In this document: positions 1-64,000 of the stretch, piece by piece
Layout of the letters: each line of letters starts with the position of its first letter
How positions within the stretch are numbered: position 1 is the first letter of the stretch
Source of the DNA: Dendrolimus kikuchii
Lineage: Eukaryota; Arthropoda; Insecta; Lepidoptera; Lasiocampidae
Assembly (NCBI GenBank): GCA_019925095.2
Contig: CM034406.1
Coordinates: 20,617,888 to 20,681,887 of the forward strand
Length of the DNA: 64,000 nucleotides
Reading direction: 5' to 3'
The notes under the pieces: model-generated
Seen by the model: the letters and a program-made list of their open reading frames with translations, nothing else
What the model was told of the DNA's origin: nothing
The model's database searches: none
Translations under genes and position numbers: made by a program

Positions 1-756
1 CGGGGCACTCCTTACAACATTAATTGTTATTTGCAAGGAATCTTTTTGCAATTGCAATGCTATTGTCTTTGTTTTGGATTGTTTTATCTCTGTGCTGTGG
101 TCGATTGGCGATTGGCGAGGGGCCAATCTGCTATCGGTGCGATATAAAACAAATGATAACACGTTGTCCAATTGGCGTGTTGATTTATTGTTGGGCCGCG
201 GCGGGCGTTCTGTCTCCGCTTCATTAATTGGCTCAAGCGTCTTTTCCTCTCTTCACCAAACGGAAACGGGTATTACGCTATTATAGGCTTTTAAAAGACA
301 CCATCAGCATTATTTATTCGCTTTTAGCATTTTATTTATAAATCGTTTGCTAATTGCTCCTACAGCTATTATAAGATTGCTAAATATTTCTAAATTAAAC
401 ACGTCTTCATTTTAAACATAACTCGTATTTGCACAGCAGTATATCTATAATATTATAAAAATCTAGCGATGCCGTGTCTGTACATTGAAGTTATTAAAAA
501 AAACTGCAATTTTTTTCGAATTCTTGTCTGTTTGTTCGTGTTTCACGTAAAAGCTACTTCCTGAAACCGCATCGACTTCACGTAAAATCTACGCTACTTT
601 TTGTCCTGGGTATCCCGCGACAATTTTCCCGGGCGCGGTTCGAAGTGGTTAGTATGCATAAAGATCACCTAATTTAGATACAACTTATACTAAAACAATA
701 ATTTAATTTTTTTTGCAAATTTTCAAACAAAAAGCCTGTTGCAAATACCATTTTAT
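1..756. other. Intergenic DNA with a CCAAT/TATA cluster
   Basis: No gene is recognisable. Within bases 100-235 there are several CCAAT boxes in both orientations (ATTGG at 104 and 111, CCAAT at 123 and 168, ATTGG near 226) around a TATAAAA at 143-149, which could be a promoter. The short open frames here show no family signature. The rest is AT-rich DNA without visible structure. Confidence 0.4.
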
Positions 757-957
757 TTCAAACTAGCTTCTGCCCGCGACTTCGTCCGCGTGAAATAGTA
801 AAAAAAAAAGTTTGGTCTTATCGTGATGATATATAGCCTTCCTCGATAAATGGACTATCTAACACTGAAAGAATTTTTCAAATCAGACCAATAGTTCCTG
901 AGATTAGCGCGTTCAAACAAACAAACAAACTCTTCAGCTTTATATATTAGTATAAGA
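757..957. repeat. Dispersed lepidopteran repeat tail (CGACTTCGTCCGCG type)
   Basis: The segment starts with a CCGCGACTTCGTCCGCGTG block and ends with TATATTAGTATAAGA. In between is a stretch of the form AATCAGACCAATAGTTCCTGAGATTAGCGCG. Similar decayed copies lie near 31359-31515, 37640-37925 and 40095-40216. This is a very common interspersed sequence type in lepidopteran genomes, usually non-LTR or non-autonomous; I cannot name the family. Confidence 0.6.
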
Positions 958-1515
958 TATTAGCAAAATAACTATAATCTTCGTCATCCGTCCAACGTGG
1001 ACGAAGTCGCGGGCATGTTGCATTAGTTGTAAGTAATAAGGTTGCGCTCGTCTCCAATCACGGTACAAAGGCCAAGGACACCTTTTAGTAAACACCTTTA
1101 ATGATTCGTACAAAAAGTAAATTGGCTAATGGTCGTGATGAGGCGAGGAGCGAGGGTTCCGGCGGGTCGCGGGGTCAGAGGGAGGGGATCGTGAGCACAC
1201 GGCGGCTCGTCCAACGCCTTCCTGGATTTATGCATGACGTAATTCAATCACTTCGTTTACTAACTATCCACTATTATAAGAAGAAACGTTTACCAAATTA
1301 GTGGAATTATTGAATGAATCATCGCCTCCAATTTCGGTATTGGTAAAGGTCGTTGGCGTATTTTTAAACTTATCCAATTACTGACGTCAAATTCGAACGA
1401 AGTCAGTGCTGACTTGGCACTTGCACCGTCTTAGTTAATTCAAGTCAGTAGCTAAATCATTGTGTATCGGATATTGTGTCGATGTTGTCACGGGTGCTGT
1501 TGCTTCGGAAAGGCC

Positions 1516-1905
1516 GGGGTTTGGCATACCTTTTTTTTTTTATTTTTTGATAACGCAGGGGAAATGTCTTTGGACACCATCCTCGGGTCCTTCGGGGGAA
1601 GGGCCAAAATGCAGGCATAAGGCCTGCATCGAGGGTGTGTGGGACTCTCAGCGACCGGTCCTCCACGCTGGCTTCTAAAACGAAGCTGTCGCGAGAAACG
1701 GCCGCCAAACTACCCACTAAACCTAAACCTGCGCCCCATTTATAGCGCTTTTACGGGGCGTCATGGGATCTCGTACAGAGTAACTGCACCATGACGCCCC
1801 TACGCTCTGTAACTGGGCCACCCCGGGGAGCAGAGTGACCCACTTCGTACACCCCCGTGACAGCGGCCCCCTGTGACGGTAACTATGAAAGGGGTTTGTC
1901 ATACC
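1516..1905 (-). mobile_element. Short 5'-truncated retroelement with target-site duplication
   Basis: About 360 bp (1531-1890) starts with a poly(T) run on the + strand, so the element is on the minus strand with its poly(A) end at the left. It is bracketed by GGGGTTTGGCATACC (1516-1530) and GGGGTTTGTCATACC (1891-1905), a 15-bp duplication with one mismatch. This is the signature of target-primed insertion. The inside is GC-richer than its surroundings and has no intact protein domain I recognise. Confidence 0.75.
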
Positions 1906-2189
1906 TGCTAACATCAATCCACGTCGATTCTCTTTGTTCCGAAGGTCATTGTGAAAACGTAAATCCAAATAAGCGTTGGTTCTTTCCATTCATTTTATTG
2001 GACAGATTTGTTTGACAGACTACTCGACTGTTTGGGATCCAATTATCAAAACTATTAAGACCGAAACCCAGCAAAAATCAGCTGCCAGACCTCAAGACAC
2101 TGTGAGCTCTTTCTGCGTACAACGGAACACAAACCAACTTGACTGATAATTACTTTTATTTTTCCTTCCACACATTTTAATATTATATA

Positions 2190-2285
2190 AAATTATTAGA
2201 GCTAGGCATGTTTGCTGAAGAGTTTCTTGCGCCGCTTCTTCTCTTCAAGCCATAACATGTTGCGAAGCGGTAGTAAATTAGATTA
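2190..2285. repeat. Dispersed repeat, copy 1 of 2
   Basis: Shares with 6817-6925 the pattern TTGCTG-GAGTTT-TTGC-GCCGCTTCTTCTC followed by ATAACA-GTTGCGAAGCGGT. The family is not identified; both copies are degraded. Confidence 0.55.
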
Positions 2286-2391
2286 GGCTCCCATAGAGTA
2301 AATAATAACCATAAACAAAATTAAAATTAACAAGTTGGCGGTAGGCTAAATAAAACTTTAACAATACTCGTTGACACTTGACATCTTTGTC

Positions 2392-2433
2392 TTCCGTGAT
2401 CACGGCCACTGAAAAGTGGCCGAAACGTCGGAA
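2392..2433 (+). other. Hairpin resembling a degenerate hammerhead ribozyme
   Basis: Stem TTCC (2392-2395) pairs with GGAA (2430-2433). Stem GGCCACT (2404-2410) pairs with AGTGGCC (2415-2421) over a GAAA loop, followed by GAAAC and GTC. The order (short stem, GTGATCA, stem II, GAAA, GTC) recalls the hammerhead core, but CUGAUGA is replaced by GUGAUCA with an extra C before stem II. Hammerheads are known in Penelope-like elements and retrozymes. A non-functional relic is the safest reading. Confidence 0.3.
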
Positions 2434-4059
2434 AAACCAAAATCAAATAAAATTACCGCGCTTAAAACCGTTAAAACGTAGTTTTATTATGTATACAAGT
2501 CGCGAAAACTTAAGAAAATATTAGACTACTCGAAGTCAAAAACGCGATGTCTTTGCTCTGGAATTGTGTATGACAGCGGACGTCGCGTTAAGCGTCTGAG
2601 AGAGGAGCGCACAATAGGGCGTTTTGAAAACGGTGAAAACCCAACCATTAATATAACGTGTTACTGAGTATAATTATGCAGTAGGATTACATGTACATTA
2701 ATGTAGGTATGATGAATAATATAAACGCTGTGCTAAAGCATTAATTGAATGTTGACGTCGTATCAAATTGCAAGGTCGCTTCGCTCAAGTGTTACTTAGT
2801 GCTTGGCATTGAAAATCTTACTTTTCTAATATTTATAATATAAGTAATATTGTTGATTCGACTTGAGCAACTCTTGAACAGTTTCCCGCTCTTGCAGATG
2901 TGCTTTATCTATATTTTAGTTAAGCATCATCAATGTGTGCAAGTGGATCAAAGTGTTGCTTTGCATCGATGTGTGCAGCCGCTGTCATACAGCGCAAGTG
3001 ACAAATGAAAAGTGGTTCATATTTAGTGAGAGGTGACTCGTGGCTCTGAATCGTCGACCGGCCGACGATTAAGTTCGCTTATAACTGTACTCCCGCCGCA
3101 GCTGCGAGCACCTAATGGCGGTCACATGTCTGCAGCCGACACAAATTTACCTCACAACCAATTAACTGTGAGTGCGCCGCTACCTGAATCTAATCTAATA
3201 ATCGTAGCTCCCTCTGCTGGACTGCGACTCCACAATCGCAACTCAAAAATATACGGTATAAATAGATGATTTATTGAGAGAATCGCGTGAATCTAATAGG
3301 TGTACGCTGTACGCACTATCGGATTCATTGCGTTGGATAGTATCGTCTTGTATGCACCGTTCAATGAAAAATCCATTTGAAAAGTGCAACACTCACCTAT
3401 GTAGTTTCTTGTCCCTATAAAATAAATGAAACATACGACTCAGACGAACAAAGTAGGTAGAGCGAGATCCGCGATCGCGCAGCAATGCATTTCGAGAAAC
3501 AAGAGTTAAATCATCGAATTAGAACGGATTACAGTGGAACAGTTCCTAGTGAACACCAGGACACACTACTATTACAAAATAAAAAGCCCGATTTGACACT
3601 TGAAGAAAGTCAATAGAACGTAACTTTGAATAAAATCAACAAAAGAAAGGAAATAATGTTTATTTACGAGTTATTTAAAATGGAAATTATACATAGGCAG
3701 TTTGACAAAAGCTAAAGGTTAACTTACTCCAAACAAGCCGTAACTCAGCTGGTTAATAACCACCAACGCTGGTCTTCCGTTAGTGCCAAGCAGTGACGTC
3801 ATCTTCACAGAATAAAAAAAACAATATTTTGACTGGTGCCTTATATAAGTCGAAATCCCAAAAACAGTTTCGTTCTAAGGCGTCTTATTTTTAATTTTAG
3901 TGGTTCTATCAAAGGACTGCTGTATTTCATTAGCTCAATTCGATTCAATTGAAAACTATATACCTACATATATATCTATTCCAAAAACCTAGATTATTTG
4001 TGTACTTATAAAACAATAACAAGCTTGTAATATACTTATATATAGATAAGTGAAATAAT

Positions 4060-4465
4060 AAAAATCTGTGGAGTGACGCTCGCGGACCGCGTTCGTAATA
4101 CCGAAGTAAGAAAGAGAGTTGCTCTGAAAGAGAGTGTCGGGGTGAAGGTAAGGAAAGGAATGCTCCGGTGGTTCGGGCATGTGGAAAGAATGCATGATGA
4201 AAGAATGACTAAACAGATATACAATGCAAAAGTGGATGGATGCAGAAGTCGTGGAAGGCCACGACACACCTTCCATGATCAAATTGATCGTGTACTAGCA
4301 GAAGGTGATGTCAGGAGCCTTAAGAACAGACGAGCGTGCATGACAAGAGATATGAATGTCAAAGAAGCGAGTGAGGTGTGTAAGAATAAGCCTGAATAGC
4401 GCTCTGTTGTTCGTGCTTACCCCGCAAGGGAACTGGCATGAAGTTATGTTTGTATGTAATAAAAA
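4060..4465 (+). pseudogene. Non-LTR retrotransposon 3' end (RT C-terminus), copy 1
   Basis: A 108-residue frame (4073-4399) reads TLADRVRNTEVRKRVALK, then GMLRWFGHVERM, then an RSRGRPRHTF stretch and NRRACM. This is the conserved region downstream of the reverse transcriptase in many insect non-LTR elements. It ends at a stop and runs on into sequence shared with the other copies at 14684-14997, 16165-16660 (both +) and, reversed, 6177-6312 and 19580-19712. No catalytic RT motif is present, so it is a 5'-truncated remnant. Confidence 0.75.
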
Positions 4466-5895
4466 TTTCATTAGATTAACTGTGATGCGCATATAGTAGG
4501 CGAAAGGCAATGTGTCCATCTAAGTTTTGTGAGTTATTTGTGTGACCCAAAAGTTATTAACTTAAAATAAATCCAACGATCATTTTTAATTGATTTCTCG
4601 TGGTAATCGGTTAACTTGGTTAACAATTTGGAGATTCCAATCCCTAAATATGTTGCAATGAGAACTGTCAAATGAGGCCTATTAATTTGTGATAGTATAC
4701 GTAAGTTCGTTTCATTTGATGCTTTTGTTCTTTCGTCTGAGGTATACGATTAATTTTGAACAGTGACGTGTGCTTTGTAACCGGTTGCGCGGCCTTTATT
4801 TTGAAGCTGTCGCAAGTTGTATTTATGTTTCCTACACGAACGACGTTTTAAACGTTCCTCTGCGTTTATTGCTCCTTCAATATTAAATCTGCCTTCCGAG
4901 AAGCAATAGCAGCGAATGGAAAAAGAGGAAATGCTCTTAGAGACGCAAGCCCTCGCGCGGACCGGTCGCAGGGGCAAGACCGGTTCGTGAGCCATCGATA
5001 TGACTAAGAATTACATTCACCCTGCCTTAATAGCCACCTACAATAAAAAATAGATGACGCTTTTGAAATACCCAGCGTCGCGGTAACTACACGACAGTCA
5101 TGTATTTATGATAATGTATACAAATACAACATATTCATGATTTTAGTTTATTTTTTACTAAATCAATCGAAATCATCATAACACTTAGACAATATATGTG
5201 AAATTAAAATATAACAAAACAGATAAATTGCACCACCATTTTTTAATATCAAAGTCTGTTCCAATAGGAGTTTTTGGCGAGAACTGAAAGGAGATGTTGT
5301 GCTATACAGTTTTATTTTCTAAAAATGTGTAAAATTACTCTAAAATGAACAATAGTTGTAGGATATTGATAGTTTTTGAGTAGTAATTATGTGTTTTGTG
5401 AGAAATGTGAACTGTATAGTCAAATGTGACCTTTTGAGTTGTCACAAGAACTCCGTTGAATGGCACTAGCTGATTAACTACAGTTCAGCTGTGCTACACA
5501 TAGGCTTAAGAAAATGAAGAAACTATATTGTAAACTAAGATCTCGCTTAAAGGCCTAGCTGCCAAGCCATAAACCTAAATAAATAATAATAATCTGTTCC
5601 AATATGATTTATGTCACAATAAGACATATTGCGAGTACCGTAAAATGGGGTAGAGAAAGAAATTACTTTGATTTATTGCAATTCTATTTTGGAAACACGA
5701 TTATGGATTAATAATATTATTATCCATCATTATAATCTTTAAAATTTAGCCTTTTAATATTAAATCATTTTAGATATTTAAACATATTCATTAATATATA
5801 TTGCACTGCGAATTGTTGGGAAAATTTAAAAATCTACGTGTGAGTGAAGGATGTAAAGAGAAGATTAAGTGTAACATTGCTAAAATGGAGATAGG
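4466..5895. other. Intergenic DNA, no gene seen
   Basis: AT-rich, with only short chance frames. No domain, RNA gene or strong repeat is recognisable. Confidence 0.5.
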
Positions 5896-5899
5896 TAAC

Positions 5900-6110
5900 C
5901 GGTGTGACATGCGCGAAACTGATGCCACTCAAACTAGAAGGTGAGATATATAAATCAGTATACTACCGGTCTTGTTACACGGATCCGAATGTTGGGCCAC
6001 TAAAGTGATAGACCACAAACGTCTTCACTCAGCTGATATGAGAATGCTGAGTGCGATGTATGGAGTTATATGAGTGGTGAGAAATGACTACATAATCTTT
6101 GAAAGTTACA
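5900..6110 (+). pseudogene. Decayed non-LTR reverse transcriptase C-terminal fragment
   Basis: Conceptual reading gives PLKLEGEIYK, then (after a frame change) GSECWATKVIDHKRLHSADM and RMLSAMYGV. This matches the LYGSECWA...MRMLRWM block found after the RT domain in several insect non-LTR elements. Frame changes and a stop show it is dead. It differs from the WFGHVER-type relics nearby and lies just left of a reversed copy of that family (6177-6312). Confidence 0.65.
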
Positions 6111-6176
6111 CGTGTGACTGAATAAATGAGACGCTTCAAAAAAATCGTTATTATAACGGTCGCCTGCCAATATACA

Positions 6177-6312
6177 TACATACATAACTTCACGCCAGTT
6201 CCCTTGCGGGTAGGCACGAACAACAGCGCCATTCAGGCTTATTCTAACACACCTCACTCGCTTCTTTGACATTCATAGCTCTTGTCATGCACGCTCGTCT
6301 GTTCTTAAGGCC
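6177..6312 (-). repeat. Reversed 3' fragment of the WFGHVER-type element
   Basis: The reverse complement matches the 3' part of the copy at 4268-4455 (TTAAGAACAGACGAGCGTGC, then the CCGCAAGGGAACTGG block). It is followed at the left by short ATGT-type repeats, typical of the simple-repeat 3' ends of some non-LTR elements. Confidence 0.7.
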
Positions 6313-6816
6313 TGCCAATATAATTTATTTTCGTAATAATTTGAGTGGCTAACACAATATAAAGATATTCACAATTTCAACACCAGGCGTAGCAATAGAC
6401 TGATATTGCCATATTTTAGATTGTAAAAGTAGTGTCCTCTTTCTTGGGGGTTGGTATACGCTTCTTCAATAAGACTCTGAACGAAATAAAAGAAAGATTA
6501 AAAAGTATCTTGCTAATAAAGGGATACTCACTATTGAAGAATACTTAAATGACAAAACTTCATTGAAATAGCAGTTCGCTCCAACCTCTTATGCTATCTT
6601 CTGTATAACGTTTTTATCTTGCCAAGCATGTAAGGAATTTATGGAGATATGTTGCACTATAAAATTATAAATTAGTACGTCATGTCATAATTATAACATA
6701 TTTTCCTTTCCTTTTATTGTGTCTTTGTCTTACTATGTTTGCACTGTTTGCTACAACTCTGTTAATTCTTCGAAAAGTGATTGTGTAATATATTTCTGTG
6801 CAAACATTTTTTTTTT
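6313..6816. other. Intergenic DNA, nothing recognised
   Basis: AT-rich with no credible coding frame, RNA or repeat signature. Confidence 0.5.
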
Positions 6817-6925
6817 TAACTGTGGGTAATGATTTTTAGCTAGACGTGTTGCTGGGGAGTTTGTTGCCGCTTCTTCTCCTTAACAGCAATAACACGTTGC
6901 GAAGCGGTGTGCATAGACTAGGAAG
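6817..6925. repeat. Dispersed repeat, copy 2 of 2
   Basis: Related to 2190-2285 through the GCCGCTTCTTCTC and ACACGTTGCGAAGCGGT blocks. Starts with a short poly(T) run. Confidence 0.55.
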
Positions 6926-7180
6926 TAAAATTAAATTTTAACTTATATGTATGACCTTCAAAAAGTGTTCTCCGGTGGAACTTTTTTGAATTTTGAGAGT
7001 AATAAGATTAAGGTGGTATGGATAAGTAATGAGGAGAGATGAAAGCCAGGTGACAAAAAGAGTATTAAGCTGGGAGATGAATGGATTAAAAATACAAAGT
7101 TGATGGATGAATCGTGTGAAGGATGGCATGACGATTTGTGGTATAACAGCCAATGCTTGCAAGAGTATGGAAGGTGTGAT

Positions 7181-7423
7181 ATTTTTTTTTTATTGCATGA
7201 GTTCAGCAGACAGGCAGACGGCCCACTTGATGGAAAGCGGTTACCATCGCCTATGGAGATTTGCAACACCAAATGTGCTACATATACACTGGCGCTATTG
7301 CTCTCTTAAGGGAGACTGGAACCTGGTCACTAATGCCGGAACACAACACAAGGTTGTTATGGCGACATACTTTAAACCAGGGGTGGTAGCCATCCAGTCG
7401 GGCAGATGCCCTACCACCTGGCA
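7181..7423 (-). mobile_element. Short retroelement copy P1 (poly(T)-headed)
   Basis: A poly(T) run is followed by the stretch TTCAGCAGACAGGCAGACGG, then CTCTTAAGGGAGACTGGAAC, and ends with CCTACCACCTGGCA. Close relatives are at 24557-24800 and 31717-32039 in the same orientation and at 17093-17404 reversed. The poly(T) on + implies a minus-strand element with its 3' end at the left. No intact ORF was found. Confidence 0.7.
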
Positions 7424-7655
7424 ATATATAATAAATATATCGCGTATCAAGACGTTTTGGCATTCCGAGCAGAGTCTTGTTTGTGTCTCTAATGAAAAGA
7501 TTGCTTTGATGGAAAAGACATATAGTGCCGACCCCAAATGATTGGGAGAAGGTCATAGAAGAGAGTATGGTGAATAAATAATGGTGGGATACGTCTGTCG
7601 TACTTAGAGCGCATCATATTATGTTCCTGCAGAATGCTGAGGAGACGAATGTCTT

Positions 7656-7735
7656 CACCACAGTGTGATGTCGCACTGTGGTGCGCGGTGTGTCGTCGTG
7701 CGGGGGAGGGGAGGGGAGGGGAGGGGAGGGGGCCC
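7656..7735 (+). other. Small inverted repeat plus G-run cluster
   Basis: CACCACAGTG (7656-7665) and CACTGTGGTG (7674-7683) form a perfect 10-bp inverted repeat with an 8-nt loop. About 20 bp further on, 7703-7732 is (GGGGA)n with five or more G runs, which could form a G-quadruplex. Function unknown. Confidence 0.5.
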
Positions 7736-8011
7736 ATTTGTGCTGATTCACCGCGAAAGGTCAAACGGCGCCGTTACGTCGCCGAAACAACATTCCCCAC
7801 GGCATATCTAATATAATAACCATACACGTTGTTTATTTTATTAAATATCTTCATACAATGTCCGTTTCCGCGTATTCTAAGGCCGCGTTTTCGGAAACGA
7901 AATAATTAAGCGCCGTGAGAAATATGGCTGACAATTCAAATAGGCAATAACTTTTAGTTTAACACGTTGTCCTTTATAAATCCCTATTAATATTATAAAT
8001 GCGAAAGTAAC

Positions 8012-12633
<4,622 letters not shown>

Positions 12634-12927
12634 CTGGCTCTCTGTCTGTCTTCTGTCTGTCTGTCTAGTCTGTTTTCCCGTCTTGGGATAGTTTCCGGGA
12701 TAAAAGTATATTTGTCTCTCTGTTTGTTATCCTTTTACGGAAAGACTTTTGGACCGATTTGGCTGATACTCGGTACATATGTAATTTGAATACCGAGGGT
12801 GGACATGGGATATTTTTCATCCCGGATAATGGGATAGATTTTGGGATAGATTTATGTAAAGATTATCCCAAAAGTGGGACAGGCTTTGGTTGGTTTTGTG
12901 ATTTGCCATTTTCATCATTTTGGTTAT

Positions 12928-13210
12928 TTTGTCCTTTTTGCCCTTTTGCCCTTTTGACCTTTTGCCCTTTTGCCCCTTTGCCCTTTTGCCCTTTTGCCCT
13001 TTTGCCCTTTTGCCCTTTTGCCCTTTTGCCCTTTTGCCCTTTTGCCCTTTTGCCCTTTTGCCCTTTTGCCCTTTTGCCCTTTTGCCCTTTTGCCCTTTTG
13101 CCCTTTTGCCCTTTTGCCCTTTTGCCCTTTTGCCCTTTTGCCCTTTTGCCCTTTTGCCCTTTTGCCCTTTTGCCCTTTTGCCCTTTTGCTCTTTTGCTCT
13201 TCGACTCTTT
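12928..13210. repeat. 8-bp minisatellite (CCCTTTTG)n
   Basis: Roughly 30 units of CCCTTTTG with slightly degenerate edges (CCCCTTTG, GCTCTTTTG). Since 8 is not a multiple of 3, one 24-nt super-period encodes an 8-residue repeat in each frame without stops. This produces long open frames on both strands (for example 12759-13280 + and 12817-13512 -) that should not be taken as genes. It sits in the 3' part of the element that also hosts the (CTGT)n tract. Confidence 0.95.
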
Positions 13211-14640
13211 TTTGTCCTTTTTGTCCATGTTGCTCTTTTTGTCCTTTTTGCTGATGTTGTCCCTTTTGACATTTTTGTAGTTTTCATTGACGGGGGATAG
13301 ATAAATAAAACTAGGACTGTTTGTAATAGAGGATGAAAGTTTGGATGAGACCAATCATTTCTCAAGTTCATAGATATAAAAATGCATCGTCTATAAAAAT
13401 GCGATAGTAACTCGATATGTCTTTCTGTTAAGTTTTCGGAAAACACTGGGAATACTGGATCGTTTTTATTGTAATTTTGTTTAAATGTAGTTTTAATGCC
13501 GAAAATGGACATATATACTCATGCCAAGAGATCGGCATGAGAATATATCAATTGTTGCGTTACCCTCGGAACGTGTCCGAAGATAATCAAAATATTACCG
13601 TTAATCGCTTTATTTATATAATATAATGGATTTATTGTCGTGATTGATATATTTAATCTGTTCTGGGAACCCGACGCGAATCGCTTGGAACGCTTGCTTC
13701 TATCTATCTATCTACTATCTTAATCGGATTACATGGTTATGTTGTAGATCGTTGTCAGCGAATTCTTCGAATCAAATTGGATTTGTTTATCGATGAAGGG
13801 GAGCAATCGTACCTCGATAACTAAGCACACAAGGCTCCGCTGATAATTAGGTATTAATTAAACAAACAAATACAAACAAATGTCCAGATAAAAGTTTTCT
13901 AATAAAAAAGAAGCCGGCTTTTATGGTGTTTAACCGAGTGGTGAGTTGGATGCTGTAGGATGCTCTCTATTATTGAAAACTGGCTTAATTGCAGACATCT
14001 TTATTTTATAGATACCTACAAAGACAATCCAAGAGTGTGGCACACATAACCATAGGCACTACAACTTCAAGAGTGAATAAAAAGCAAAAAATAAATATTG
14101 TCTATGTTTTCTTTGACACCGACTTCAAAATGTTGTAGAAAATTCTTATTTTATTCATTTTAATTACTACTAGTTGTTAACCGCGACTTAGGCCGCCTGG
14201 AATTTAATTTAATTTGTTGTAAAGCTTAAATTTACTTAACTTCAGCTAACTGCTTGTGAAAGTTGCGTCAAAATCGGCCCAGTTGTTTTAGAGATAATCC
14301 GGAACCAACAGACAGAGAAAAACTTTAAAAAGTTGATTTTTACTTTCATACGCATTTAATAAAAAGCTGCTATTTCGACATTACAAACAGACACTTCAGT
14401 TTTATTTATTTGTATAATAGATTGAAGTCGGTTTCTCTTTTGGTAGAAGTTAGAAGTTACATACGTGGTATGCAATAACCATGAAATTTATACGAAGCCA
14501 TCTTGGAAGTTTGCTGCATCCAACCTAACGAGAATCATCAAAATCGTTTCAGAAGCGATAACGTTGTGGCTGAACATAAGAAGCGTGGTGCGGAGATGTC
14601 TTAAAAAAACTATTAAGACAAGTTTATTGCTGGACAGTTC
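13211..14640. other. Intergenic DNA with a 38-nt hairpin
   Basis: No gene seen. ATATATACTCATGCC and GGCATGAGAATATAT (13511-13548) form a 15-bp stem with one A-A mismatch and an 8-nt loop. The rest is AT-rich with scattered CCGACTTCAA-type repeat ends (about 14120 and 14420). Confidence 0.5.
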
Positions 14641-14683
14641 TTAGGAAACTAACTTAATATTAACACTATTATAAGTTGGTCTG

Positions 14684-14997
14684 AAAGAGAGTGTCGGGGT
14701 GAAGGTAAGGAAAGGAATGCTCCGGTGGTTCGGGCATGTGGAAAGAATGCATGATGAAAGAATGACTAAACAGATATACAACGCAAAAGTGGATGGATGC
14801 AGAATTGATTGAATTGAGAAAAAATTGATCGTGTAATAGCAGAAGGTGATGTCAGGAGCCTTAAGAACAGACGAGCTTGCATGACAAGAGTTATGAATGT
14901 CAAAGAGGCAAGTGAGGTGTGTAAGAATAAGCCTAAATGGCACTCTGTTGTTCGTGCCTACCCCGCAAGGGAACTGGCGTGAAGTTATGTATGTATG
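14684..14997 (+). pseudogene. Non-LTR retrotransposon 3' end, copy 2
   Basis: Same family as 4060-4465: CTGAAAGAGAGTGTCGGGG, the GGTTCGGGCATGTGGAAAG block (WFGHVE) and AGGAGCCTTAAGAACAG. It has an internal deletion near 14805-14825 that removes the RSRGRPRHTF segment. It ends with (ATGT)n at 14985-15002. Confidence 0.7.
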
Positions 14998-15002
14998 TAT
15001 GT

Positions 15003-16164
15003 ACTATTATAACTTAATGCTAATTATTTGCTGATACGATGATGGGCAGTGATGTGTCCACCGACTGCCTAACTCTGAACTTACATTTTTTTTTAAATTA
15101 ATGGCGTAACTTCAATTTAATTTAAATTTTTCATTAAATAAATAATTCTCTGTTTCAATATGTATTGTCAGAAAGCTGTACGATCTCTGTTAAACAAATA
15201 AAAGACGAATTGAGAACCTCTCCTTGTCTGAAGTCTGTGAATAAGACATGTGTGACTTGATCATGATGCCGAAATCAGCGAAAGCACTGTCAGAATACTC
15301 GTACGAGCAAAACACCGCCTCTACGACGTCGTTTAAGTATTATTAAAGTGTCGCTTGTGATATTGTCATGTGCCGAACCCATAGCCGAGATGTAACTCAA
15401 TGGCGAGGAGAAAGCTGCACAATTCGGAGCTGTACCCACCCAACATTGCTCATGTGATAGACGTGACCTCCCCTCAATCAATAAGTCTTTATTATGCATC
15501 AATACAAAAAAAGAACTTACAGACTAAAATTATACACAAAGGGCGGTCTTATCGCTAAAAAGCGATCTCTTCCAGACAACCCCAGGAATGAATTGAGATT
15601 ATAATGACGATGGTGGTATACATAATACCTAGTACGATTTCTTACATTTTAGTAATAAATATATAAATGCAGTATATACGGATTTTCTATATATTAAATA
15701 GATATATACTTAATATACATAACATACAAATACATATCTACAAAAATGTATAAATGTTTATAAATAAATATATATGTACATACATTTAAACAGCATCAAA
15801 TTATAAATAATTGCGTTGATTCCCCTTTTCTCATCAATAATTTACTCCTGAAGGGTCCCCGTTTGAGCTCACGCGATAAATCCTTATTCTTAGTACCACT
15901 TATAAAAACTAACTATACTAAAATCACGTTTTTATACCGGACTTGTCAGCAATACAATGTACTGTTTACTTGTATTGATCCTTTCATAGGGAACTTATAT
16001 CAATTTAAGACCCAAATTAAAAAATGTTGTAATCTGGATCCAATGACTTTTAAAATAATGACATAAACTTTTTTTTTAATGCTTATTTTTTTTTAATCTC
16101 TATTTTATTAGTAATTATGGTGACATTTTTTTTCAATTTTATTCAATTTTTTTCAATTTTATTC
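15003..16164. other. AT-rich intergenic DNA with a dispersed repeat end
   Basis: At about 15475-15600 is a block (GGGCGGTCTTATCGCTAAAA, then GCGATCTCTTCC) typical of lepidopteran non-LTR 3' regions. The remainder is very AT-rich, including poly(T) runs near 16064-16150. The frame at 15863-16066 has no recognisable domain. Confidence 0.5.
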
Positions 16165-16660
16165 AAACCTCAGCCTGAAGGCCCAGCTTGCCATACAGAA
16201 AGCGGTGCTGGTACCTACGCTCACGTATGGAAGAGAGAGCATGAAGTAGAGTAAACGCGGTCGAGATGCGAGCACTGCGCAAAATCTGCGGAGTGACGCT
16301 CGCGGACCGCGTTCGTAATACCGAAGTAAGAAAGAGAGTTGCTCTGAAAGAGAGTGTCGGGGTGAAGGTAAGGAAAGGAATGCTCCGGTGGTTCGGGCAT
16401 GTGGAAAGAATGACTAAACAGATATACAATGCAAAAGTGGATGGATGCAGAAGTCGTGGAAGGCCACGACACACCTTCCATGATTAAATTGATCGTGTAC
16501 TAGCGGAGGATGATGTCAGGAGCCTTAAGAACAGACGAGCGTGCATGACAAGTTATGAATGTCAAAGAAGCAAGTGAGGTGTGTAAGAATAAGCCTAAAT
16601 GGCGCTCTGTTGTTCGTGCCTACCCCGCAAGGGAACTGGCGTGAAGCTATGTATGTATGT
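16165..16660 (+). pseudogene. Non-LTR retrotransposon 3' end, copy 3 (longest)
   Basis: Reads LAIQKAVLVPTLTYG (RT C-terminal block) at about 16187-16235. After a frame change it continues MRALRKICGVTLADRVRN (from 16266) and GMLRWFGHVERM. A stop after RPRHTFHD (16487), a short deletion relative to copy 1 and frame changes show decay. It ends with (ATGT)n. It shows the order of this family's C-terminus best. Confidence 0.75.
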
Positions 16661-16815
16661 ATTTTTTGTAATTAACTATTTGAACCAATTTTAATTTTTA
16701 TTATATAAATTATTTTTTAGTGGAAACTTGATTGATATATGTATTAATTTTGTGTTTTATATTTAAGAATATTAATTATTGTATGTTTTCCAAAAAAATA
16801 AATAAATAAATAAAT

Positions 16816-17096
16816 CATATTAGAAGGACAGGTAATATTTTCTAATCATCGTTTTAAATATTGGTAGCGATTTTGCTTGTCTGATAGCAATTGGCAGCGC
16901 GTTCCAAAGCTTTATAGCCATGACGGTAAAAGAATTGTTGTAGAAATTTGAACTATGCACAGGGGTTAGTTGGTTTAGTTTCAGTTTAGTGGAAGGCCTG
17001 AAGCTATGGGAGCACGAAATAAAGTCCAAGCGTTCTTTAAGATGATGAGGAGTATTCGGGACAAATAAGATACTGTACTGTACTCTATTCGTGTAG
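16816..17096 (-). pseudogene. Jockey/CR1-like ORF2 C-terminal fragment
   Basis: The minus-strand frame ends ...FYNNSFTVMAIKLWNALP, then SLPIFKTMIRKYYLSF and stop. The pattern SF-V-A-LWN-LP...SL-FK is the usual C-terminus of Jockey/CR1-group reverse transcriptases. A poly(A)-like (AAAT)n stretch lies at its 3' side (16790-16815). Only about 90 residues are homologous; upstream the frame runs into a different repeat (17093-17404). Confidence 0.65.
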
Positions 17097-17404
17097 GAAC
17101 GGAGAAAGAATACAGTTTCCTGCGTTGGAGCGGCCTGTCGTAAGAGGCGATTTAGCAACCCACAGCCAGGTGGTAGGGCATTTGCCCGACTGGACGGCTA
17201 CCACCCCTGGTGTAAGTAGGGCGCCATAACAACCTTGAGTTGTGTTCCGGCATTAGTGATCAGGTTCCAGTCTCCCTTAAGAGAGCAGCAGCGCATTTGT
17301 AGCACTTTTGGTGTTGCAAATGTTCATAGGCGATGCTAACCGCTTTCCATCAAGTGGGCCGTCTGTCTGTCGGCTGAACTCAAGCAATAAAAATACAATA
17401 AAAA
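17093..17404 (+). mobile_element. Short retroelement copy P2 (reversed relative to P1)
   Basis: Reverse complement of the P family: GGAACGGAGAAAGAATAC at the 5' side, CAGGTGGTAGGGCATTTG inside and an A-rich end (CAATAAAAATACAATAAAAA) near 17400. It extends further 5' than P1, as P4 does. Confidence 0.7.
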
Positions 17405-18029
17405 ACTACCGTTCATTTGCTTTGCTATGTCAAAATTCAACCGATGGTAGGACAATTGAATGAATAGTAAAAAAGATATCGGAACCGGCCATAAATGGTG
17501 CAGCCCGTGCAGATATAAGCTCAACCACGCACGCGTAACGTAACGTAACACTTCCCGTGGCCAATGGGTGCGAGCCGAAACAGGCGCACAATGACATTAC
17601 GAGCCTCATCGATTGAACAAACCTCACAGAGCAAACAACATGCAAAGTACAGCTACGCATACTTTTTATTGATTTTATGATTTGCGTTCGACCGCTATCT
17701 CATGCGATGCGAAATGTATTGAAAACTATTGTTACTCTATACCTATTAGTAACGGACGGTGATAATCGTCCAGTAAACACTTAACTCTGACAAGTTCCTA
17801 CTCTACTATCCTACTAGATGGTTTTCCTTTTTAAGACATATTTTAAATCAATTACTTAACTCAAAAATTTATCCGGAATCACTATGAAACTATTTTGAAT
17901 GCATCATATAAAGTAATTTAATCATTTATTTAAATCTAACATCTATTAACAAAAACTAAAATATCCTATAAATAAACGTAACTTAAATATATACAATAGT
18001 AAAAAAACTAAAATTAAAATAAAACCTAT
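17405..18029. other. Intergenic DNA, nothing recognised
   Basis: No credible gene. The short minus-strand frames at 17336-17660 have no domain signature. Confidence 0.45.
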
Positions 18030-18500
18030 ATTAGAGCCCGTCCAGCCCCACCAGACCACTGTCGCTGGGCATTGTACCTAGAAGACTGGCAGCATTACCT
18101 CGCTGGATACAGAGGCTAATCCTTTGAGCGAGGTAAGCTCCAGCCGGTCTGTTTTGTCGACTAGGCGTTTTTTAATATTTTGAAATAATTTGTGGGCACT
18201 TGGCCCCCGTGGGCACAAAGTCTCCACCACAAACGGCTCAAATATGTAATCTGTTCCAAGGGTTGCATATTTGAGCCGTTTGAGGCAGAAGTAGCAGTGC
18301 GACTGGCCTCAACTTTGGACTCCTGGAGATGAGAAGGCGCCAGTGTGTCGACACAGGTAACGTCCCACACAAGCGGCCTTCCCAAGCTCCAGGGAATTAG
18401 TCATACCGCCAGGCCTCTTGCCATCGTCGCGGATCAGGCCGTTCGGTTCGAGAACGGCTGGCACGCCGGCGCTGGCAAGGGCCCGACGTATTATATCGTA
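18030..18500 (-). pseudogene. Frameshifted retroelement RT-type relic
   Basis: Minus-strand readings in successive frames give [50 protein letters not shown] with GPSAHKLFQNIKKRLVDKT, and finally an IQRGNAAS-like end. This chain is a well-known reverse-transcriptase-associated polypeptide seen many times in arthropod genomes. At least two frame changes are needed, so it is not functional. A 17-bp inverted repeat (18230-18246 / 18266-18282) falls inside the coding remnant and probably arises by chance from its codons. Confidence 0.7.
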
Positions 18501-18699
18501 ACTAACTCAAAAATTGTACATTCATAATCTTGGTTTTTATTGTCCGCTACAATATGGCGAGAAAGGCTTTTACCGTGCGTCGCGACGTTTCTCCGTAAAT
18601 AGCACATGAAATATTATTCGAGCCAGATATTGGCTTGACAAAAGTGCATTAGACATCAAACGAAACAAAATATTACGTGTACCGACAGTTATGCTTTTG

Positions 18700-19010
18700 G
18701 TTTTGTAATCAGCTAGTGTTTGGTCGAACTTGGCTCTCGGATTGGAGTTGCGCTCTTATTATATCTGCAAACGAAAGTCGCTGCCTCGGAATTCGTGCGT
18801 AGTGGTGTTGTGTCGGCGGGGATTGCGGCCGCCGCGCCGGTCGGACCGGTCGCCCCCCGCCCCCACGCCCCTACGCCCCCACGCCCCCGGTGCAGAGGGG
18901 CGTCCGGGGGCGTCGACCCCCACCGGTACAATCCCTTGCTGCTGCCGACTCGGACCCATCGAATTGTATTCGCTATGGGAGTCCAACCTTGCCTCCTTGC
19001 TGTGCACACT
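18700..19010. other. CpG-rich block, possible promoter or 5' exon
   Basis: A locally GC-rich segment (C- and G-runs at 18830-18930) in AT-rich surroundings, about 1.4 kb upstream of the GT92 coding exon. It could hold the promoter or a non-coding first exon of that gene; no unambiguous TATA or initiator is visible. The overlapping open frames are compositional. Confidence 0.35.
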
Positions 19011-19579
19011 CATGTAATTTCAACAGCATCCCATCCAACATGTCCCCAATGAATCGCGAATCATTTACATTTCGTACAAATACACCGTTTAATTATTTAT
19101 TTAACTTCATTAATTATTCATTTCTTCTTTTTTTCTAAATTACTATGTACTCAATGCCTTTTTATAATGCATGCTGTGTTCGCACCAAGAAGGCCAGTCA
19201 GCAACCATATTATCTGTACTCTAGTTTTGTATAAATAAAAGTAAGCTGAGTTGGCCAGTTTGCGAACCAATAAAAAAAAATGGCGTACTGAGGACAAATC
19301 TTGTGAACACTATAAAACTTTTAATGACATTATTAAAAGCATAATTGTTCTATTAAAGTATCTAGAACAAGTGAAAAGTAAAATAAGGTCGTAGTAAATT
19401 TACTAAGAATCAAGTCAAAATATTAAATATCCAAAATTGAACATAATTATACATTTAAACATTTTAAACCGAGTCGAAGGGCTTCTTCATTTAAAGTGTA
19501 ACAAGGCCCATTGTGATAATAATATTTCACTGCTAATACCGTTGATGATGTTGTCTCTTTGAGATGAAAGCGCTATATT

Positions 19580-19712
19580 ATACATACATACACACATAAT
19601 TTCACGCCAGTTCCCTTGCGGGGTAGGCACAAACAACACAGCGCCATTTAGGCTTGTTCTTACACACCTCACTTGCTGCTTTGATATTCATAACTCTTGT
19701 CATGCACGCTCG
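19580..19712 (-). repeat. Reversed 3' fragment of the WFGHVER-type element, second
   Basis: The reverse complement matches the 3' end of the family at 4060-4465 (GAGCGTGCATGACAAGAG, then CCGCAAGGGAACTGGCGTG), with an ATGT-type tail at the left side. Confidence 0.7.
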
Positions 19713-20400
19713 TAATATTATGTTTGCAATTATTGTAATGTACTACGGAACACAGATTGAAAGGTCTGGCAGAATTGTTTGTTACCCACATTTAAATCTG
19801 ACTTTTCTTCATGAGAGGCAATAGGTAAATATGCCCCAACGTCCCCTTGTCATAAACAAACATATATGTCCTCATTCGCAGCTATTACAGATACACTATG
19901 TGTATATATGCGTCCTACGCCTAGTCACTGCGATTCTGAGAAATATATGTGATGTGACGTTGTATCTGTAAAGAAAGGTGTCCACCTCCTCGTCTAGCTT
20001 CACCGCGTCCGCTGTGGTTGCCTTGAGGACGGGGGCCTCGGGGCCACAATCACACATTCAAGACACCAACGACGTGCTGAAGTCTGTTATTGTCACAGTC
20101 ATGTCATCATTGTTGCATTGCACCTCTTTAACTTGCTTGCAATGTGCTAGAAGGGACACGTTCGAATTAAAAAGACGAGTTAATGACAAGGTCAAGAGAG
20201 TGACGCCGCGTCACCATGACAACCGACGCATTCCTCTATACGTTCAAAACAATTTTATACTATAATGTTCAAGTCGACCACTATAGGACACAAAATTCCT
20301 GTTACTCAAAAGCTGCATCCTAAATGCAGCATGTGAAGCGGAGAGGAGCGCCGCAGGCGGTTTCCAAGTGGCGGCAGACAATACAAATGGGATACTAATG
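19713..20400. other. Intergenic or intronic DNA upstream of the GT92 exon
   Basis: Probably the intron preceding the GT92 coding exon. The 95-residue frame at 19978-20265 is not recognised. Confidence 0.4.
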
Positions 20401-20428
20401 CGGTCGTGTTTGCGTTCGGTTTCAGGCG

Positions 20429-22081
20429 ATGCGGGGGTGGTTGGTGCGGTGCGCCGGCTGGTGGGGCGGCGGGGCGCGCTCGCGGCTGCGGTGGCTGGCC
20501 GCGCTGCTCTGCTGGGGGGCGCTGTGCGCGCTGGCGCTGCCGCGGCTGCAGCCGCCGCCGCGCGGGGGCGGCGCGCGCCCGCACCCCGCGCCCCCCGCGC
20601 GCCTCCTGCTGCAGTCGGAGCCGGCGGCGTCGACGCCGGCCACTCCGCCGCCGCTGCCCGCCACCGACACGCGCGTGCTCACCGAGGAGGAGCTGCGCGC
20701 GGACGCGGAGCGGCGGCTGCCCTCGCTGCCGCTCGCCTACTGGCACAAGCACAAGGACGACAAGAACAAGTACTACAAGAAGAAGGAGTGCGCGCCCTTC
20801 CCCTCGATATACGACCTCGACTTCCACAACACCTACTGGCAGACGATGCACTCGAGCGAGGGCGTCTTCCACCTGTACGGCGCCTACCTGGACGTGCGCA
20901 ACGCGTCGCGCATCGGGCCCGCGGTGCGCGTGCTCACCGTGCACGACCGCATCAAGCCGACGCTCGCGACGCACTGCCAGCTCTGGTTCGAGGAGCGCGA
21001 CGCGCCCGTCGTCGTGCGCAACCTCGAGTACAAGTATGTGTGGAACAGCAAATGGGGCAACTACCGCGACCGCGTGCTGCAGCCGTACCTGCTCGCGTGC
21101 GTGTTGCCCGCCGAGGTGCGCCACCTGGTGCCCGCCTCCGTCTCCATAGTGGAGAACCCCTGCGACCGCGCCACCAACAACCTGCGCGTGCACTACGACG
21201 CGCCGCGCCCGCCCGCGCAGCGAAAGGAGTTCGCCGTCTGCGTCAAGGGTCTCGACTTCCTGCACGAGGACCTCTCCGTGCGGCTCGTCGAGTGGATCGA
21301 GCTGGTGCGCCTGCTCGGCGCCGACAAGGTGTTCTTCTACGAGCTGCAGGTGCACCCGAACATCACCAAGGTGCTCGAGTACTACTCGGCGCGCGGCGAC
21401 GTCACCGTCACGCCGATCACGCTGCCCGGCGGGCAGCCGAACCTGCCCGGCCTGCAGCACATGTACCTCAAGAAGAAGACGACGCACAAGCGGCAGATGG
21501 AGCTGATCCCGTACAACGACTGCCTCTACCGGCACATGTACCAGTACCGGTGGCTGGCGCTGCTCGACATCGACGAGGTGATCGTGCCGCTCGAGGACGC
21601 CGACTGGAGCGGGCTGATGCGGCGCGCGCTGCCGCTGGCGGTGCCCGCCGAGGGCAAGCCGCCGCGCACCTCGTACCACGCCTCCAACCTCTACTACTTG
21701 GACTCGCTGCAGCACGAGCACAGCTGGGAGGAGGGCGTGCCGCGCTACCTGCACATGCTGCAGCACGTGTACCGCACGCGCAACTTCACCAAGCCCGGGC
21801 AGTACGTGAAGGCGTTCCACGAGACGGAGCGCGTGCTCGCGCTGCACAACCACTTCCCGTTGGCGTGCCTCGGCGGCGCGTGCTCCTCCTACGCGCTGGA
21901 GACGCAGCACGCGCGGCTGCAGCACTACCGCGCCGACTGCGTCACGGCGCTGAGCAAGACGTGCGCGGAGCTGCGCGCGGCGCCCGTGCGCGACACCGCC
22001 GTCTGGCGGTGGCGAGACGCGCTCGTCGCGCGCGCCGACGCCGCGCTGCGCGCGCTCGGCTTCCTCCCCCCGCACCGGTGA
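20429..22081 (+). CDS. Glycosyltransferase family 92 (DUF23) protein
   Basis: A 550-residue type II membrane protein. A short cytoplasmic tail is followed by a membrane anchor at about 20-38, a Pro/Ala-rich stem (about 41-80) and a lumenal catalytic domain. Family marks are CVKGLDF (271-277), LVEWIELVRLLGADKVFFYE (287-305), PYNDCLYR (361-368) and LALLDIDEVIVP (376-387), whose D-x-D supplies the metal/nucleotide-sugar site. Paired Cys residues lie throughout. Characterised GT92 enzymes (C. elegans GALT-1) add beta-1,4-galactose to core fucose of N-glycans in the Golgi; the exact substrate here is unknown. A splice acceptor (GTTCGGTTTCAG, ending 20425) lies four bases before the ATG, so the whole coding region is one exon with upstream non-coding exon(s). 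Codon third positions are strongly GC, unlike the neighbourhood, which opens long false frames on both strands. Confidence 0.9.
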   Translation: MRGWLVRCAGWWGGGARSRLRWLAALLCWGALCALALPRLQPPPRGGGARPHPAPPARLLLQSEPAASTPATPPPLPATDTRVLTEEELRADAERRLPSLPLAYWHKHKDDKNKYYKKKECAPFPSIYDLDFHNTYWQTMHSSEGVFHLYGAYLDVRNASRIGPAVRVLTVHDRIKPTLATHCQLWFEERDAPVVVRNLEYKYVWNSKWGNYRDRVLQPYLLACVLPAEVRHLVPASVSIVENPCDRATNNLRVHYDAPRPPAQRKEFAVCVKGLDFLHEDLSVRLVEWIELVRLLGADKVFFYELQVHPNITKVLEYYSARGDVTVTPITLPGGQPNLPGLQHMYLKKKTTHKRQMELIPYNDCLYRHMYQYRWLALLDIDEVIVPLEDADWSGLMRRALPLAVPAEGKPPRTSYHASNLYYLDSLQHEHSWEEGVPRYLHMLQHVYRTRNFTKPGQYVKAFHETERVLALHNHFPLACLGGACSSYALETQHARLQHYRADCVTALSKTCAELRAAPVRDTAVWRWRDALVARADAALRALGFLPPHR

Positions 22082-22140
22082 TCCTGCGCCCCGACACCCT
22101 CTCCCCTTACTCTTACGCTTACTCCTATTATTATTATTGT

Positions 22141-22180
22141 ATTGTAATTAAAAGTCTAGTATTAAAATTATTTTTATAGT
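22141..22180 (+). terminator. Candidate poly(A) signal of the GT92 gene
   Basis: ATTAAA at 22161-22166, 80 bp after the stop codon, in a T-rich context. This is a common variant of AATAAA. Confidence 0.5.
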
Positions 22181-22289
22181 TTTACATGATGCATTTCATT
22201 TGAACGCCCAAAACAAATTATAATCCATATCCATATAGTTATACTACGAAAAAGCCTGACAGGCCAAGGTCCTCGTAATAAGGGTATTC

Positions 22290-23520
22290 TGAATGACCTT
22301 CAAAACCGCGTCCTTCTCCCCAGAAATAACCCATGTAATGCCAGAAGTGGATGAGTGTTATCACTCCAGTCTACCGGGGCAACGCGTGTCGGAACCGCTG
22401 CGGCATAAAGACCACGTCCTACTCTGTGAACTTCGAGCGGATAACAGAGTCCCGGATTCGACTTCAGATCATCGTCTCATCTTCAGCCAATCAATGTCCA
22501 CTGCTGGACGTTGGCCTCCTCATGTCTGCGCCACATGTCACGGTCTCCCGTCTTCCTCATCCAGCCCCTACTGGCGACCTTACGCAGGTTGTCGGTTCAC
22601 GAGGATCAAGGTTGTCTCACGCTATGTTTACCGAGACGCGGTTTCCACTCCAGGACACGTTCGTTCCATCTGCCGTCAGCCCTACGACAGATGTGACCAA
22701 CCCACTGCTACAGTGCTACTTCAAACTGCTAATTTTACAAACTATGTCGGTTATCTTAGTCCTCTTATAGATATCCTCATTTCTGATTCTATCCACAAGA
22801 GACACATCCTATATAATTCGCTCCAAAGTCTGCTGAACGACTTTAAATTTGTAAAGCACTCCGTCAGTGTCCACGTCTCGGCACCGTATGTCGTGGTAAG
22901 TAGAACGCACTGCTCGAAAATCTTCGTCTTCAAGCATTGCGTAGTGTTCGACGAGAAGCCTTGGCGAAATTCAGCGAAAGCTGCCTAGCCGAACTGGATC
23001 CTCCCATTTAATTCCTTCTTGAAGTAGTACTTGCCTACCTGGTTTTTTTTGTCCAAGGTTGACACAATCCTGCACAAGACCAACTGACTCGTCAGCAGAA
23101 TTCATTCTAACTGCTCAACATGTTAGCAAAACGGAGGTTAGAGACTGGTTCAAAATTTCTGTCAATGCCCCGCCTATTTCATTACAGAACTTTGAAGATA
23201 TCTTTTATCGCATTGGTGAACAGTTTCGAGGATATGACTACTCACGTCGCAGAGTGAGACCGCGACGCGTAGAGTTGTAGACTTCGCCCTCCGGCCCCGA
23301 TTCTGGACGGTCATCCTTGCGGCGTCCTACAAACATCTTGACACCTCGATGCATCGCTAATCGATACAGCATCTCTGTAGGAAGTCCAGAAAGGTCCAGG
23401 TGCCGATGGAGCCGAAGGTTTTCTCGTAGTCCACAAACACCGTATATAGCGGGAGATTATACTTTTCGATCTTCTGCATAATCGGCGGAACAGAATGTAC
23501 GTCGTCTACTTAGCTGAAGA
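22290..23520 (-). pseudogene. Degraded non-LTR retrotransposon reverse transcriptase
   Basis: On the minus strand, 23500-23380 reads PPIMQKIEKYNLPLYTVFVD and then YEKTFGSIGTWTFLDFLQR. This is RT motif A (FVDYEKAFD-type) with the second Asp replaced by Gly. Further 3', 22933-22870 reads KTKIFEQCVL, TTTYGAETWTLT, the conserved C-terminal block. Stops and frame changes lie between. The loss of the catalytic Asp and broken frames mark it as dead. The 3' end contains the AATGTCCACTGCTGGACGTT stretch common in lepidopteran repeats. Confidence 0.7.
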
Positions 23521-23844
23521 CCTTTTTTTTTTTTGGCCAAGGGAAATCCGTAAATTCCAAAAAACTTACAATCCCCTTGTATTTTGAAAGAAATGCGTTT
23601 GACCTTTATTTGACCTTACTAAATCCTATGACGTCATTTACGGCTGGTGAAATGCATATGAATACCGTAGCCATTCAGTTTCAAAATACAAAAGGACCGA
23701 CATTTTCCTTTTTATGTCATTGTTATGTCATAGAACATCAACATAAACAAACATTTTATTCGACGTACTCCAGAATAAAATTATGTATATATTATCTCTT
23801 CAGACCAATATTTCTTAAATATCTGTAAAAAGAATACTTACATA

Positions 23845-24400
23845 TGGTCTCTAACTAAAATTCAAAGAAAAGTGCATTATATAAACGAGCGTCTTCGTAA
23901 ATGGCGATTGGAACGATGTCGAAACCTTTTCAAGAGATACGATCCAAAAAATAACCTGTTTACTGATGAGAAGATCATCATGGTGAAAGAAAATTTAACT
24001 GGCAAAACAATACACCTTACGCCAGAAGTTAGAAGGACGTCCAAAATCACATATTGGAACCAACGACTTAAGCATTAAGTGATACTTTATTCGCTGGATA
24101 GCAGTGGATTTTCCAACAGGACTCTGTACCCTCCCATGAAGCTAATTCAATCCAACATTGGTTGCAAGCCAATTTGTCAGACTTTGTTCAGAGCATAGGT
24201 TGGCCTTCGTCGAGTTCTGACTTGAATTCTTTGGAGTATTCTTTATGAACTGCATTGGAGCTAATGGCATACAAAAAGTTCACCAGAACCTGAATTTATC
24301 TCAAGCGAGCCCAAATCAATAAACGGAAACTGATTGAAAAGATTTGTACCACCATAGAAGAATGGCCTATACCTTTAAAGCTTAATTAATTGAAAACAAG
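23845..24400 (+). pseudogene. Mariner-like transposase relic
   Basis: Reads WRLERCRNLFKRYDPKN, NLFTDEKIIMV (first catalytic Asp region), a gap, then QQDSVPSHEANSIQHW (second Asp), QSIGWPSSSSDLNSLEYS (third Asp block, normally WP-NSPDLNPLDY) and IYLKRAQINK. These are the ordered D-D-34-D blocks of mariner transposases. A stop at 24076-24078, later frame changes and truncation show that it is inactive. Terminal inverted repeats were not identified. Confidence 0.8.
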
Positions 24401-24556
24401 GATGGCTATTTTAAATAACTTAATTTATATATACATAAATCTAGATGTTATTAGTTATAATTCATGTAAACAATATATGAATATTTAACATTCCTCCAAA
24501 AATATTTTAGCTTTACTTTGACTGATGTCTTAAGAGTTCACATTATGAGTTATAAG

Positions 24557-24800
24557 ATTTTTTTATTTTTTTTTATTGCAGGAGTTCAGCAGACAGGCAG
24601 ACGGCCCACTTGGTGGAAAGCGGTTACCATCGCCTATGGACATTTGCAACACCAAAGGTGCTACAAATGCGCTGCTGCTCTCTTAAAGGAGACTGGAACC
24701 TGGTCATTAATGCCGGAACACAACACAAGGTTGTTATGGCGGCATACTCTAGACCAGGGGTGGTCGCCATCCAGTCGAGCAAATACTCTACCACCTGGCA
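24557..24800 (-). mobile_element. Short retroelement copy P3
   Basis: Poly(T) head, the TTCAGCAGACAGGCAGACGG stretch and end CTACCACCTGGCA as in P1. ATAAGA flanks both ends (24552-24557 and about 24803-24808), which may be a very short target-site duplication. Confidence 0.7.
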
Positions 24801-27800
24801 AGAATAAGACGGTTTCTATACTGAAAGCAAACTATTGTGAGTTATAAATTTGTATGTGCCATATATTTATATGAATTGATTAATAAAATATATCTTTTGA
24901 CTTATTATTTTGCAAGATGAAATAATAAATAACTTTTAGCAGTTAAACTTGTTTATTTACTTAAACACTTATTAATAATAATTTAGAACATATTATATAA
25001 TCTTTTCAGAAATGTTCAGTTTTATCTTTTTCTTTTTTCTGCAGGCTAGCATTTGGTTTTTTCTATACATAAAGTTTTCATGTAAACTGCAGTGGATAAG
25101 TCATAAAATTCTATGATCAAGCATAACCCTTGCTTATGCAGAAAAGTTATTGCTAATTTTTTCTGAACCTGAAAAAAAAAGATATAAAGTGTCTATTTAA
25201 TTACTCGCATAGTCCTTATTTAACTCATAATTTTTCATATTAGTAACTATGTTACACATCAAAATCATATTATTAAGAGATTTACAATCATTAAGGTATT
25301 TGTCACAAATCTTCATATTCCATGAAATCCTTCAAGCCATAGATGTGCTTAATTAATCACTTTTAAGCCGGCAAGTGAATATATTTAAAACTACTGGAGA
25401 GTTTCATATTTTCCGGTAATTTGTAGTATAAGATCAGATCCATAACATACATTAGCAATCAAACACACTATCTAACCACCAGGGCAGTGGTGCAATGTCT
25501 GTTCCTTTATTTTTATGTATTTATATGAGCTACTTTACTTGTATTATAGATTATTAAGAAAGTAATATAGGTTGCTGATTTATTGATTGTACCAAATTAT
25601 CAAATAAGTAATTAATATTATTTTAATCAGTTTCTAATGTAGCTATTTTTCTATAAATAGGTGCACATTTTAGATGAATTTTGACTTCAACACAAAGTAT
25701 ACTTACATCAATCATATATTAACTAATAATTAACATTACTGATTTCTTATATGGATGAAATTTACAGACAGGAATAGTAATATACTACACAGGTTCTAAA
25801 AGGAAAGAAGGAATGAAGATCTATGGACGAACATGATGAATTTAGAAACCTTCACAAAACTACTTACATCAGGATTTTAGCTCCTCTTATTTCTCCAATA
25901 TGTACTACGAGTATAGCTATGTACTCTAATAACATTACATGTTAGGTAGGTTTAGCATATCAGCCTTTACAAAATTAACACTCCTATTTGAAGATCCGGC
26001 CATGTTTAGAAAGAGAAAATATTTAATACATTTTCATTAATAAAACAGTTCACTTTTTTGTCGGATGACTTTAGAAGATTTTTCTAAGGACGAAATTAAT
26101 TGTAATGAATAATATTAGAATTTAGAAATGCTGTATTAACCGCCGATCTAAAGCCTAAATACCCAATGTTGCCAGGTTGCTAATAGTGAAATTACTAAAA
26201 TTTATAATTCTTGTAGGTACACACGTGTGTGTAGGAAAGTAACTCCCAACATATTGACTTAAAAAAGACCTTATCGAACATCGCCATGATTTATAAATTG
26301 AAAACTTCGGTAGATACTTCTAGGATGGGGAAAATGCCCTGAATTTGCACGACCGTCACGCTCAGATACCAAGTTTTTATCTCTGAAGTGCAGTCCTAAC
26401 GACTGATATTTTTTTTTAAGGTCTGACTAATAATACTCCCCCCCCCCCCTCAATTGAAACTGACAATACAACCTTTTTATTTTAACTGGATTGACAACAT
26501 CATTGGATAATGAGACTATGTCTATGTATCAGACATTAAAAATGATAACCCAAATGTCATACCAAATCAAAGTATTTTAGTGGTCGAATGAGCTTTATCT
26601 GTTGTAATCGCCGAAAGAATACTTTATTAAAAATTAAGAAAAGTAATGACATCGCAATGGTGTCTAATAGGTAATTTATGCCTGATTATCAATTAATGGT
26701 ATTCAGTCTAACTGTACATTATTCAGTTTAACTTATATTATATTGATTTTTCACTAAAGGTCACTTTAAATAACTTAACGGTAACTTTAGAAAATAATAA
26801 ATGTTGAACACCAAAATATATAAAATAAATCTACCGATAAAATTGCTAAGCTGGCCACACTAAAATGATCACGTTGTGTCATAATGAATAATGACAGTAA
26901 CATTTAAATAGTAGCACAGATTAATATGATTATTTTCTTTTTATAGGCAAAGGAATTAATGTAAAGTTGTCCCCAATGACGTCATCGGATTTTTTTTTTA
27001 AATCGAATTAAAAAAAAACTAACTCTTAAAACACAAAAATATTCAAATTAGTATCTTAAAATACCGTATTTTACATAATAAAAATATAAAATCAGAGGGT
27101 AATTTTTTTTGAACAATCCCCATTATGCGATAAGCTGGGTGATTTTACACTAAAAAAGCTCTTTTATACGTTTTATTAATTAAAAAATTTTTTAGATGAA
27201 ATCCGTAACTCTCAGTAAACTTTAAATTTCCAAGGAATTAATACTAGCGACATCTAACGAAGAAGGTGAAGTTAAGATTCTGTCTTTGTGAAGACTTCAA
27301 ATCGACGCCTGGAGGCTGTCCATGAATGTCCATAATAATCGGCAGACAAACACACATTGTATATCCGCAAGCCAAACAAGTTGCGATTGTGTGATATACA
27401 ACGGAGCATCGCTTGGTATGACAGGGGGTGTAATGAAACACGATATTCACAGTTCGCATTGCTGAAGAATAGGGAGTAGTTCTGGTTAGCGGAATGTAAC
27501 ATTTATAGCAGAGGCTCTAAAGAGTGTGACTTGTTTTTATGTTATGTAATGTTTCGACCTTTTTGTTTCTCAATGAGCGATTATTATTCGAAATCTTGTT
27601 TCTTTATCCACGGTACGGAGGAAAGAAGTAATGAAAACCATCCCCATTTTATGAAAATCCAGCACTGTAGCTAGAAGAGGGTTTAAAGATAATATTTTTA
27701 ACGATTGTTCGACAAAGTTAGATTATTCATTCACTTTTTTTATTTTTCGCAAAAAAAGTGTACACTTAGAAGGAGTCACTAAGTATTACTTAAATAAAAG

Positions 27801-27960
27801 CCGATATTGTACAAAAAATATTTTAATGAAATTGGTACCTATGCAGGTAGGTCAAAATGTAATAAATTATGAGCACACATCGGCGTGTGTTCATTATAAA
27901 AACGTGTAGCGCCATCTAGTTTTATTTGACGAAACTAACATATTTTTTATTGAGCTATGA
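24801..27960. other. Long AT-rich intergenic stretch
   Basis: No gene, RNA or repeat could be supported. A C10 run lies near 26440. The minus-strand frames at 27244-27502 are open and less AT-rich than their surroundings but match no family I know. Confidence 0.45.
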
Positions 27961-28215
27961 TTATATAATAACAGCCCATAAATGTCCCACTGCTGGGTTC
28001 GGGCTTCCCATTATAGGGGGGACGCACAGTGTACCTGCCACGCTTGTCCAAGGTGGCTTGGCAGGTTTGACACATCGGTTACCTCGATGTTTTCCTTCAC
28101 CGTTGTTAGCACGTGGTAATTGTAACAATATGCACATTAGGTCAGAAAGCTGCCTAAGTGGTGCTCTTTGGTTTGGGACGCGTGCGCTAGCCATTACGCA
28201 ACCACGACTTGAATG
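27955..28215 (-). mobile_element. tRNA-derived SINE, minus-strand copy
   Basis: The reverse complement starts with GTTGCGTAATGGCTAGCGCA and continues through ATTGTTACAATTACCACGTG, AACAACGGTGAAGGAAAACA and GCCACCTTGGACAAGCGTGG, to a tail with CCCAGCAGTGGGACATTTAT. It matches the + copy at 29820-30060; the B box is largely lost here. Confidence 0.75.
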
Positions 28216-29819
28216 ATTGAGCTATGATTGAACAACTACAAAATAATTTTAAAATGTGATGAAATATTCAAAATATTAAATATTGCTACTCAACAACTTC
28301 ACTCTGTCATAAGCCCATTCGTTGCCTCCACTAGCGCCTCGCTCTGCTCGGGTCTTAAATTATTATTCACTGCTAAACATTGTTCAGTTTGAACCCCGTA
28401 TAAGATGGCCCTCCTTACCCCTACCCTCAACATTCCATAGTTACGGGTGGGCAATGAATGAGAAAATCTTGTAGATTGCAGGTGTCGGTGGGTGTTCTTA
28501 CTTTCATAGGAGACATGACCCGTACTGCTAAAACATTGCTAGAAGTTGCATCTAAACATACTATTTAAATGTTAACCAATGCAACAAAATTTGCTGAAAC
28601 ATGGGGGATCATCCCTCATTACTCCAAGAAGGTAATAAAATGATTCCGCGCTTAGTGCCATCTACCGTCCACGAATTGTTTCTTCGTAACAGTAACATAG
28701 CTACGTAATAGTAAGATTGCCTATGTATAAGGCAACAATAATAGATGGCGCATATTCCCGTCTGTTATATTTTCAAAAGTTACAAAATAAAAGTAGTTTT
28801 ACTTTTAAAACTAAGCATCTGTAGAAAAAGGAAGGAACGAGGAGCCTCCTAACAAACAGCGCCGCAGCCGGGGGCGGGATCTTCTACATGAAATTTACAT
28901 GAATGGTAATACAAGTAAAAATGTATAATTTTTTTATATTTTTCTGTTAATATTTTTAAATGTAAACTGTTGAATGATTAAACCACGCTTGCTGATAGAT
29001 GTCTTATTTCCTAATGGGCAAAGACCCATAAAGCGGTCCCTGATCAATTTAAATAGCTAAGCAGCAAAAATGACAATTAATATATTTATTTTAAAATGGA
29101 ATGTTATAAATTATTAAAAATAAGGAAGCTTTCTATGTTGAAAGTCATGATCTACCACTGCTTCCAAAACAATAATGTCTACAGATCCATATGGATGTTG
29201 TGGCGCAAGACTAGTCCACTGGCCCGGTACTAGCTCCGCTACTCTTTCTTTCTGTTTTATTTTATGAACACGCAAAAATGTACGACATTTTTGTAATATC
29301 CATTTTAAATAGCAATTTTTAAGTATAATATATATTTTATTTGATCATATCCCCAAAACAAACATTAGGTCTTTACCTTAGGTTATAGAAAAAACGTGAT
29401 GTTGATCGCCTAGTGAATGACGTATCTCGCACACTGAAACACCTGACTTGACTAGATGGCGCCACGGGCATCTTAATCGCTCGCTGTTTGACGTTTCATG
29501 TTGGTAACGAACATGGATGATAATTACACTATATATAACGGATAAACAAAGAAACGCTTAGGATGTTTTTTAATCGTTGTATTATTTGGCCTAAAAGTAT
29601 ATTATACGCAAAAAAAAACCCAAAAAACGAGAGAAAGCTATTTGAAGTGGCAACTAGTGAGGTTTTCGGTAATTCCTTAGTAAGTTGGTTTGTTTGTTCC
29701 GTGCCTAGATACCTAGTGCTGCAATATTCAAGCCCACTTTGAACTGAGGCTTGAAATGATATTCGGTGAATTGACATGTTATCAGTATATAGAGTTTCGT
29801 AATAATTTTGAAAAAAGAA
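28216..29819. other. Intergenic DNA, nothing recognised
   Basis: AT-rich, without credible coding sequence or repeat families that I can name. Confidence 0.45.
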
Positions 29820-30060
29820 AGTCGTGGTAGCGTAATGGCTAGCGCACGCGTCCCAGACTCAGAGGGCGCGGGTTCGATCCTGGCCGGAACGCATGCACCT
29901 CTTAGTCAGTTTTCTGATCGTATGTGCATATTGTTACAATTACCATGTGCTAACAACGGTGAAGGAAAACATCGTGATGCAACCTGCACATCGAGATAAC
30001 CCATGTGTCAAAGCTGCCAAGCCGCCTTGGACAAGCGTGGCGGGTATACTGTCTGTTTCC
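29820..30060 (+). mobile_element. tRNA-derived SINE with intact A and B boxes
   Basis: TAGCGTAATGG (29828-29838) fits the RNA polymerase III A box and GGTTCGATCC (29871-29880) the B box, 43 bp apart as in tRNA genes. A conserved body follows (TGCATATTGTTACAATTACC, ACAACGGTGAAGGAAAACAT, GCCGCCTTGGACAAGCGTGG), shared with the minus copy at 27955-28215. It is probably 5'-complete; the 3' tail is diverged. Confidence 0.8.
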
Positions 30061-30275
30061 TCGAGCCGCTTTAGTCGTGTATGCAACGCAGCTCTCAGCT
30101 GATATTGATTTCCACTTTATTACGATATGAGCTGTAACTTTTGAACAATCAAGTGGGAAATGATTATATTTATAATGTATTTTTGGTTTTTTTATTCTTT
30201 TCGTTTACAAGGACAGCTTAATTTTACAAGTATTGAGTTGAAGAAAGAAGAGGTCTGAACCCGACCGTCGCAGGA

Positions 30276-30430
30276 GTGAGGCGTGGTGGCCACTCTCGTG
30301 GTGGGCGGCGCAGTGGCCGAGTGCCCCGGCCGCCCGACCCTGGCCTCGGCCATCGCCGTCGTGGGTTCTGCTCCAGGGGTAGTGGGGCGGCTCATCGCGC
30401 CACTTTATTGCTCACCCTCGCGGAGTGCTC
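30276..30430. other. GC-rich patch, possibly a decayed tRNA-like repeat
   Basis: Contains GGCGCAGTGGCCGAGTG and GGGTTCTGCTCC, reminiscent of A- and B-box segments, in a GC-rich context. Too diverged to assign. Confidence 0.25.
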
Positions 30431-30714
30431 TCCTTTCATTGATTATGTGCTAAGTACTTACTGCTCTCCCCACTCTTCTGTTGTTTTTATTATTCCCAGA
30501 AAAAAATGAAAATGACTCTCGAAGTAGATAATATATTGACCCCTGAGCTCCTCTCGATATTGACCCACGAGAGGTGCTTATCATCGAGAACTAATAAAAA
30601 CTGAGTGATAAGGAAATAGAAACTTTCAATACGAGCCTGGCAGAAGCAGGCAAATTGAATCTAAATGATTCACACTAAATTAAAGATGTCTGATAGTTAA
30701 ATATGTTTTTATAT

Positions 30715-31122
30715 ATATGTTATAGTCAAACATCAAAGCTCTGGCGCTCTGAGGTTTGACCGATCAAACCTCAGGTCTCACAAGTCTTAGCCAAAGTCCA
30801 AATAAATGACGTTTTTCTGCTTTTGACTAACGAATTCTTGTCTAACCTGGGAAAGGCTAATTTATACAGTCATTAAATATGTAACAAGTGCAGAAAGAAG
30901 TAAAAAGAAAAAAACGCTTGACCGAGTCTACCTTAGTCTTCTAAGATGGACTAGGCAAAGCCCGAGACAGATTATTTTACGTTCGACGTTTGACTAAAAA
31001 TACTTTAGTCAAAGGCCGAAATTGGAATTTATTTCGGGTTCTTTCGAAAGGCCTTGCTCAAACCTAGGATAAGCCAGTTATTCCGGGAATAGACTGCATA
31101 TCGACCTTTGACTATAACATAT
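30715..31122. mobile_element. MITE-like element with 16-bp terminal inverted repeats
   Basis: ATATGTTATAGTCAAA (30715-30730) and its exact complement TTTGACTATAACATAT (31107-31122) bound about 408 bp without coding capacity. Inside, the TTTGACTA/TAGTCAAA core recurs (about 30826, 30991 and 31008), and GAGGTTTGA/TCAAACCTC (30751-30772) forms a further hairpin. Recurrent sub-terminal motifs fit a cut-and-paste non-autonomous element. No flanking target duplication was established. Confidence 0.5.
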
Positions 31123-31358
31123 CGATGCAACAGGATGCGATGTAGCGATATTATCAACTAAGACACATCAATAGGAATGCGGACCACAATCAATTCTTAA
31201 AATTTTACCCATATAAATACTTTTATCGAAATAGTTGTATTTGCCTTTAAAACTGTAAATAATGCGCTCTTTGACTCGTCTTAGATGTGAGGTCACAAAT
31301 AGGTACACTCGTACAAATTTTACAAGGTGGCGATGTTCTGTAAATTTATAAAAACACT

Positions 31359-31515
31359 AGCGGCCCGGCGCGGTTTCACCCGCGCTCTGTCCCGCTCCCG
31401 TGGTACATAGCGTCATGTTATATAGCCTAGACACTCCCTGTTAACATGGCTTTCCTACAGTAAAAGAATTTTTAAAATCGGTTTAGTAGATCCAGAGATT
31501 ACCCCCTACAACGTC
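31359..31515. repeat. Dispersed lepidopteran repeat tail, second copy
   Basis: Contains CACTAGCGGCCCGGCGCGG, then TATAGCCTAGACACTCC and AATCGGTTTAGTAGATCCAG. The organisation matches 757-957 but is more diverged. Confidence 0.5.
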
Positions 31516-31716
31516 ACACGACATTTGGCTGTATGTATCGACTCGTTGCAATATCGCATTGAAAATATCGTATTGTGTGGACTTCTAAACGGAGATATTT
31601 AATTTATGAAATGTCACTTTAGCTAACAAGAACAGAACGTATGATGGGCCTTTTATTGTAATTTTCAATACTGGTTACATTCTACTGCCGGTACTTTCAT
31701 TACCAAATTCAAGTTG

Positions 31717-32039
31717 TTTTTTTTATTATTTTTTATTGCAGGAGTTCAGCAGACATACAGACGGCCAACTGGATGGAAAGCGGTTACCATCGTCTATGGA
31801 CATTTGCAACACTAAAGGTGCTACAAATGCGCTGCTGCTCTCTTAAGTGAGTCTGGAACCTGGTCACTAATGCCGGAACACAACTCAAAGTTGTTATGGC
31901 GGCATGCTCTAGACCAGGGGTGGTAGCCATCCAGTCGGGCAAATGCCCTACCACCTGGCTGTGGGTTGTTTAGTCGCCCCTTACGACAAGCCGCCCCAAT
32001 GCAGGAAATTGTATTCTTTCTCCGTTCCTGCACGGTTCA
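31717..32039 (-). mobile_element. Short retroelement copy P4 (longer 5' part)
   Basis: P-family copy with poly(T) head at the left. It extends past CCTACCACCTGGCTGTGGG to a segment matching the 5' part of P2 (GTATTCTTTCTCCGTTCCTG in this orientation). Confidence 0.7.
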
Positions 32040-33590
32040 AAACGTGTTGGTGTTTATCAAACGTATTAAAGACAACGTTATAAACTGAAAATCTGTTTGA
32101 TGAGAAATTGTAAAGGGATATTTACTCGATACGATATTTATATACTCGTTACACACGTATACGATATATTGTAAATTGTGATACATGATACATTGATGAA
32201 GAGATGCCGGATGCGGAGTCCATCGGCCGAGGACGACGAGGCACGCTGTGCTCGGAATACGAAACGGCCGACCCACCAGGAATGCGCCGCTGCTGATCTC
32301 ATCTTACGTGTACAATACGGTCTCGAACACAATACAATTGTTTTGAATGTATGTCTGTTTGGGTACGATTAATGAGTGGGACGTTGGAGCGCGGCGACCT
32401 TCGGACCTGTTATTCAGACGTGCAAAATCATCCTTCCCTATGCCTTTCTTCAGTCTACAGTAGGTGGCGAGATCTTCGCTTCAAAACTCGTAAATAGTGT
32501 CAATTTTAATACACGAAAAAATACAAAGTGAGCTCATTATGTACCTAATGTAATTATCTAACAACACATTTACACTGAACTATATTTACTCTGTTATTTG
32601 CACTATCAGCTGTTTGTTATTGTAATTTACTAGTAATTAACGAACAGGCATTCTGATAAACACACTATAGCCCTAACACTCTTCTTACATTTAATAATAA
32701 CACGACTTATACTACTTCGACAGTTATTACTTTAAAACTGAAACGTAAATTGTTTTGAGAAATAAATGTGATTCGTCATTATTACGAGTTTGAGTTGCTA
32801 ATTAAGTTGTTATTGACCAATTCTGAAATTAGATACTACAACTACTACAAACTATACACTTCTGGACTTGTCTACCCTTACGATCTGTGTTCAATTATAA
32901 CTACAAAGCAATGAAATATATTTGTACTAGAAGAAATTGTGTCTGCCAGACGGCATTGGTGGCGTTCGGGGTCGGGACTCCGGCCCTTCAAGCCGCACGG
33001 GGTCGGGAGCGAAGGGCTGGCCTGGCAGGCTGAAGCTCCGTTTTGGGTTTTTTGAGACCCACATGTCATTTGTAATCTTTTTGCCAAGTTGTATAATGTA
33101 ACATAAATAAGAATAACTGTGGACCCAGGAACGATGGTCATTATCTTAAATAAAGAAAACTCCAAACTAAATTATTTTCTTCTCTATTTTGTCACTTCAA
33201 AACCTAAATTCTCCAAAAAGATTTTTATTTTATTTAGTGACGTTTTCGCTACGTTCGTAAAGAGCGTGGTCGCCATGTGGAACGAAACACAGAACATTTT
33301 GGGCGTTGTGAGATATTGAATAAACGCGCCCAACATATAGGGATATTAGGACAGTAGTGAGCGTAAGTGGTTTTATACGGTACACCACTTTAAATCACTA
33401 GCATAAAGTTCAAAATTCAATTGAAAATTAATACTAACGGTTAAAGAGGAATGTGTTTTATTTCGAATTACATAAGGTTGAATTTTATGTATTTATCTCT
33501 TTTTTGTTTAATCAGTTTTAGATCACAACGATTCTAAAGAAGACTAACAAATATAGAATAAGCTTTTTTTTTAAAAAAAGGGTTTTAAAT
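32040..33590. other. Intergenic DNA, nothing firmly recognised
   Basis: A GC-richer patch at 32930-33060 looks like a decayed repeat. Otherwise AT-rich without a credible gene. Confidence 0.4.
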
Positions 33591-33895
33591 ACAAGCTTTT
33601 GAGATCCTCGATATCATGTTGCCGCAGAGTGCTAGCCAAGATATAAGAAGCGAGCCCAAACACGACGGGTCTATCTTGTTTAGTACAGGAGTGCCTATGG
33701 CCACCTTCCGACTCCATCATCAGATCAGCTCCATGGTACCATATTATTGCACTGTCACGCGATATACATATGCGTGCAAAATTTCAGCTCAATCGGAAAC
33801 CGGGAAGTTGGTCAAATTTAACTTGCAAGATTCCACCCGAACTCTCATACATACATACATAGGTACATCCCTTGCAAGTTAAATAAAAAATTGTA
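33591..33895 (+). repeat. Decayed retroelement 3' end with (CATA)n
   Basis: The TGCAAAATTTCAGCTCAATC block is followed by GGAAACCGGGAAGTTGGTCA, (CATA)n at 33848-33860 and CTTGCAAGTTAAATAAA. This is a common lepidopteran 3' end, probably of an RTE-like element; family not proven. Confidence 0.5.
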
Positions 33896-34689
33896 AACAG
33901 GAGCTACTTTTCCGGATTTGACCCGCTTCATAGCCGCGGAGAAAACTCTACTTGTAAATAAAACTATATGTACGGTTCAACATACAGCGTTCTGCTGACG
34001 CTGCGGCCTGCTTTGATGCTCACAAATACTTTGTGATCGAGTCGCTTTCGAGTCGCTACGACGCTATTAGTCGTAACTACCACTGAACCCAGGGGTCAGC
34101 ATCCAAGCTCAACTAGTACGAGAATAAATCCCTGAACGCAACAAGGTGTACTTTTTTCACTTTACTATAAGAAAGCATCAGAACTCCACCAACTACATCG
34201 TCAGCCAGCATCCGCAGCATCGTCGCAGCAGCATCGTACAAGATATATTACCGACTTCACACTCAAAACCCAAAAACTAAATGTTTAATCGACTTCTTTC
34301 TACAACATCTTGAAGTCGGTACCAAGTAAATATATAAAAAATAACCACAAAACAAAATACAGTCATTTTTTTTTACTTTTTAGTTGCGTAAATATTCCAA
34401 TAGCTTTAGAGGTAATATATATTAAGCATCTCACTCTTCAGTGTATATGCTCTTTGACGAGGGTTGCTCTCGATTTCGTTGCGATCCAGAAATCAGATCC
34501 TGACTTGGTGACAAGGGGACCAATTCGCGAATGAAAATTTTTGAAAATCGGCCCACAATTGACGGAGTAAATCGAGTAACGAACAGCGTCCTCCTTGTCT
34601 GAAGTCGGTTAAAAATACTTTGGTTGAATATGCAAAATCGGAACTGATAATAATGTGATCTGATTTACGACGTGGAGCGGCGCTTATCT

Positions 34690-35290
34690 CGCCCCTGTTG
34701 CGCCTACGCGCATGACATTTGACTCTTGGCTTGACACCCGTTTCCATTCTGCGAAGCGATTCGCGAGTAGGTATCAGGTGTATAGTGAACGGTGAACGGG
34801 GGACCCGGAAGAGCAGAGGTAGGCGCGGTGCCGGCCAAGGCCACGAGTCGGCGGGTGGCAGGCCGCAGGCCGCTGGCCAGCTCAGTGCTCGTCGGAGCGA
34901 GGCCCCGAGCGAAGCCCCGCCGCACGTGACTCCGTTTCGGGACACCCTAGTACGTAATCCGCGCCAGGGGGGCGCAGCCACTTTGCGAAATTTTCCACGT
35001 GTCGCGAGAGCGAGGGCGCGACGCGAGGCCAGGGTGTGGGTGCGGGCAGCGGGCAGTGGGCAGTGGGCAGTGGGGAGTGGGGAGAGTGCACGGGGCCGAG
35101 GGCGAGCGCTAATCGTCTGTTTACCGATGCGATCTGTTTGTTGTTTTCTTATTAGTTCATAATCTAATGAGCTAATTACGCGATGCGTCCGCGATGGCCG
35201 CGCCTTGGCGCGCGTGACGGCCACCCAGCGCGGCTATTGCAGTATATTGGCCGTCACGTGACCGCGCCCGAGCCACGCCGCCAACCAAAT
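34690..35290. promoter_or_regulatory. CpG-rich island with three CACGTG E-boxes
   Basis: A 600-bp GC- and CpG-rich block in AT-rich surroundings. Perfect CACGTG palindromes occur at 34923-34928, 34996-35001 and 35255-35260. The third sits in one arm of an inverted repeat (GTGACGGCCA 35214-35223, TGGCCGTCAC 35248-35257). A short GGGCAGT-type repeat lies at 35044-35080. CACGTG is bound by bHLH factors such as CLOCK/CYCLE or USF/Myc types. No gene start could be assigned, and the open frames here follow base composition. Confidence 0.4.
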
Positions 35291-36556
35291 ACCTACTCGA
35301 CCAAATATTTTGGCATTTTCTTGATTTCGCCACGGGACCATAAAAAGAATTCACTCAAAAAACGCCCCATATTTTCACAATAATTGCTTCTTAAAAATCT
35401 ATCTCAATTATTTTCATAATTACACATTTTATTGATCTTCTTAATTCGACTTCGAAAACTAATAAGTTGGCTCGTTTTATGAACGTTTAGTGATGTTAGC
35501 GCTGTCTGCTGAATAGCGCTGAACCACACCATCCTCTAAAACAACGATATGGCTGCAAAATAGACATCTAGACAGAGCCAGCAATTTCCCGAAGAAAAAA
35601 ATAGCGCTGTGACGTACTACTATGTACATATAACTTATGACGTCGATTTTACAGGGGTTCTCTTTTTACCAAAATGGCCACGAAAGCCTAACAGAATCGG
35701 TTTTGATATTACCACATGTCAGGTAATTACCGAGGTAAAGCATAAGGGCATAGAAAAAATTCAACGGCACAATATTAAAACCTTGAAAAGTTCCTCAACT
35801 ATCTCACAAATTGACGATATGTCATTTAAAACTTCTTTTGGACCAAATTATTAGGGGAAGCAGGGGGAATGCCGTTCGCTTATGTAAAATCTTTTATGTT
35901 TATTCTAAAACAACTTTATATTAAAAGTTGAACACAATAATCCAATTGTTCATTTGTTCAGTAATAACTACTTTAACACGATACTTATGAAATTTCCCTT
36001 ATTATTTGTTAATTAAGTAAAAAAAAGAAAGCCGTTCTTGGTCGCCATTACCCGGCCATGGATAATACCGGGCATGTAAAAGGATATTGACGCCAGAACC
36101 TGTGTGTGTGTGACTAAAACGAATGAAATTTGTAGTAAAGTATTATATATTAATTATAATCTAAACTTTATACGTATGAAATTGGAATATTTTCGCTTCT
36201 ATTAATTTTAAATAATTAATATTATATAAATTTGGACGCCAATTAGGCAAAAACATAAAATATGAAACCCTTATTTATATAGTCATCATAAATGTACCTT
36301 GTTTTAGCAAATAAATAAATTGAATTGAATTGAATCTATAATAATTAATAATTGCTAAATACAAATCATTATCTAAATTAAAACTGGTTATTGAATGGTT
36401 GGATATTGAATTCACCAGTAATAACTTTCAGCGAACAATTTTGTTAGCGGGACTTTAAACAAATAAACGTAAGTTTCTTTCTCTTGCCTAATCTGTCCCG
36501 CGGGCCTACGCACTGCGTTTGCCAAGTTATATTTATAAATAAAATTAGCCCTTTTT
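35291..36556. other. Intergenic DNA, nothing recognised
   Basis: AT-rich. The 81-residue frame at 35609-35854 has no recognised domain. Confidence 0.4.
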
Positions 36557-36910
36557 AACCGACTTCCAAAAGGAGGAGGTTCTCAACTTGATTGTTTATT
36601 TTTATGTATGTACACCGATTACTCTGAGGTTTATGATCCGATTTACGTGATTCTTTTTTTTTTAGTTTGATGAGGAATAGTTGCTATTTGGTCCCTTAAA
36701 AATTCAACATAGTTTGGCCCAGTAGTTTTCATTTTATGAACATTTTTTATGTTTTTTTTCCGTTTCGTCCGTTTGTACACCGATTACGCTGAGATTTATG
36801 ATCCGATTTACGTGATTCTTCTTTAGTTTAATGCGGAATAGTTGCCATTTGGTCTTCTAAAAATTTAACATAGTTTGGCAAAGTAGTTTTTATTTTATAA
36901 ACATTTTTAT
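36557..36910. repeat. Dispersed repeat with two tandem modules
   Basis: Begins with AACCGACTTCCAAAAGGAGG. TACACCGATTACTCTGAGG (36611) and TACACCGATTACGCTGAGA (36776) each start a module of about 160 bp containing ATTTACGTGATTCTT and ACATAGTTTGGC. Very common lepidopteran repeat type; family not identified. Confidence 0.6.
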
Positions 36911-37037
36911 TTTTTGTGAAAAAAATTTCCGTTCCATTCCGTCTTTAGGACCTATATTTTTTTAACGCGCGCGTCAACTTTCGTAGGCCTACCCATAGCT
37001 AGACACTAAAGAGCAACAAATAAAAAAAACTTTATTT

Positions 37038-37306
37038 AAAAAAATCGACTTCAAAAACTAAAAAGTATAAAATAACTGATTTATAAAGCTATTTTTAATG
37101 ATAATATCTTATTTTTAATATATATTATCTAAAATATCTTAAAGTCGGTGCTTAGCATTTTTTACAAAATATAGTAATTTTTATGTTTTACTTAGCACCG
37201 ACTTCAAGATATTTTAGATAATATATATTAAAAATAAGATATTATAATTAAAATAGCTTTAGAAATAAGTTATTTTATACTTTTTAGTTTAGAAGTCGGT
37301 TTTTTT
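37038..37306. repeat. 269-bp palindrome (long hairpin)
   Basis: Arms of about 115 nt (37038-37154 and 37193-37306) are nearly exact reverse complements, with a loop of about 38 nt. Inner and outer ends both carry the CGACTTC/GAAGTCG motif seen at other repeat ends nearby. The RNA from either strand would be an almost perfect hairpin. Probably a foldback or MITE-like element. Confidence 0.75.
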
Positions 37307-37639
37307 CCTCTTAACCACTTCAAAACAAACTTGTTAAGACGTATTTGACTGATTTTATTCAATATGAAAATATCAAGAAGCGATAAAAGGAGGATCTAGT
37401 CACGCTTTTCAGTTGCTAGTAGATGCTAATCAGTGTTTTTTGTGGTTTGGGTGCAAGGAAAGGGAGCGCGGAACCATTCCCTGTTTAGATGAAATATGTA
37501 TCCAAACAAGCTTAATGGGGCGACGTGAATACTGTCCTAATGGCCGAACAATTACCGTATCGATGTTTGTTTCTATGTTATTGTATCGCAGAAGAAATTA
37601 AAAGCAAAGCCGCGTGCGAGTCGGACTCACTTCTATCTA

Positions 37640-37925
37640 TACTCTATACAGATAAATAAAATTTAAGTGTCTGTTTTGTAATAAATATGACAAAAAATCT
37701 GGGAGGATAATGGGGGCCAGGAGAAACCGAAAATTCAATTTTTAGAATTTTCTATCTGTCTAAATGTTTTAGCTAATCTCTAAAACGGCTGGACCGATCT
37801 TAAAGGGGCTTTCACAGACAGATAGCTGATGTTAAGGAGTAACTTGGGCTACTTTTGAGTTTAGGGTTTAGCAAAAAAAAAAAAACCCCACGTGGACAAA
37901 ATCGCGAGCTCAGCTAATAATTAAT
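37640..37925. repeat. Dispersed lepidopteran repeat tail, third copy
   Basis: Contains AACGGCTGGACCGATCTTA and ends ACGTGGACAAAATCGCGAGC, then CAGCTAAT, typical of the 3' ends of the family at 757-957 in reverse. Confidence 0.5.
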
Positions 37926-38780
37926 ACAATACGAATATAGTTACGCTTACCGTTTGATTAGAAAAATAAACAAGTTATATTTATATATTTCTCGAAATTG
38001 TCCAAAGTCATAAGGAAATACATAGTAAAGAATGTAGAATTAAAAGAAATTGGAACTTTGTTATAAATATTATTGATGTTTATATGTCAGTGGTCAGTTT
38101 ATTTCAACCTTTTGGGGTGTTCGAATATATATTTGGCTTCGCTTGTATATTCCTCCGTTGACTACTAAATCGATTTGTTCGGAATTCCTCCAGCGCCTCT
38201 GCTTAGTGACTATAATCAAATGCGACCTATTGAGGTAAAAAAATATTCCGTTAACGATTGGCTGCATTAGTGTGTGTATTATAGTTATCCCTCAAGGTTT
38301 AACGTCATTAAATTGCATCTAAAATAACGCATAAAACCTTTGGCTACACTGTGTGACAATCACTAATAGGAACCTTATCCCAGATGTAGTAGGGGCATTC
38401 CTCTGTATCTCAATATACCCTCTGTTAGATCACGAAACCCGACGACTTTTACCATAAGTCAACGTGTTCTCGTACATCTGCACATTATTGCAATATTAAA
38501 TCCTTTGTCTAGCAAAAGTTTTCCGAAAGTAAAATGAACCTGAATCATAATGACGAGTATGTGTGTATGTATGTAATCGATCTATTTAAAACAACTTCAT
38601 GTTTTGTTTTTTTTTTTTTTTTCTAAATAGCCCCATCGTCCTCTCGGGAATGACCCTAACTTTGTAACATTTGCATTCGGCGTCGGGTGAAGTCCACGGC
38701 CAAATACGTAGATGATACCGCGATATTATTACCATGTAAAACCATAATGACGAGTGACGAAATATATGGGCAGCATGTTA
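37926..38780. other. Intergenic DNA upstream of apoLp-III
   Basis: No gene. A T-run at about 38608-38623 and AT-rich DNA give way to the CpG-rich apoLp-III promoter from about 38780. Confidence 0.45.
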
Positions 38781-39040
38781 TCCCGAGGGCACCTGCAGCC
38801 GCGACGCACACGCACGTCCCTGCCTCCCGAAGGCGACACGCGACGGTCGAGTGGACCCGGACGCGGATGTTTGCGCGTCGATAGGGCCAAGGGTGCGCGC
38901 GTACATCGCCCTGGGGGTGAGCGGGGCGCGGGGGCGCGGGGGCGGCGGGGAGGGGCTCCTTATCGGCCGCACTCGCACCCGCTCCCGGTATAAAAGCGGG
39001 CCGCGCCGGTGCCTCCTCACTCACTCGTCGCTCTCTTGCA
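38780..39040 (+). promoter_or_regulatory. apoLp-III promoter region
   Basis: TATAAAA at 38989-38995 in a CpG-rich block. TCACTC-type initiator sequence lies at about 39018-39023, 25-30 bp downstream, and would give a 5' UTR of about 65 nt. TTATC (a reversed GATA core) lies at 38960-38964, fitting fat-body expression via GATA factors, which is inference. The CTCTCTTGCAG at 39031-39041 resembles a splice acceptor, so an additional upstream leader exon cannot be excluded. Confidence 0.65.
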
Positions 39041-39084
39041 GAACTACTCACACGGATCTTCATCGGAAACATACCGCTTCAACC

Positions 39085-39887
39085 ATGGCAGCCAAATTCG
39101 TCCTTTTGTTCGCTTGCGTCGCCCTGGTGAGTACCTCGCGGCTTGTTGTCGGTCCCCGTGACGGGCTTCCCGACCCGGTATACGCACTCACATTGCGCTT
39201 CGTTCCACCCGCAGAGCTCCGCAGGCATGGTGCGCCGCGATGCGCCCCAGGAGACCCCTTTGCAGCAGATACAGAAGCACGCGGAAGAATTCCAGAAGAC
39301 CTTCTCGGAGCAGTTCAACGCGCTGGTCAACTCCAAGAACACGCAGGAGGTGAACAAGGCGCTCAAGGAGGGCTCCGACTCCGTGCTCCAGCAGCTCAGC
39401 ACCCTCTCAAATAGCATACAGAAGGCCGTGAGTGCACCCCTTGTTCTTTGTAGTCGTAGTTGTAGTGATCGCCCGTGACTGACGCCCTTCGACGCCTCTT
39501 GCAGCTGACCGACGCCAACGGCAAGGCGAAGGAGGCGCTGGAGCAGGCGAGGAAGAACCTGGAGCAGACCGCCGAGGAGCTGCGCAAGGCCCACCCTGAC
39601 GTCGAGAACCAGGCCAACGCGCTCAAGGATAAGCTGCAGTCCGCCGTCCAGAAGACCGTGCAGGTAATTCGACTCTCTCTTTCTTTCTCTCTCGCTCCAC
39701 ATGCCTCAATGATGTGACACTGTGTTCGTGATGACAGGAGAGCCAAAAACTGGCCAAGGAGGTGGCCGCCAACATGGAGCAGACCAACGAGAAGCTGGCG
39801 CCGAAGCTGAAGGCTGCGTACGAAGACTTCGTGAAGCAGGCCGAGGAGGTGCAGAAGAAGATCCACGAGGCCGCCACCAAGCAATAG
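39085..39887 (+). CDS. apoLp-III: Apolipophorin-III (four coding exons)
   Basis: Coding exons 39085-39126, 39215-39427, 39505-39663 and 39738-39887 join in phase 0 with GT-AG borders (donors GTGAGT, GTGAGT, GTAATT). They give 187 residues, the usual lepidopteran length (about 186-189). The start MAAKFVLLFACVAL is a signal peptide, followed by SSAGMVRRDAP with the typical short pro-segment. The rest is Gln/Glu/Lys-rich amphipathic helix sequence (TPLQQIQKHAEEFQKTF, EGSDSVLQQLS, EELRKAHPDVENQAN, YEDFVKQAEEVQKKIHEA), the five-helix exchangeable apolipoprotein fold. The protein is secreted by fat body into haemolymph, binds lipophorin during lipid transport and takes part in immune recognition. 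Introns are only 74-88 bp. The gene ends about 1.6 kb from the first telomere-like array. Confidence 0.97.
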
Positions 39888-39925
39888 ATCCCCATCCACC
39901 CCTCGTAGTCCTCTCCAACACTTGC

Positions 39926-39931
39926 AATAAA
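39926..39931 (+). terminator. apoLp-III poly(A) signal
   Basis: AATAAA 38 bp after the TAG stop codon. Confidence 0.85.
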
Positions 39932-40094
39932 ACGAACTCGTAAACCGATGGACTCTTTCATTACCCACTCTTCAAGTCCCGTCTGTCTATGTAGGTTCAC
40001 CAGCGTCTCGGCAAACGTTGTCCTGCCCTGAAAAAAAATCTAGCACCCGATTCCAGCGCCAAGTGATTTGTTTAGCGGGAAACGTAATTTTTTA

Positions 40095-40216
40095 TACAGC
40101 TTATACTCAAAAATGTCACATTCGAATGGTGAAACAATTTTCGAAATCGGTCCAATAGTTTTTGAGTGTATTCTTTATAAAATACAAATCTTTCCTCTTT
40201 ATAACATTAGTATAGA
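40095..40216. repeat. Dispersed repeat tail, fourth copy
   Basis: AAATCGGTCCAATAGTTTTTGAG, interrupted, then ATAACATTAGTATAGATG; a decayed 3' end of the 757-957 family. Confidence 0.5.
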
Positions 40217-40267
40217 TGTACAAAATTTTACTTGACATTTCATAAAATTTAGATCTATTTAAAAAAT

Positions 40268-40269
<2 letters not shown>

Positions 40270-40309
<40 letters not shown>

Positions 40310-40500
40310 TGTTTTCGTATGACATGGTACATAAAATATTATACAGGCTTTTCATTATGTAGATTATTATCGCCGCGACCGCAGACGTTGTATATAAAAC
40401 TCCGCCACACAATGGTGTAGTGAACTCGAGGAAAAACAAATAGTGGTAATTGATGTAGGCTTCTAGTAACGAGCAGAGAGCTCCTTCGTACATTTTAAAT
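40270..40500 (-). mobile_element. Probable 5'-truncated retroelement with poly(A)
   Basis: A run of more than 30 T on + (40275-40307) is followed by about 190 bp of unassigned sequence, the arrangement of a minus-strand retroelement insertion. No target-site duplication was confirmed. Confidence 0.4.
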
Positions 40501-40645
40501 GGACAGACGACACCTCATTTAATATAACAAACACACACCGCATAATACATTAGTGTTGTATGTAATTCCTCCCCTTTTTGGTCTCCCCTTATCATACTTG
40601 CATACCGCCGAGGCAAAATCAAAATCTAGCGAGTACACTCCAAGG

Positions 40646-40676
<31 letters not shown>

Positions 40677-41543
40677 AGTCTTACATCGACGATATGCCGT
40701 TTCAAAACTATGTTGGAGGCGATATTATATATCGATATAGTCTTGTTATGTTCTGGGGAACTCGACACTCCAGCAGATGCCTACTAAGATAATAATAAAT
40801 GCACAGACTGTCATGGTCAAGGTCGATGTCAGTTGCTAGCTTTTGAAGTTGCACTACTGAAATGAATTGAGCAAGGCCACAGCAGGTCCACCGTACACCA
40901 GGATTGCATTTGTTCGCAACCAGGTGGCGCCACGAGTCCATTTCATTTCAATTAATAACTTTTACAATTGTGATTGGTTAGTATAGTCGTTCGACGGGAC
41001 GGGGCCGCGATTGCGGTGAGCCGACGTCTCATTGTATTCGCGATTTGAGTTCAAGGAGGGCCGCGGGGGCGAGGGGGCGCGGGGGTCGCCAAACAACGCG
41101 CGCGGCTGATAAGTCATCTCTCACTACCCATTCATCGGATTGTACCTAACCATTATCATCGCTCGCATCACTTGCATGCAGCTCATGACGAATTATATCT
41201 GGCAAGATGAGTAACCAACAGTAAAAGTAAAGTAAAGATGAGTACCACGCGTACGAAGTCGCGGGCATCAGCTACTACTTACACAAGTATGCTTCTAATT
41301 TGATTCATTTCGAATTTAATTACATAGTCAAAATCCCCCCCCGCCCCTCGTCCACCAACAACGAATCCCCCACCACATTCCGACGTCCCTCATTAACGCA
41401 TCTACTGGTTAATACAACAATAGCAATCAGAATAACGACTAATGCCAAAGAGCACACCTAATAGATGTCGCTGACAAGAAACATAACACAATATCATGTA
41501 CAAAATGCGTATAATGTAAGTCGAAATAACGATGCTTGGAACC
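40501..41543. other. Unique-looking subtelomeric DNA
   Basis: No gene is seen. A poly(A) run lies at 40645-40672, a CpG-rich patch at about 41000-41110 and a repeat end (ACGAAGTCGCGGGCATCAGC) at about 41255. It meets the (TTGGG)n array directly at 41544. Confidence 0.5.
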
Positions 41544-41763
41544 GGGTTGGGTTGGGTTGGGTTGGGTTGGGTTGGGTTGGGTTGGGTTGGGTTGGGTTGG
41601 GTTGGGTTGGGTTGGGTTGGGTTGGGTTGGGTTGGGTTGGGTTGGGTTGGGTTGGGTTGGGTTGGGTTGGGTTGGGTTGGGTTGGGTTGGGTTGGGTTGG
41701 GTTGGGTTGGGTTGGGTTGGGTTGGGTTGGGTTGGGTTGGGTTGGGTTGGGTTGGGTTGGGTT
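41544..41763. repeat. Variant telomeric array (GGGTT)44
   Basis: 44 uninterrupted GGGTT/TTGGG units, followed by one TTGG and two canonical TTAGG units (41766-41775) that abut the poly(A) of element A. The A-to-G variant of the TTAGG unit is fully homogeneous. It has GGG runs and is a strong G-quadruplex candidate on the + strand. All three frames are open, which gives false Gly/Trp/Val proteins. Confidence 0.95.
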
Positions 41764-41772
41764 GGTTAGGTT

Positions 41773-41810
<38 letters not shown>

Positions 41811-41822
41811 CAGCTGCTTTAG

Positions 41823-41847
41823 CCCGGGCGAACAGGATATACCCGAG
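41823..41847 (-). promoter_or_regulatory. 3'-terminal RNA hairpin, element A
   Basis: On the minus strand CTCGGGT pairs with GCCCGGG over an 11-nt loop (two G-U pairs), about 12 nt from the poly(A). Equivalent hairpins occur in B, C and D with compensating changes. Likely part of the signal recognised by the element RT; this is inference. Confidence 0.6.
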
Positions 41848-43143
41848 TCATGTACTACTTATTTTTACTATTTTTATATATATATACTATTTTCGGATGG
41901 ATTTGTAGGATTTGGATGGGAGTTGGCGCAAGTTGGCTTATGTTGGCCAACATATTATATACTACATATACTACTTACTAAATATTTCTTTACTAATATA
42001 TATATACTACCGCATATACTTGAGCAACCGCGTTGCCTCTCCCAAGTCAAGACCCCCAACTCGATTTGTGTTTGAGCTGGTTGTCTTGGCTCGGGGGAGA
42101 TGATCAGCGACTCACCTATATGGTTCCCTATTTCTAGCTAATACTTTGTTATATACTGCTTATACATACTTATATACTTTTTATATACTTATGTGGATAT
42201 TAGGGTGTTGGTTTGTATTGGAAGTTGGTTGGGTTAGGTTGGGGGTTTTTGGATATATATTTTTATTTATTTATTTCATTTCTCTTATATCTATTACATT
42301 CGTTCTTATATTTAAGTATTACATTTTTATTCTTATTACTACATTTTTACATGTTATACCTTTTATAATATTTCTGTTTTGTTTACTTATATGTTTAATG
42401 TTTACATGTTTGTCTTATTTATAAGTAGTACTGCTCATGTTTACCTTTAATTGTTGTTATTGATTCTTAAAAAGACGCACAATATTATCTAGTACATTTC
42501 CTTAGTAGGTAACCTAAAAAAGTTTTCTTATATTATGTTTACAATTTATTGCTATTATATTTATATATATTTATTTTACATAGTTGTCGACGCTGTATGT
42601 AAATATACTGAAGTATATTTCTGCAGTGTCACATCATATACACTAGTTTTTTGCTATTAATCTATTGCTGGTTAATATATATTATATTACATTTCTACAT
42701 TTCAGTTTATAATTACTTTTGTTTGTTCTAGGTACCACTATCCCCAGGTGCCTGCAATGTGGTGAGTTTGTTGATTATTTATTTTCCGATTTCTATCTGT
42801 ACCGTGTATCTGTGTGTGCTACGGAGATGAATTTGTGCTGGTTGTGTTTTGCTTGTTTGTGTGTTTATTTCAAACTTACAACTTTTATATTAAAAGTTGC
42901 TGGTTTTATTGTTGCTGTGTCTGTAGTGTTTGTGTGTGTTAGTGTTTATGCTTATGTGTTATGCTTGTCCGTGTTAGCGCTTGTGTAGTTTTACTTTGGG
43001 TGTATTGTGTTTTTCCACTGCAGGTTCCCAAGGCCCATCTCGAAGCTAAGGTCGCTAGATCTTCTTGGTGTGGTCCCACACCAGCTGTTTTCCTAGTGCT
43101 AGAAGTGGGTACCAGTTCCACGCACGATAGCGGAACCGTAGGC

Positions 43144-43217
43144 CGTACCTTGCTGACTGGCCTGTTGTTACTTTACTGACACCAGTGTCTAAATCCATTT
43201 TTCTACAGCAAGGTACG
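43144..43217 (-). promoter_or_regulatory. Post-gag hairpin, element A
   Basis: CGTACCTTGCTG (43144-43155) and CAGCAAGGTACG (43206-43217) form a perfect 12-bp stem with a 50-nt loop, starting 41 nt after the gag stop codon in the sense RNA. B has the same stem with a covarying pair. Confidence 0.65.
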
Positions 43218-43258
43218 ACTTCCGGTCCATTACTATTGTGTTGCCCTTGGTATCCCTT

Positions 43259-44818
43259 CTAGCTGTAGGCTACGGTTGCGCGCACTATCGCGTCCCACCT
43301 TGCTCTTACGGGACATGTCTCGCTAAAAGCATTATGGTCTGCTTCCGCCTTTTTCTCGCGAGTGCAATTTTTGCATTTTGGTGGTGCGCCCACCGTGTAC
43401 TCCTCGCATTCATTGCGAGTATGGGGTCCACCACAGTGGCTACACATCACCTGGGTCTCCGTGCACAGCTTTTTGCCGTGCCCGAAGCCCAGGCAGATGG
43501 TGCACTGTGTGAGAGGCGACCTATCCGTTACCTGCAGTGTCTGCAGATCGACCCTTACCGTGCCGGTGTCCACCATTCTCCTCCAGAGGGGTGGCGAGAC
43601 CTTCATTATCACTCTATGGGTGTTCGGGTTTCTCCCTCGGATCTTGTAGGCCACTTCCATACGGTCGTCGCCCTCCTCCAGGCCCTCAAAAACCAATTCA
43701 TTTTGGTTTCTGAGGGCTTCAAAGAGGTCGTCGTCCGTATGAGACCTAAGTACACCCGTTATCATCACCATCGGCTGTTTATTGGTGATGTCCTCTGCCG
43801 TAAGTCTCGCTTTCTTCTCGCTGAGCTTCTGCTTCAGCTTCTCCCTCTCCTCTGGGGATCTACAACTTATGATGACCCGGCCATCTCGCGCTTTGCGAAC
43901 GCGCTCTACCTCTATCCCCCCTTGTCTGGCGTTCAAAGCCTCTCTCACTTCCTTGAGGACTTCATCGGCCGAGGCGTTCTCCTTCCCTGACGAAACTGCT
44001 ACGGAGTGTAGCGTCCTGTAAGTCGGTGGTTTTACCCCCGGCCTTACAGCCGCCACACTCGCGTAGCTCATTTTTAGAGTGCTTTCTTTGCTCGATTCAG
44101 ACCCGTACTTCTGAATAACCTGCTCTAGGTTATTCATTCTCTCCAGGCTTTTCTGTATGAGCGCAGTCTGCTCCTCTATTTTGCCCATTATCTTCGACTC
44201 TTCTGTGTTTCTTCTCCGGTCCGGTTCCTGTATTTGAGCTTCTGTCTGCACTTCTTTGCAGCTACTTTCTCGTTCGCCCAGGCCTCCCCTATTATTCGCC
44301 AAAGCTCTGCCCAACTCCGCCTCTGTTTCCTTGTACAAGTCGTACAACCTCTCCACAGCTGTTTGCACGCCCTGTTTGATCTCCGTTTTCAAGTTTCGAG
44401 AGTCATTAAGGTGGAGTTTGGCCCTGGCGATGCAGTTTTTCGCCTCTGTTTCCCTGCTTGTCTCTTTCCCTCCTTTCGGTGGTGTCGTCTTTGTGAAGGT
44501 CTTATTCACAACCCTTGCAGTAGGAGGAGAGAAAGTCAGGGTCACCTTCTTTCTTAAATGGGTTCCTATACTTAGGGGGCTCTTATTTATGTTGACTTCC
44601 AGTCTTGCTTCTTCTTTTGCGGGAGGGGATTCCGCCACCGTCTCTTCCACGTCATCTGTCACTGGGGACCAGTCCCTGTTGATCTGGTTCTTAATCCTCT
44701 CCCTTCTCGCCGTGTCGGGTCCCACGACGGGGAATAACCCCGGAGGTAGTGGTACCTTTTCCGGCGGCGTCAAGACTACCTTCGCTGGTGCGCGGGGTCT
44801 TATAGGCGTTCTATGCAT
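43259..44818 (-). CDS. Gag-like ORF1 of element A
   Basis: A 519-residue protein starting M-H-R-T-P. The N-terminal half is charged and poorly conserved except for RNLKTEIKQGVQTAVERLY. The C-terminal half has SYASVAAVRPGVKPP, VERVRKARDGRVIISCRSPE, ITGVLRSHTDDDLFEALRNQ and VAYKIRGRNPNTHRVIMKV. Three zinc knuckles follow: CTICLGFGHGKKLC (CX2CX4HX4C), CSHCGGPHTRNEC (CX2CX3HX4C) and a longer CKNC...H...C. This is the standard R1-clade gag layout (RNA binding, telomere targeting). The frame is intact and ends ATVAYS. No ORF2 follows. About 70% of C-terminal residues match B; the match to C is clearly lower. Confidence 0.9.
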   Translation of the reverse strand: MHRTPIRPRAPAKVVLTPPEKVPLPPGLFPVVGPDTARRERIKNQINRDWSPVTDDVEETVAESPPAKEEARLEVNINKSPLSIGTHLRKKVTLTFSPPTARVVNKTFTKTTPPKGGKETSRETEAKNCIARAKLHLNDSRNLKTEIKQGVQTAVERLYDLYKETEAELGRALANNRGGLGERESSCKEVQTEAQIQEPDRRRNTEESKIMGKIEEQTALIQKSLERMNNLEQVIQKYGSESSKESTLKMSYASVAAVRPGVKPPTYRTLHSVAVSSGKENASADEVLKEVREALNARQGGIEVERVRKARDGRVIISCRSPEEREKLKQKLSEKKARLTAEDITNKQPMVMITGVLRSHTDDDLFEALRNQNELVFEGLEEGDDRMEVAYKIRGRNPNTHRVIMKVSPPLWRRMVDTGTVRVDLQTLQVTDRSPLTQCTICLGFGHGKKLCTETQVMCSHCGGPHTRNECEEYTVGAPPKCKNCTREKKAEADHNAFSETCPVRARWDAIVRATVAYS

Positions 44819-44855
44819 CTTCCCAGTGAAAGGAGATCACTAGTTCACTGGGAAG
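44819..44855 (-). promoter_or_regulatory. Hairpin abutting the gag start codon, element A
   Basis: CTTCCCAGTGAA (44819-44830) and TTCACTGGGAAG (44844-44855) form a perfect 12-bp stem with a 13-nt loop immediately upstream of the gag ATG (44816-44818). It is not seen in B or C. It could block or tune initiation. Confidence 0.55.
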
Positions 44856-44879
44856 GTAACTTATTTTCTATCTATACTA

Positions 44880-44907
44880 TTCGCCTGGCGCAATAACACC
44901 AGGTGAA
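44880..44907 (-). promoter_or_regulatory. Gag-leader hairpin, element A
   Basis: On the sense strand TTCACCTGG pairs with CCAGGCGAA, then U-G, G-C and U-G pairs close a UAUU loop. It lies 62 nt upstream of the gag ATG, and the same position in B and C holds an equivalent hairpin. Confidence 0.6.
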
Positions 44908-45032
44908 AGGTCAAATAATAAGAAATATACAATATATATTGAACCAGTCAAATAACTAATATAAGGTCAATTAAAACAAAATGCAACTTTGTTGCGGTCA
45001 ACTTAACTAAAAATATTTTTATTTATTTACAG

Positions 45033-45241
45033 GAGGCGTCGGCGCGCCAGCTACTATACACTAGGTAAGTACTGTCCTATATCTATTTATTATACGTACA
45101 ATTTCTAATTTTCTTTTTTGTTGCAGGTCTGGTGGAGTGGAGAGGAGAGGAGCAGGGAGCGTTCCAACAGTGCCAACGGGTCCGCCGCGTCGCGAGGAGC
45201 ACGATGACACCAAGAACGAGGAAATTGGAACACAGGTAAGT
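45033..45241 (+). other. Antisense exon-like blocks, element A
   Basis: On the + strand: acceptor TTTATTTACAG (to 45032), a 32-nt block ending CACTAG, donor GTAAGT (45065), a 62-nt intron-like gap ending TTTTTTGTTGCAG (45126), a 109-nt block, and donor GTAAGT (45236). C has a homologous arrangement. Possibly a spliced antisense RNA; no transcript evidence. Confidence 0.35.
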
Positions 45242-45641
45242 AAAATAGGAAGGTTTGAAAAATAGGGGTGGGGATAGAGGGGTGGGGGGGATGTAGGATG
45301 GTAGGTCTCGTCGAGCCGAGTTGTCCAACCCCAAACACGACCCGCCTATCTGCCTTATTGAGGGAGCAGTGGTGTCCGAAGTTTTACCGAAATAAAACTT
45401 CCCAAACTTCGACCCTTCACTGCTCACGCAATACTGCAGCCAGACGACCGTGCTTGGGCTTATTCTTCTCGCCTCCACGAGCTCTATCGGATGGGGGGTA
45501 AAAATGGGGGGGTTGACCATGCAACTCCGATTTGATCCTGAAGGGATCCAATCGGTAGCTCGAGTCCTAGGTATTTCCCTAATGGAAACCCGGTCTTCCT
45601 ATCTCTAATAGGGCCTGAGATATAGGCCTTACAAAAAATTC

Positions 45642-46150
45642 AAGATGGCGGCCGACTGAACTTTGACACTCTCTATCTTGGGGGTTTTTGGTCATAAGCT
45701 ACCCAAGATTGGGCTTGTACAATTTCCCCAAGTGAGATCTAGGTCCCTACGTGCACAGAATTTTGTAAAAATTTTTGTCAATTTTTTAGGCTCATACGAC
45801 AGAATAGCCCTAGAGAATCACCCTAGTCGAAATCCCAGTCCCGTACGCCCAATAGTTACGGAACTATCGGGGTTTGAAGATTTTCCAATATGGCGGACAA
45901 CTGTCAGATTTCGGCGAGAAACTGCTGTAACTCAGCCAAAAATCGTCACAGCGCCGCCGGACTTCGACTAGGGTTAGACCCCTTACCTACCCTACCCGTT
46001 TCCGGGGGGGGTTCACGTCAAAAATTTTTAGCCTTTTTTATCCCCGGACACTGTCCGCTAGGTCGAGCACTCCTTCCCAGTCAAAACCGCGTCAAAATCG
46101 GATCAGTATATCCGGAGATATTGGCAAAACAAAAAATCCAAAATGGCGGC
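45642..46150 (-). promoter_or_regulatory. Three-module 5' region with YY1/Pho-like sites, element A
   Basis: AAGATGGCGGCC at 45642 and the diverged versions AATATGGCGG at 45887 and AAAATGGCGGC at 46140 are spaced 245 and 253 bp. B and C show the same three-site spacing. GCCAT is the core bound by YY1 and its insect homologue Pho. Confidence 0.55.
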
Positions 46151-46698
46151 TGCCCTTAGCCAAAATCCAGTAAACACCTGGTTCTCAGGCCTGGTTTGGG
46201 CTAGGACAGCCGAGTTTGGGGTCAGGGCGTAGGTCTTGAGGAGACCTATCCAATGCTATTCCTATCTTAATTTTAACTGTTATATTTATTTATATATTTA
46301 CGAAAAACTGTTCAAAAATCAATATCTCCGAAAGTATTGGAGATAAAAATGCCGAATAATATCCGAAATGTCCGCTAAAAGGTGCTCTAATTTATAGTGA
46401 TTTTTAATAAATTTGCCCTAATAATAAAAAAATTTTTAACTTTGTAAATTTTGAAAAATCTAGTTTTTTGAAAAATTTTCGGATTTTTTCTATTATAACC
46501 CTATGGGATTTGGGTGCGGCTAGGTAGAGCTTCTTAGCGCGCACAAACTGGCAGTCTCAAATCCCGCGCGCCTCCAATAGTTTCGGAGATATAAGGGGTC
46601 AAAGTTAAATATTCTAATTAGAAATAACTTAAAACTACTTATCATAAAATTCTGCTGGAACCGGTTTTGCGCCGTCCTCCAGATGGTCTTCAATCCTC

Positions 46699-46750
46699 CC
46701 TAACCTCAAGTCGATTGCTCCAGTAGTTCCGGAGCAATTTTGAGGTTAGG
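46699..46750 (-). promoter_or_regulatory. Two-tier hairpin based on telomeric half-repeats, element A
   Basis: Outer stem CCTAACCTCAA (46699-46709) / TTGAGGTTAGG (46740-46750), 11 bp. Inner stem ATTGCTCC (46714-46721) / GGAGCAAT (46731-46738), 8 bp with a 9-nt loop. The same design is in C at 61745-61796. Confidence 0.65.
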
Positions 46751-47269
46751 AAGTTGTTTTTTTGATCCTGGCAGCTCCGGGTTTCTTCCGATTCCCAAGA
46801 GTGGGGTGTCGGACGACGCGTCTCGGCAGGCTCTCGCTGGCTACCGTGGCCGAATTTTAAGTCTCGAGGAAATTTTTCGACTTATAGCCGAAAAACAAAA
46901 AAGTCCACAAATTTTTCTCACTTTTTAATTTTTTACACAAAAACTATCCAAAATCCTAAGGTCGTTTCTGGCCAATATGTCTTAGTTTTCGACGCTCTAT
47001 CCACTGGTAATTTTGAATTTGGAATAAGTCCAAAAACGGCCAACTTGGGTCCACGTTTTTTAACTTTTTGCACTCTAACTTTTTAGGTCGAGTTGGGAAA
47101 CTTGTTTTTATATTTTTGGGGGATGGGGGCAATGGGGCCCCACAAAAGCCGCCCTTAAAAATCGGGTGTCACCGATTTGGTTTCGGAGATATGAATTTTT
47201 AAAATTTTGAATTTTGATTTTTTCCGAATAACTTTTTTGTCCGAATAGGTATGGATTTACTTTTTGCAC

Positions 47270-47407
47270 AGGCACCTGCGCCTCACTTTCCCGCACAAAA
47301 TGACACTATGCACAACACTGTAGCTATCAAAAAACCTATTATTTTGAATTTTTTCCCGAGGAGCTCTGAGAAAATCGACCGTTTCCGAGCGCGGTTCGAG
47401 CGGAACT
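47270..47407 (-). promoter_or_regulatory. Conserved 5' terminus of element A
   Basis: GCACCTGCGCCTCACTTTC (from 47272) and the terminal GCGCGGTTCGAGCGGAACTGG (to 47409) are shared almost unchanged with B (53354 and 53470-53490) and C (62321 and 62436-62455). Likely the internal promoter and transcription start region. Confidence 0.6.
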
Positions 47408-47444
47408 GGTTAGGTTAGGTTAGGTTAGGTTAGGTTAGGTTAGG
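47408..47444. repeat. Telomeric (TTAGG)n array between A and B
   Basis: About seven TTAGG units between the 5' end of A and the poly(A) junction of B. Confidence 0.95.
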
Positions 47445-47483
47445 TTTTTTTTTTTTTTTTTTTTTTTTTTTCAGCTTTTCTAG

Positions 47484-47507
47484 CTCAGGCGAACGAGATT
47501 GCCCGAG
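47484..47507 (-). promoter_or_regulatory. 3'-terminal RNA hairpin, element B
   Basis: Sense strand CTCGGGC pairs with GCCTGAG over a 10-nt loop, with one G-U pair. Homologous to 41823-41847. Confidence 0.6.
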
Positions 47508-48189
47508 TCAATTATGTATTTTTATTTTTGCTTTATTTGGTCACAAACATGCACTTCTCTTACAAACTACGTATTGGGTAAATAAATTTTTACTATTTTA
47601 GGAATTTGGTTGGAGTTGGTTTGAGTTGGTTTAGATTGGTTTGGATTGGATATTAGATAGGGTCGCGTTTTTGGTCAGATATGGTTAGGAAATTTAGGGA
47701 GGGACGGGTAAGGGTTGTTTTGTTTATTTATTCATTTATTTTACCTTTATTTAGTCTACTTGTACAATTTATAGAATATGCCAAAATACAATTTCTTTAC
47801 TCTGTATCTATATCTACTATATATTTATGACTTATTTATATGTGAACTATTTTAACTCTATTTTGTATACAATACTATCTTATTTATTTAAATTTAGAAT
47901 TTTGTGTACATATGTGTTCGTAGTCTTACATTTTGTGCCTTCTATTTTGTTGATATCTTATATTGTCTGCTGCTGTGCTGCAGTATCCAGTACATACATA
48001 CTTTGTAGTCGCTTACTTATTTAAAACTAGTTATATATCTATGTTTTATTCTATTACTAACGCTATCAGTAGATATACTGCAGTATATTACTGTAGTGTT
48101 ATTTAAGTACTACTTTGTATTACTCTATCCTATTGCTGGTCAACACACATCTATATACTAACTTTGTTCTTTTTTTTTTTTTGTTACAG

Positions 48190-48221
48190 GTCACGACTAC
48201 ATTCCGGGGTCCTACGGTATG
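48190..48221 (+). other. Antisense 32-nt exon-like block, element B
   Basis: Preceded on + by T-run plus GTTACAG and followed by GTAAGT. The counterpart in A is 42732-42761 (30 nt; TTGTTCTAG before, GTGAGT after). In both elements the next acceptor-like site (A 43023 CCACTGCAG, B 48523 ACTCCGTAG) is 262-302 nt downstream. Confidence 0.3.
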
Positions 48222-48634
48222 GTAAGTATTTTTATTGTTTTGTGTTAATGTGTTTAGCGAATGAATGTGTTTGCGCTATGAATTCGTGTTTGTATGGGTT
48301 TGCCGGGTATGTGTGTTACAAACAAATTGCTTTTCCATTAAAAGCCGTTTGTTTTGGTGTGTTTGTACCGTGTTTTATGGCTGTTTATTGTTCTGTGTAT
48401 TTTGTTTGTTGTGTGTGTGTGTGTGTGTTTTGTTATTTGTGTACGTGTTTGGTGCTCGTGTTTGCCGTGTGTTGTTGCATGATTGTGTTCTAGTGTGTTT
48501 GTGTGTTGCGTTATACTCCGTAGGCTCCCTTCTCCATCTAGTCGTCATGGGTGTTATTTGGTCCCCACAAGAACATGCATCGCCTTATGTTAGGTGGGTC
48601 CAACCGGTCACGCGCAAGATAGTCGAGCCGTAGA

Positions 48635-48712
48635 CCGTACCTGGCTGGCTGGTCCTATGACACATACTTTTCTACCAGTACTATTGTTCCGTGTTTTCTC
48701 AGCCAGGCACGG
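48635..48712 (-). promoter_or_regulatory. Post-gag hairpin, element B
   Basis: CCGTACCTGGCTG (48635-48647) and CAGCCAGGCACGG (48700-48712): 13 pairs in the sense RNA including one G-U, with a 52-nt loop, 39 nt after the gag stop. One pair is changed on both sides relative to A. Confidence 0.65.
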
Positions 48713-48751
48713 TTCCCGGCCCATTACTATTTTGTCGTCCCGGTGGCACAT

Positions 48752-50539
48752 CTATTCATAGGCGACGGTTGCGCGCACTATTGCATCCCACCTCGCTCTT
48801 ATCGGACATTCGTCACTAAAGGCGTTGTGCCCCATATCCGTTCTTCCCATACGGACACAATTTTTGCATCTTGGTGGCGCGCCAACAATGCGCTCCTCGC
48901 ATTCATTCCTTGTGTGTGGGCCACCGCAATGACTACACATTACCTGGGATTCGGCACACCGCTTTTTGCCGTGGCCGAATTCCAGGCACATGGTGCATTG
49001 CGTCAATGGCGACCGGTCCGTTACCTGCAAATTTTGCAGGTCAATTCTTACGTTCCCAGCCTCGGTCAATCTCCTCCAGATGGGCGCTGTCACCTTAAGG
49101 ACCACTTTGTGTGTGTTCGGGTTTCTTCCGCGAATCTTGTACGCGATCTCCATACCTTCGTCGACACCCTCAAGGCCCTCAAAAATCGATCTGTTCTGAT
49201 TCCTGAGGGCCCTGAAGATGTCTTCGTCAGTATGGATCCTGAGTACCCCCGTTATCATTACCATTGGCTGTTTATTGGCAATGTCCTCTGCTGTTAGGTC
49301 CTTTCTCTCCGTCCTCAGCTTGCACTTCAGCTTCTCCCTTTCCTCCGCCGTCCTGCAGCTGATGATGACCCGCCCATCTCTAGTTTTTCTTACACGCTCG
49401 ACCTCCACCCCCCCTTCCATGGCGTTTAGCGCCGACCTTACGTCCATGAGGGTTTCACTGGCCATGCGGTCCTCTTTCTTGCTAGTAATAGCTACGGAGT
49501 GCAACGTTCGGTAGACCGGTGGTTTACCCCCCGGCTTTACCGCCGCCACACTCGCGTAGCTCGGCTTCGGAACATTTTCCACACTGGAGCCTGCTTTGCA
49601 TTCGTGAATAATCTGTTGCAGATTATTCATGCAATCCAGGCTTTTCTGCAGAAGCGCTGATTGTTCCTCCATCCTATTTGCTAGCTTCGACTGACCTTCC
49701 TCGATCCTTCGGATCCTTTCGTCCTCTTCTTCTTTATCCCTAGGCAATGGTGCTGGATCCTGCGGTTGGGCTTCAGTCTGCACTTCTCTGCAGCTTGTTT
49801 CCCGTTGACTTTGTTCGCCTGAGTCCTTCCCCATTGCCGTTATATGCTTTAAAGCATCCCCAAGCGCCTTGTCTGTGTGTTTAAGCAGGACGAACATACG
49901 ACCCACCGCGTATTGCACGCCCTGCTTAATTTCTGTTTTCAAGTTCCTCGAACTGGTTATATGTTCTCGGAACTTTTCAAAACATTCACCGGCCTCCTGC
50001 ATCCTACTCACTCGCAGCTCCTCATGCTTTGTGACCGCTGGAGGTGTCTGCTTCGTGAAAGTCTTGTCTTGCTGTTCGTTACTGGGGCCTGCATCTGGTT
50101 GTGCTTTTTCTTGCGCCTGCACTTGTGCTTGCGCCTGCGCTTGTTCTTGCTCGACTACCTTGGGGGGCGGGGAGAATCTTAGGGTTACCCCTCTCTTCTT
50201 TTGTCCCTGTTTGGAAGTCGTGGGGCTGGGCGGTGTTACCGAGATCGATTTTAAGGGCGGCAGTCCCTTTTCCTTTCTTCTTCTAGCTATTTCCTTGTCC
50301 ATCTCCTTATCCCTCACCTTGCGCTCCGCATAGGTGGTGTATTTCGGGAGTGGACGCGGTGATGGAGACCGATCGATCCCGAGGGACCTCCTCTTCTCCC
50401 TTCGCTCCTTAAGCAGCTCCTCGAGAGGGCTGCCTGACCTTCCCGCTTCAGCCTTCTCCACTACCCTCGTCTGGATGTCTTCCCAGGTGGGGTACTCGTT
50501 CCATTCTTCCCTTTTAGTTTTTGCCGGTGTTCTAAACAT
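48752..50539 (-). CDS. Gag-like ORF1 of element B
   Basis: A 595-residue protein starting M-F-R-T-P. A long charged N-terminus includes a Gln/Ala-rich segment (EQAQAQAQVQAQEKAQ). The conserved core follows (RNLKTEIKQGVQYAVGRMF, SYASVAAVKPGGKPPVYRTL, RTAEEREKLK, MVMITGVLRIHTDEDIFRAL), with zinc knuckles CTMCLEFGHGKKRC, CSHCGGPHTRNEC and CKNC...H...C. It is intact and ends ATVAYE. The retained frame despite strong N-terminal divergence suggests protein-level selection. As in A, no ORF2 follows. Confidence 0.9.
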   Translation of the reverse strand: MFRTPAKTKREEWNEYPTWEDIQTRVVEKAEAGRSGSPLEELLKERREKRRSLGIDRSPSPRPLPKYTTYAERKVRDKEMDKEIARRRKEKGLPPLKSISVTPPSPTTSKQGQKKRGVTLRFSPPPKVVEQEQAQAQAQVQAQEKAQPDAGPSNEQQDKTFTKQTPPAVTKHEELRVSRMQEAGECFEKFREHITSSRNLKTEIKQGVQYAVGRMFVLLKHTDKALGDALKHITAMGKDSGEQSQRETSCREVQTEAQPQDPAPLPRDKEEEDERIRRIEEGQSKLANRMEEQSALLQKSLDCMNNLQQIIHECKAGSSVENVPKPSYASVAAVKPGGKPPVYRTLHSVAITSKKEDRMASETLMDVRSALNAMEGGVEVERVRKTRDGRVIISCRTAEEREKLKCKLRTERKDLTAEDIANKQPMVMITGVLRIHTDEDIFRALRNQNRSIFEGLEGVDEGMEIAYKIRGRNPNTHKVVLKVTAPIWRRLTEAGNVRIDLQNLQVTDRSPLTQCTMCLEFGHGKKRCAESQVMCSHCGGPHTRNECEERIVGAPPRCKNCVRMGRTDMGHNAFSDECPIRARWDAIVRATVAYE

Positions 50540-50604
50540 CCTGCTATTGTCGGGGGGTAATTTGTCCTAAAACGTGTACTTACACTAAGGTGGGTCCTAC
50601 TCTA

Positions 50605-50633
50605 TTCGATTGGCGCAAAAGCACCAAATCGAA
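50605..50633 (-). promoter_or_regulatory. Gag-leader hairpin, element B
   Basis: Sense strand TTCGATTTGG pairs with CCAATCGAA (one bulge), then U-G, G-C and C-G pairs close a UUUU loop. It lies 66 nt upstream of the gag ATG. Confidence 0.6.
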
Positions 50634-51731
50634 GGGTCAATTTGGTAAAAATAAAGTCAATAGTATGTATTGAACCAGTCAATAGGACAAAATAAAACAA
50701 ATTGAATACAATTTATTTGTCAGAATATCAACTAAAACTAACTTATACTAACTACAATTTTTTATATTGCAGGTTCCTAAGGAGGTGTCGGGAGCGGAAT
50801 CAAGGAAGGGTAGGTATGGTAAAATAAGGTAAAAGGTATGTGTAGAGGTAAGGTAATAAGGTATTGGTAAGGTAACGGTGAGGTAAGGTAAGGTAAGGTA
50901 AAGGTAAAATAGGGTAAAGGTAAAGGTAAGGTAAGGTAAAGGTTAGGACCAGGTAAGTATAAGGTATAACAAGGTAAGTATACAAGGAAGGTGAGTTTTG
51001 GTGTTTTGAGAGACGAGTGTGACTGGATTTTGAGCGTGTGTGAATGTTTTGGAACTGTGTGGATTTACTGCAAGATGATTGTATGAATGTTTATAATCGA
51101 GGTAAGTGAGGTGAGTGAGGTAAGTACAGTTTTGTATGCGGTAAGTGTACTGAATGCACTAATTTTGACTGTGTATGTGTGAGAGAGTGAAAGAATTTGT
51201 AATTGTGTGAGGTAAGTGAGGTGAGTGTAAGGAATTTCACTATTCCACCAGGCCCAGTTTGTTGGTCCCGGGAAGCCGATTCTGGGGATACCAAACTCGG
51301 CTATCCTAGGCCCAACAATGACCGAGTTACGGGTGGAGTAGTTTTGAGGGGTAGGTAGGGGGCGGGGAGGGGTTCCTGCTATTAGGTCTCAGAATTCCGA
51401 GTAAAACGAGCCCAAAGTCGAGTATTCTACTCCCTATATTCTCCGCGTAGTGGAGGTCCAAATTTCCAGAAAATTTTCTGGAGTGTCTACCTGGATTTTT
51501 AAAATCCCTTTTCTAAGTCAAATATTGCCCTAATGGGGCTGTGTTTGGGCTCGCCGTACAGGGCTTTTCGAGATCTATCGATCTATAGTCAAATATCAAA
51601 CAAAAAGTTTTTTATCTAAAAGTTAAATTTTTTGGGCAAATTCGTTAGCCGGGGGGTCCCTTTAGCTAACAAAGGAAACCGCTGTTAAATGCGCCCAATA
51701 ACGACGGAGATATAGCCACTTGAAAAATTTC

Positions 51732-52231
51732 AAGATGGCGGCCAGTCACTTTTTGAAACCAAATATCTCAGAAACTATGCTTCGTAGACTAGTCGTGTTT
51801 GGGTTTGCAACGCTTCCCCAAGTGTCCTCTACCTATTTAGCTACTCAGCTAGAAGTCAAAAAACTTCGCGTTTTTATTGATAAATATGGTGCTCCTTATG
51901 GAGCCTATGTCACCAGTGAAAACCCCACTACCGTGGGACCTATAGTTTCCGAGATACAGGCGGTCAAAAATTTCCAAGATGGCCGCCTTGAAATTTTAAA
52001 CTCTTAAAACTCGACCGTTTCTGGTCCAATTCTGGTCAAGTCTGGGTTCTCCTGGGAGCCCTCGACGAGATCTAGCCCGCAAGATTTTAAAATCTTGTCC
52101 AATTTTCGATGTCCACTTTTTGGTTGGATCAGATGGTTTAAGGGCTGCCAAGTCCACCAAACGAAACCGCTATTTTCTAGGCCCAATAGTTTCCGAGAAA
52201 ATGAGAAAATAAAATTTTCAAGATGGCGGCC
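51732..52231 (-). promoter_or_regulatory. Three-module 5' region with YY1/Pho-like sites, element B
   Basis: AAGATGGCGGCC at 51732, AAGATGGCCGCC at 51976 and AAGATGGCGGCC at 52220: exactly 244 bp between successive sites. Confidence 0.6.
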
Positions 52232-53489
52232 GAAAAATTTGAAAATCAGTTTTCTCGGTCCCTATTGGGTCCAAAATGGCCGAGTTTGGGCTCTAAGAGT
52301 AGGGAATCCAGTTGCGCATCTATTGGTAATTATCGATTTAATTTTTTGATTGTATTTTTGTAATTAAATTGAAAAAACTACTAAAAAATCCCTATTTTCT
52401 ACACTATTAGTCCTAAAATTCTGAAAAAATGGTCCAGCCCTGTCGGATTCCCTGCTTTTTTGAGTCTATATGTAAAAACACAAACTTTTAAAAATGGCGA
52501 ATTTTCATTAATTTTAAACCAAAAACTCCGTTTTTTGGGGATGTCCTAAAATTTTCTTAAGGAAATTTTTTTACAAAAAATATAGCCAAATAGAGCTCCT
52601 CAAGGGGCTTCGTTGAGACCCAAAAACCGATTTTTTGGTTTATAAACTACTAAACTACTACCTTTAAATTGAATTTTCTTATAATTTAAATAACTAAAAA
52701 ACTATCTAACTTAAAATTATATCTCTTACGGTTTCCTACTGTGTTCACGCTTTTCTACAGCCGTAGTATTCTATCTTGAGTCCAAGTCTTGTATTCTTCG
52801 AGATAGTATTTTCGTAAAAAGTGGAAAAATCCCTGTAATTCCGGAAAAAGAGGTGGCGCGTGGGATTGCTGGGTGTCAAAAGATAGGTCTCACTGAGGCC
52901 TATCTGCCCGCAGGATAAAAGGGGCACCTCGTCGATCTTCTTCCGGAGTTATAATTTTTTGAAGTTTTCTGCAAAGTCCAGTTTTTCAGGTTTTTGGCCC
53001 GTAGCTTCCTGGTCTTGTGTCCGATTTCGGAGATAGTTATTGAGGTTTTGTTCAGCACGTCGCCCCGCGTCGTTAGAGCTGTCAACCACCGGGATCCGAT
53101 GTGAATTGGCGAAACCGGAAACACGTGCTGGCCACGTGCCGGACTTTCCCACGCCTATATCTCGGTGGTTTCTTGAGCGAAGGAAGGCAAACTCGGTGGG
53201 TAGTTGCGGGCCTATGGGGCCCTCCTGGCGCCGATAAAAAATCCCCCCCTTATCGATCTAATTATCGAGCGCCGACGTGAAAAGTAATTTTCGAAACGGT
53301 TTTTCGTGTCCCACCGTTTTTCCCGAGTAGGTACAAACGCACTCTCACTTCAGGCACCTGCGCCTCACTTCCCCGCACAGTTTGGTATATCGCACGATGT
53401 TCTAACTGCGAAAAAACCTATTTTTCTGAATTTTTAAACGCGGAGCAGGTAAAAAATCGACTGACCGGGAGCGCGGTTCGAGCGGAACT

Positions 53490-53691
53490 GGTTAGGTTAG
53501 GTTAGGTTAGGTTAGGTTAGGTTAGGTTAGGTTAGGTTAGGTTAGGTTAGGTTAGGTTAGGTTAGGTTAGGTTAGGTTAGGTTAGGTTAGGTTAGGTTAG
53601 GTTAGGTTAGGTTAGGTTAGGTTAGGTTAGGTTAGGTTAGGTTAGGTTAGGTTAGGTTAGGTTAGGTTAGGTTAGGTTAGGTTAGGTTAGG
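53490..53691. repeat. Telomeric (TTAGG)n array between B and C
   Basis: About 40 perfect TTAGG units, the longest canonical array in the window. Confidence 0.97.
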
Positions 53692-53723
53692 TTTATTTTT
53701 TTTTTTATTTTTTTTTCCTCTCT

Positions 53724-53745
53724 CCAAGCTATCAAGGTTGCTCGG
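53724..53745 (-). promoter_or_regulatory. 3'-terminal RNA hairpin, element C
   Basis: Sense strand CCGAGC pairs with GCTTGG (one G-U) over the 10-nt loop AACCTTGATA, about 8 nt from the A-rich tail. The same hairpin is in D at 62547-62568. Confidence 0.55.
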
Positions 53746-54293
53746 GTTATATGCTTTTGGGGATTTTATTTTCATTTTGTCTTTTTTTATTCTCTTTTAT
53801 CTATTTCTTTCTCTTTTGATTTCTGCTTATCTTTTTTTTATTTTCTTTTCTTTATTTATTTATTTATTCTTTTGAAAAATGGGTTTACAAATTTTCTTAA
53901 TACTATTACATTTTTGTTTCTTTTGTTTGTACATTTTACTTATTAATTACGGCCTAATCTCTAATTTATATCTATTACATTTTTTAACTTTCTAGAAAGA
54001 AAAAAAAACAAACTTTTAAAACTTTCATTTCTACTACTTATTTTCTACATTCTAACTACAGGCACTACTTACTAATTGAATTCTAACGCTGCAGCAAGCT
54101 TCCTATATTACTTATATCATATATACTATTATGTCCTCTAACTATTTCTATTTTATTATCTATAATTATTTTCTATATATTTTTGTATTTTTATCTTTTT
54201 TTAGTTTTGGCTTATAGACTATTTACTTATTTACCTTTATTTAGTTTTCTGCGAATTACTTATATATACTAAAATATATAATAATTTCACATA

Positions 54294-57200
54294 TTATGTA
54301 TCTATATCTATTGTTTTGTTTCTATTTACTACACTTTTGACTATCCTAATGCAAAAAGCTATAAATTCCTCAACGTTTACTTTTAACATTAATACGTGCA
54401 TATTTTCGGGTCGTATTTCTACCTGAAGCCTGCTTTCGCAGTCGTATCTCTCCCGGGTATATACCGGACACCAGAAAATGAGGTGCGGGATATCTTCTTG
54501 CTTGTCGTCGTCGCAGATGCACGAGGGATTCTCTTTGCACCCGAACCGGTTCAGGTACTCCGAGAATCCCCCGTGCCCCGTAAACAACTGGGTATGCAGA
54601 CCGGTGAGGCCGATCTGCCTAACTGTCTTGAAGGCCCGCGTGACTTCAGGGAAAAAGAGTTTCGTAACGGATGCCGTTGACTCTTGACAGTATCTCCGGT
54701 TCCATTCGTCAACCGTTCCCATACGGAACTGCCGTTTGACGAAGGAAACCGGACACTTGTCGTAAAGCGGCTTCACTTTCAGAGAAAGTGCTGCCGCTTT
54801 TGCCAACTCATCCGCCCGCTCGTTTTCTCTGACGTCAACGTGGGCCTTTACCCAGTACAGGCTCACCTGCTTCCCTTGGAGAACACACTGCCGTATGTTC
54901 TCTCTCGCTTCAAACGCCAGCGGATTCACTGAGCTCCAGCAGCACAGCGATTGCAACGCCGATCTGGAATCACTGTAGATGCCAAAGCTTCTTTCTGCGC
55001 GCCTCCAAGCCGCCGCCGTAGCCTCACGTATCGCCAGCAACTCTGCCTGATAGACCGTGCAATAGGACGCCAGCTTAATCTTCCGGCTTTTGGTCTCGAC
55101 CTCATTATCCCAAAAGGATAATGAGGCTCCGACCTGGCCTTCGATTAAGCTGCCGTCCGTGAAGATACGCACCGCCTGAAGGCGTTGCGCATCCACCTGC
55201 TCCTGGTCCATCAGGCAGCCAAACTGTAACTCGATCTGTGAGGCCGGGTGAGTTGTGTTGGCGTAAGCAACTCGCATTTCCACCTCCCTGTCCCCAAGCA
55301 TTGGCTGCTCTACCCCCCTCTTGGCCTCGTATAGGGAAGCTACTTCCTTTATACGGAGGTCAAGGGGGAGCAGACCAGACAACACCATTGCCGAGTTCAG
55401 GGAGACGGTCTTGTATGCTCGACACATTTTTTGAGCGAATCCTCTTTGGACCGTGTTGAGTTGCTTACGCACACCCAACTTTGTGGCTGAAGGCGCCCAG
55501 ACGCTCGCTGCATACAGGATCACTGGCTCCAGCACCGCTGTATACATAATCCTGACGACCTCAGGGTTAAGGCCCCAGGTGACCTTCGCGGCGCGCGATA
55601 GTTGCTTATGGAAACTGATTGCCTTCGCACATACACTACGTATGTGCGAATTGAATGTTAAGCTGCTGTCTATGGTTACACCTAGGACTTTAACCTCCGA
55701 GGCCATCTCTATGCTGACCCCTCCCATGCTCAGTCTTGGGGTGTCATACTTTAATTTCCGGGTGAAAGTAACAGCTTTCGTCTTATGCGCGGCAAATTTC
55801 AGTTTATTACGGACACCCCACTCCTGAACATAGGAGAGAGCCGCATTAGCTCCTCTCTCAATGCTGCTGCCGGAGTCTCCGTCAAACAGTAAGACTACGT
55901 CGTCCGCAAACGCCTGTACATAGTATCCTCGCGCTTCAAGGTCTTTTAGAAGGGGATCGAGGAGCAGGTCCCATAGGATAGGCCCCCCTATGGATCCCTG
56001 CACGCAGCCTTTCGTGGTCTGTCTTTCCACCTCTTCTCCTAGGTACCTAAGCGAGACGCTGCGGTTTTCCAGGTAGCTGCCCAGTATCCTCTGGATATTG
56101 CCTGGGCAGTTTTCCTCCGCCAACCGGACCCTAATCATGGGCCACCAAGCGCTGTCGAACGCTCCCTCTATGTCTAGTGAAACAAGTGTTATAATCTTCT
56201 TTTGTTTCAGCTTACCGCGTATGCTGTTCACCAGATCATAGAGGGAGTCCTCCGTGCTTTTTTGAGGCAGGAATCCGTATTGGCGGGCGCTCAGCTTAGG
56301 CACGAGGTGCCACGTAAGTCTGTTGATTATCAGTCTTTCGAGAATTTTACCCATCACTGGCAGAAGGCCGATGGGCCTATATGACTTCGGATGTGAGTAG
56401 TCTTCTTTTCCCGGCTTCCGGAGCACGACCACAGTCGCCCGCTTCCAGACCGCCGGGAAATGTCCAAGTGTAAGGCACTTATTAACCAGTGATAGGTAGA
56501 ATCCTGGCTTATGGTAAATGGCCTGAGCACAGATGTCAGCGGTCAACCCATCTTCCCCGGGTGCCTTCTTGGGATTGAACCGGTTTGCAGCTTGTCGAAG
56601 TTCTAGGGCAGTGAAGAGCGGATCGTCGTTCTCCAGCAGGGCGATCTCCTGGTTCGTCCTAGCCGCCTGCTCCCGTATTGCCCTGTGTTCTCGGTTCTCT
56701 CCCTCGGCACTGTCCGCGGGGTAGAAGGTCTCTGCGAGTAGTGCAGCAGATTCTCGTGGGCCCAGGACCACTCCCTTATCCATCATAGGCTGATCCTCGT
56801 CCCTCTTCCTCGTCCTTCCGATGACCCGGTATATCCCCTCCCAGACTCCCTCCCGATCCTGCTTACCGCAAAACTCCTTCCAGCTTTGTGTCTTTGCGGC
56901 GCTGATCTCCCTTTGATATCTTGCTTTGACTTGCAGGTACTCGTCGATGCAACTCTTTCTACGGGACGGCGCGGCGCAGCGGATTTTCCTCTTCTCTGCG
57001 ACGACTCCACGCTTCAGTTTGGCGAGCTCTTCCGACCACCATGGTAAGTTTATTTTATTTTTCTGTTTTATCTGTGGTATACTATTTTTGCATGCTTCTA
57101 CTAGTGTTTTATTTAATGATTCTACTTTATTTTCCAGGTCCGTCGTGTCTGTCAGTTCTTCAATTCCGTCTATGGTAAGTCTATTTTCTAGCATTAGTTG

Positions 57201-57953
57201 GTCCACTTTCTCACGAAAGTGGCCCCAATTTGCTTTACGTGTATTAAATATTCGGGTTGTCCTGATCATACATATACCGTTAAGCGGTTTGGTCTGAATA
57301 GTAAAACAAATGGTGTTATGGTCAGAGCTCGTCACCCCGTCATCTACCTTCCAGCCAGTCACAAAGTTGAGGAGATCCGCTGAGCAGACCGTGATGTCGA
57401 CAAAGCTCGTTAGAACTTTGCCTCCACGCACGGTGTCGAAGGTGGGAGTTTTCCCATCGTTGAGCACCTGCAAGTCCAACTCGTTCAGGAGTCCTGCTAG
57501 CCTCTTCCCTCGTCTATCTTCTGTGGGGCTGCCCCACCATGGACTCTTCGCGTTTACGTCGCCGCCTATTACTATCCTCCGGGTTCCTGTGATTTTAGCG
57601 ATATCTCTAATTTGGTCCATGTAGGACTCCATGTCTCTGTCGGGTTCGAAGTACAGGGAGGCCACTATCAGAGCGCTAGGCCCACTCCCCATCTTAACCA
57701 CCACCATGTTGTCGGTGGTGCATTCCGGCACACTGACAGCTTGTACCCGTGGGTCAAACACGGCAATTGCCGCCTTGATGGTAATTCTGGTTGGTTTTTC
57801 GTTTTGGTAGGTCCTAGCGCCCCGATAGTCCTTCAACCTTCCCGTTGCGCCTACGTAAGGTTCTTGGAGTAGAGCGAAAGCCGCACCTCTCTCACTGGCA
57901 GTGTTGAACAATTCGTTCGTTGCGAGTTCCATTCGCTGCAGGTTGGCTTGCAT
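54294..57953 (-). CDS. ORF2 of element C: endonuclease, reverse transcriptase, RNase H
   Basis: A 1219-residue polyprotein. The apurinic-like endonuclease (1 to about 215) has QANLQRMELA, LLQEPYVG, GDVNAKSPWWG (131-141) and SSDH (209-212). The reverse transcriptase (about 450-800) has SYRPIGLLPVMGKILER, QYGFLPQKSTEDSL, SLDIEGAFD (592-600), GCVQGSIGGP and the catalytic FADD (682-685). RNase H has D933 (TDGS), E971 (QAELLAI), D995 (YSDSRSAL) and D1048 (ADELAKAA). The C-terminus has a CICDDD...H...C zinc-knuckle-like segment (HLIFWCPVYTRER). Catalytic residues are intact. The endonuclease cuts the telomeric repeat and the RT primes there. The frame is open upstream of the ATG as far as the end of ORF1; the ATG lies 53 nt beyond the ORF1 stop. 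Confidence 0.95.
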   Translation of the reverse strand: MQANLQRMELATNELFNTASERGAAFALLQEPYVGATGRLKDYRGARTYQNEKPTRITIKAAIAVFDPRVQAVSVPECTTDNMVVVKMGSGPSALIVASLYFEPDRDMESYMDQIRDIAKITGTRRIVIGGDVNAKSPWWGSPTEDRRGKRLAGLLNELDLQVLNDGKTPTFDTVRGGKVLTSFVDITVCSADLLNFVTGWKVDDGVTSSDHNTICFTIQTKPLNGICMIRTTRIFNTRKANWGHFREKVDQLMLENRLTIDGIEELTDTTDLENKVESLNKTLVEACKNSIPQIKQKNKINLPWWSEELAKLKRGVVAEKRKIRCAAPSRRKSCIDEYLQVKARYQREISAAKTQSWKEFCGKQDREGVWEGIYRVIGRTRKRDEDQPMMDKGVVLGPRESAALLAETFYPADSAEGENREHRAIREQAARTNQEIALLENDDPLFTALELRQAANRFNPKKAPGEDGLTADICAQAIYHKPGFYLSLVNKCLTLGHFPAVWKRATVVVLRKPGKEDYSHPKSYRPIGLLPVMGKILERLIINRLTWHLVPKLSARQYGFLPQKSTEDSLYDLVNSIRGKLKQKKIITLVSLDIEGAFDSAWWPMIRVRLAEENCPGNIQRILGSYLENRSVSLRYLGEEVERQTTKGCVQGSIGGPILWDLLLDPLLKDLEARGYYVQAFADDVVLLFDGDSGSSIERGANAALSYVQEWGVRNKLKFAAHKTKAVTFTRKLKYDTPRLSMGGVSIEMASEVKVLGVTIDSSLTFNSHIRSVCAKAISFHKQLSRAAKVTWGLNPEVVRIMYTAVLEPVILYAASVWAPSATKLGVRKQLNTVQRGFAQKMCRAYKTVSLNSAMVLSGLLPLDLRIKEVASLYEAKRGVEQPMLGDREVEMRVAYANTTHPASQIELQFGCLMDQEQVDAQRLQAVRIFTDGSLIEGQVGASLSFWDNEVETKSRKIKLASYCTVYQAELLAIREATAAAWRRAERSFGIYSDSRSALQSLCCWSSVNPLAFEARENIRQCVLQGKQVSLYWVKAHVDVRENERADELAKAAALSLKVKPLYDKCPVSFVKRQFRMGTVDEWNRRYCQESTASVTKLFFPEVTRAFKTVRQIGLTGLHTQLFTGHGGFSEYLNRFGCKENPSCICDDDKQEDIPHLIFWCPVYTRERYDCESRLQVEIRPENMHVLMLKVNVEEFIAFCIRIVKSVVNRNKTIDIDT

Positions 57954-57988
57954 GACTTTGTACGGCTTCCGCTCCTTAGAGATCGCTT

Positions 57989-58004
57989 GGTACCCCGGGG
58001 TGCC
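57989..58004 (-). promoter_or_regulatory. GC-rich palindrome at the ORF1/ORF2 junction
   Basis: GGTACCCCGGGGTGCC is self-complementary (one T-G pair) and begins one base after the ORF1 stop codon in the sense RNA. Together with the open, overlapping +1 frame of ORF2 it may aid reinitiation or coupling of ORF2 translation. Confidence 0.4.
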
Positions 58005-58005
58005 C

Positions 58006-59613
58006 TTAGCAATAGGCGACCGAGGCGCGCGCTATCTCCTCCCACCTGATGCGTATAGGGCACTTACTGTCAAAGGCGTTATGGTCTGTGTCCACCTTCT
58101 TCGCCCTCCTGCAATTGCAACAGGTAGGTGGTGCCCCCGCCCTAAAGTCCGCACATTCATATTTCATATGGGGGTCCCCACAGTGACTGCACTTTGGCTG
58201 CTGTGCTTCTTGGCAGATCCTCTTACCGTGACCATAGCCAAGGCACTGCGAGCACTGGACCAGCGGCGACCTGTCCGTCACGTGGAGTGTCTGGAGGTCC
58301 ACCCTCACTACTTTCGTCGTCGTCAACCGCTGCCACAGCCTCGGTGCAACTCGCAAGACGACTCTATGAGTTAGGGGATTTCTCCCCTTAATCTTGTAGG
58401 CCACCATCATTTCTGTCTCTTCTTCGTTGAGCCCCTCGAAGACCTTGCGGTTCTGATTTCTCAGGGCTCTGAAGAGCTCTTCATCGGTGTGTACTCTCAA
58501 TACACCGGTAATCTGAACTAAAGGATTTTTATTGCGGACATCCTCTACCTTCAAGTGCTCGTTTTCCCTAATTCTCTCCTTTAGCTTCTCTCTATCACTG
58601 GCTGTTTTACAGCCAATGATTATTTTCTTGTCGCGGCCCTTTCTAACTCGCTCTATCTCGAGGTCCCCATCCTTCGCTCTTAGGGCTCCGCGTACTCTGT
58701 CGAGCACTTCTTCCCCCGTCCTTTCTTGGTCAGTGTCGGTGATTACCACCGAGTGCAGTGTTGGGCGCTCAGGTGCTCTAGCCCCCTCCCTCCCTGACAC
58801 TACACTGGCGTAACTCACTCGACTCTCCTTTAGTTCTTCCCTGTGCCTGTCCAGTTCCCCTTGGAGGTCCCTGATGCGCATGGTGTTATCCCTCATTAGA
58901 GCTGCGTGCTCCTCCAGTTTGCGCATCAGTTCGTCCTTTCCCTTTTCAACCTCGCTTCTATTTACATCTGGGTCAATTTGGGCTTCGGCCCCTGTGTCTT
59001 GTTTTGTTATCTCCCCTCCTTTCCCCTTTCCCTTGGTAACTCCTTCGTCATTAACTGAATTAAGCTCTTTTATAAGCTCCTCACATAGGTGATAGAGCCC
59101 ATCTACTGCCGTTTGAACCCCCTGCTTAATTTCAGTTTTCAGGTTTCGGGAGTTACCTAGGTGCTCGTTTATTTTGTTGTAGAAGGCTTTGGCCTCCGTC
59201 ACCCGACTTTTGTGTTTTCCCGCCTTAGGCGGAGTCGTGAGGTCTTCTGTCGCAATTGCTTGCGGGTCCGTTGCCTTTGAGGTCGAGGCCTTCTCTTCCG
59301 TCTTAGAATATGTTTTATTCAAGTTCCCAGAAGGTTTTGCAGCAGTCCCGGCTGCTACTGCAGTCACTCCCCTCTTGGGCTGAGGGGGAGGGGAATACCT
59401 AAGGGTCACACTTCTGCTGAATGGATCCTGTCCTTTTTCATTTAGTTTCCCTGTCCCTTTCTTTAGTGTCTTCCATTCACCAGAACTCCTACGTGATTTA
59501 GGAGATGTCGGGCTTGCCATATTTGGGGATTGGAAATCCCCTTCGTCACCACTGCTGGCTTCCTGGTTTCTGGTTTCCTGGAGATCCTTAGGTTTTCTTG
59601 GTGTCCGAAACAT
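58006..59613 (-). CDS. Gag-like ORF1 of element C
   Basis: A 535-residue protein starting M-F-R-T-P. It contains RNLKTEIKQGVQTAVDGLYH, a coiled-coil-like segment (about EELMRKLEEHAALMR to HREELKE), SYASVVSGREGARAPERPTL, ITGVLRVHTDEELFRALRNQ and VAYKIKGRNPLTHRVVLRV. Three zinc knuckles follow: CSQCLGYGHGKRIC, CSHCGDPHMKYEC and CCNC...H...C. It ends ASVAYC. The core aligns with the gag of A and B, while most of the N-terminus does not. It is expected to coat element RNA and direct it to telomeres, as shown for R1-clade gags in Bombyx. Confidence 0.92.
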   Translation of the reverse strand: MFRTPRKPKDLQETRNQEASSGDEGDFQSPNMASPTSPKSRRSSGEWKTLKKGTGKLNEKGQDPFSRSVTLRYSPPPQPKRGVTAVAAGTAAKPSGNLNKTYSKTEEKASTSKATDPQAIATEDLTTPPKAGKHKSRVTEAKAFYNKINEHLGNSRNLKTEIKQGVQTAVDGLYHLCEELIKELNSVNDEGVTKGKGKGGEITKQDTGAEAQIDPDVNRSEVEKGKDELMRKLEEHAALMRDNTMRIRDLQGELDRHREELKESRVSYASVVSGREGARAPERPTLHSVVITDTDQERTGEEVLDRVRGALRAKDGDLEIERVRKGRDKKIIIGCKTASDREKLKERIRENEHLKVEDVRNKNPLVQITGVLRVHTDEELFRALRNQNRKVFEGLNEEETEMMVAYKIKGRNPLTHRVVLRVAPRLWQRLTTTKVVRVDLQTLHVTDRSPLVQCSQCLGYGHGKRICQEAQQPKCSHCGDPHMKYECADFRAGAPPTCCNCRRAKKVDTDHNAFDSKCPIRIRWEEIARASVAYC

Positions 59614-59680
59614 ACTCGGAGAGATTCGTCAAACTTGTCAAATTTAAAATTGCTCAAAGAGCCAAGGAACTATAACTATA

Positions 59681-59708
59681 ACTATTTAACACAAAAGTGC
59701 TAAATAGT
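59681..59708 (-). promoter_or_regulatory. Gag-leader hairpin, element C
   Basis: Sense strand ACTATTTA pairs with TAAATAGT, then a G-U pair and CAC/GTG close a UUUU loop. It lies 68 nt upstream of the gag ATG. The stem sequence differs entirely from A and B, but the design is the same. Confidence 0.6.
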
Positions 59709-59846
59709 ATCAACTCTAAAAATACTGTCAAAAGACCAATCCTTAAACTAACACGTAAATAAAACAAACACAGTGTATATTTAGTCAAAAGTGTAGTAAA
59801 ATATTTTACAATCTATACTTATACTAATTACAAATTTTTGTTTCAG

Positions 59847-60296
59847 TTCCCCAGAAGAGGTGAAGGTGCCGGGAGTTTATAATCTAGGATGCAGGTAAGT
59901 ACCACCGGGTAAATAGGGAAGGTAAGGTACCACACTAATCTTTATTTTTGTTCACAGGTATTCCTGCAGTCAACTTGTCTCCACCCCGTGGAGAGTCACA
60001 ATTAAACAAGATAAGTCAATACTATTTCAAAGTTTTCTATGCCTAAATAGGCAGATCAAGGTCTTAGTCTTACAATTTACTGTAAACTTATATACTATTT
60101 ACCTATATGCTATTCTTAAACTATTTTGTTCGCTCAAACACTTATTTTTAATTCTTTTTTCTGTTTCAGGTCCAGGGGAGGAGCGGGATGGCGCCGGGAG
60201 CCGGGAGGTGGACAGGTGGAATCGTCGCGTCAACACGAGTTCAACGACACCTCGCACGCCGGGATTGGTCAACAGGACTAGGAGTTACAGGTAAGT
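59847..60296 (+). other. Antisense exon-like blocks, element C
   Basis: On +: TTTTTGTTTCAG, a 48-nt block, donor GTAAGT (59895), a 63-nt gap ending TTGTTCACAG (59957), a second block without a clear donor, then TTTTCTGTTTCAG (60169), a 121-nt block and donor GTAAGT (60291). The last block and its donor context resemble 45127-45241 of A (ACGACACC, GGGATTGGTCAACAG, then GTAAGT and G-runs). Confidence 0.35.
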
Positions 60297-60689
60297 ATGG
60301 ATAGGGGGGGAGCTAGAGGGGGGGGAGGTTAGTAAATCGACAGATCTCGTCGTCCCGAGTTGAATGATACCAAACTCGACTATGTTAGCTTTGAAATTGA
60401 CTGAGAAACAGGCTGCGAAGTTTTGTCCCTAAAAAACCGGATGAAACTTCGCAACTTTCAAATCGTTGTTTCTCACTCAATATCACTGCTAGAAGCTCGA
60501 GCTTGGGCTCAAACCTCTCGCCTCGGCAAGATCTGTCGACTGAGTCGAAAAAACAGGCTGAAATTTTTGAGATTTTTTGAGACCTAAAAATGGGTCCAGC
60601 AGGTGCTCCTGATGCTGGGGGCCACTCCTGAGGAAACCCGAGCTTCCTCAGGTAGATATTCACGAAGTTATCGGAAATTTAAAATTTCC

Positions 60690-61198
60690 AAGATGGCCGC
60701 CAGGAAAGTTTGGTCGCCCAAATCTCAGCAACCAGGAGGCCGACTGTACCCGTGTTTGGGTTTATTGGGATGCCCCTGGCCTAATCTAGGTCCTAAACCT
60801 ATTTTTACACGTCAAAATTTTAGGTGCAATTTTTTGGCTCTATCCTATAGAGAAAGCTATCCTGAGTCCTACAGTCGAAGTCCGGAGTTCGTACGATGAA
60901 TAGCGGCCGAGATTTTGGACTCTAAAGAAATCCAAGATGGCGGCCGAACTGTCAAAATCCGGCGGGAAAACGCCGTAACTCCCTGATTTTATGTCCGATT
61001 CGGACCGGACTTGGACTGTAGTGTTGCCCGCTGTCTTTTCCACCCCGCTACGGGGGGGGTTCGTACAAAAAATTTTCCGCCTGTTTTACAGGCTAGTCAG
61101 TCGCTAAAGCCTAACCTAATGTTAGCAGTCAAAATCCCGCCGCGCTACGTTAGATAATGGCCGAGAAAACAAGGTTTTAAAATTTCCAAGATGGCGCC
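60690..61198 (-). promoter_or_regulatory. Three-module 5' region with YY1/Pho-like sites, element C
   Basis: AAGATGGCCGCC at 60690, AAGATGGCGGCC at 60934 and AAGATGGCGCC at 61188: spacings 244 and 254 bp. A fourth AAGATGGCGG at 61769 lies in the loop of the two-tier hairpin. Confidence 0.6.
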
Positions 61199-61744
61199 GG
61201 CCCTTAGCCGAAAAACACCAACTCACGATTTCTCGGGCTACTATGGGCCGAAACCAGTCGAGCTTGGGCTCGTCTTAAAGCTCTCGGCGAGATCTAACTA
61301 CCTACTGTACTACTTATTAGCTAGGGACTATATATATCTATTTATTTAAGTTTTAAGCCAAAAAATTACGTATCTTGGAAAGTATAATGCGTAAAATTTT
61401 CAAAAAATTTCTAAATTATGCCAAAAACTTTGCTCTATTTTACCCCAAATTTTGTTGATTTTACCCAATAATAAAAAATAATAAAAACTTGAAAATTTTG
61501 AAAATTTCGGTTTTTTGATTTTTAAAAAATATTTTCCCTAGGTCAAAAATCGGTTTTTTATGCGGGCAGGTAGAGCTGCCTGCCGCGCAAGATACTGCAA
61601 TTTTGAAACCCACGCGTCACTTATACTTTCCGAGATATTTATAAAACAATTTTAATTTTCTAATATGAAATAATTAAAAACTATAATACCTAAAATTATT
61701 CTAGGACCGGAATTTATCTTCGCTCGAAGAGGTCTTCCACCAGT

Positions 61745-61796
61745 CCTAACCCAGACTCGATTGCTCCAAAGATGGCGGAGCAATTTCTAGGTTAGG
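61745..61796 (-). promoter_or_regulatory. Two-tier hairpin based on telomeric half-repeats, element C
   Basis: Outer stem CCTAACC (61745-61751) / GGTTAGG (61790-61796). Inner stem ATTGCTCC (61760-61767) / GGAGCAAT (61777-61784) with a 9-nt loop. Matches 46699-46750 in A. Confidence 0.65.
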
Positions 61797-62454
61797 AACT
61801 TGTTTTTTTGATGATGACTCCGCCGGGTTTGCTCCGATGTTCGCGTGTGGGGTGTCAATCGATGCGTCTCAGCGATCCCCCGGTGGCTGCCGCGGCGGAT
61901 TTTCAAGCTCCGAGGAAGTTTTTTGAACTAAACTCAAAAAACAAATTTTGTCCGAAAATTTTCGCACTTTTTAATTTTTTACGAAGTGACTATAATTAAA
62001 TCTAAGGTTGTATCTGGCCAAATAGCCTTAGATTTTGACGCTCTACAAGATGGTGATTTTTAATTTAGAAAAAGTTAATATACGGCAATTTTGGGTCCAC
62101 GTTTTTTCACTTTCACCGAAATAACTTTACGGGAGGAGTTGGAAATTTCCGTTTTGTATTTTTGCGGTATGGGGGCACACGGGCCCCACAAAAGCCGCCC
62201 AAAAAAACCGGACCTCACCGATCTTATTTCGGAGATATTAATTTTTGAAAATCCAAAAAATAGTTTTTGTTGAATAACTTTTTTGTCCGAATTGATATCA
62301 CTTCACTGATTTCACTAGCACCTGCGCCTCACTTTTGCGCACACTTTGATATATCACTCGACTTCGTATCGTTAAAAAATCCTATTTTTAGGAATTTTTT
62401 CCCGAGGAGCTTAGGTCAAATCGACTGTTCTCGAGCGCGGTTCGAGCAGAACTC

Positions 62455-62516
62455 GGTTAGGTTAGGTTAGGTTAGGTTAGGTTAGGTTAGGTTAGGTTAG
62501 GTTAGGTTAGGTTAGG
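62455..62516. repeat. Telomeric (TTAGG)n array between C and D
   Basis: About twelve TTAGG units. Confidence 0.95.
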
Positions 62517-64000
62517 TTTTTTTTTTTTTTTTTTTTATTCCTCTCTCCAAGCTATCAAGGTTGCTCGGGTTATATGCTTTTTTGGGGATTTTATTTTCAT
62601 TTTGTCTTTTTTTATTCTCTTTTATCTATTTCTTTCTCTTTTGATTTCTGCTTATCTTTTTTGTTTTCTTTCTTTATTTATTTATTTATTCTTTTTGAAA
62701 AATAGGTTTACAAGTTTTCTTAATGCTATTACATTTTTGTTTCTTTTGTTTGTACATTTTACTTATTAATTACGGCCTAATCTCTAATTTATATCTATTA
62801 CATTTTTTTAACTTTCTAGAAAGAAAAAAAACAAACTTTTAACAATTTTCATTTCTACTACTTATTTTCTACATTCTAACTACAGGCACTACTTACTAAT
62901 TGAATTCTAACGCTGCAGCAAGCTTCCTATATTACTTATATCATATATACTATTATGTCCTCTAACTATTTCTATTTTATTATCTATAATTATTTTCTAT
63001 ATGTTTTTGTATTTTTATCTTTTTTTAGTTTTGGCTTATAGACTATTTACTTATTTACCTTTATTTAGTTTTCTGCGAATTACTTATATATACTAAAATA
63101 TATAATAATTTCACATATTATGTATCTATATCTATTGTTTTGTTTCTATTTACTACACTTTTGACTATCCTAATGCAAAAAGCTATAAATCCCTCAACGT
63201 TTACTTTTGACATTAATACGTTCATATTTTCGGGTCGTATTTCTACCTGAAGCCTGCTTTCGCAGTCGTATCTCTCCCGGGTATATACCGGACACCAGAA
63301 GATGAGGTGCGGGATATCTTCTTGCATGTTGTCGTCGCAGATGCACGAGGGATTCTCTTTGCACCCGAACCGGTTCAGGTACTCCGAGAATCCCCCGTGC
63401 CCCGTAAACAACTGGGTGTGCAGACCGGTGAGGCCGATCTGCCTAACTGTCTTGAAGGCCCGCGTGACTTCAGGGAAAAAGAGTTTCGTAACGGATGCCG
63501 TTGACTCTTGACAGTATCTCCGGTTCCATTCGTCAACCGTTCCCATACGGAACTGCCGTTTGACGAAGGAAACCGGACACTTGTCGTAAAGCGGCTTCAC
63601 TTTCAGAGAAAGTGCTGCCGCTTTTGCCAACTCATCCGCCCGCTCGTTTTCTCTGACGTCAACGTGGGCCTTTACCCAGTACAGGCTCACCTGCTTCCCT
63701 TGGAGAACACACTGCCGTATGTTCTCTCTCGCTTCAAACGCTAGCGGATTCACTGAGCTCCAGCAGCACAGCGATTGCAACGCCGATCTGGAATCACTGT
63801 AGATGCCAAAGCTTCTTTCTGCGCGCTTCCAAGCCGCCGCCGTAGCCTCACGTATCGCCAGCAACTCTGCCTGATAGACCGTGCAATAGGACGCCAGCTT
63901 AATCTTCCGGCTTTTGGTCTCGACCTCATTATCCCAAAAGGATAATGAGGCTCCGACCTGGCCTTCGATTAAGCTGCCGTCCGTGAAGATACGCACCGCC
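62517..64000 (-). mobile_element. TRAS-like element D, 3' part (cut by window edge)
   Basis: Poly(A), 3' UTR and ORF2 C-terminus nearly identical to C, in the same orientation, directly distal to it. The 5' part lies beyond base 64000. Confidence 0.92.
63118..64000 (-). CDS. ORF2 C-terminus of element D (partial)
   Basis: The visible last 292 residues hold the whole RNase H domain (TDGS, QAELLAI, YSDSRSAL, ADELAKAA) and the C-terminal knuckle. They differ from C at about six residues (R to K in AAW-RAERS, DK to NM in the CICDD segment, and three changes near the C-terminus). The frame runs off the right edge. Near identity indicates a very recent copy or gene conversion. Confidence 0.92.
   Translation of the reverse strand, partial: AVRIFTDGSLIEGQVGASLSFWDNEVETKSRKIKLASYCTVYQAELLAIREATAAAWKRAERSFGIYSDSRSALQSLCCWSSVNPLAFEARENIRQCVLQGKQVSLYWVKAHVDVRENERADELAKAAALSLKVKPLYDKCPVSFVKRQFRMGTVDEWNRRYCQESTASVTKLFFPEVTRAFKTVRQIGLTGLHTQLFTGHGGFSEYLNRFGCKENPSCICDDNMQEDIPHLIFWCPVYTRERYDCESRLQVEIRPENMNVLMSKVNVEGFIAFCIRIVKSVVNRNKTIDIDT

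Follow-up and report, generated by a model that had tools for sequence, protein, structure and literature searches.

The telomeric array of Dendrolimus kikuchii analysed here very likely houses a division of labour of the HeT-A kind inside the TRAS family, at a telomere of the telomerase type, in which elements with gag but without ORF2 are presumed to receive ORF2 in trans from sister families. The window (the whole 64,000-nucleotide stretch analysed) contains two gag-only elements, A and B, one complete element, C, and the 3' part of another, D, arranged as follows.

41544..41763, plus strand: degenerate (GGGTT)n array, inner edge of the telomeric array
41776..47407, minus strand: Element A, gag-only TRAS-type; 5' end 47407, poly(A) 41776-41810
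41823..41848, minus strand: A 3'-terminal hairpin
43126..43239, minus strand: A gag/ORF2-junction hairpin, including the AATGG box and the ORF2 N-terminus remnant
43259..44818, minus strand: A gag, 519 aa, three zinc knuckles
47408..47442, plus strand: (GGTTA)7 telomeric repeats, A/B gap
47445..53489, minus strand: Element B, gag-only; poly(A) 47445-47471
47484..47509, minus strand: B 3'-terminal hairpin
48618..48733, minus strand: B gag/ORF2-junction hairpin
48752..50539, minus strand: B gag, 595 aa, three zinc knuckles
53490..53689, plus strand: (GGTTA)40 telomeric repeats, B/C gap
53692..62454, minus strand: Element C, complete TRAS element, gag and ORF2
53724..53747, minus strand: C 3'-terminal hairpin, loop diverged
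54294..57953, minus strand: C ORF2, 1219 aa; endonuclease, reverse transcriptase (FADD), RNase H
57871..57981, minus strand: C gag/ORF2-junction hairpin, stem of about 16 bp around the first in-frame ORF2 ATG
58006..59613, minus strand: C gag, 535 aa, three zinc knuckles
62455..62514, plus strand: (GGTTA)12 telomeric repeats, C/D gap
62518..64000, minus strand: Element D, 3' part only, the rest lying past the window edge
62547..62570, minus strand: D 3'-terminal hairpin, diverged loop identical to that of C
63118-63999, minus strand: 3' part of the D ORF2 within the window

Beyond the window edge D is complete (ORF2 at C20:20681008-20684664, gag at 20684720-20686324), and C and D each own an intact gag. 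The best solved relative of the C endonuclease is the TRAS1 ORF2p (1wdu, E 2.5e-66, residues 1-220), with the R1Bm EN at E 1.7e-06. C has the two-ORF layout of TRAS, a zinc-knuckle gag followed by an EN-RT-RNase H ORF2, as does D by the coordinates of both ORFs, and the two also fit TRAS in their telomeric (TTAGG)n insertion with poly(A) joined to CCTAA: at all four element 3' ends in the window a poly(A) is followed by CCTAACC, which also precedes the three element 5' ends (3/3). The gags fell below the Pfam cut-offs and were not recognised.

The original prediction described A and B as elements with an intact gag, no ORF2 and the same 5' terminus as C, and these points were reproduced. A tblastn search of A and B with the C ORF2 returned only noise (best E 0.13, antisense), which also disposes of ORF2 remnants elsewhere in them; the common 5' terminus shows 72% identity between A and B over 174 positions, 64% between A and C over 2355, and 65% between B and C over 291. 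Homology to ORF2-bearing TRAS extends in A and B to the gag, the leader and the 3' hairpin, and the target site is likewise in common. TRAS elements are telomere-specific non-LTR elements of Lepidoptera, belonging to the R1 clade; A, B and their relatives differ from them in lacking the ORF2 required of a TRAS element and, judged by sequence, are a TRAS-derived gag-only lineage distinct from autonomous TRAS. A search of the open-licence PMC literature found no description of gag-only TRAS-type elements and, for Dendrolimus telomeres, only an assembly comparison; a search of the FoTeR paper gave nothing pertinent.

The expectation that A- and B-type copies elsewhere would also lack ORF2 was borne out among the copies read. 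The downstream DNA was read at 57 gag loci, with ORF2 missing from 51 and present in 6: no ORF2 follows gag in window B or in the 38 post-gag stretches L001-L038 (window A is L001), and 18 further downstream stretches divide into 12 without and 6 with ORF2. Of the 834 candidate places that the A gag gave in the genome, 83 were scored, and these yielded at least 95 matches. In a non-exhaustive comparison of coordinates with 38 scored of 14133 ORF2 candidates, none of the 83 A-gag loci had an ORF2 within 300 bp downstream; in the control, for which 53 of the 82 C-gag matches were entered, 29 of these C-gag-like loci showed an ORF2 match offset by exactly 56 bases. Exact junction tags numbered 202 for the gag-only form (reversed control 7) versus 54 for the ORF2-bearing form (control 0), and by these counts gag-only subfamilies are the more numerous. 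Three ORF2-like matches near gag-only copies were set aside: the one near L014 begins past the point where similarity to L015 ended in poly(A)-CCTAA, and those near L021 and L022 are both antisense to gag. A second coding ORF past the AATGG box of gag-only elements was also rejected, its length varying from 11 to 104 codons and five close 104-codon copies differing at nonsynonymous sites only.

In the tree, the 37 distinct gag-only gags that were compared fall into a single clade with support 1.0, and all of them keep the initial codons of ORF2 (L008 and L024, whose gag frames failed the start/frame parser, were excluded from the tree and dN/dS sets). A retains, at the equal position after gag, a remnant of the ORF2 N-terminus (MDRKSYLAV, against KERKPYKV and KGRKSYSVVQ in ORF2s). 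Because the gag-only gags form one clade and the first ORF2 codons were kept, the gag-only state is derived, probably once. The original prediction had called this state ancestral, which is right for A and B, whose post-gag sequences align with each other as it stated, but not overall, since the lineage descends from an ancestor with gag and ORF2. The gag of L004-L007 is a mosaic, its start A-like and its C-terminal part closer to B.

A predicted long covarying hairpin at the gag/ORF2 junction, new here, persists in elements without ORF2. Across 32 distinct gag-only stretches it is 95.2% paired, with double changes in 10 of 30 pairs, against 25-45% paired in the slid control. Its stem lies at the identical place in window C and in 7 of the 10 ORF2-bearing junctions retrieved that include the end of gag, which rules out a gag-only novelty; it is absent from ORF2-bearing L044, L045 and L046. 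L042 is 5'-truncated. The z scores of single-sequence folding ranged from -0.96 to -4.89 for 10 gag-only stretches, not uniformly convincing, from -3.17 to -5.48 for six ORF2-bearing junctions with the stem, and were -0.53 and -1.11 for two without it.

At the 3' end, a second hairpin has 97.3% of cells paired over 16 sequences of both classes, with double changes in 4 of 7 pairs (slid control 16-46%). The case for these hairpins rests on the cells paired together with the covariation score: the count of doubly changed pairs was matched in 16 of 500 shuffles for the gag-only junction, 78 of 500 for the 3' hairpin and 178 of 500 for the ORF2-bearing junction, and the count of pair types in 101, 194 and 220 of 500, respectively. 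As the junction hairpin survives the loss of ORF2, it presumably serves something besides ORF2 translation, and RNP assembly or RT recruitment would be a plausible role for an RNA structure that outlives ORF2. The 3' hairpin is absent from gag-only L014 and L020, both of which end in poly(A)-CCTAA, and is therefore not strictly needed.

The 3' hairpin bears on the source of ORF2. The original prediction held it to be common to A, B and C, and this is correct for the stem but not for the loop, which is diverged in C and D (AACCUUGAUA). The loops of A (AUAUCCUGUUC) and B (AAUCUCGUUC) match instead those of L051 (AUAUCUUGUUC), L052/L058 (AAUCCUGUUC) and L056 (AAUCUCGUUC), so that the covarying hairpin and its loop are common to gag-only copies and three ORF2-bearing families. 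The proposal that C and D in particular mobilise A and B was not supported: C and D are intact neighbours, and their 3' stem can be aligned with those of other elements, but given the mismatch of their loop with those of A and B a reliance of the gag-only elements on C/D-type elements in particular is unlikely. The divergence of that loop weakens C/D as sole ORF2 donor and makes the sister families the likelier donors. A loan of gag from A and B to C and D, which the original prediction also raised, would be to elements that have intact gags themselves. Mobilisation in trans has a parallel in SART1, whose proteins, according to PMC7265360, mobilise foreign RNA that bears the SART1 3' UTR.

Copies with identical gags point to recent mobility. 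Identical in gag, L004, L005 and L006 carry 21, 30 and 28 A, respectively, in their poly(A) tails and adjoin different 3' neighbours; the 5' ends of L005 and L004 are complete, those of L006 and L007 begin about 14-15 bases in, and that of L006 adjoins non-telomeric sequence. L016 and L017 likewise have identical gags and different 3' flanks. Because poly(A), flanks and 5' ends vary among copies with identical gag, we consider the family recently mobile; gene conversion could alternatively have made the gags identical. A related view, in which recombination or break-induced replication rather than retrotransposition spread deletion derivatives among chromosome ends, draws on the fact that telomeric arrays recombine, telomere recombination spreading MoTeRs and expanding their arrays (PMC7367193), on the gag mosaics among subfamilies (L004-L007), and on the first 50 bases of L004 and L005, which differ despite their identical gag. 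We nevertheless regard it as very unlikely, since identical-gag copies vary in flanks as well as in poly(A) length (tail length alone could shift by slippage), gag is kept by selection, and at the 3' ends the hairpin is followed by poly(A) and then CCTAA, as in target-primed insertion.

Selection on the A and B gags, which had been suspected from their open frames, is seen in most comparisons. For 78 gag-only pairs with dS between 0.02 and 1, the median dN/dS is 0.217 and the maximum 0.390; the median falls to 0.044 in the zinc-knuckle part (73 pairs), and each of 13 independent pairs is at or below 0.36. The gag is thus under purifying selection and does not evolve neutrally, the outcome that would have spoken against the original prediction, with an exception among very close pairs: the dS > 0.02 cut removes the 11 closest, of which six have dN/dS of 0.55-1.23 and two show no synonymous and one and four nonsynonymous differences, respectively, so that some copies may be decaying. 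Co-option of gag by the host for a telomere function, with the selection being the host's, would agree with the conservation of gag and with the location of 57 of 70 A-gag loci (contigs of known length) no more than 300 kb from a contig end, but it is very unlikely, because selection spans many diverging subfamilies (the 13 independent pairs), as expected of mobile elements, and a host gene would be present in one or a few conserved copies.

The preferred reading is a gag-only lineage probably served in trans. One lineage of TRAS-type telomere-specific LINEs lost ORF2 beyond its first codons, probably once, while keeping gag, the long leader, the junction hairpin and, in most copies with a visible end, the 3' hairpin, and then radiated into many subfamilies. 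Its RNA is probably coated by its own gag, a cis preference that would explain the lasting purifying selection on gag, and it would be copied into (TTAGG)n by the ORF2 protein of sister TRAS families, through recognition of poly(A) and of the 3' hairpin that both have in common.

The likeness to HeT-A and the coexistence with TTAGG, both stated in the original prediction, agree with the TTAGG arrays of the window and with a TERT frame of 707 aa that includes the RBD. Like HeT-A, A and B are gag-only, telomeric and accompanied by an RT-bearing relative. Unlike HeT-A, TAHRE and TART, they belong to a different family and lie within TTAGG in a genome with a TERT frame, and their ORF2-bearing relatives encode an endonuclease; in Drosophila, telomerase is absent and elements are added at free ends, and HeT-A has a 3' UTR promoter that drives the adjoining copy. 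The HeT-A setting, a telomere without telomerase repeats or telomerase gene, was not found here. HAL1 (half-L1) of mammals is another LINE derivative with ORF1 and without ORF2, dispersed rather than telomeric. Non-autonomous R2 and R2/R1 hybrids, as described in PMC3414825, are internal-deletion derivatives of site-specific LINEs, and unlike A and B they are rDNA elements. MoTeR2 of Magnaporthe lacks RT and shares its terminal 860 bp (5') and 77 bp (3') with RT-bearing MoTeR1; both lie inside TTAGGG repeats with their 5' ends nearest the chromosome end, and in MoTeR2 the RT region is swapped for unrelated sequence of no obvious function, according to PMC7367193. RT-less elements coexisting with telomere repeats thus have a fungal precedent, and HeT-A and MoTeR2 are both precedents for RT-less telomeric elements. 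A and B differ from MoTeR2 in retaining an intact, selected gag, and the MoTeR-related RTs are those of SLACS/CRE1, not TRAS.

More tentatively, the array may be a working two-component telomere beside telomerase, in which the gag-only majority would contribute a large share of the telomeric DNA together with a dedicated telomere-homing gag, the TRAS minority would give ORF2, and the junction hairpin would be a signal for RNP assembly or RT recruitment common to both; we regard this as possible but doubtful. The gag-only elements would be an independent instance of what HeT-A does, set where TTAGG and a telomerase gene persist, and they therefore make testable whether such a split of labour comes before or after telomerase loss. 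A hairpin that outlasts ORF2 would isolate the cis-acting RNA, and gag-only elements may thus serve as a natural experiment in RNA selection by LINE RNPs.

Four elements, arranged head-to-tail on the minus strand, fill the right third of the window (G000:C20:20617888-20681887, on a contig of 20,777,536 bases whose end lies about 96 kb further). All four 3' ends carry poly(A) and then CCTAACC, and CCTAACC precedes three 5' ends within the window. Their coding content is as follows:

Minus strand, element A: gag of 519 aa, ORF2 absent
Minus strand, element B: gag of 595 aa, ORF2 absent
Minus strand, element C: gag of 535 aa and ORF2 of 1219 aa (endonuclease, reverse transcriptase, RNase H)
Minus strand, element D: split by the window edge, complete beyond it

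Three zinc knuckles are retained in the gags of A, B, and C, and TRAS1 is nearest to the C endonuclease among solved structures. A (GGGTT)n array at the inner telomere edge (window 41544-41777) adjoins A; a similar (CCCAA)n array (L104) adjoins the L006 copy on another chromosome.

The original prediction that A- and B-type copies elsewhere in the genome would lack ORF2 was borne out in the copies read. The A gag gave 95 genome matches, from 83 scored among 834 candidate places; counted as 83 loci, none had an ORF2 locus (38 scored among 14133 candidates) within 300 bp downstream, while in the control 29 of the 53 C-gag loci entered (out of 82 matches) had ORF2 offset by exactly 56 bases. Because just 38 ORF2 candidates were scored, downstream DNA was also read directly, and no ORF2 followed gag in 38 post-gag stretches (L001-L038, comprising the top 30 matches to the A gag plus 8 selected representatives) or in window B. 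Among 18 further representatives picked from the C-gag list, 12 were without ORF2 and 6 with it. An exact tag for the gag-only post-gag box, which misses window B and the L033/L034 type, occurs 202 times (reversed control, 7), and 54 occurrences were counted for an exact tag of the ORF2-bearing junction (0 in its control); their ratio is rough because the tags are unequal in sensitivity. Contig-end positions cover 70 of the 83 gag-A loci, the other 13 being left out; 57 of the 70 lie less than 300 kb from a contig end, 54 of these with the 3' end toward the centromere. Beside the gag-only copy at L021, a diverged ORF2 fragment in opposite orientation (L021:3544-4215, 33% identity) is possibly a SART-like element.

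Tree building with 111 gags grouped three annotated D. kikuchii proteins and every one of the 37 distinct gag-only gags into a single clade (support 1.0); outside it fell the ten ORF2-bearing gags and proteins from other sources, the latter possibly derived from either gag-only or complete elements. The ORF2-bearing gags were united with P0005-P0007 at a node support of only 0.547, and P0074, a fourth annotated D. kikuchii protein, matched 18% of the query and sat on a long branch. Right after the gag stop stand, for example, MDRKSYLAV or MGRKPCLAV in gag-only elements and, at an equal distance from that stop, KERKPYKV, KERKSYRV, or KGRKSYSVVQ in ORF2-bearing families. These shared residues indicate that ORF2 was lost after its first codons, and this loss was probably a single event that preceded the divergence of the subfamilies. 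The gag-only state, originally proposed to be ancestral, is so for A and B, but is itself derived from complete elements.

Gag is under purifying selection. For the 78 gag-only pairs whose dS lay in the range 0.02-1, the median Nei-Gojobori dN/dS was 0.217 (maximum 0.390), with medians of 0.044 in the zinc-knuckle part (73 pairs), 0.196 in the N-terminal part (33 pairs, three above 0.5), and 0.218 in the middle part (118 pairs, one above 0.5); four ORF2-bearing gag pairs gave a median of 0.144. The anticipated departure from neutrality is seen in these values. Against it stand some of the 11 pairs with the least divergence (dS ≤0.014), which fall below the dS cut: six reach 0.55-1.23, and two have no synonymous and one and four nonsynonymous differences, as would follow if some of the copies were decaying. 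The selection on gag argues that gag helps the RNA encoding it.

The gag is identical in three copies, L004, L005, and L006, yet their poly(A) tails are 21, 30, and 28 nt long and their 3' neighbours all differ: two are 5' ends of distinct elements, and the third is non-element sequence lying behind a (CCCAA)n array. The 5' ends of L004 and L005 are complete, but their opening 50 bases are not alike; L006 lacks roughly the first 14-15 bases, as does its close relative L007 (26 A), and the L006 5' end joins unrelated, non-telomeric, tandemly repeated sequence (L100). Differing tails and flanks are expected of separate target-primed insertions, whereas flanks would persist under block duplication; for single copies with identical gag, gene conversion or tail slippage is a possible alternative. 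The L004-L007 gags are also mosaic, with an A-like start and a C-terminal part closer to B than A's own, which suggests that gag-only subfamilies have exchanged sequence by recombination or template switching.

A 3'-end stem of 7 bp with a loop of 10-11 nt is common to gag-only and ORF2-bearing elements. The set comprised 16 of 21 distinct stretches (10 gag-only loci, window B, four ORF2-bearing stretches from L051, L052, L056, and window D, and an upstream neighbour at L021 assigned to neither class), and other 3' ends are under-represented in it because stretches were picked by loop-like patterns; 97.3% of cells pair (16-46% in slid registers), with double changes in four of seven pairs. The hairpin first noted as common to A/B and C is upheld for the stem but not for the loop, which is AACCUUGAUA in C and D; the A loop (AUAUCCUGUUC) and the B loop (AAUCUCGUUC) each match those of L051, L052/L058, and L056. 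A GUUCG-type loop occurs in 18 of L001-L038; 18 others show neither loop nor telomeric junction within the stretch examined, one of which (L036) has a variant hairpin ahead of poly(A). The remaining two, L014 and L020, have a poly(A)-CCTAA end at an internal site and lack the 3' hairpin with its loop, as if reverse transcription had begun on prematurely polyadenylated RNA. Among nine ORF2-bearing 3' stretches, the loop was found in four (L051, L052, L056, L058), L055 ends differently, and no telomeric junction was seen in four.

A second hairpin lies at the gag/ORF2 junction. In gag-only elements it has 30 pairs in four helices, backed by 32 distinct stretches; 95.2% of cells are paired (25-45% when slid) and 10 pairs (80 cells) show double changes, cells tallying sequences rather than events and the structure being derived from these same sequences. 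Of 500 shuffles, 16 reached its count of doubly changed pairs and 101 its count of pair types. At the same place in C, and in seven of the ten ORF2-bearing junctions examined, there is a stem of about 14-17 bp with its 3' arm inside ORF2 codons; it is absent in three copies of the 62% family. Its seven distinct sequences pair in 92.4% of cells versus 38-49% when slid, with three doubly changed pairs, a number reached by 178 of 500 shuffles. The two classes clearly share one 5' arm sequence, and the 3' arms were aligned together by the aligner. Since both classes carry the stem, the junction hairpin is most likely older than the ORF2 loss and was maintained afterwards. Downstream structure plays a role in SART1 ORF2 translation. 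This translation requires that of ORF1 (PMC2881922) and reportedly proceeds through a UAAUG (Kojima 2005). A translation role by itself does not explain the survival of the hairpin without ORF2.

The leaders and the rest of the window hold further features:

Antisense strand of the elements, window 45034-45240, 59842-59894, 60165-60292, and leaders of L009, L014-L018, L027: splice-like signals
Plus strand, window 45642, 51732, 51976, 52220, 60690, 60934, 61188, 61769: AAGATGGC in leaders
Window 8012-12673: (TCTG) array, about 1165 copies
Window 12927-13201: (TTTTGCCC) array
Window 20429-22081: intronless glycosyltransferase family 92 frame, 550 aa, in a GC-rich block

The splice-like signals, seen repeatedly across subfamilies, are GGTAAGT donors and T-rich...CAG acceptors, the latter mostly about 200-430 bases upstream of gag; several leaders also contain donor-like (GGTAA)n arrays. 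Antisense RNA would head telomere-ward, into UUAGG repeats. AAGATGGC, which resembles a YY1/Pho motif, occurs 10 times in the window (1.69 expected); eight of these copies fall within the A, B, and C leaders, several of them spaced 244 bp apart.

Most likely, the gag of a gag-only element would bind the RNA that encodes it, and the ORF2 protein of sister TRAS families would copy this RNA into TTAGG repeats, guided by the shared 3' hairpin and poly(A); foreign RNA with the SART1 3' UTR is mobilized in trans by SART1 proteins (PMC7265360). The proposed system works like HeT-A with TAHRE/TART (PMC4700185), and MoTeR2, an RT-less partner within telomeric repeats, is a known precedent (PMC7367193); we found no report of gag-only TRAS in open-licence PMC papers. 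A predicted TERT frame of 707 aa contains an RNA-binding domain and has PDB matches to telomerase reverse transcriptase, with no RVT_1 match at 1e-3. This frame and the telomere repeats agree with the proposal that a Drosophila-like division of labour coexists with TTAGG. Unlike HeT-A, the moth elements belong to a different family and are inserted inside telomere repeats, and both these repeats and a TERT frame are present; the gag-only elements resemble HeT-A without being a member of it.
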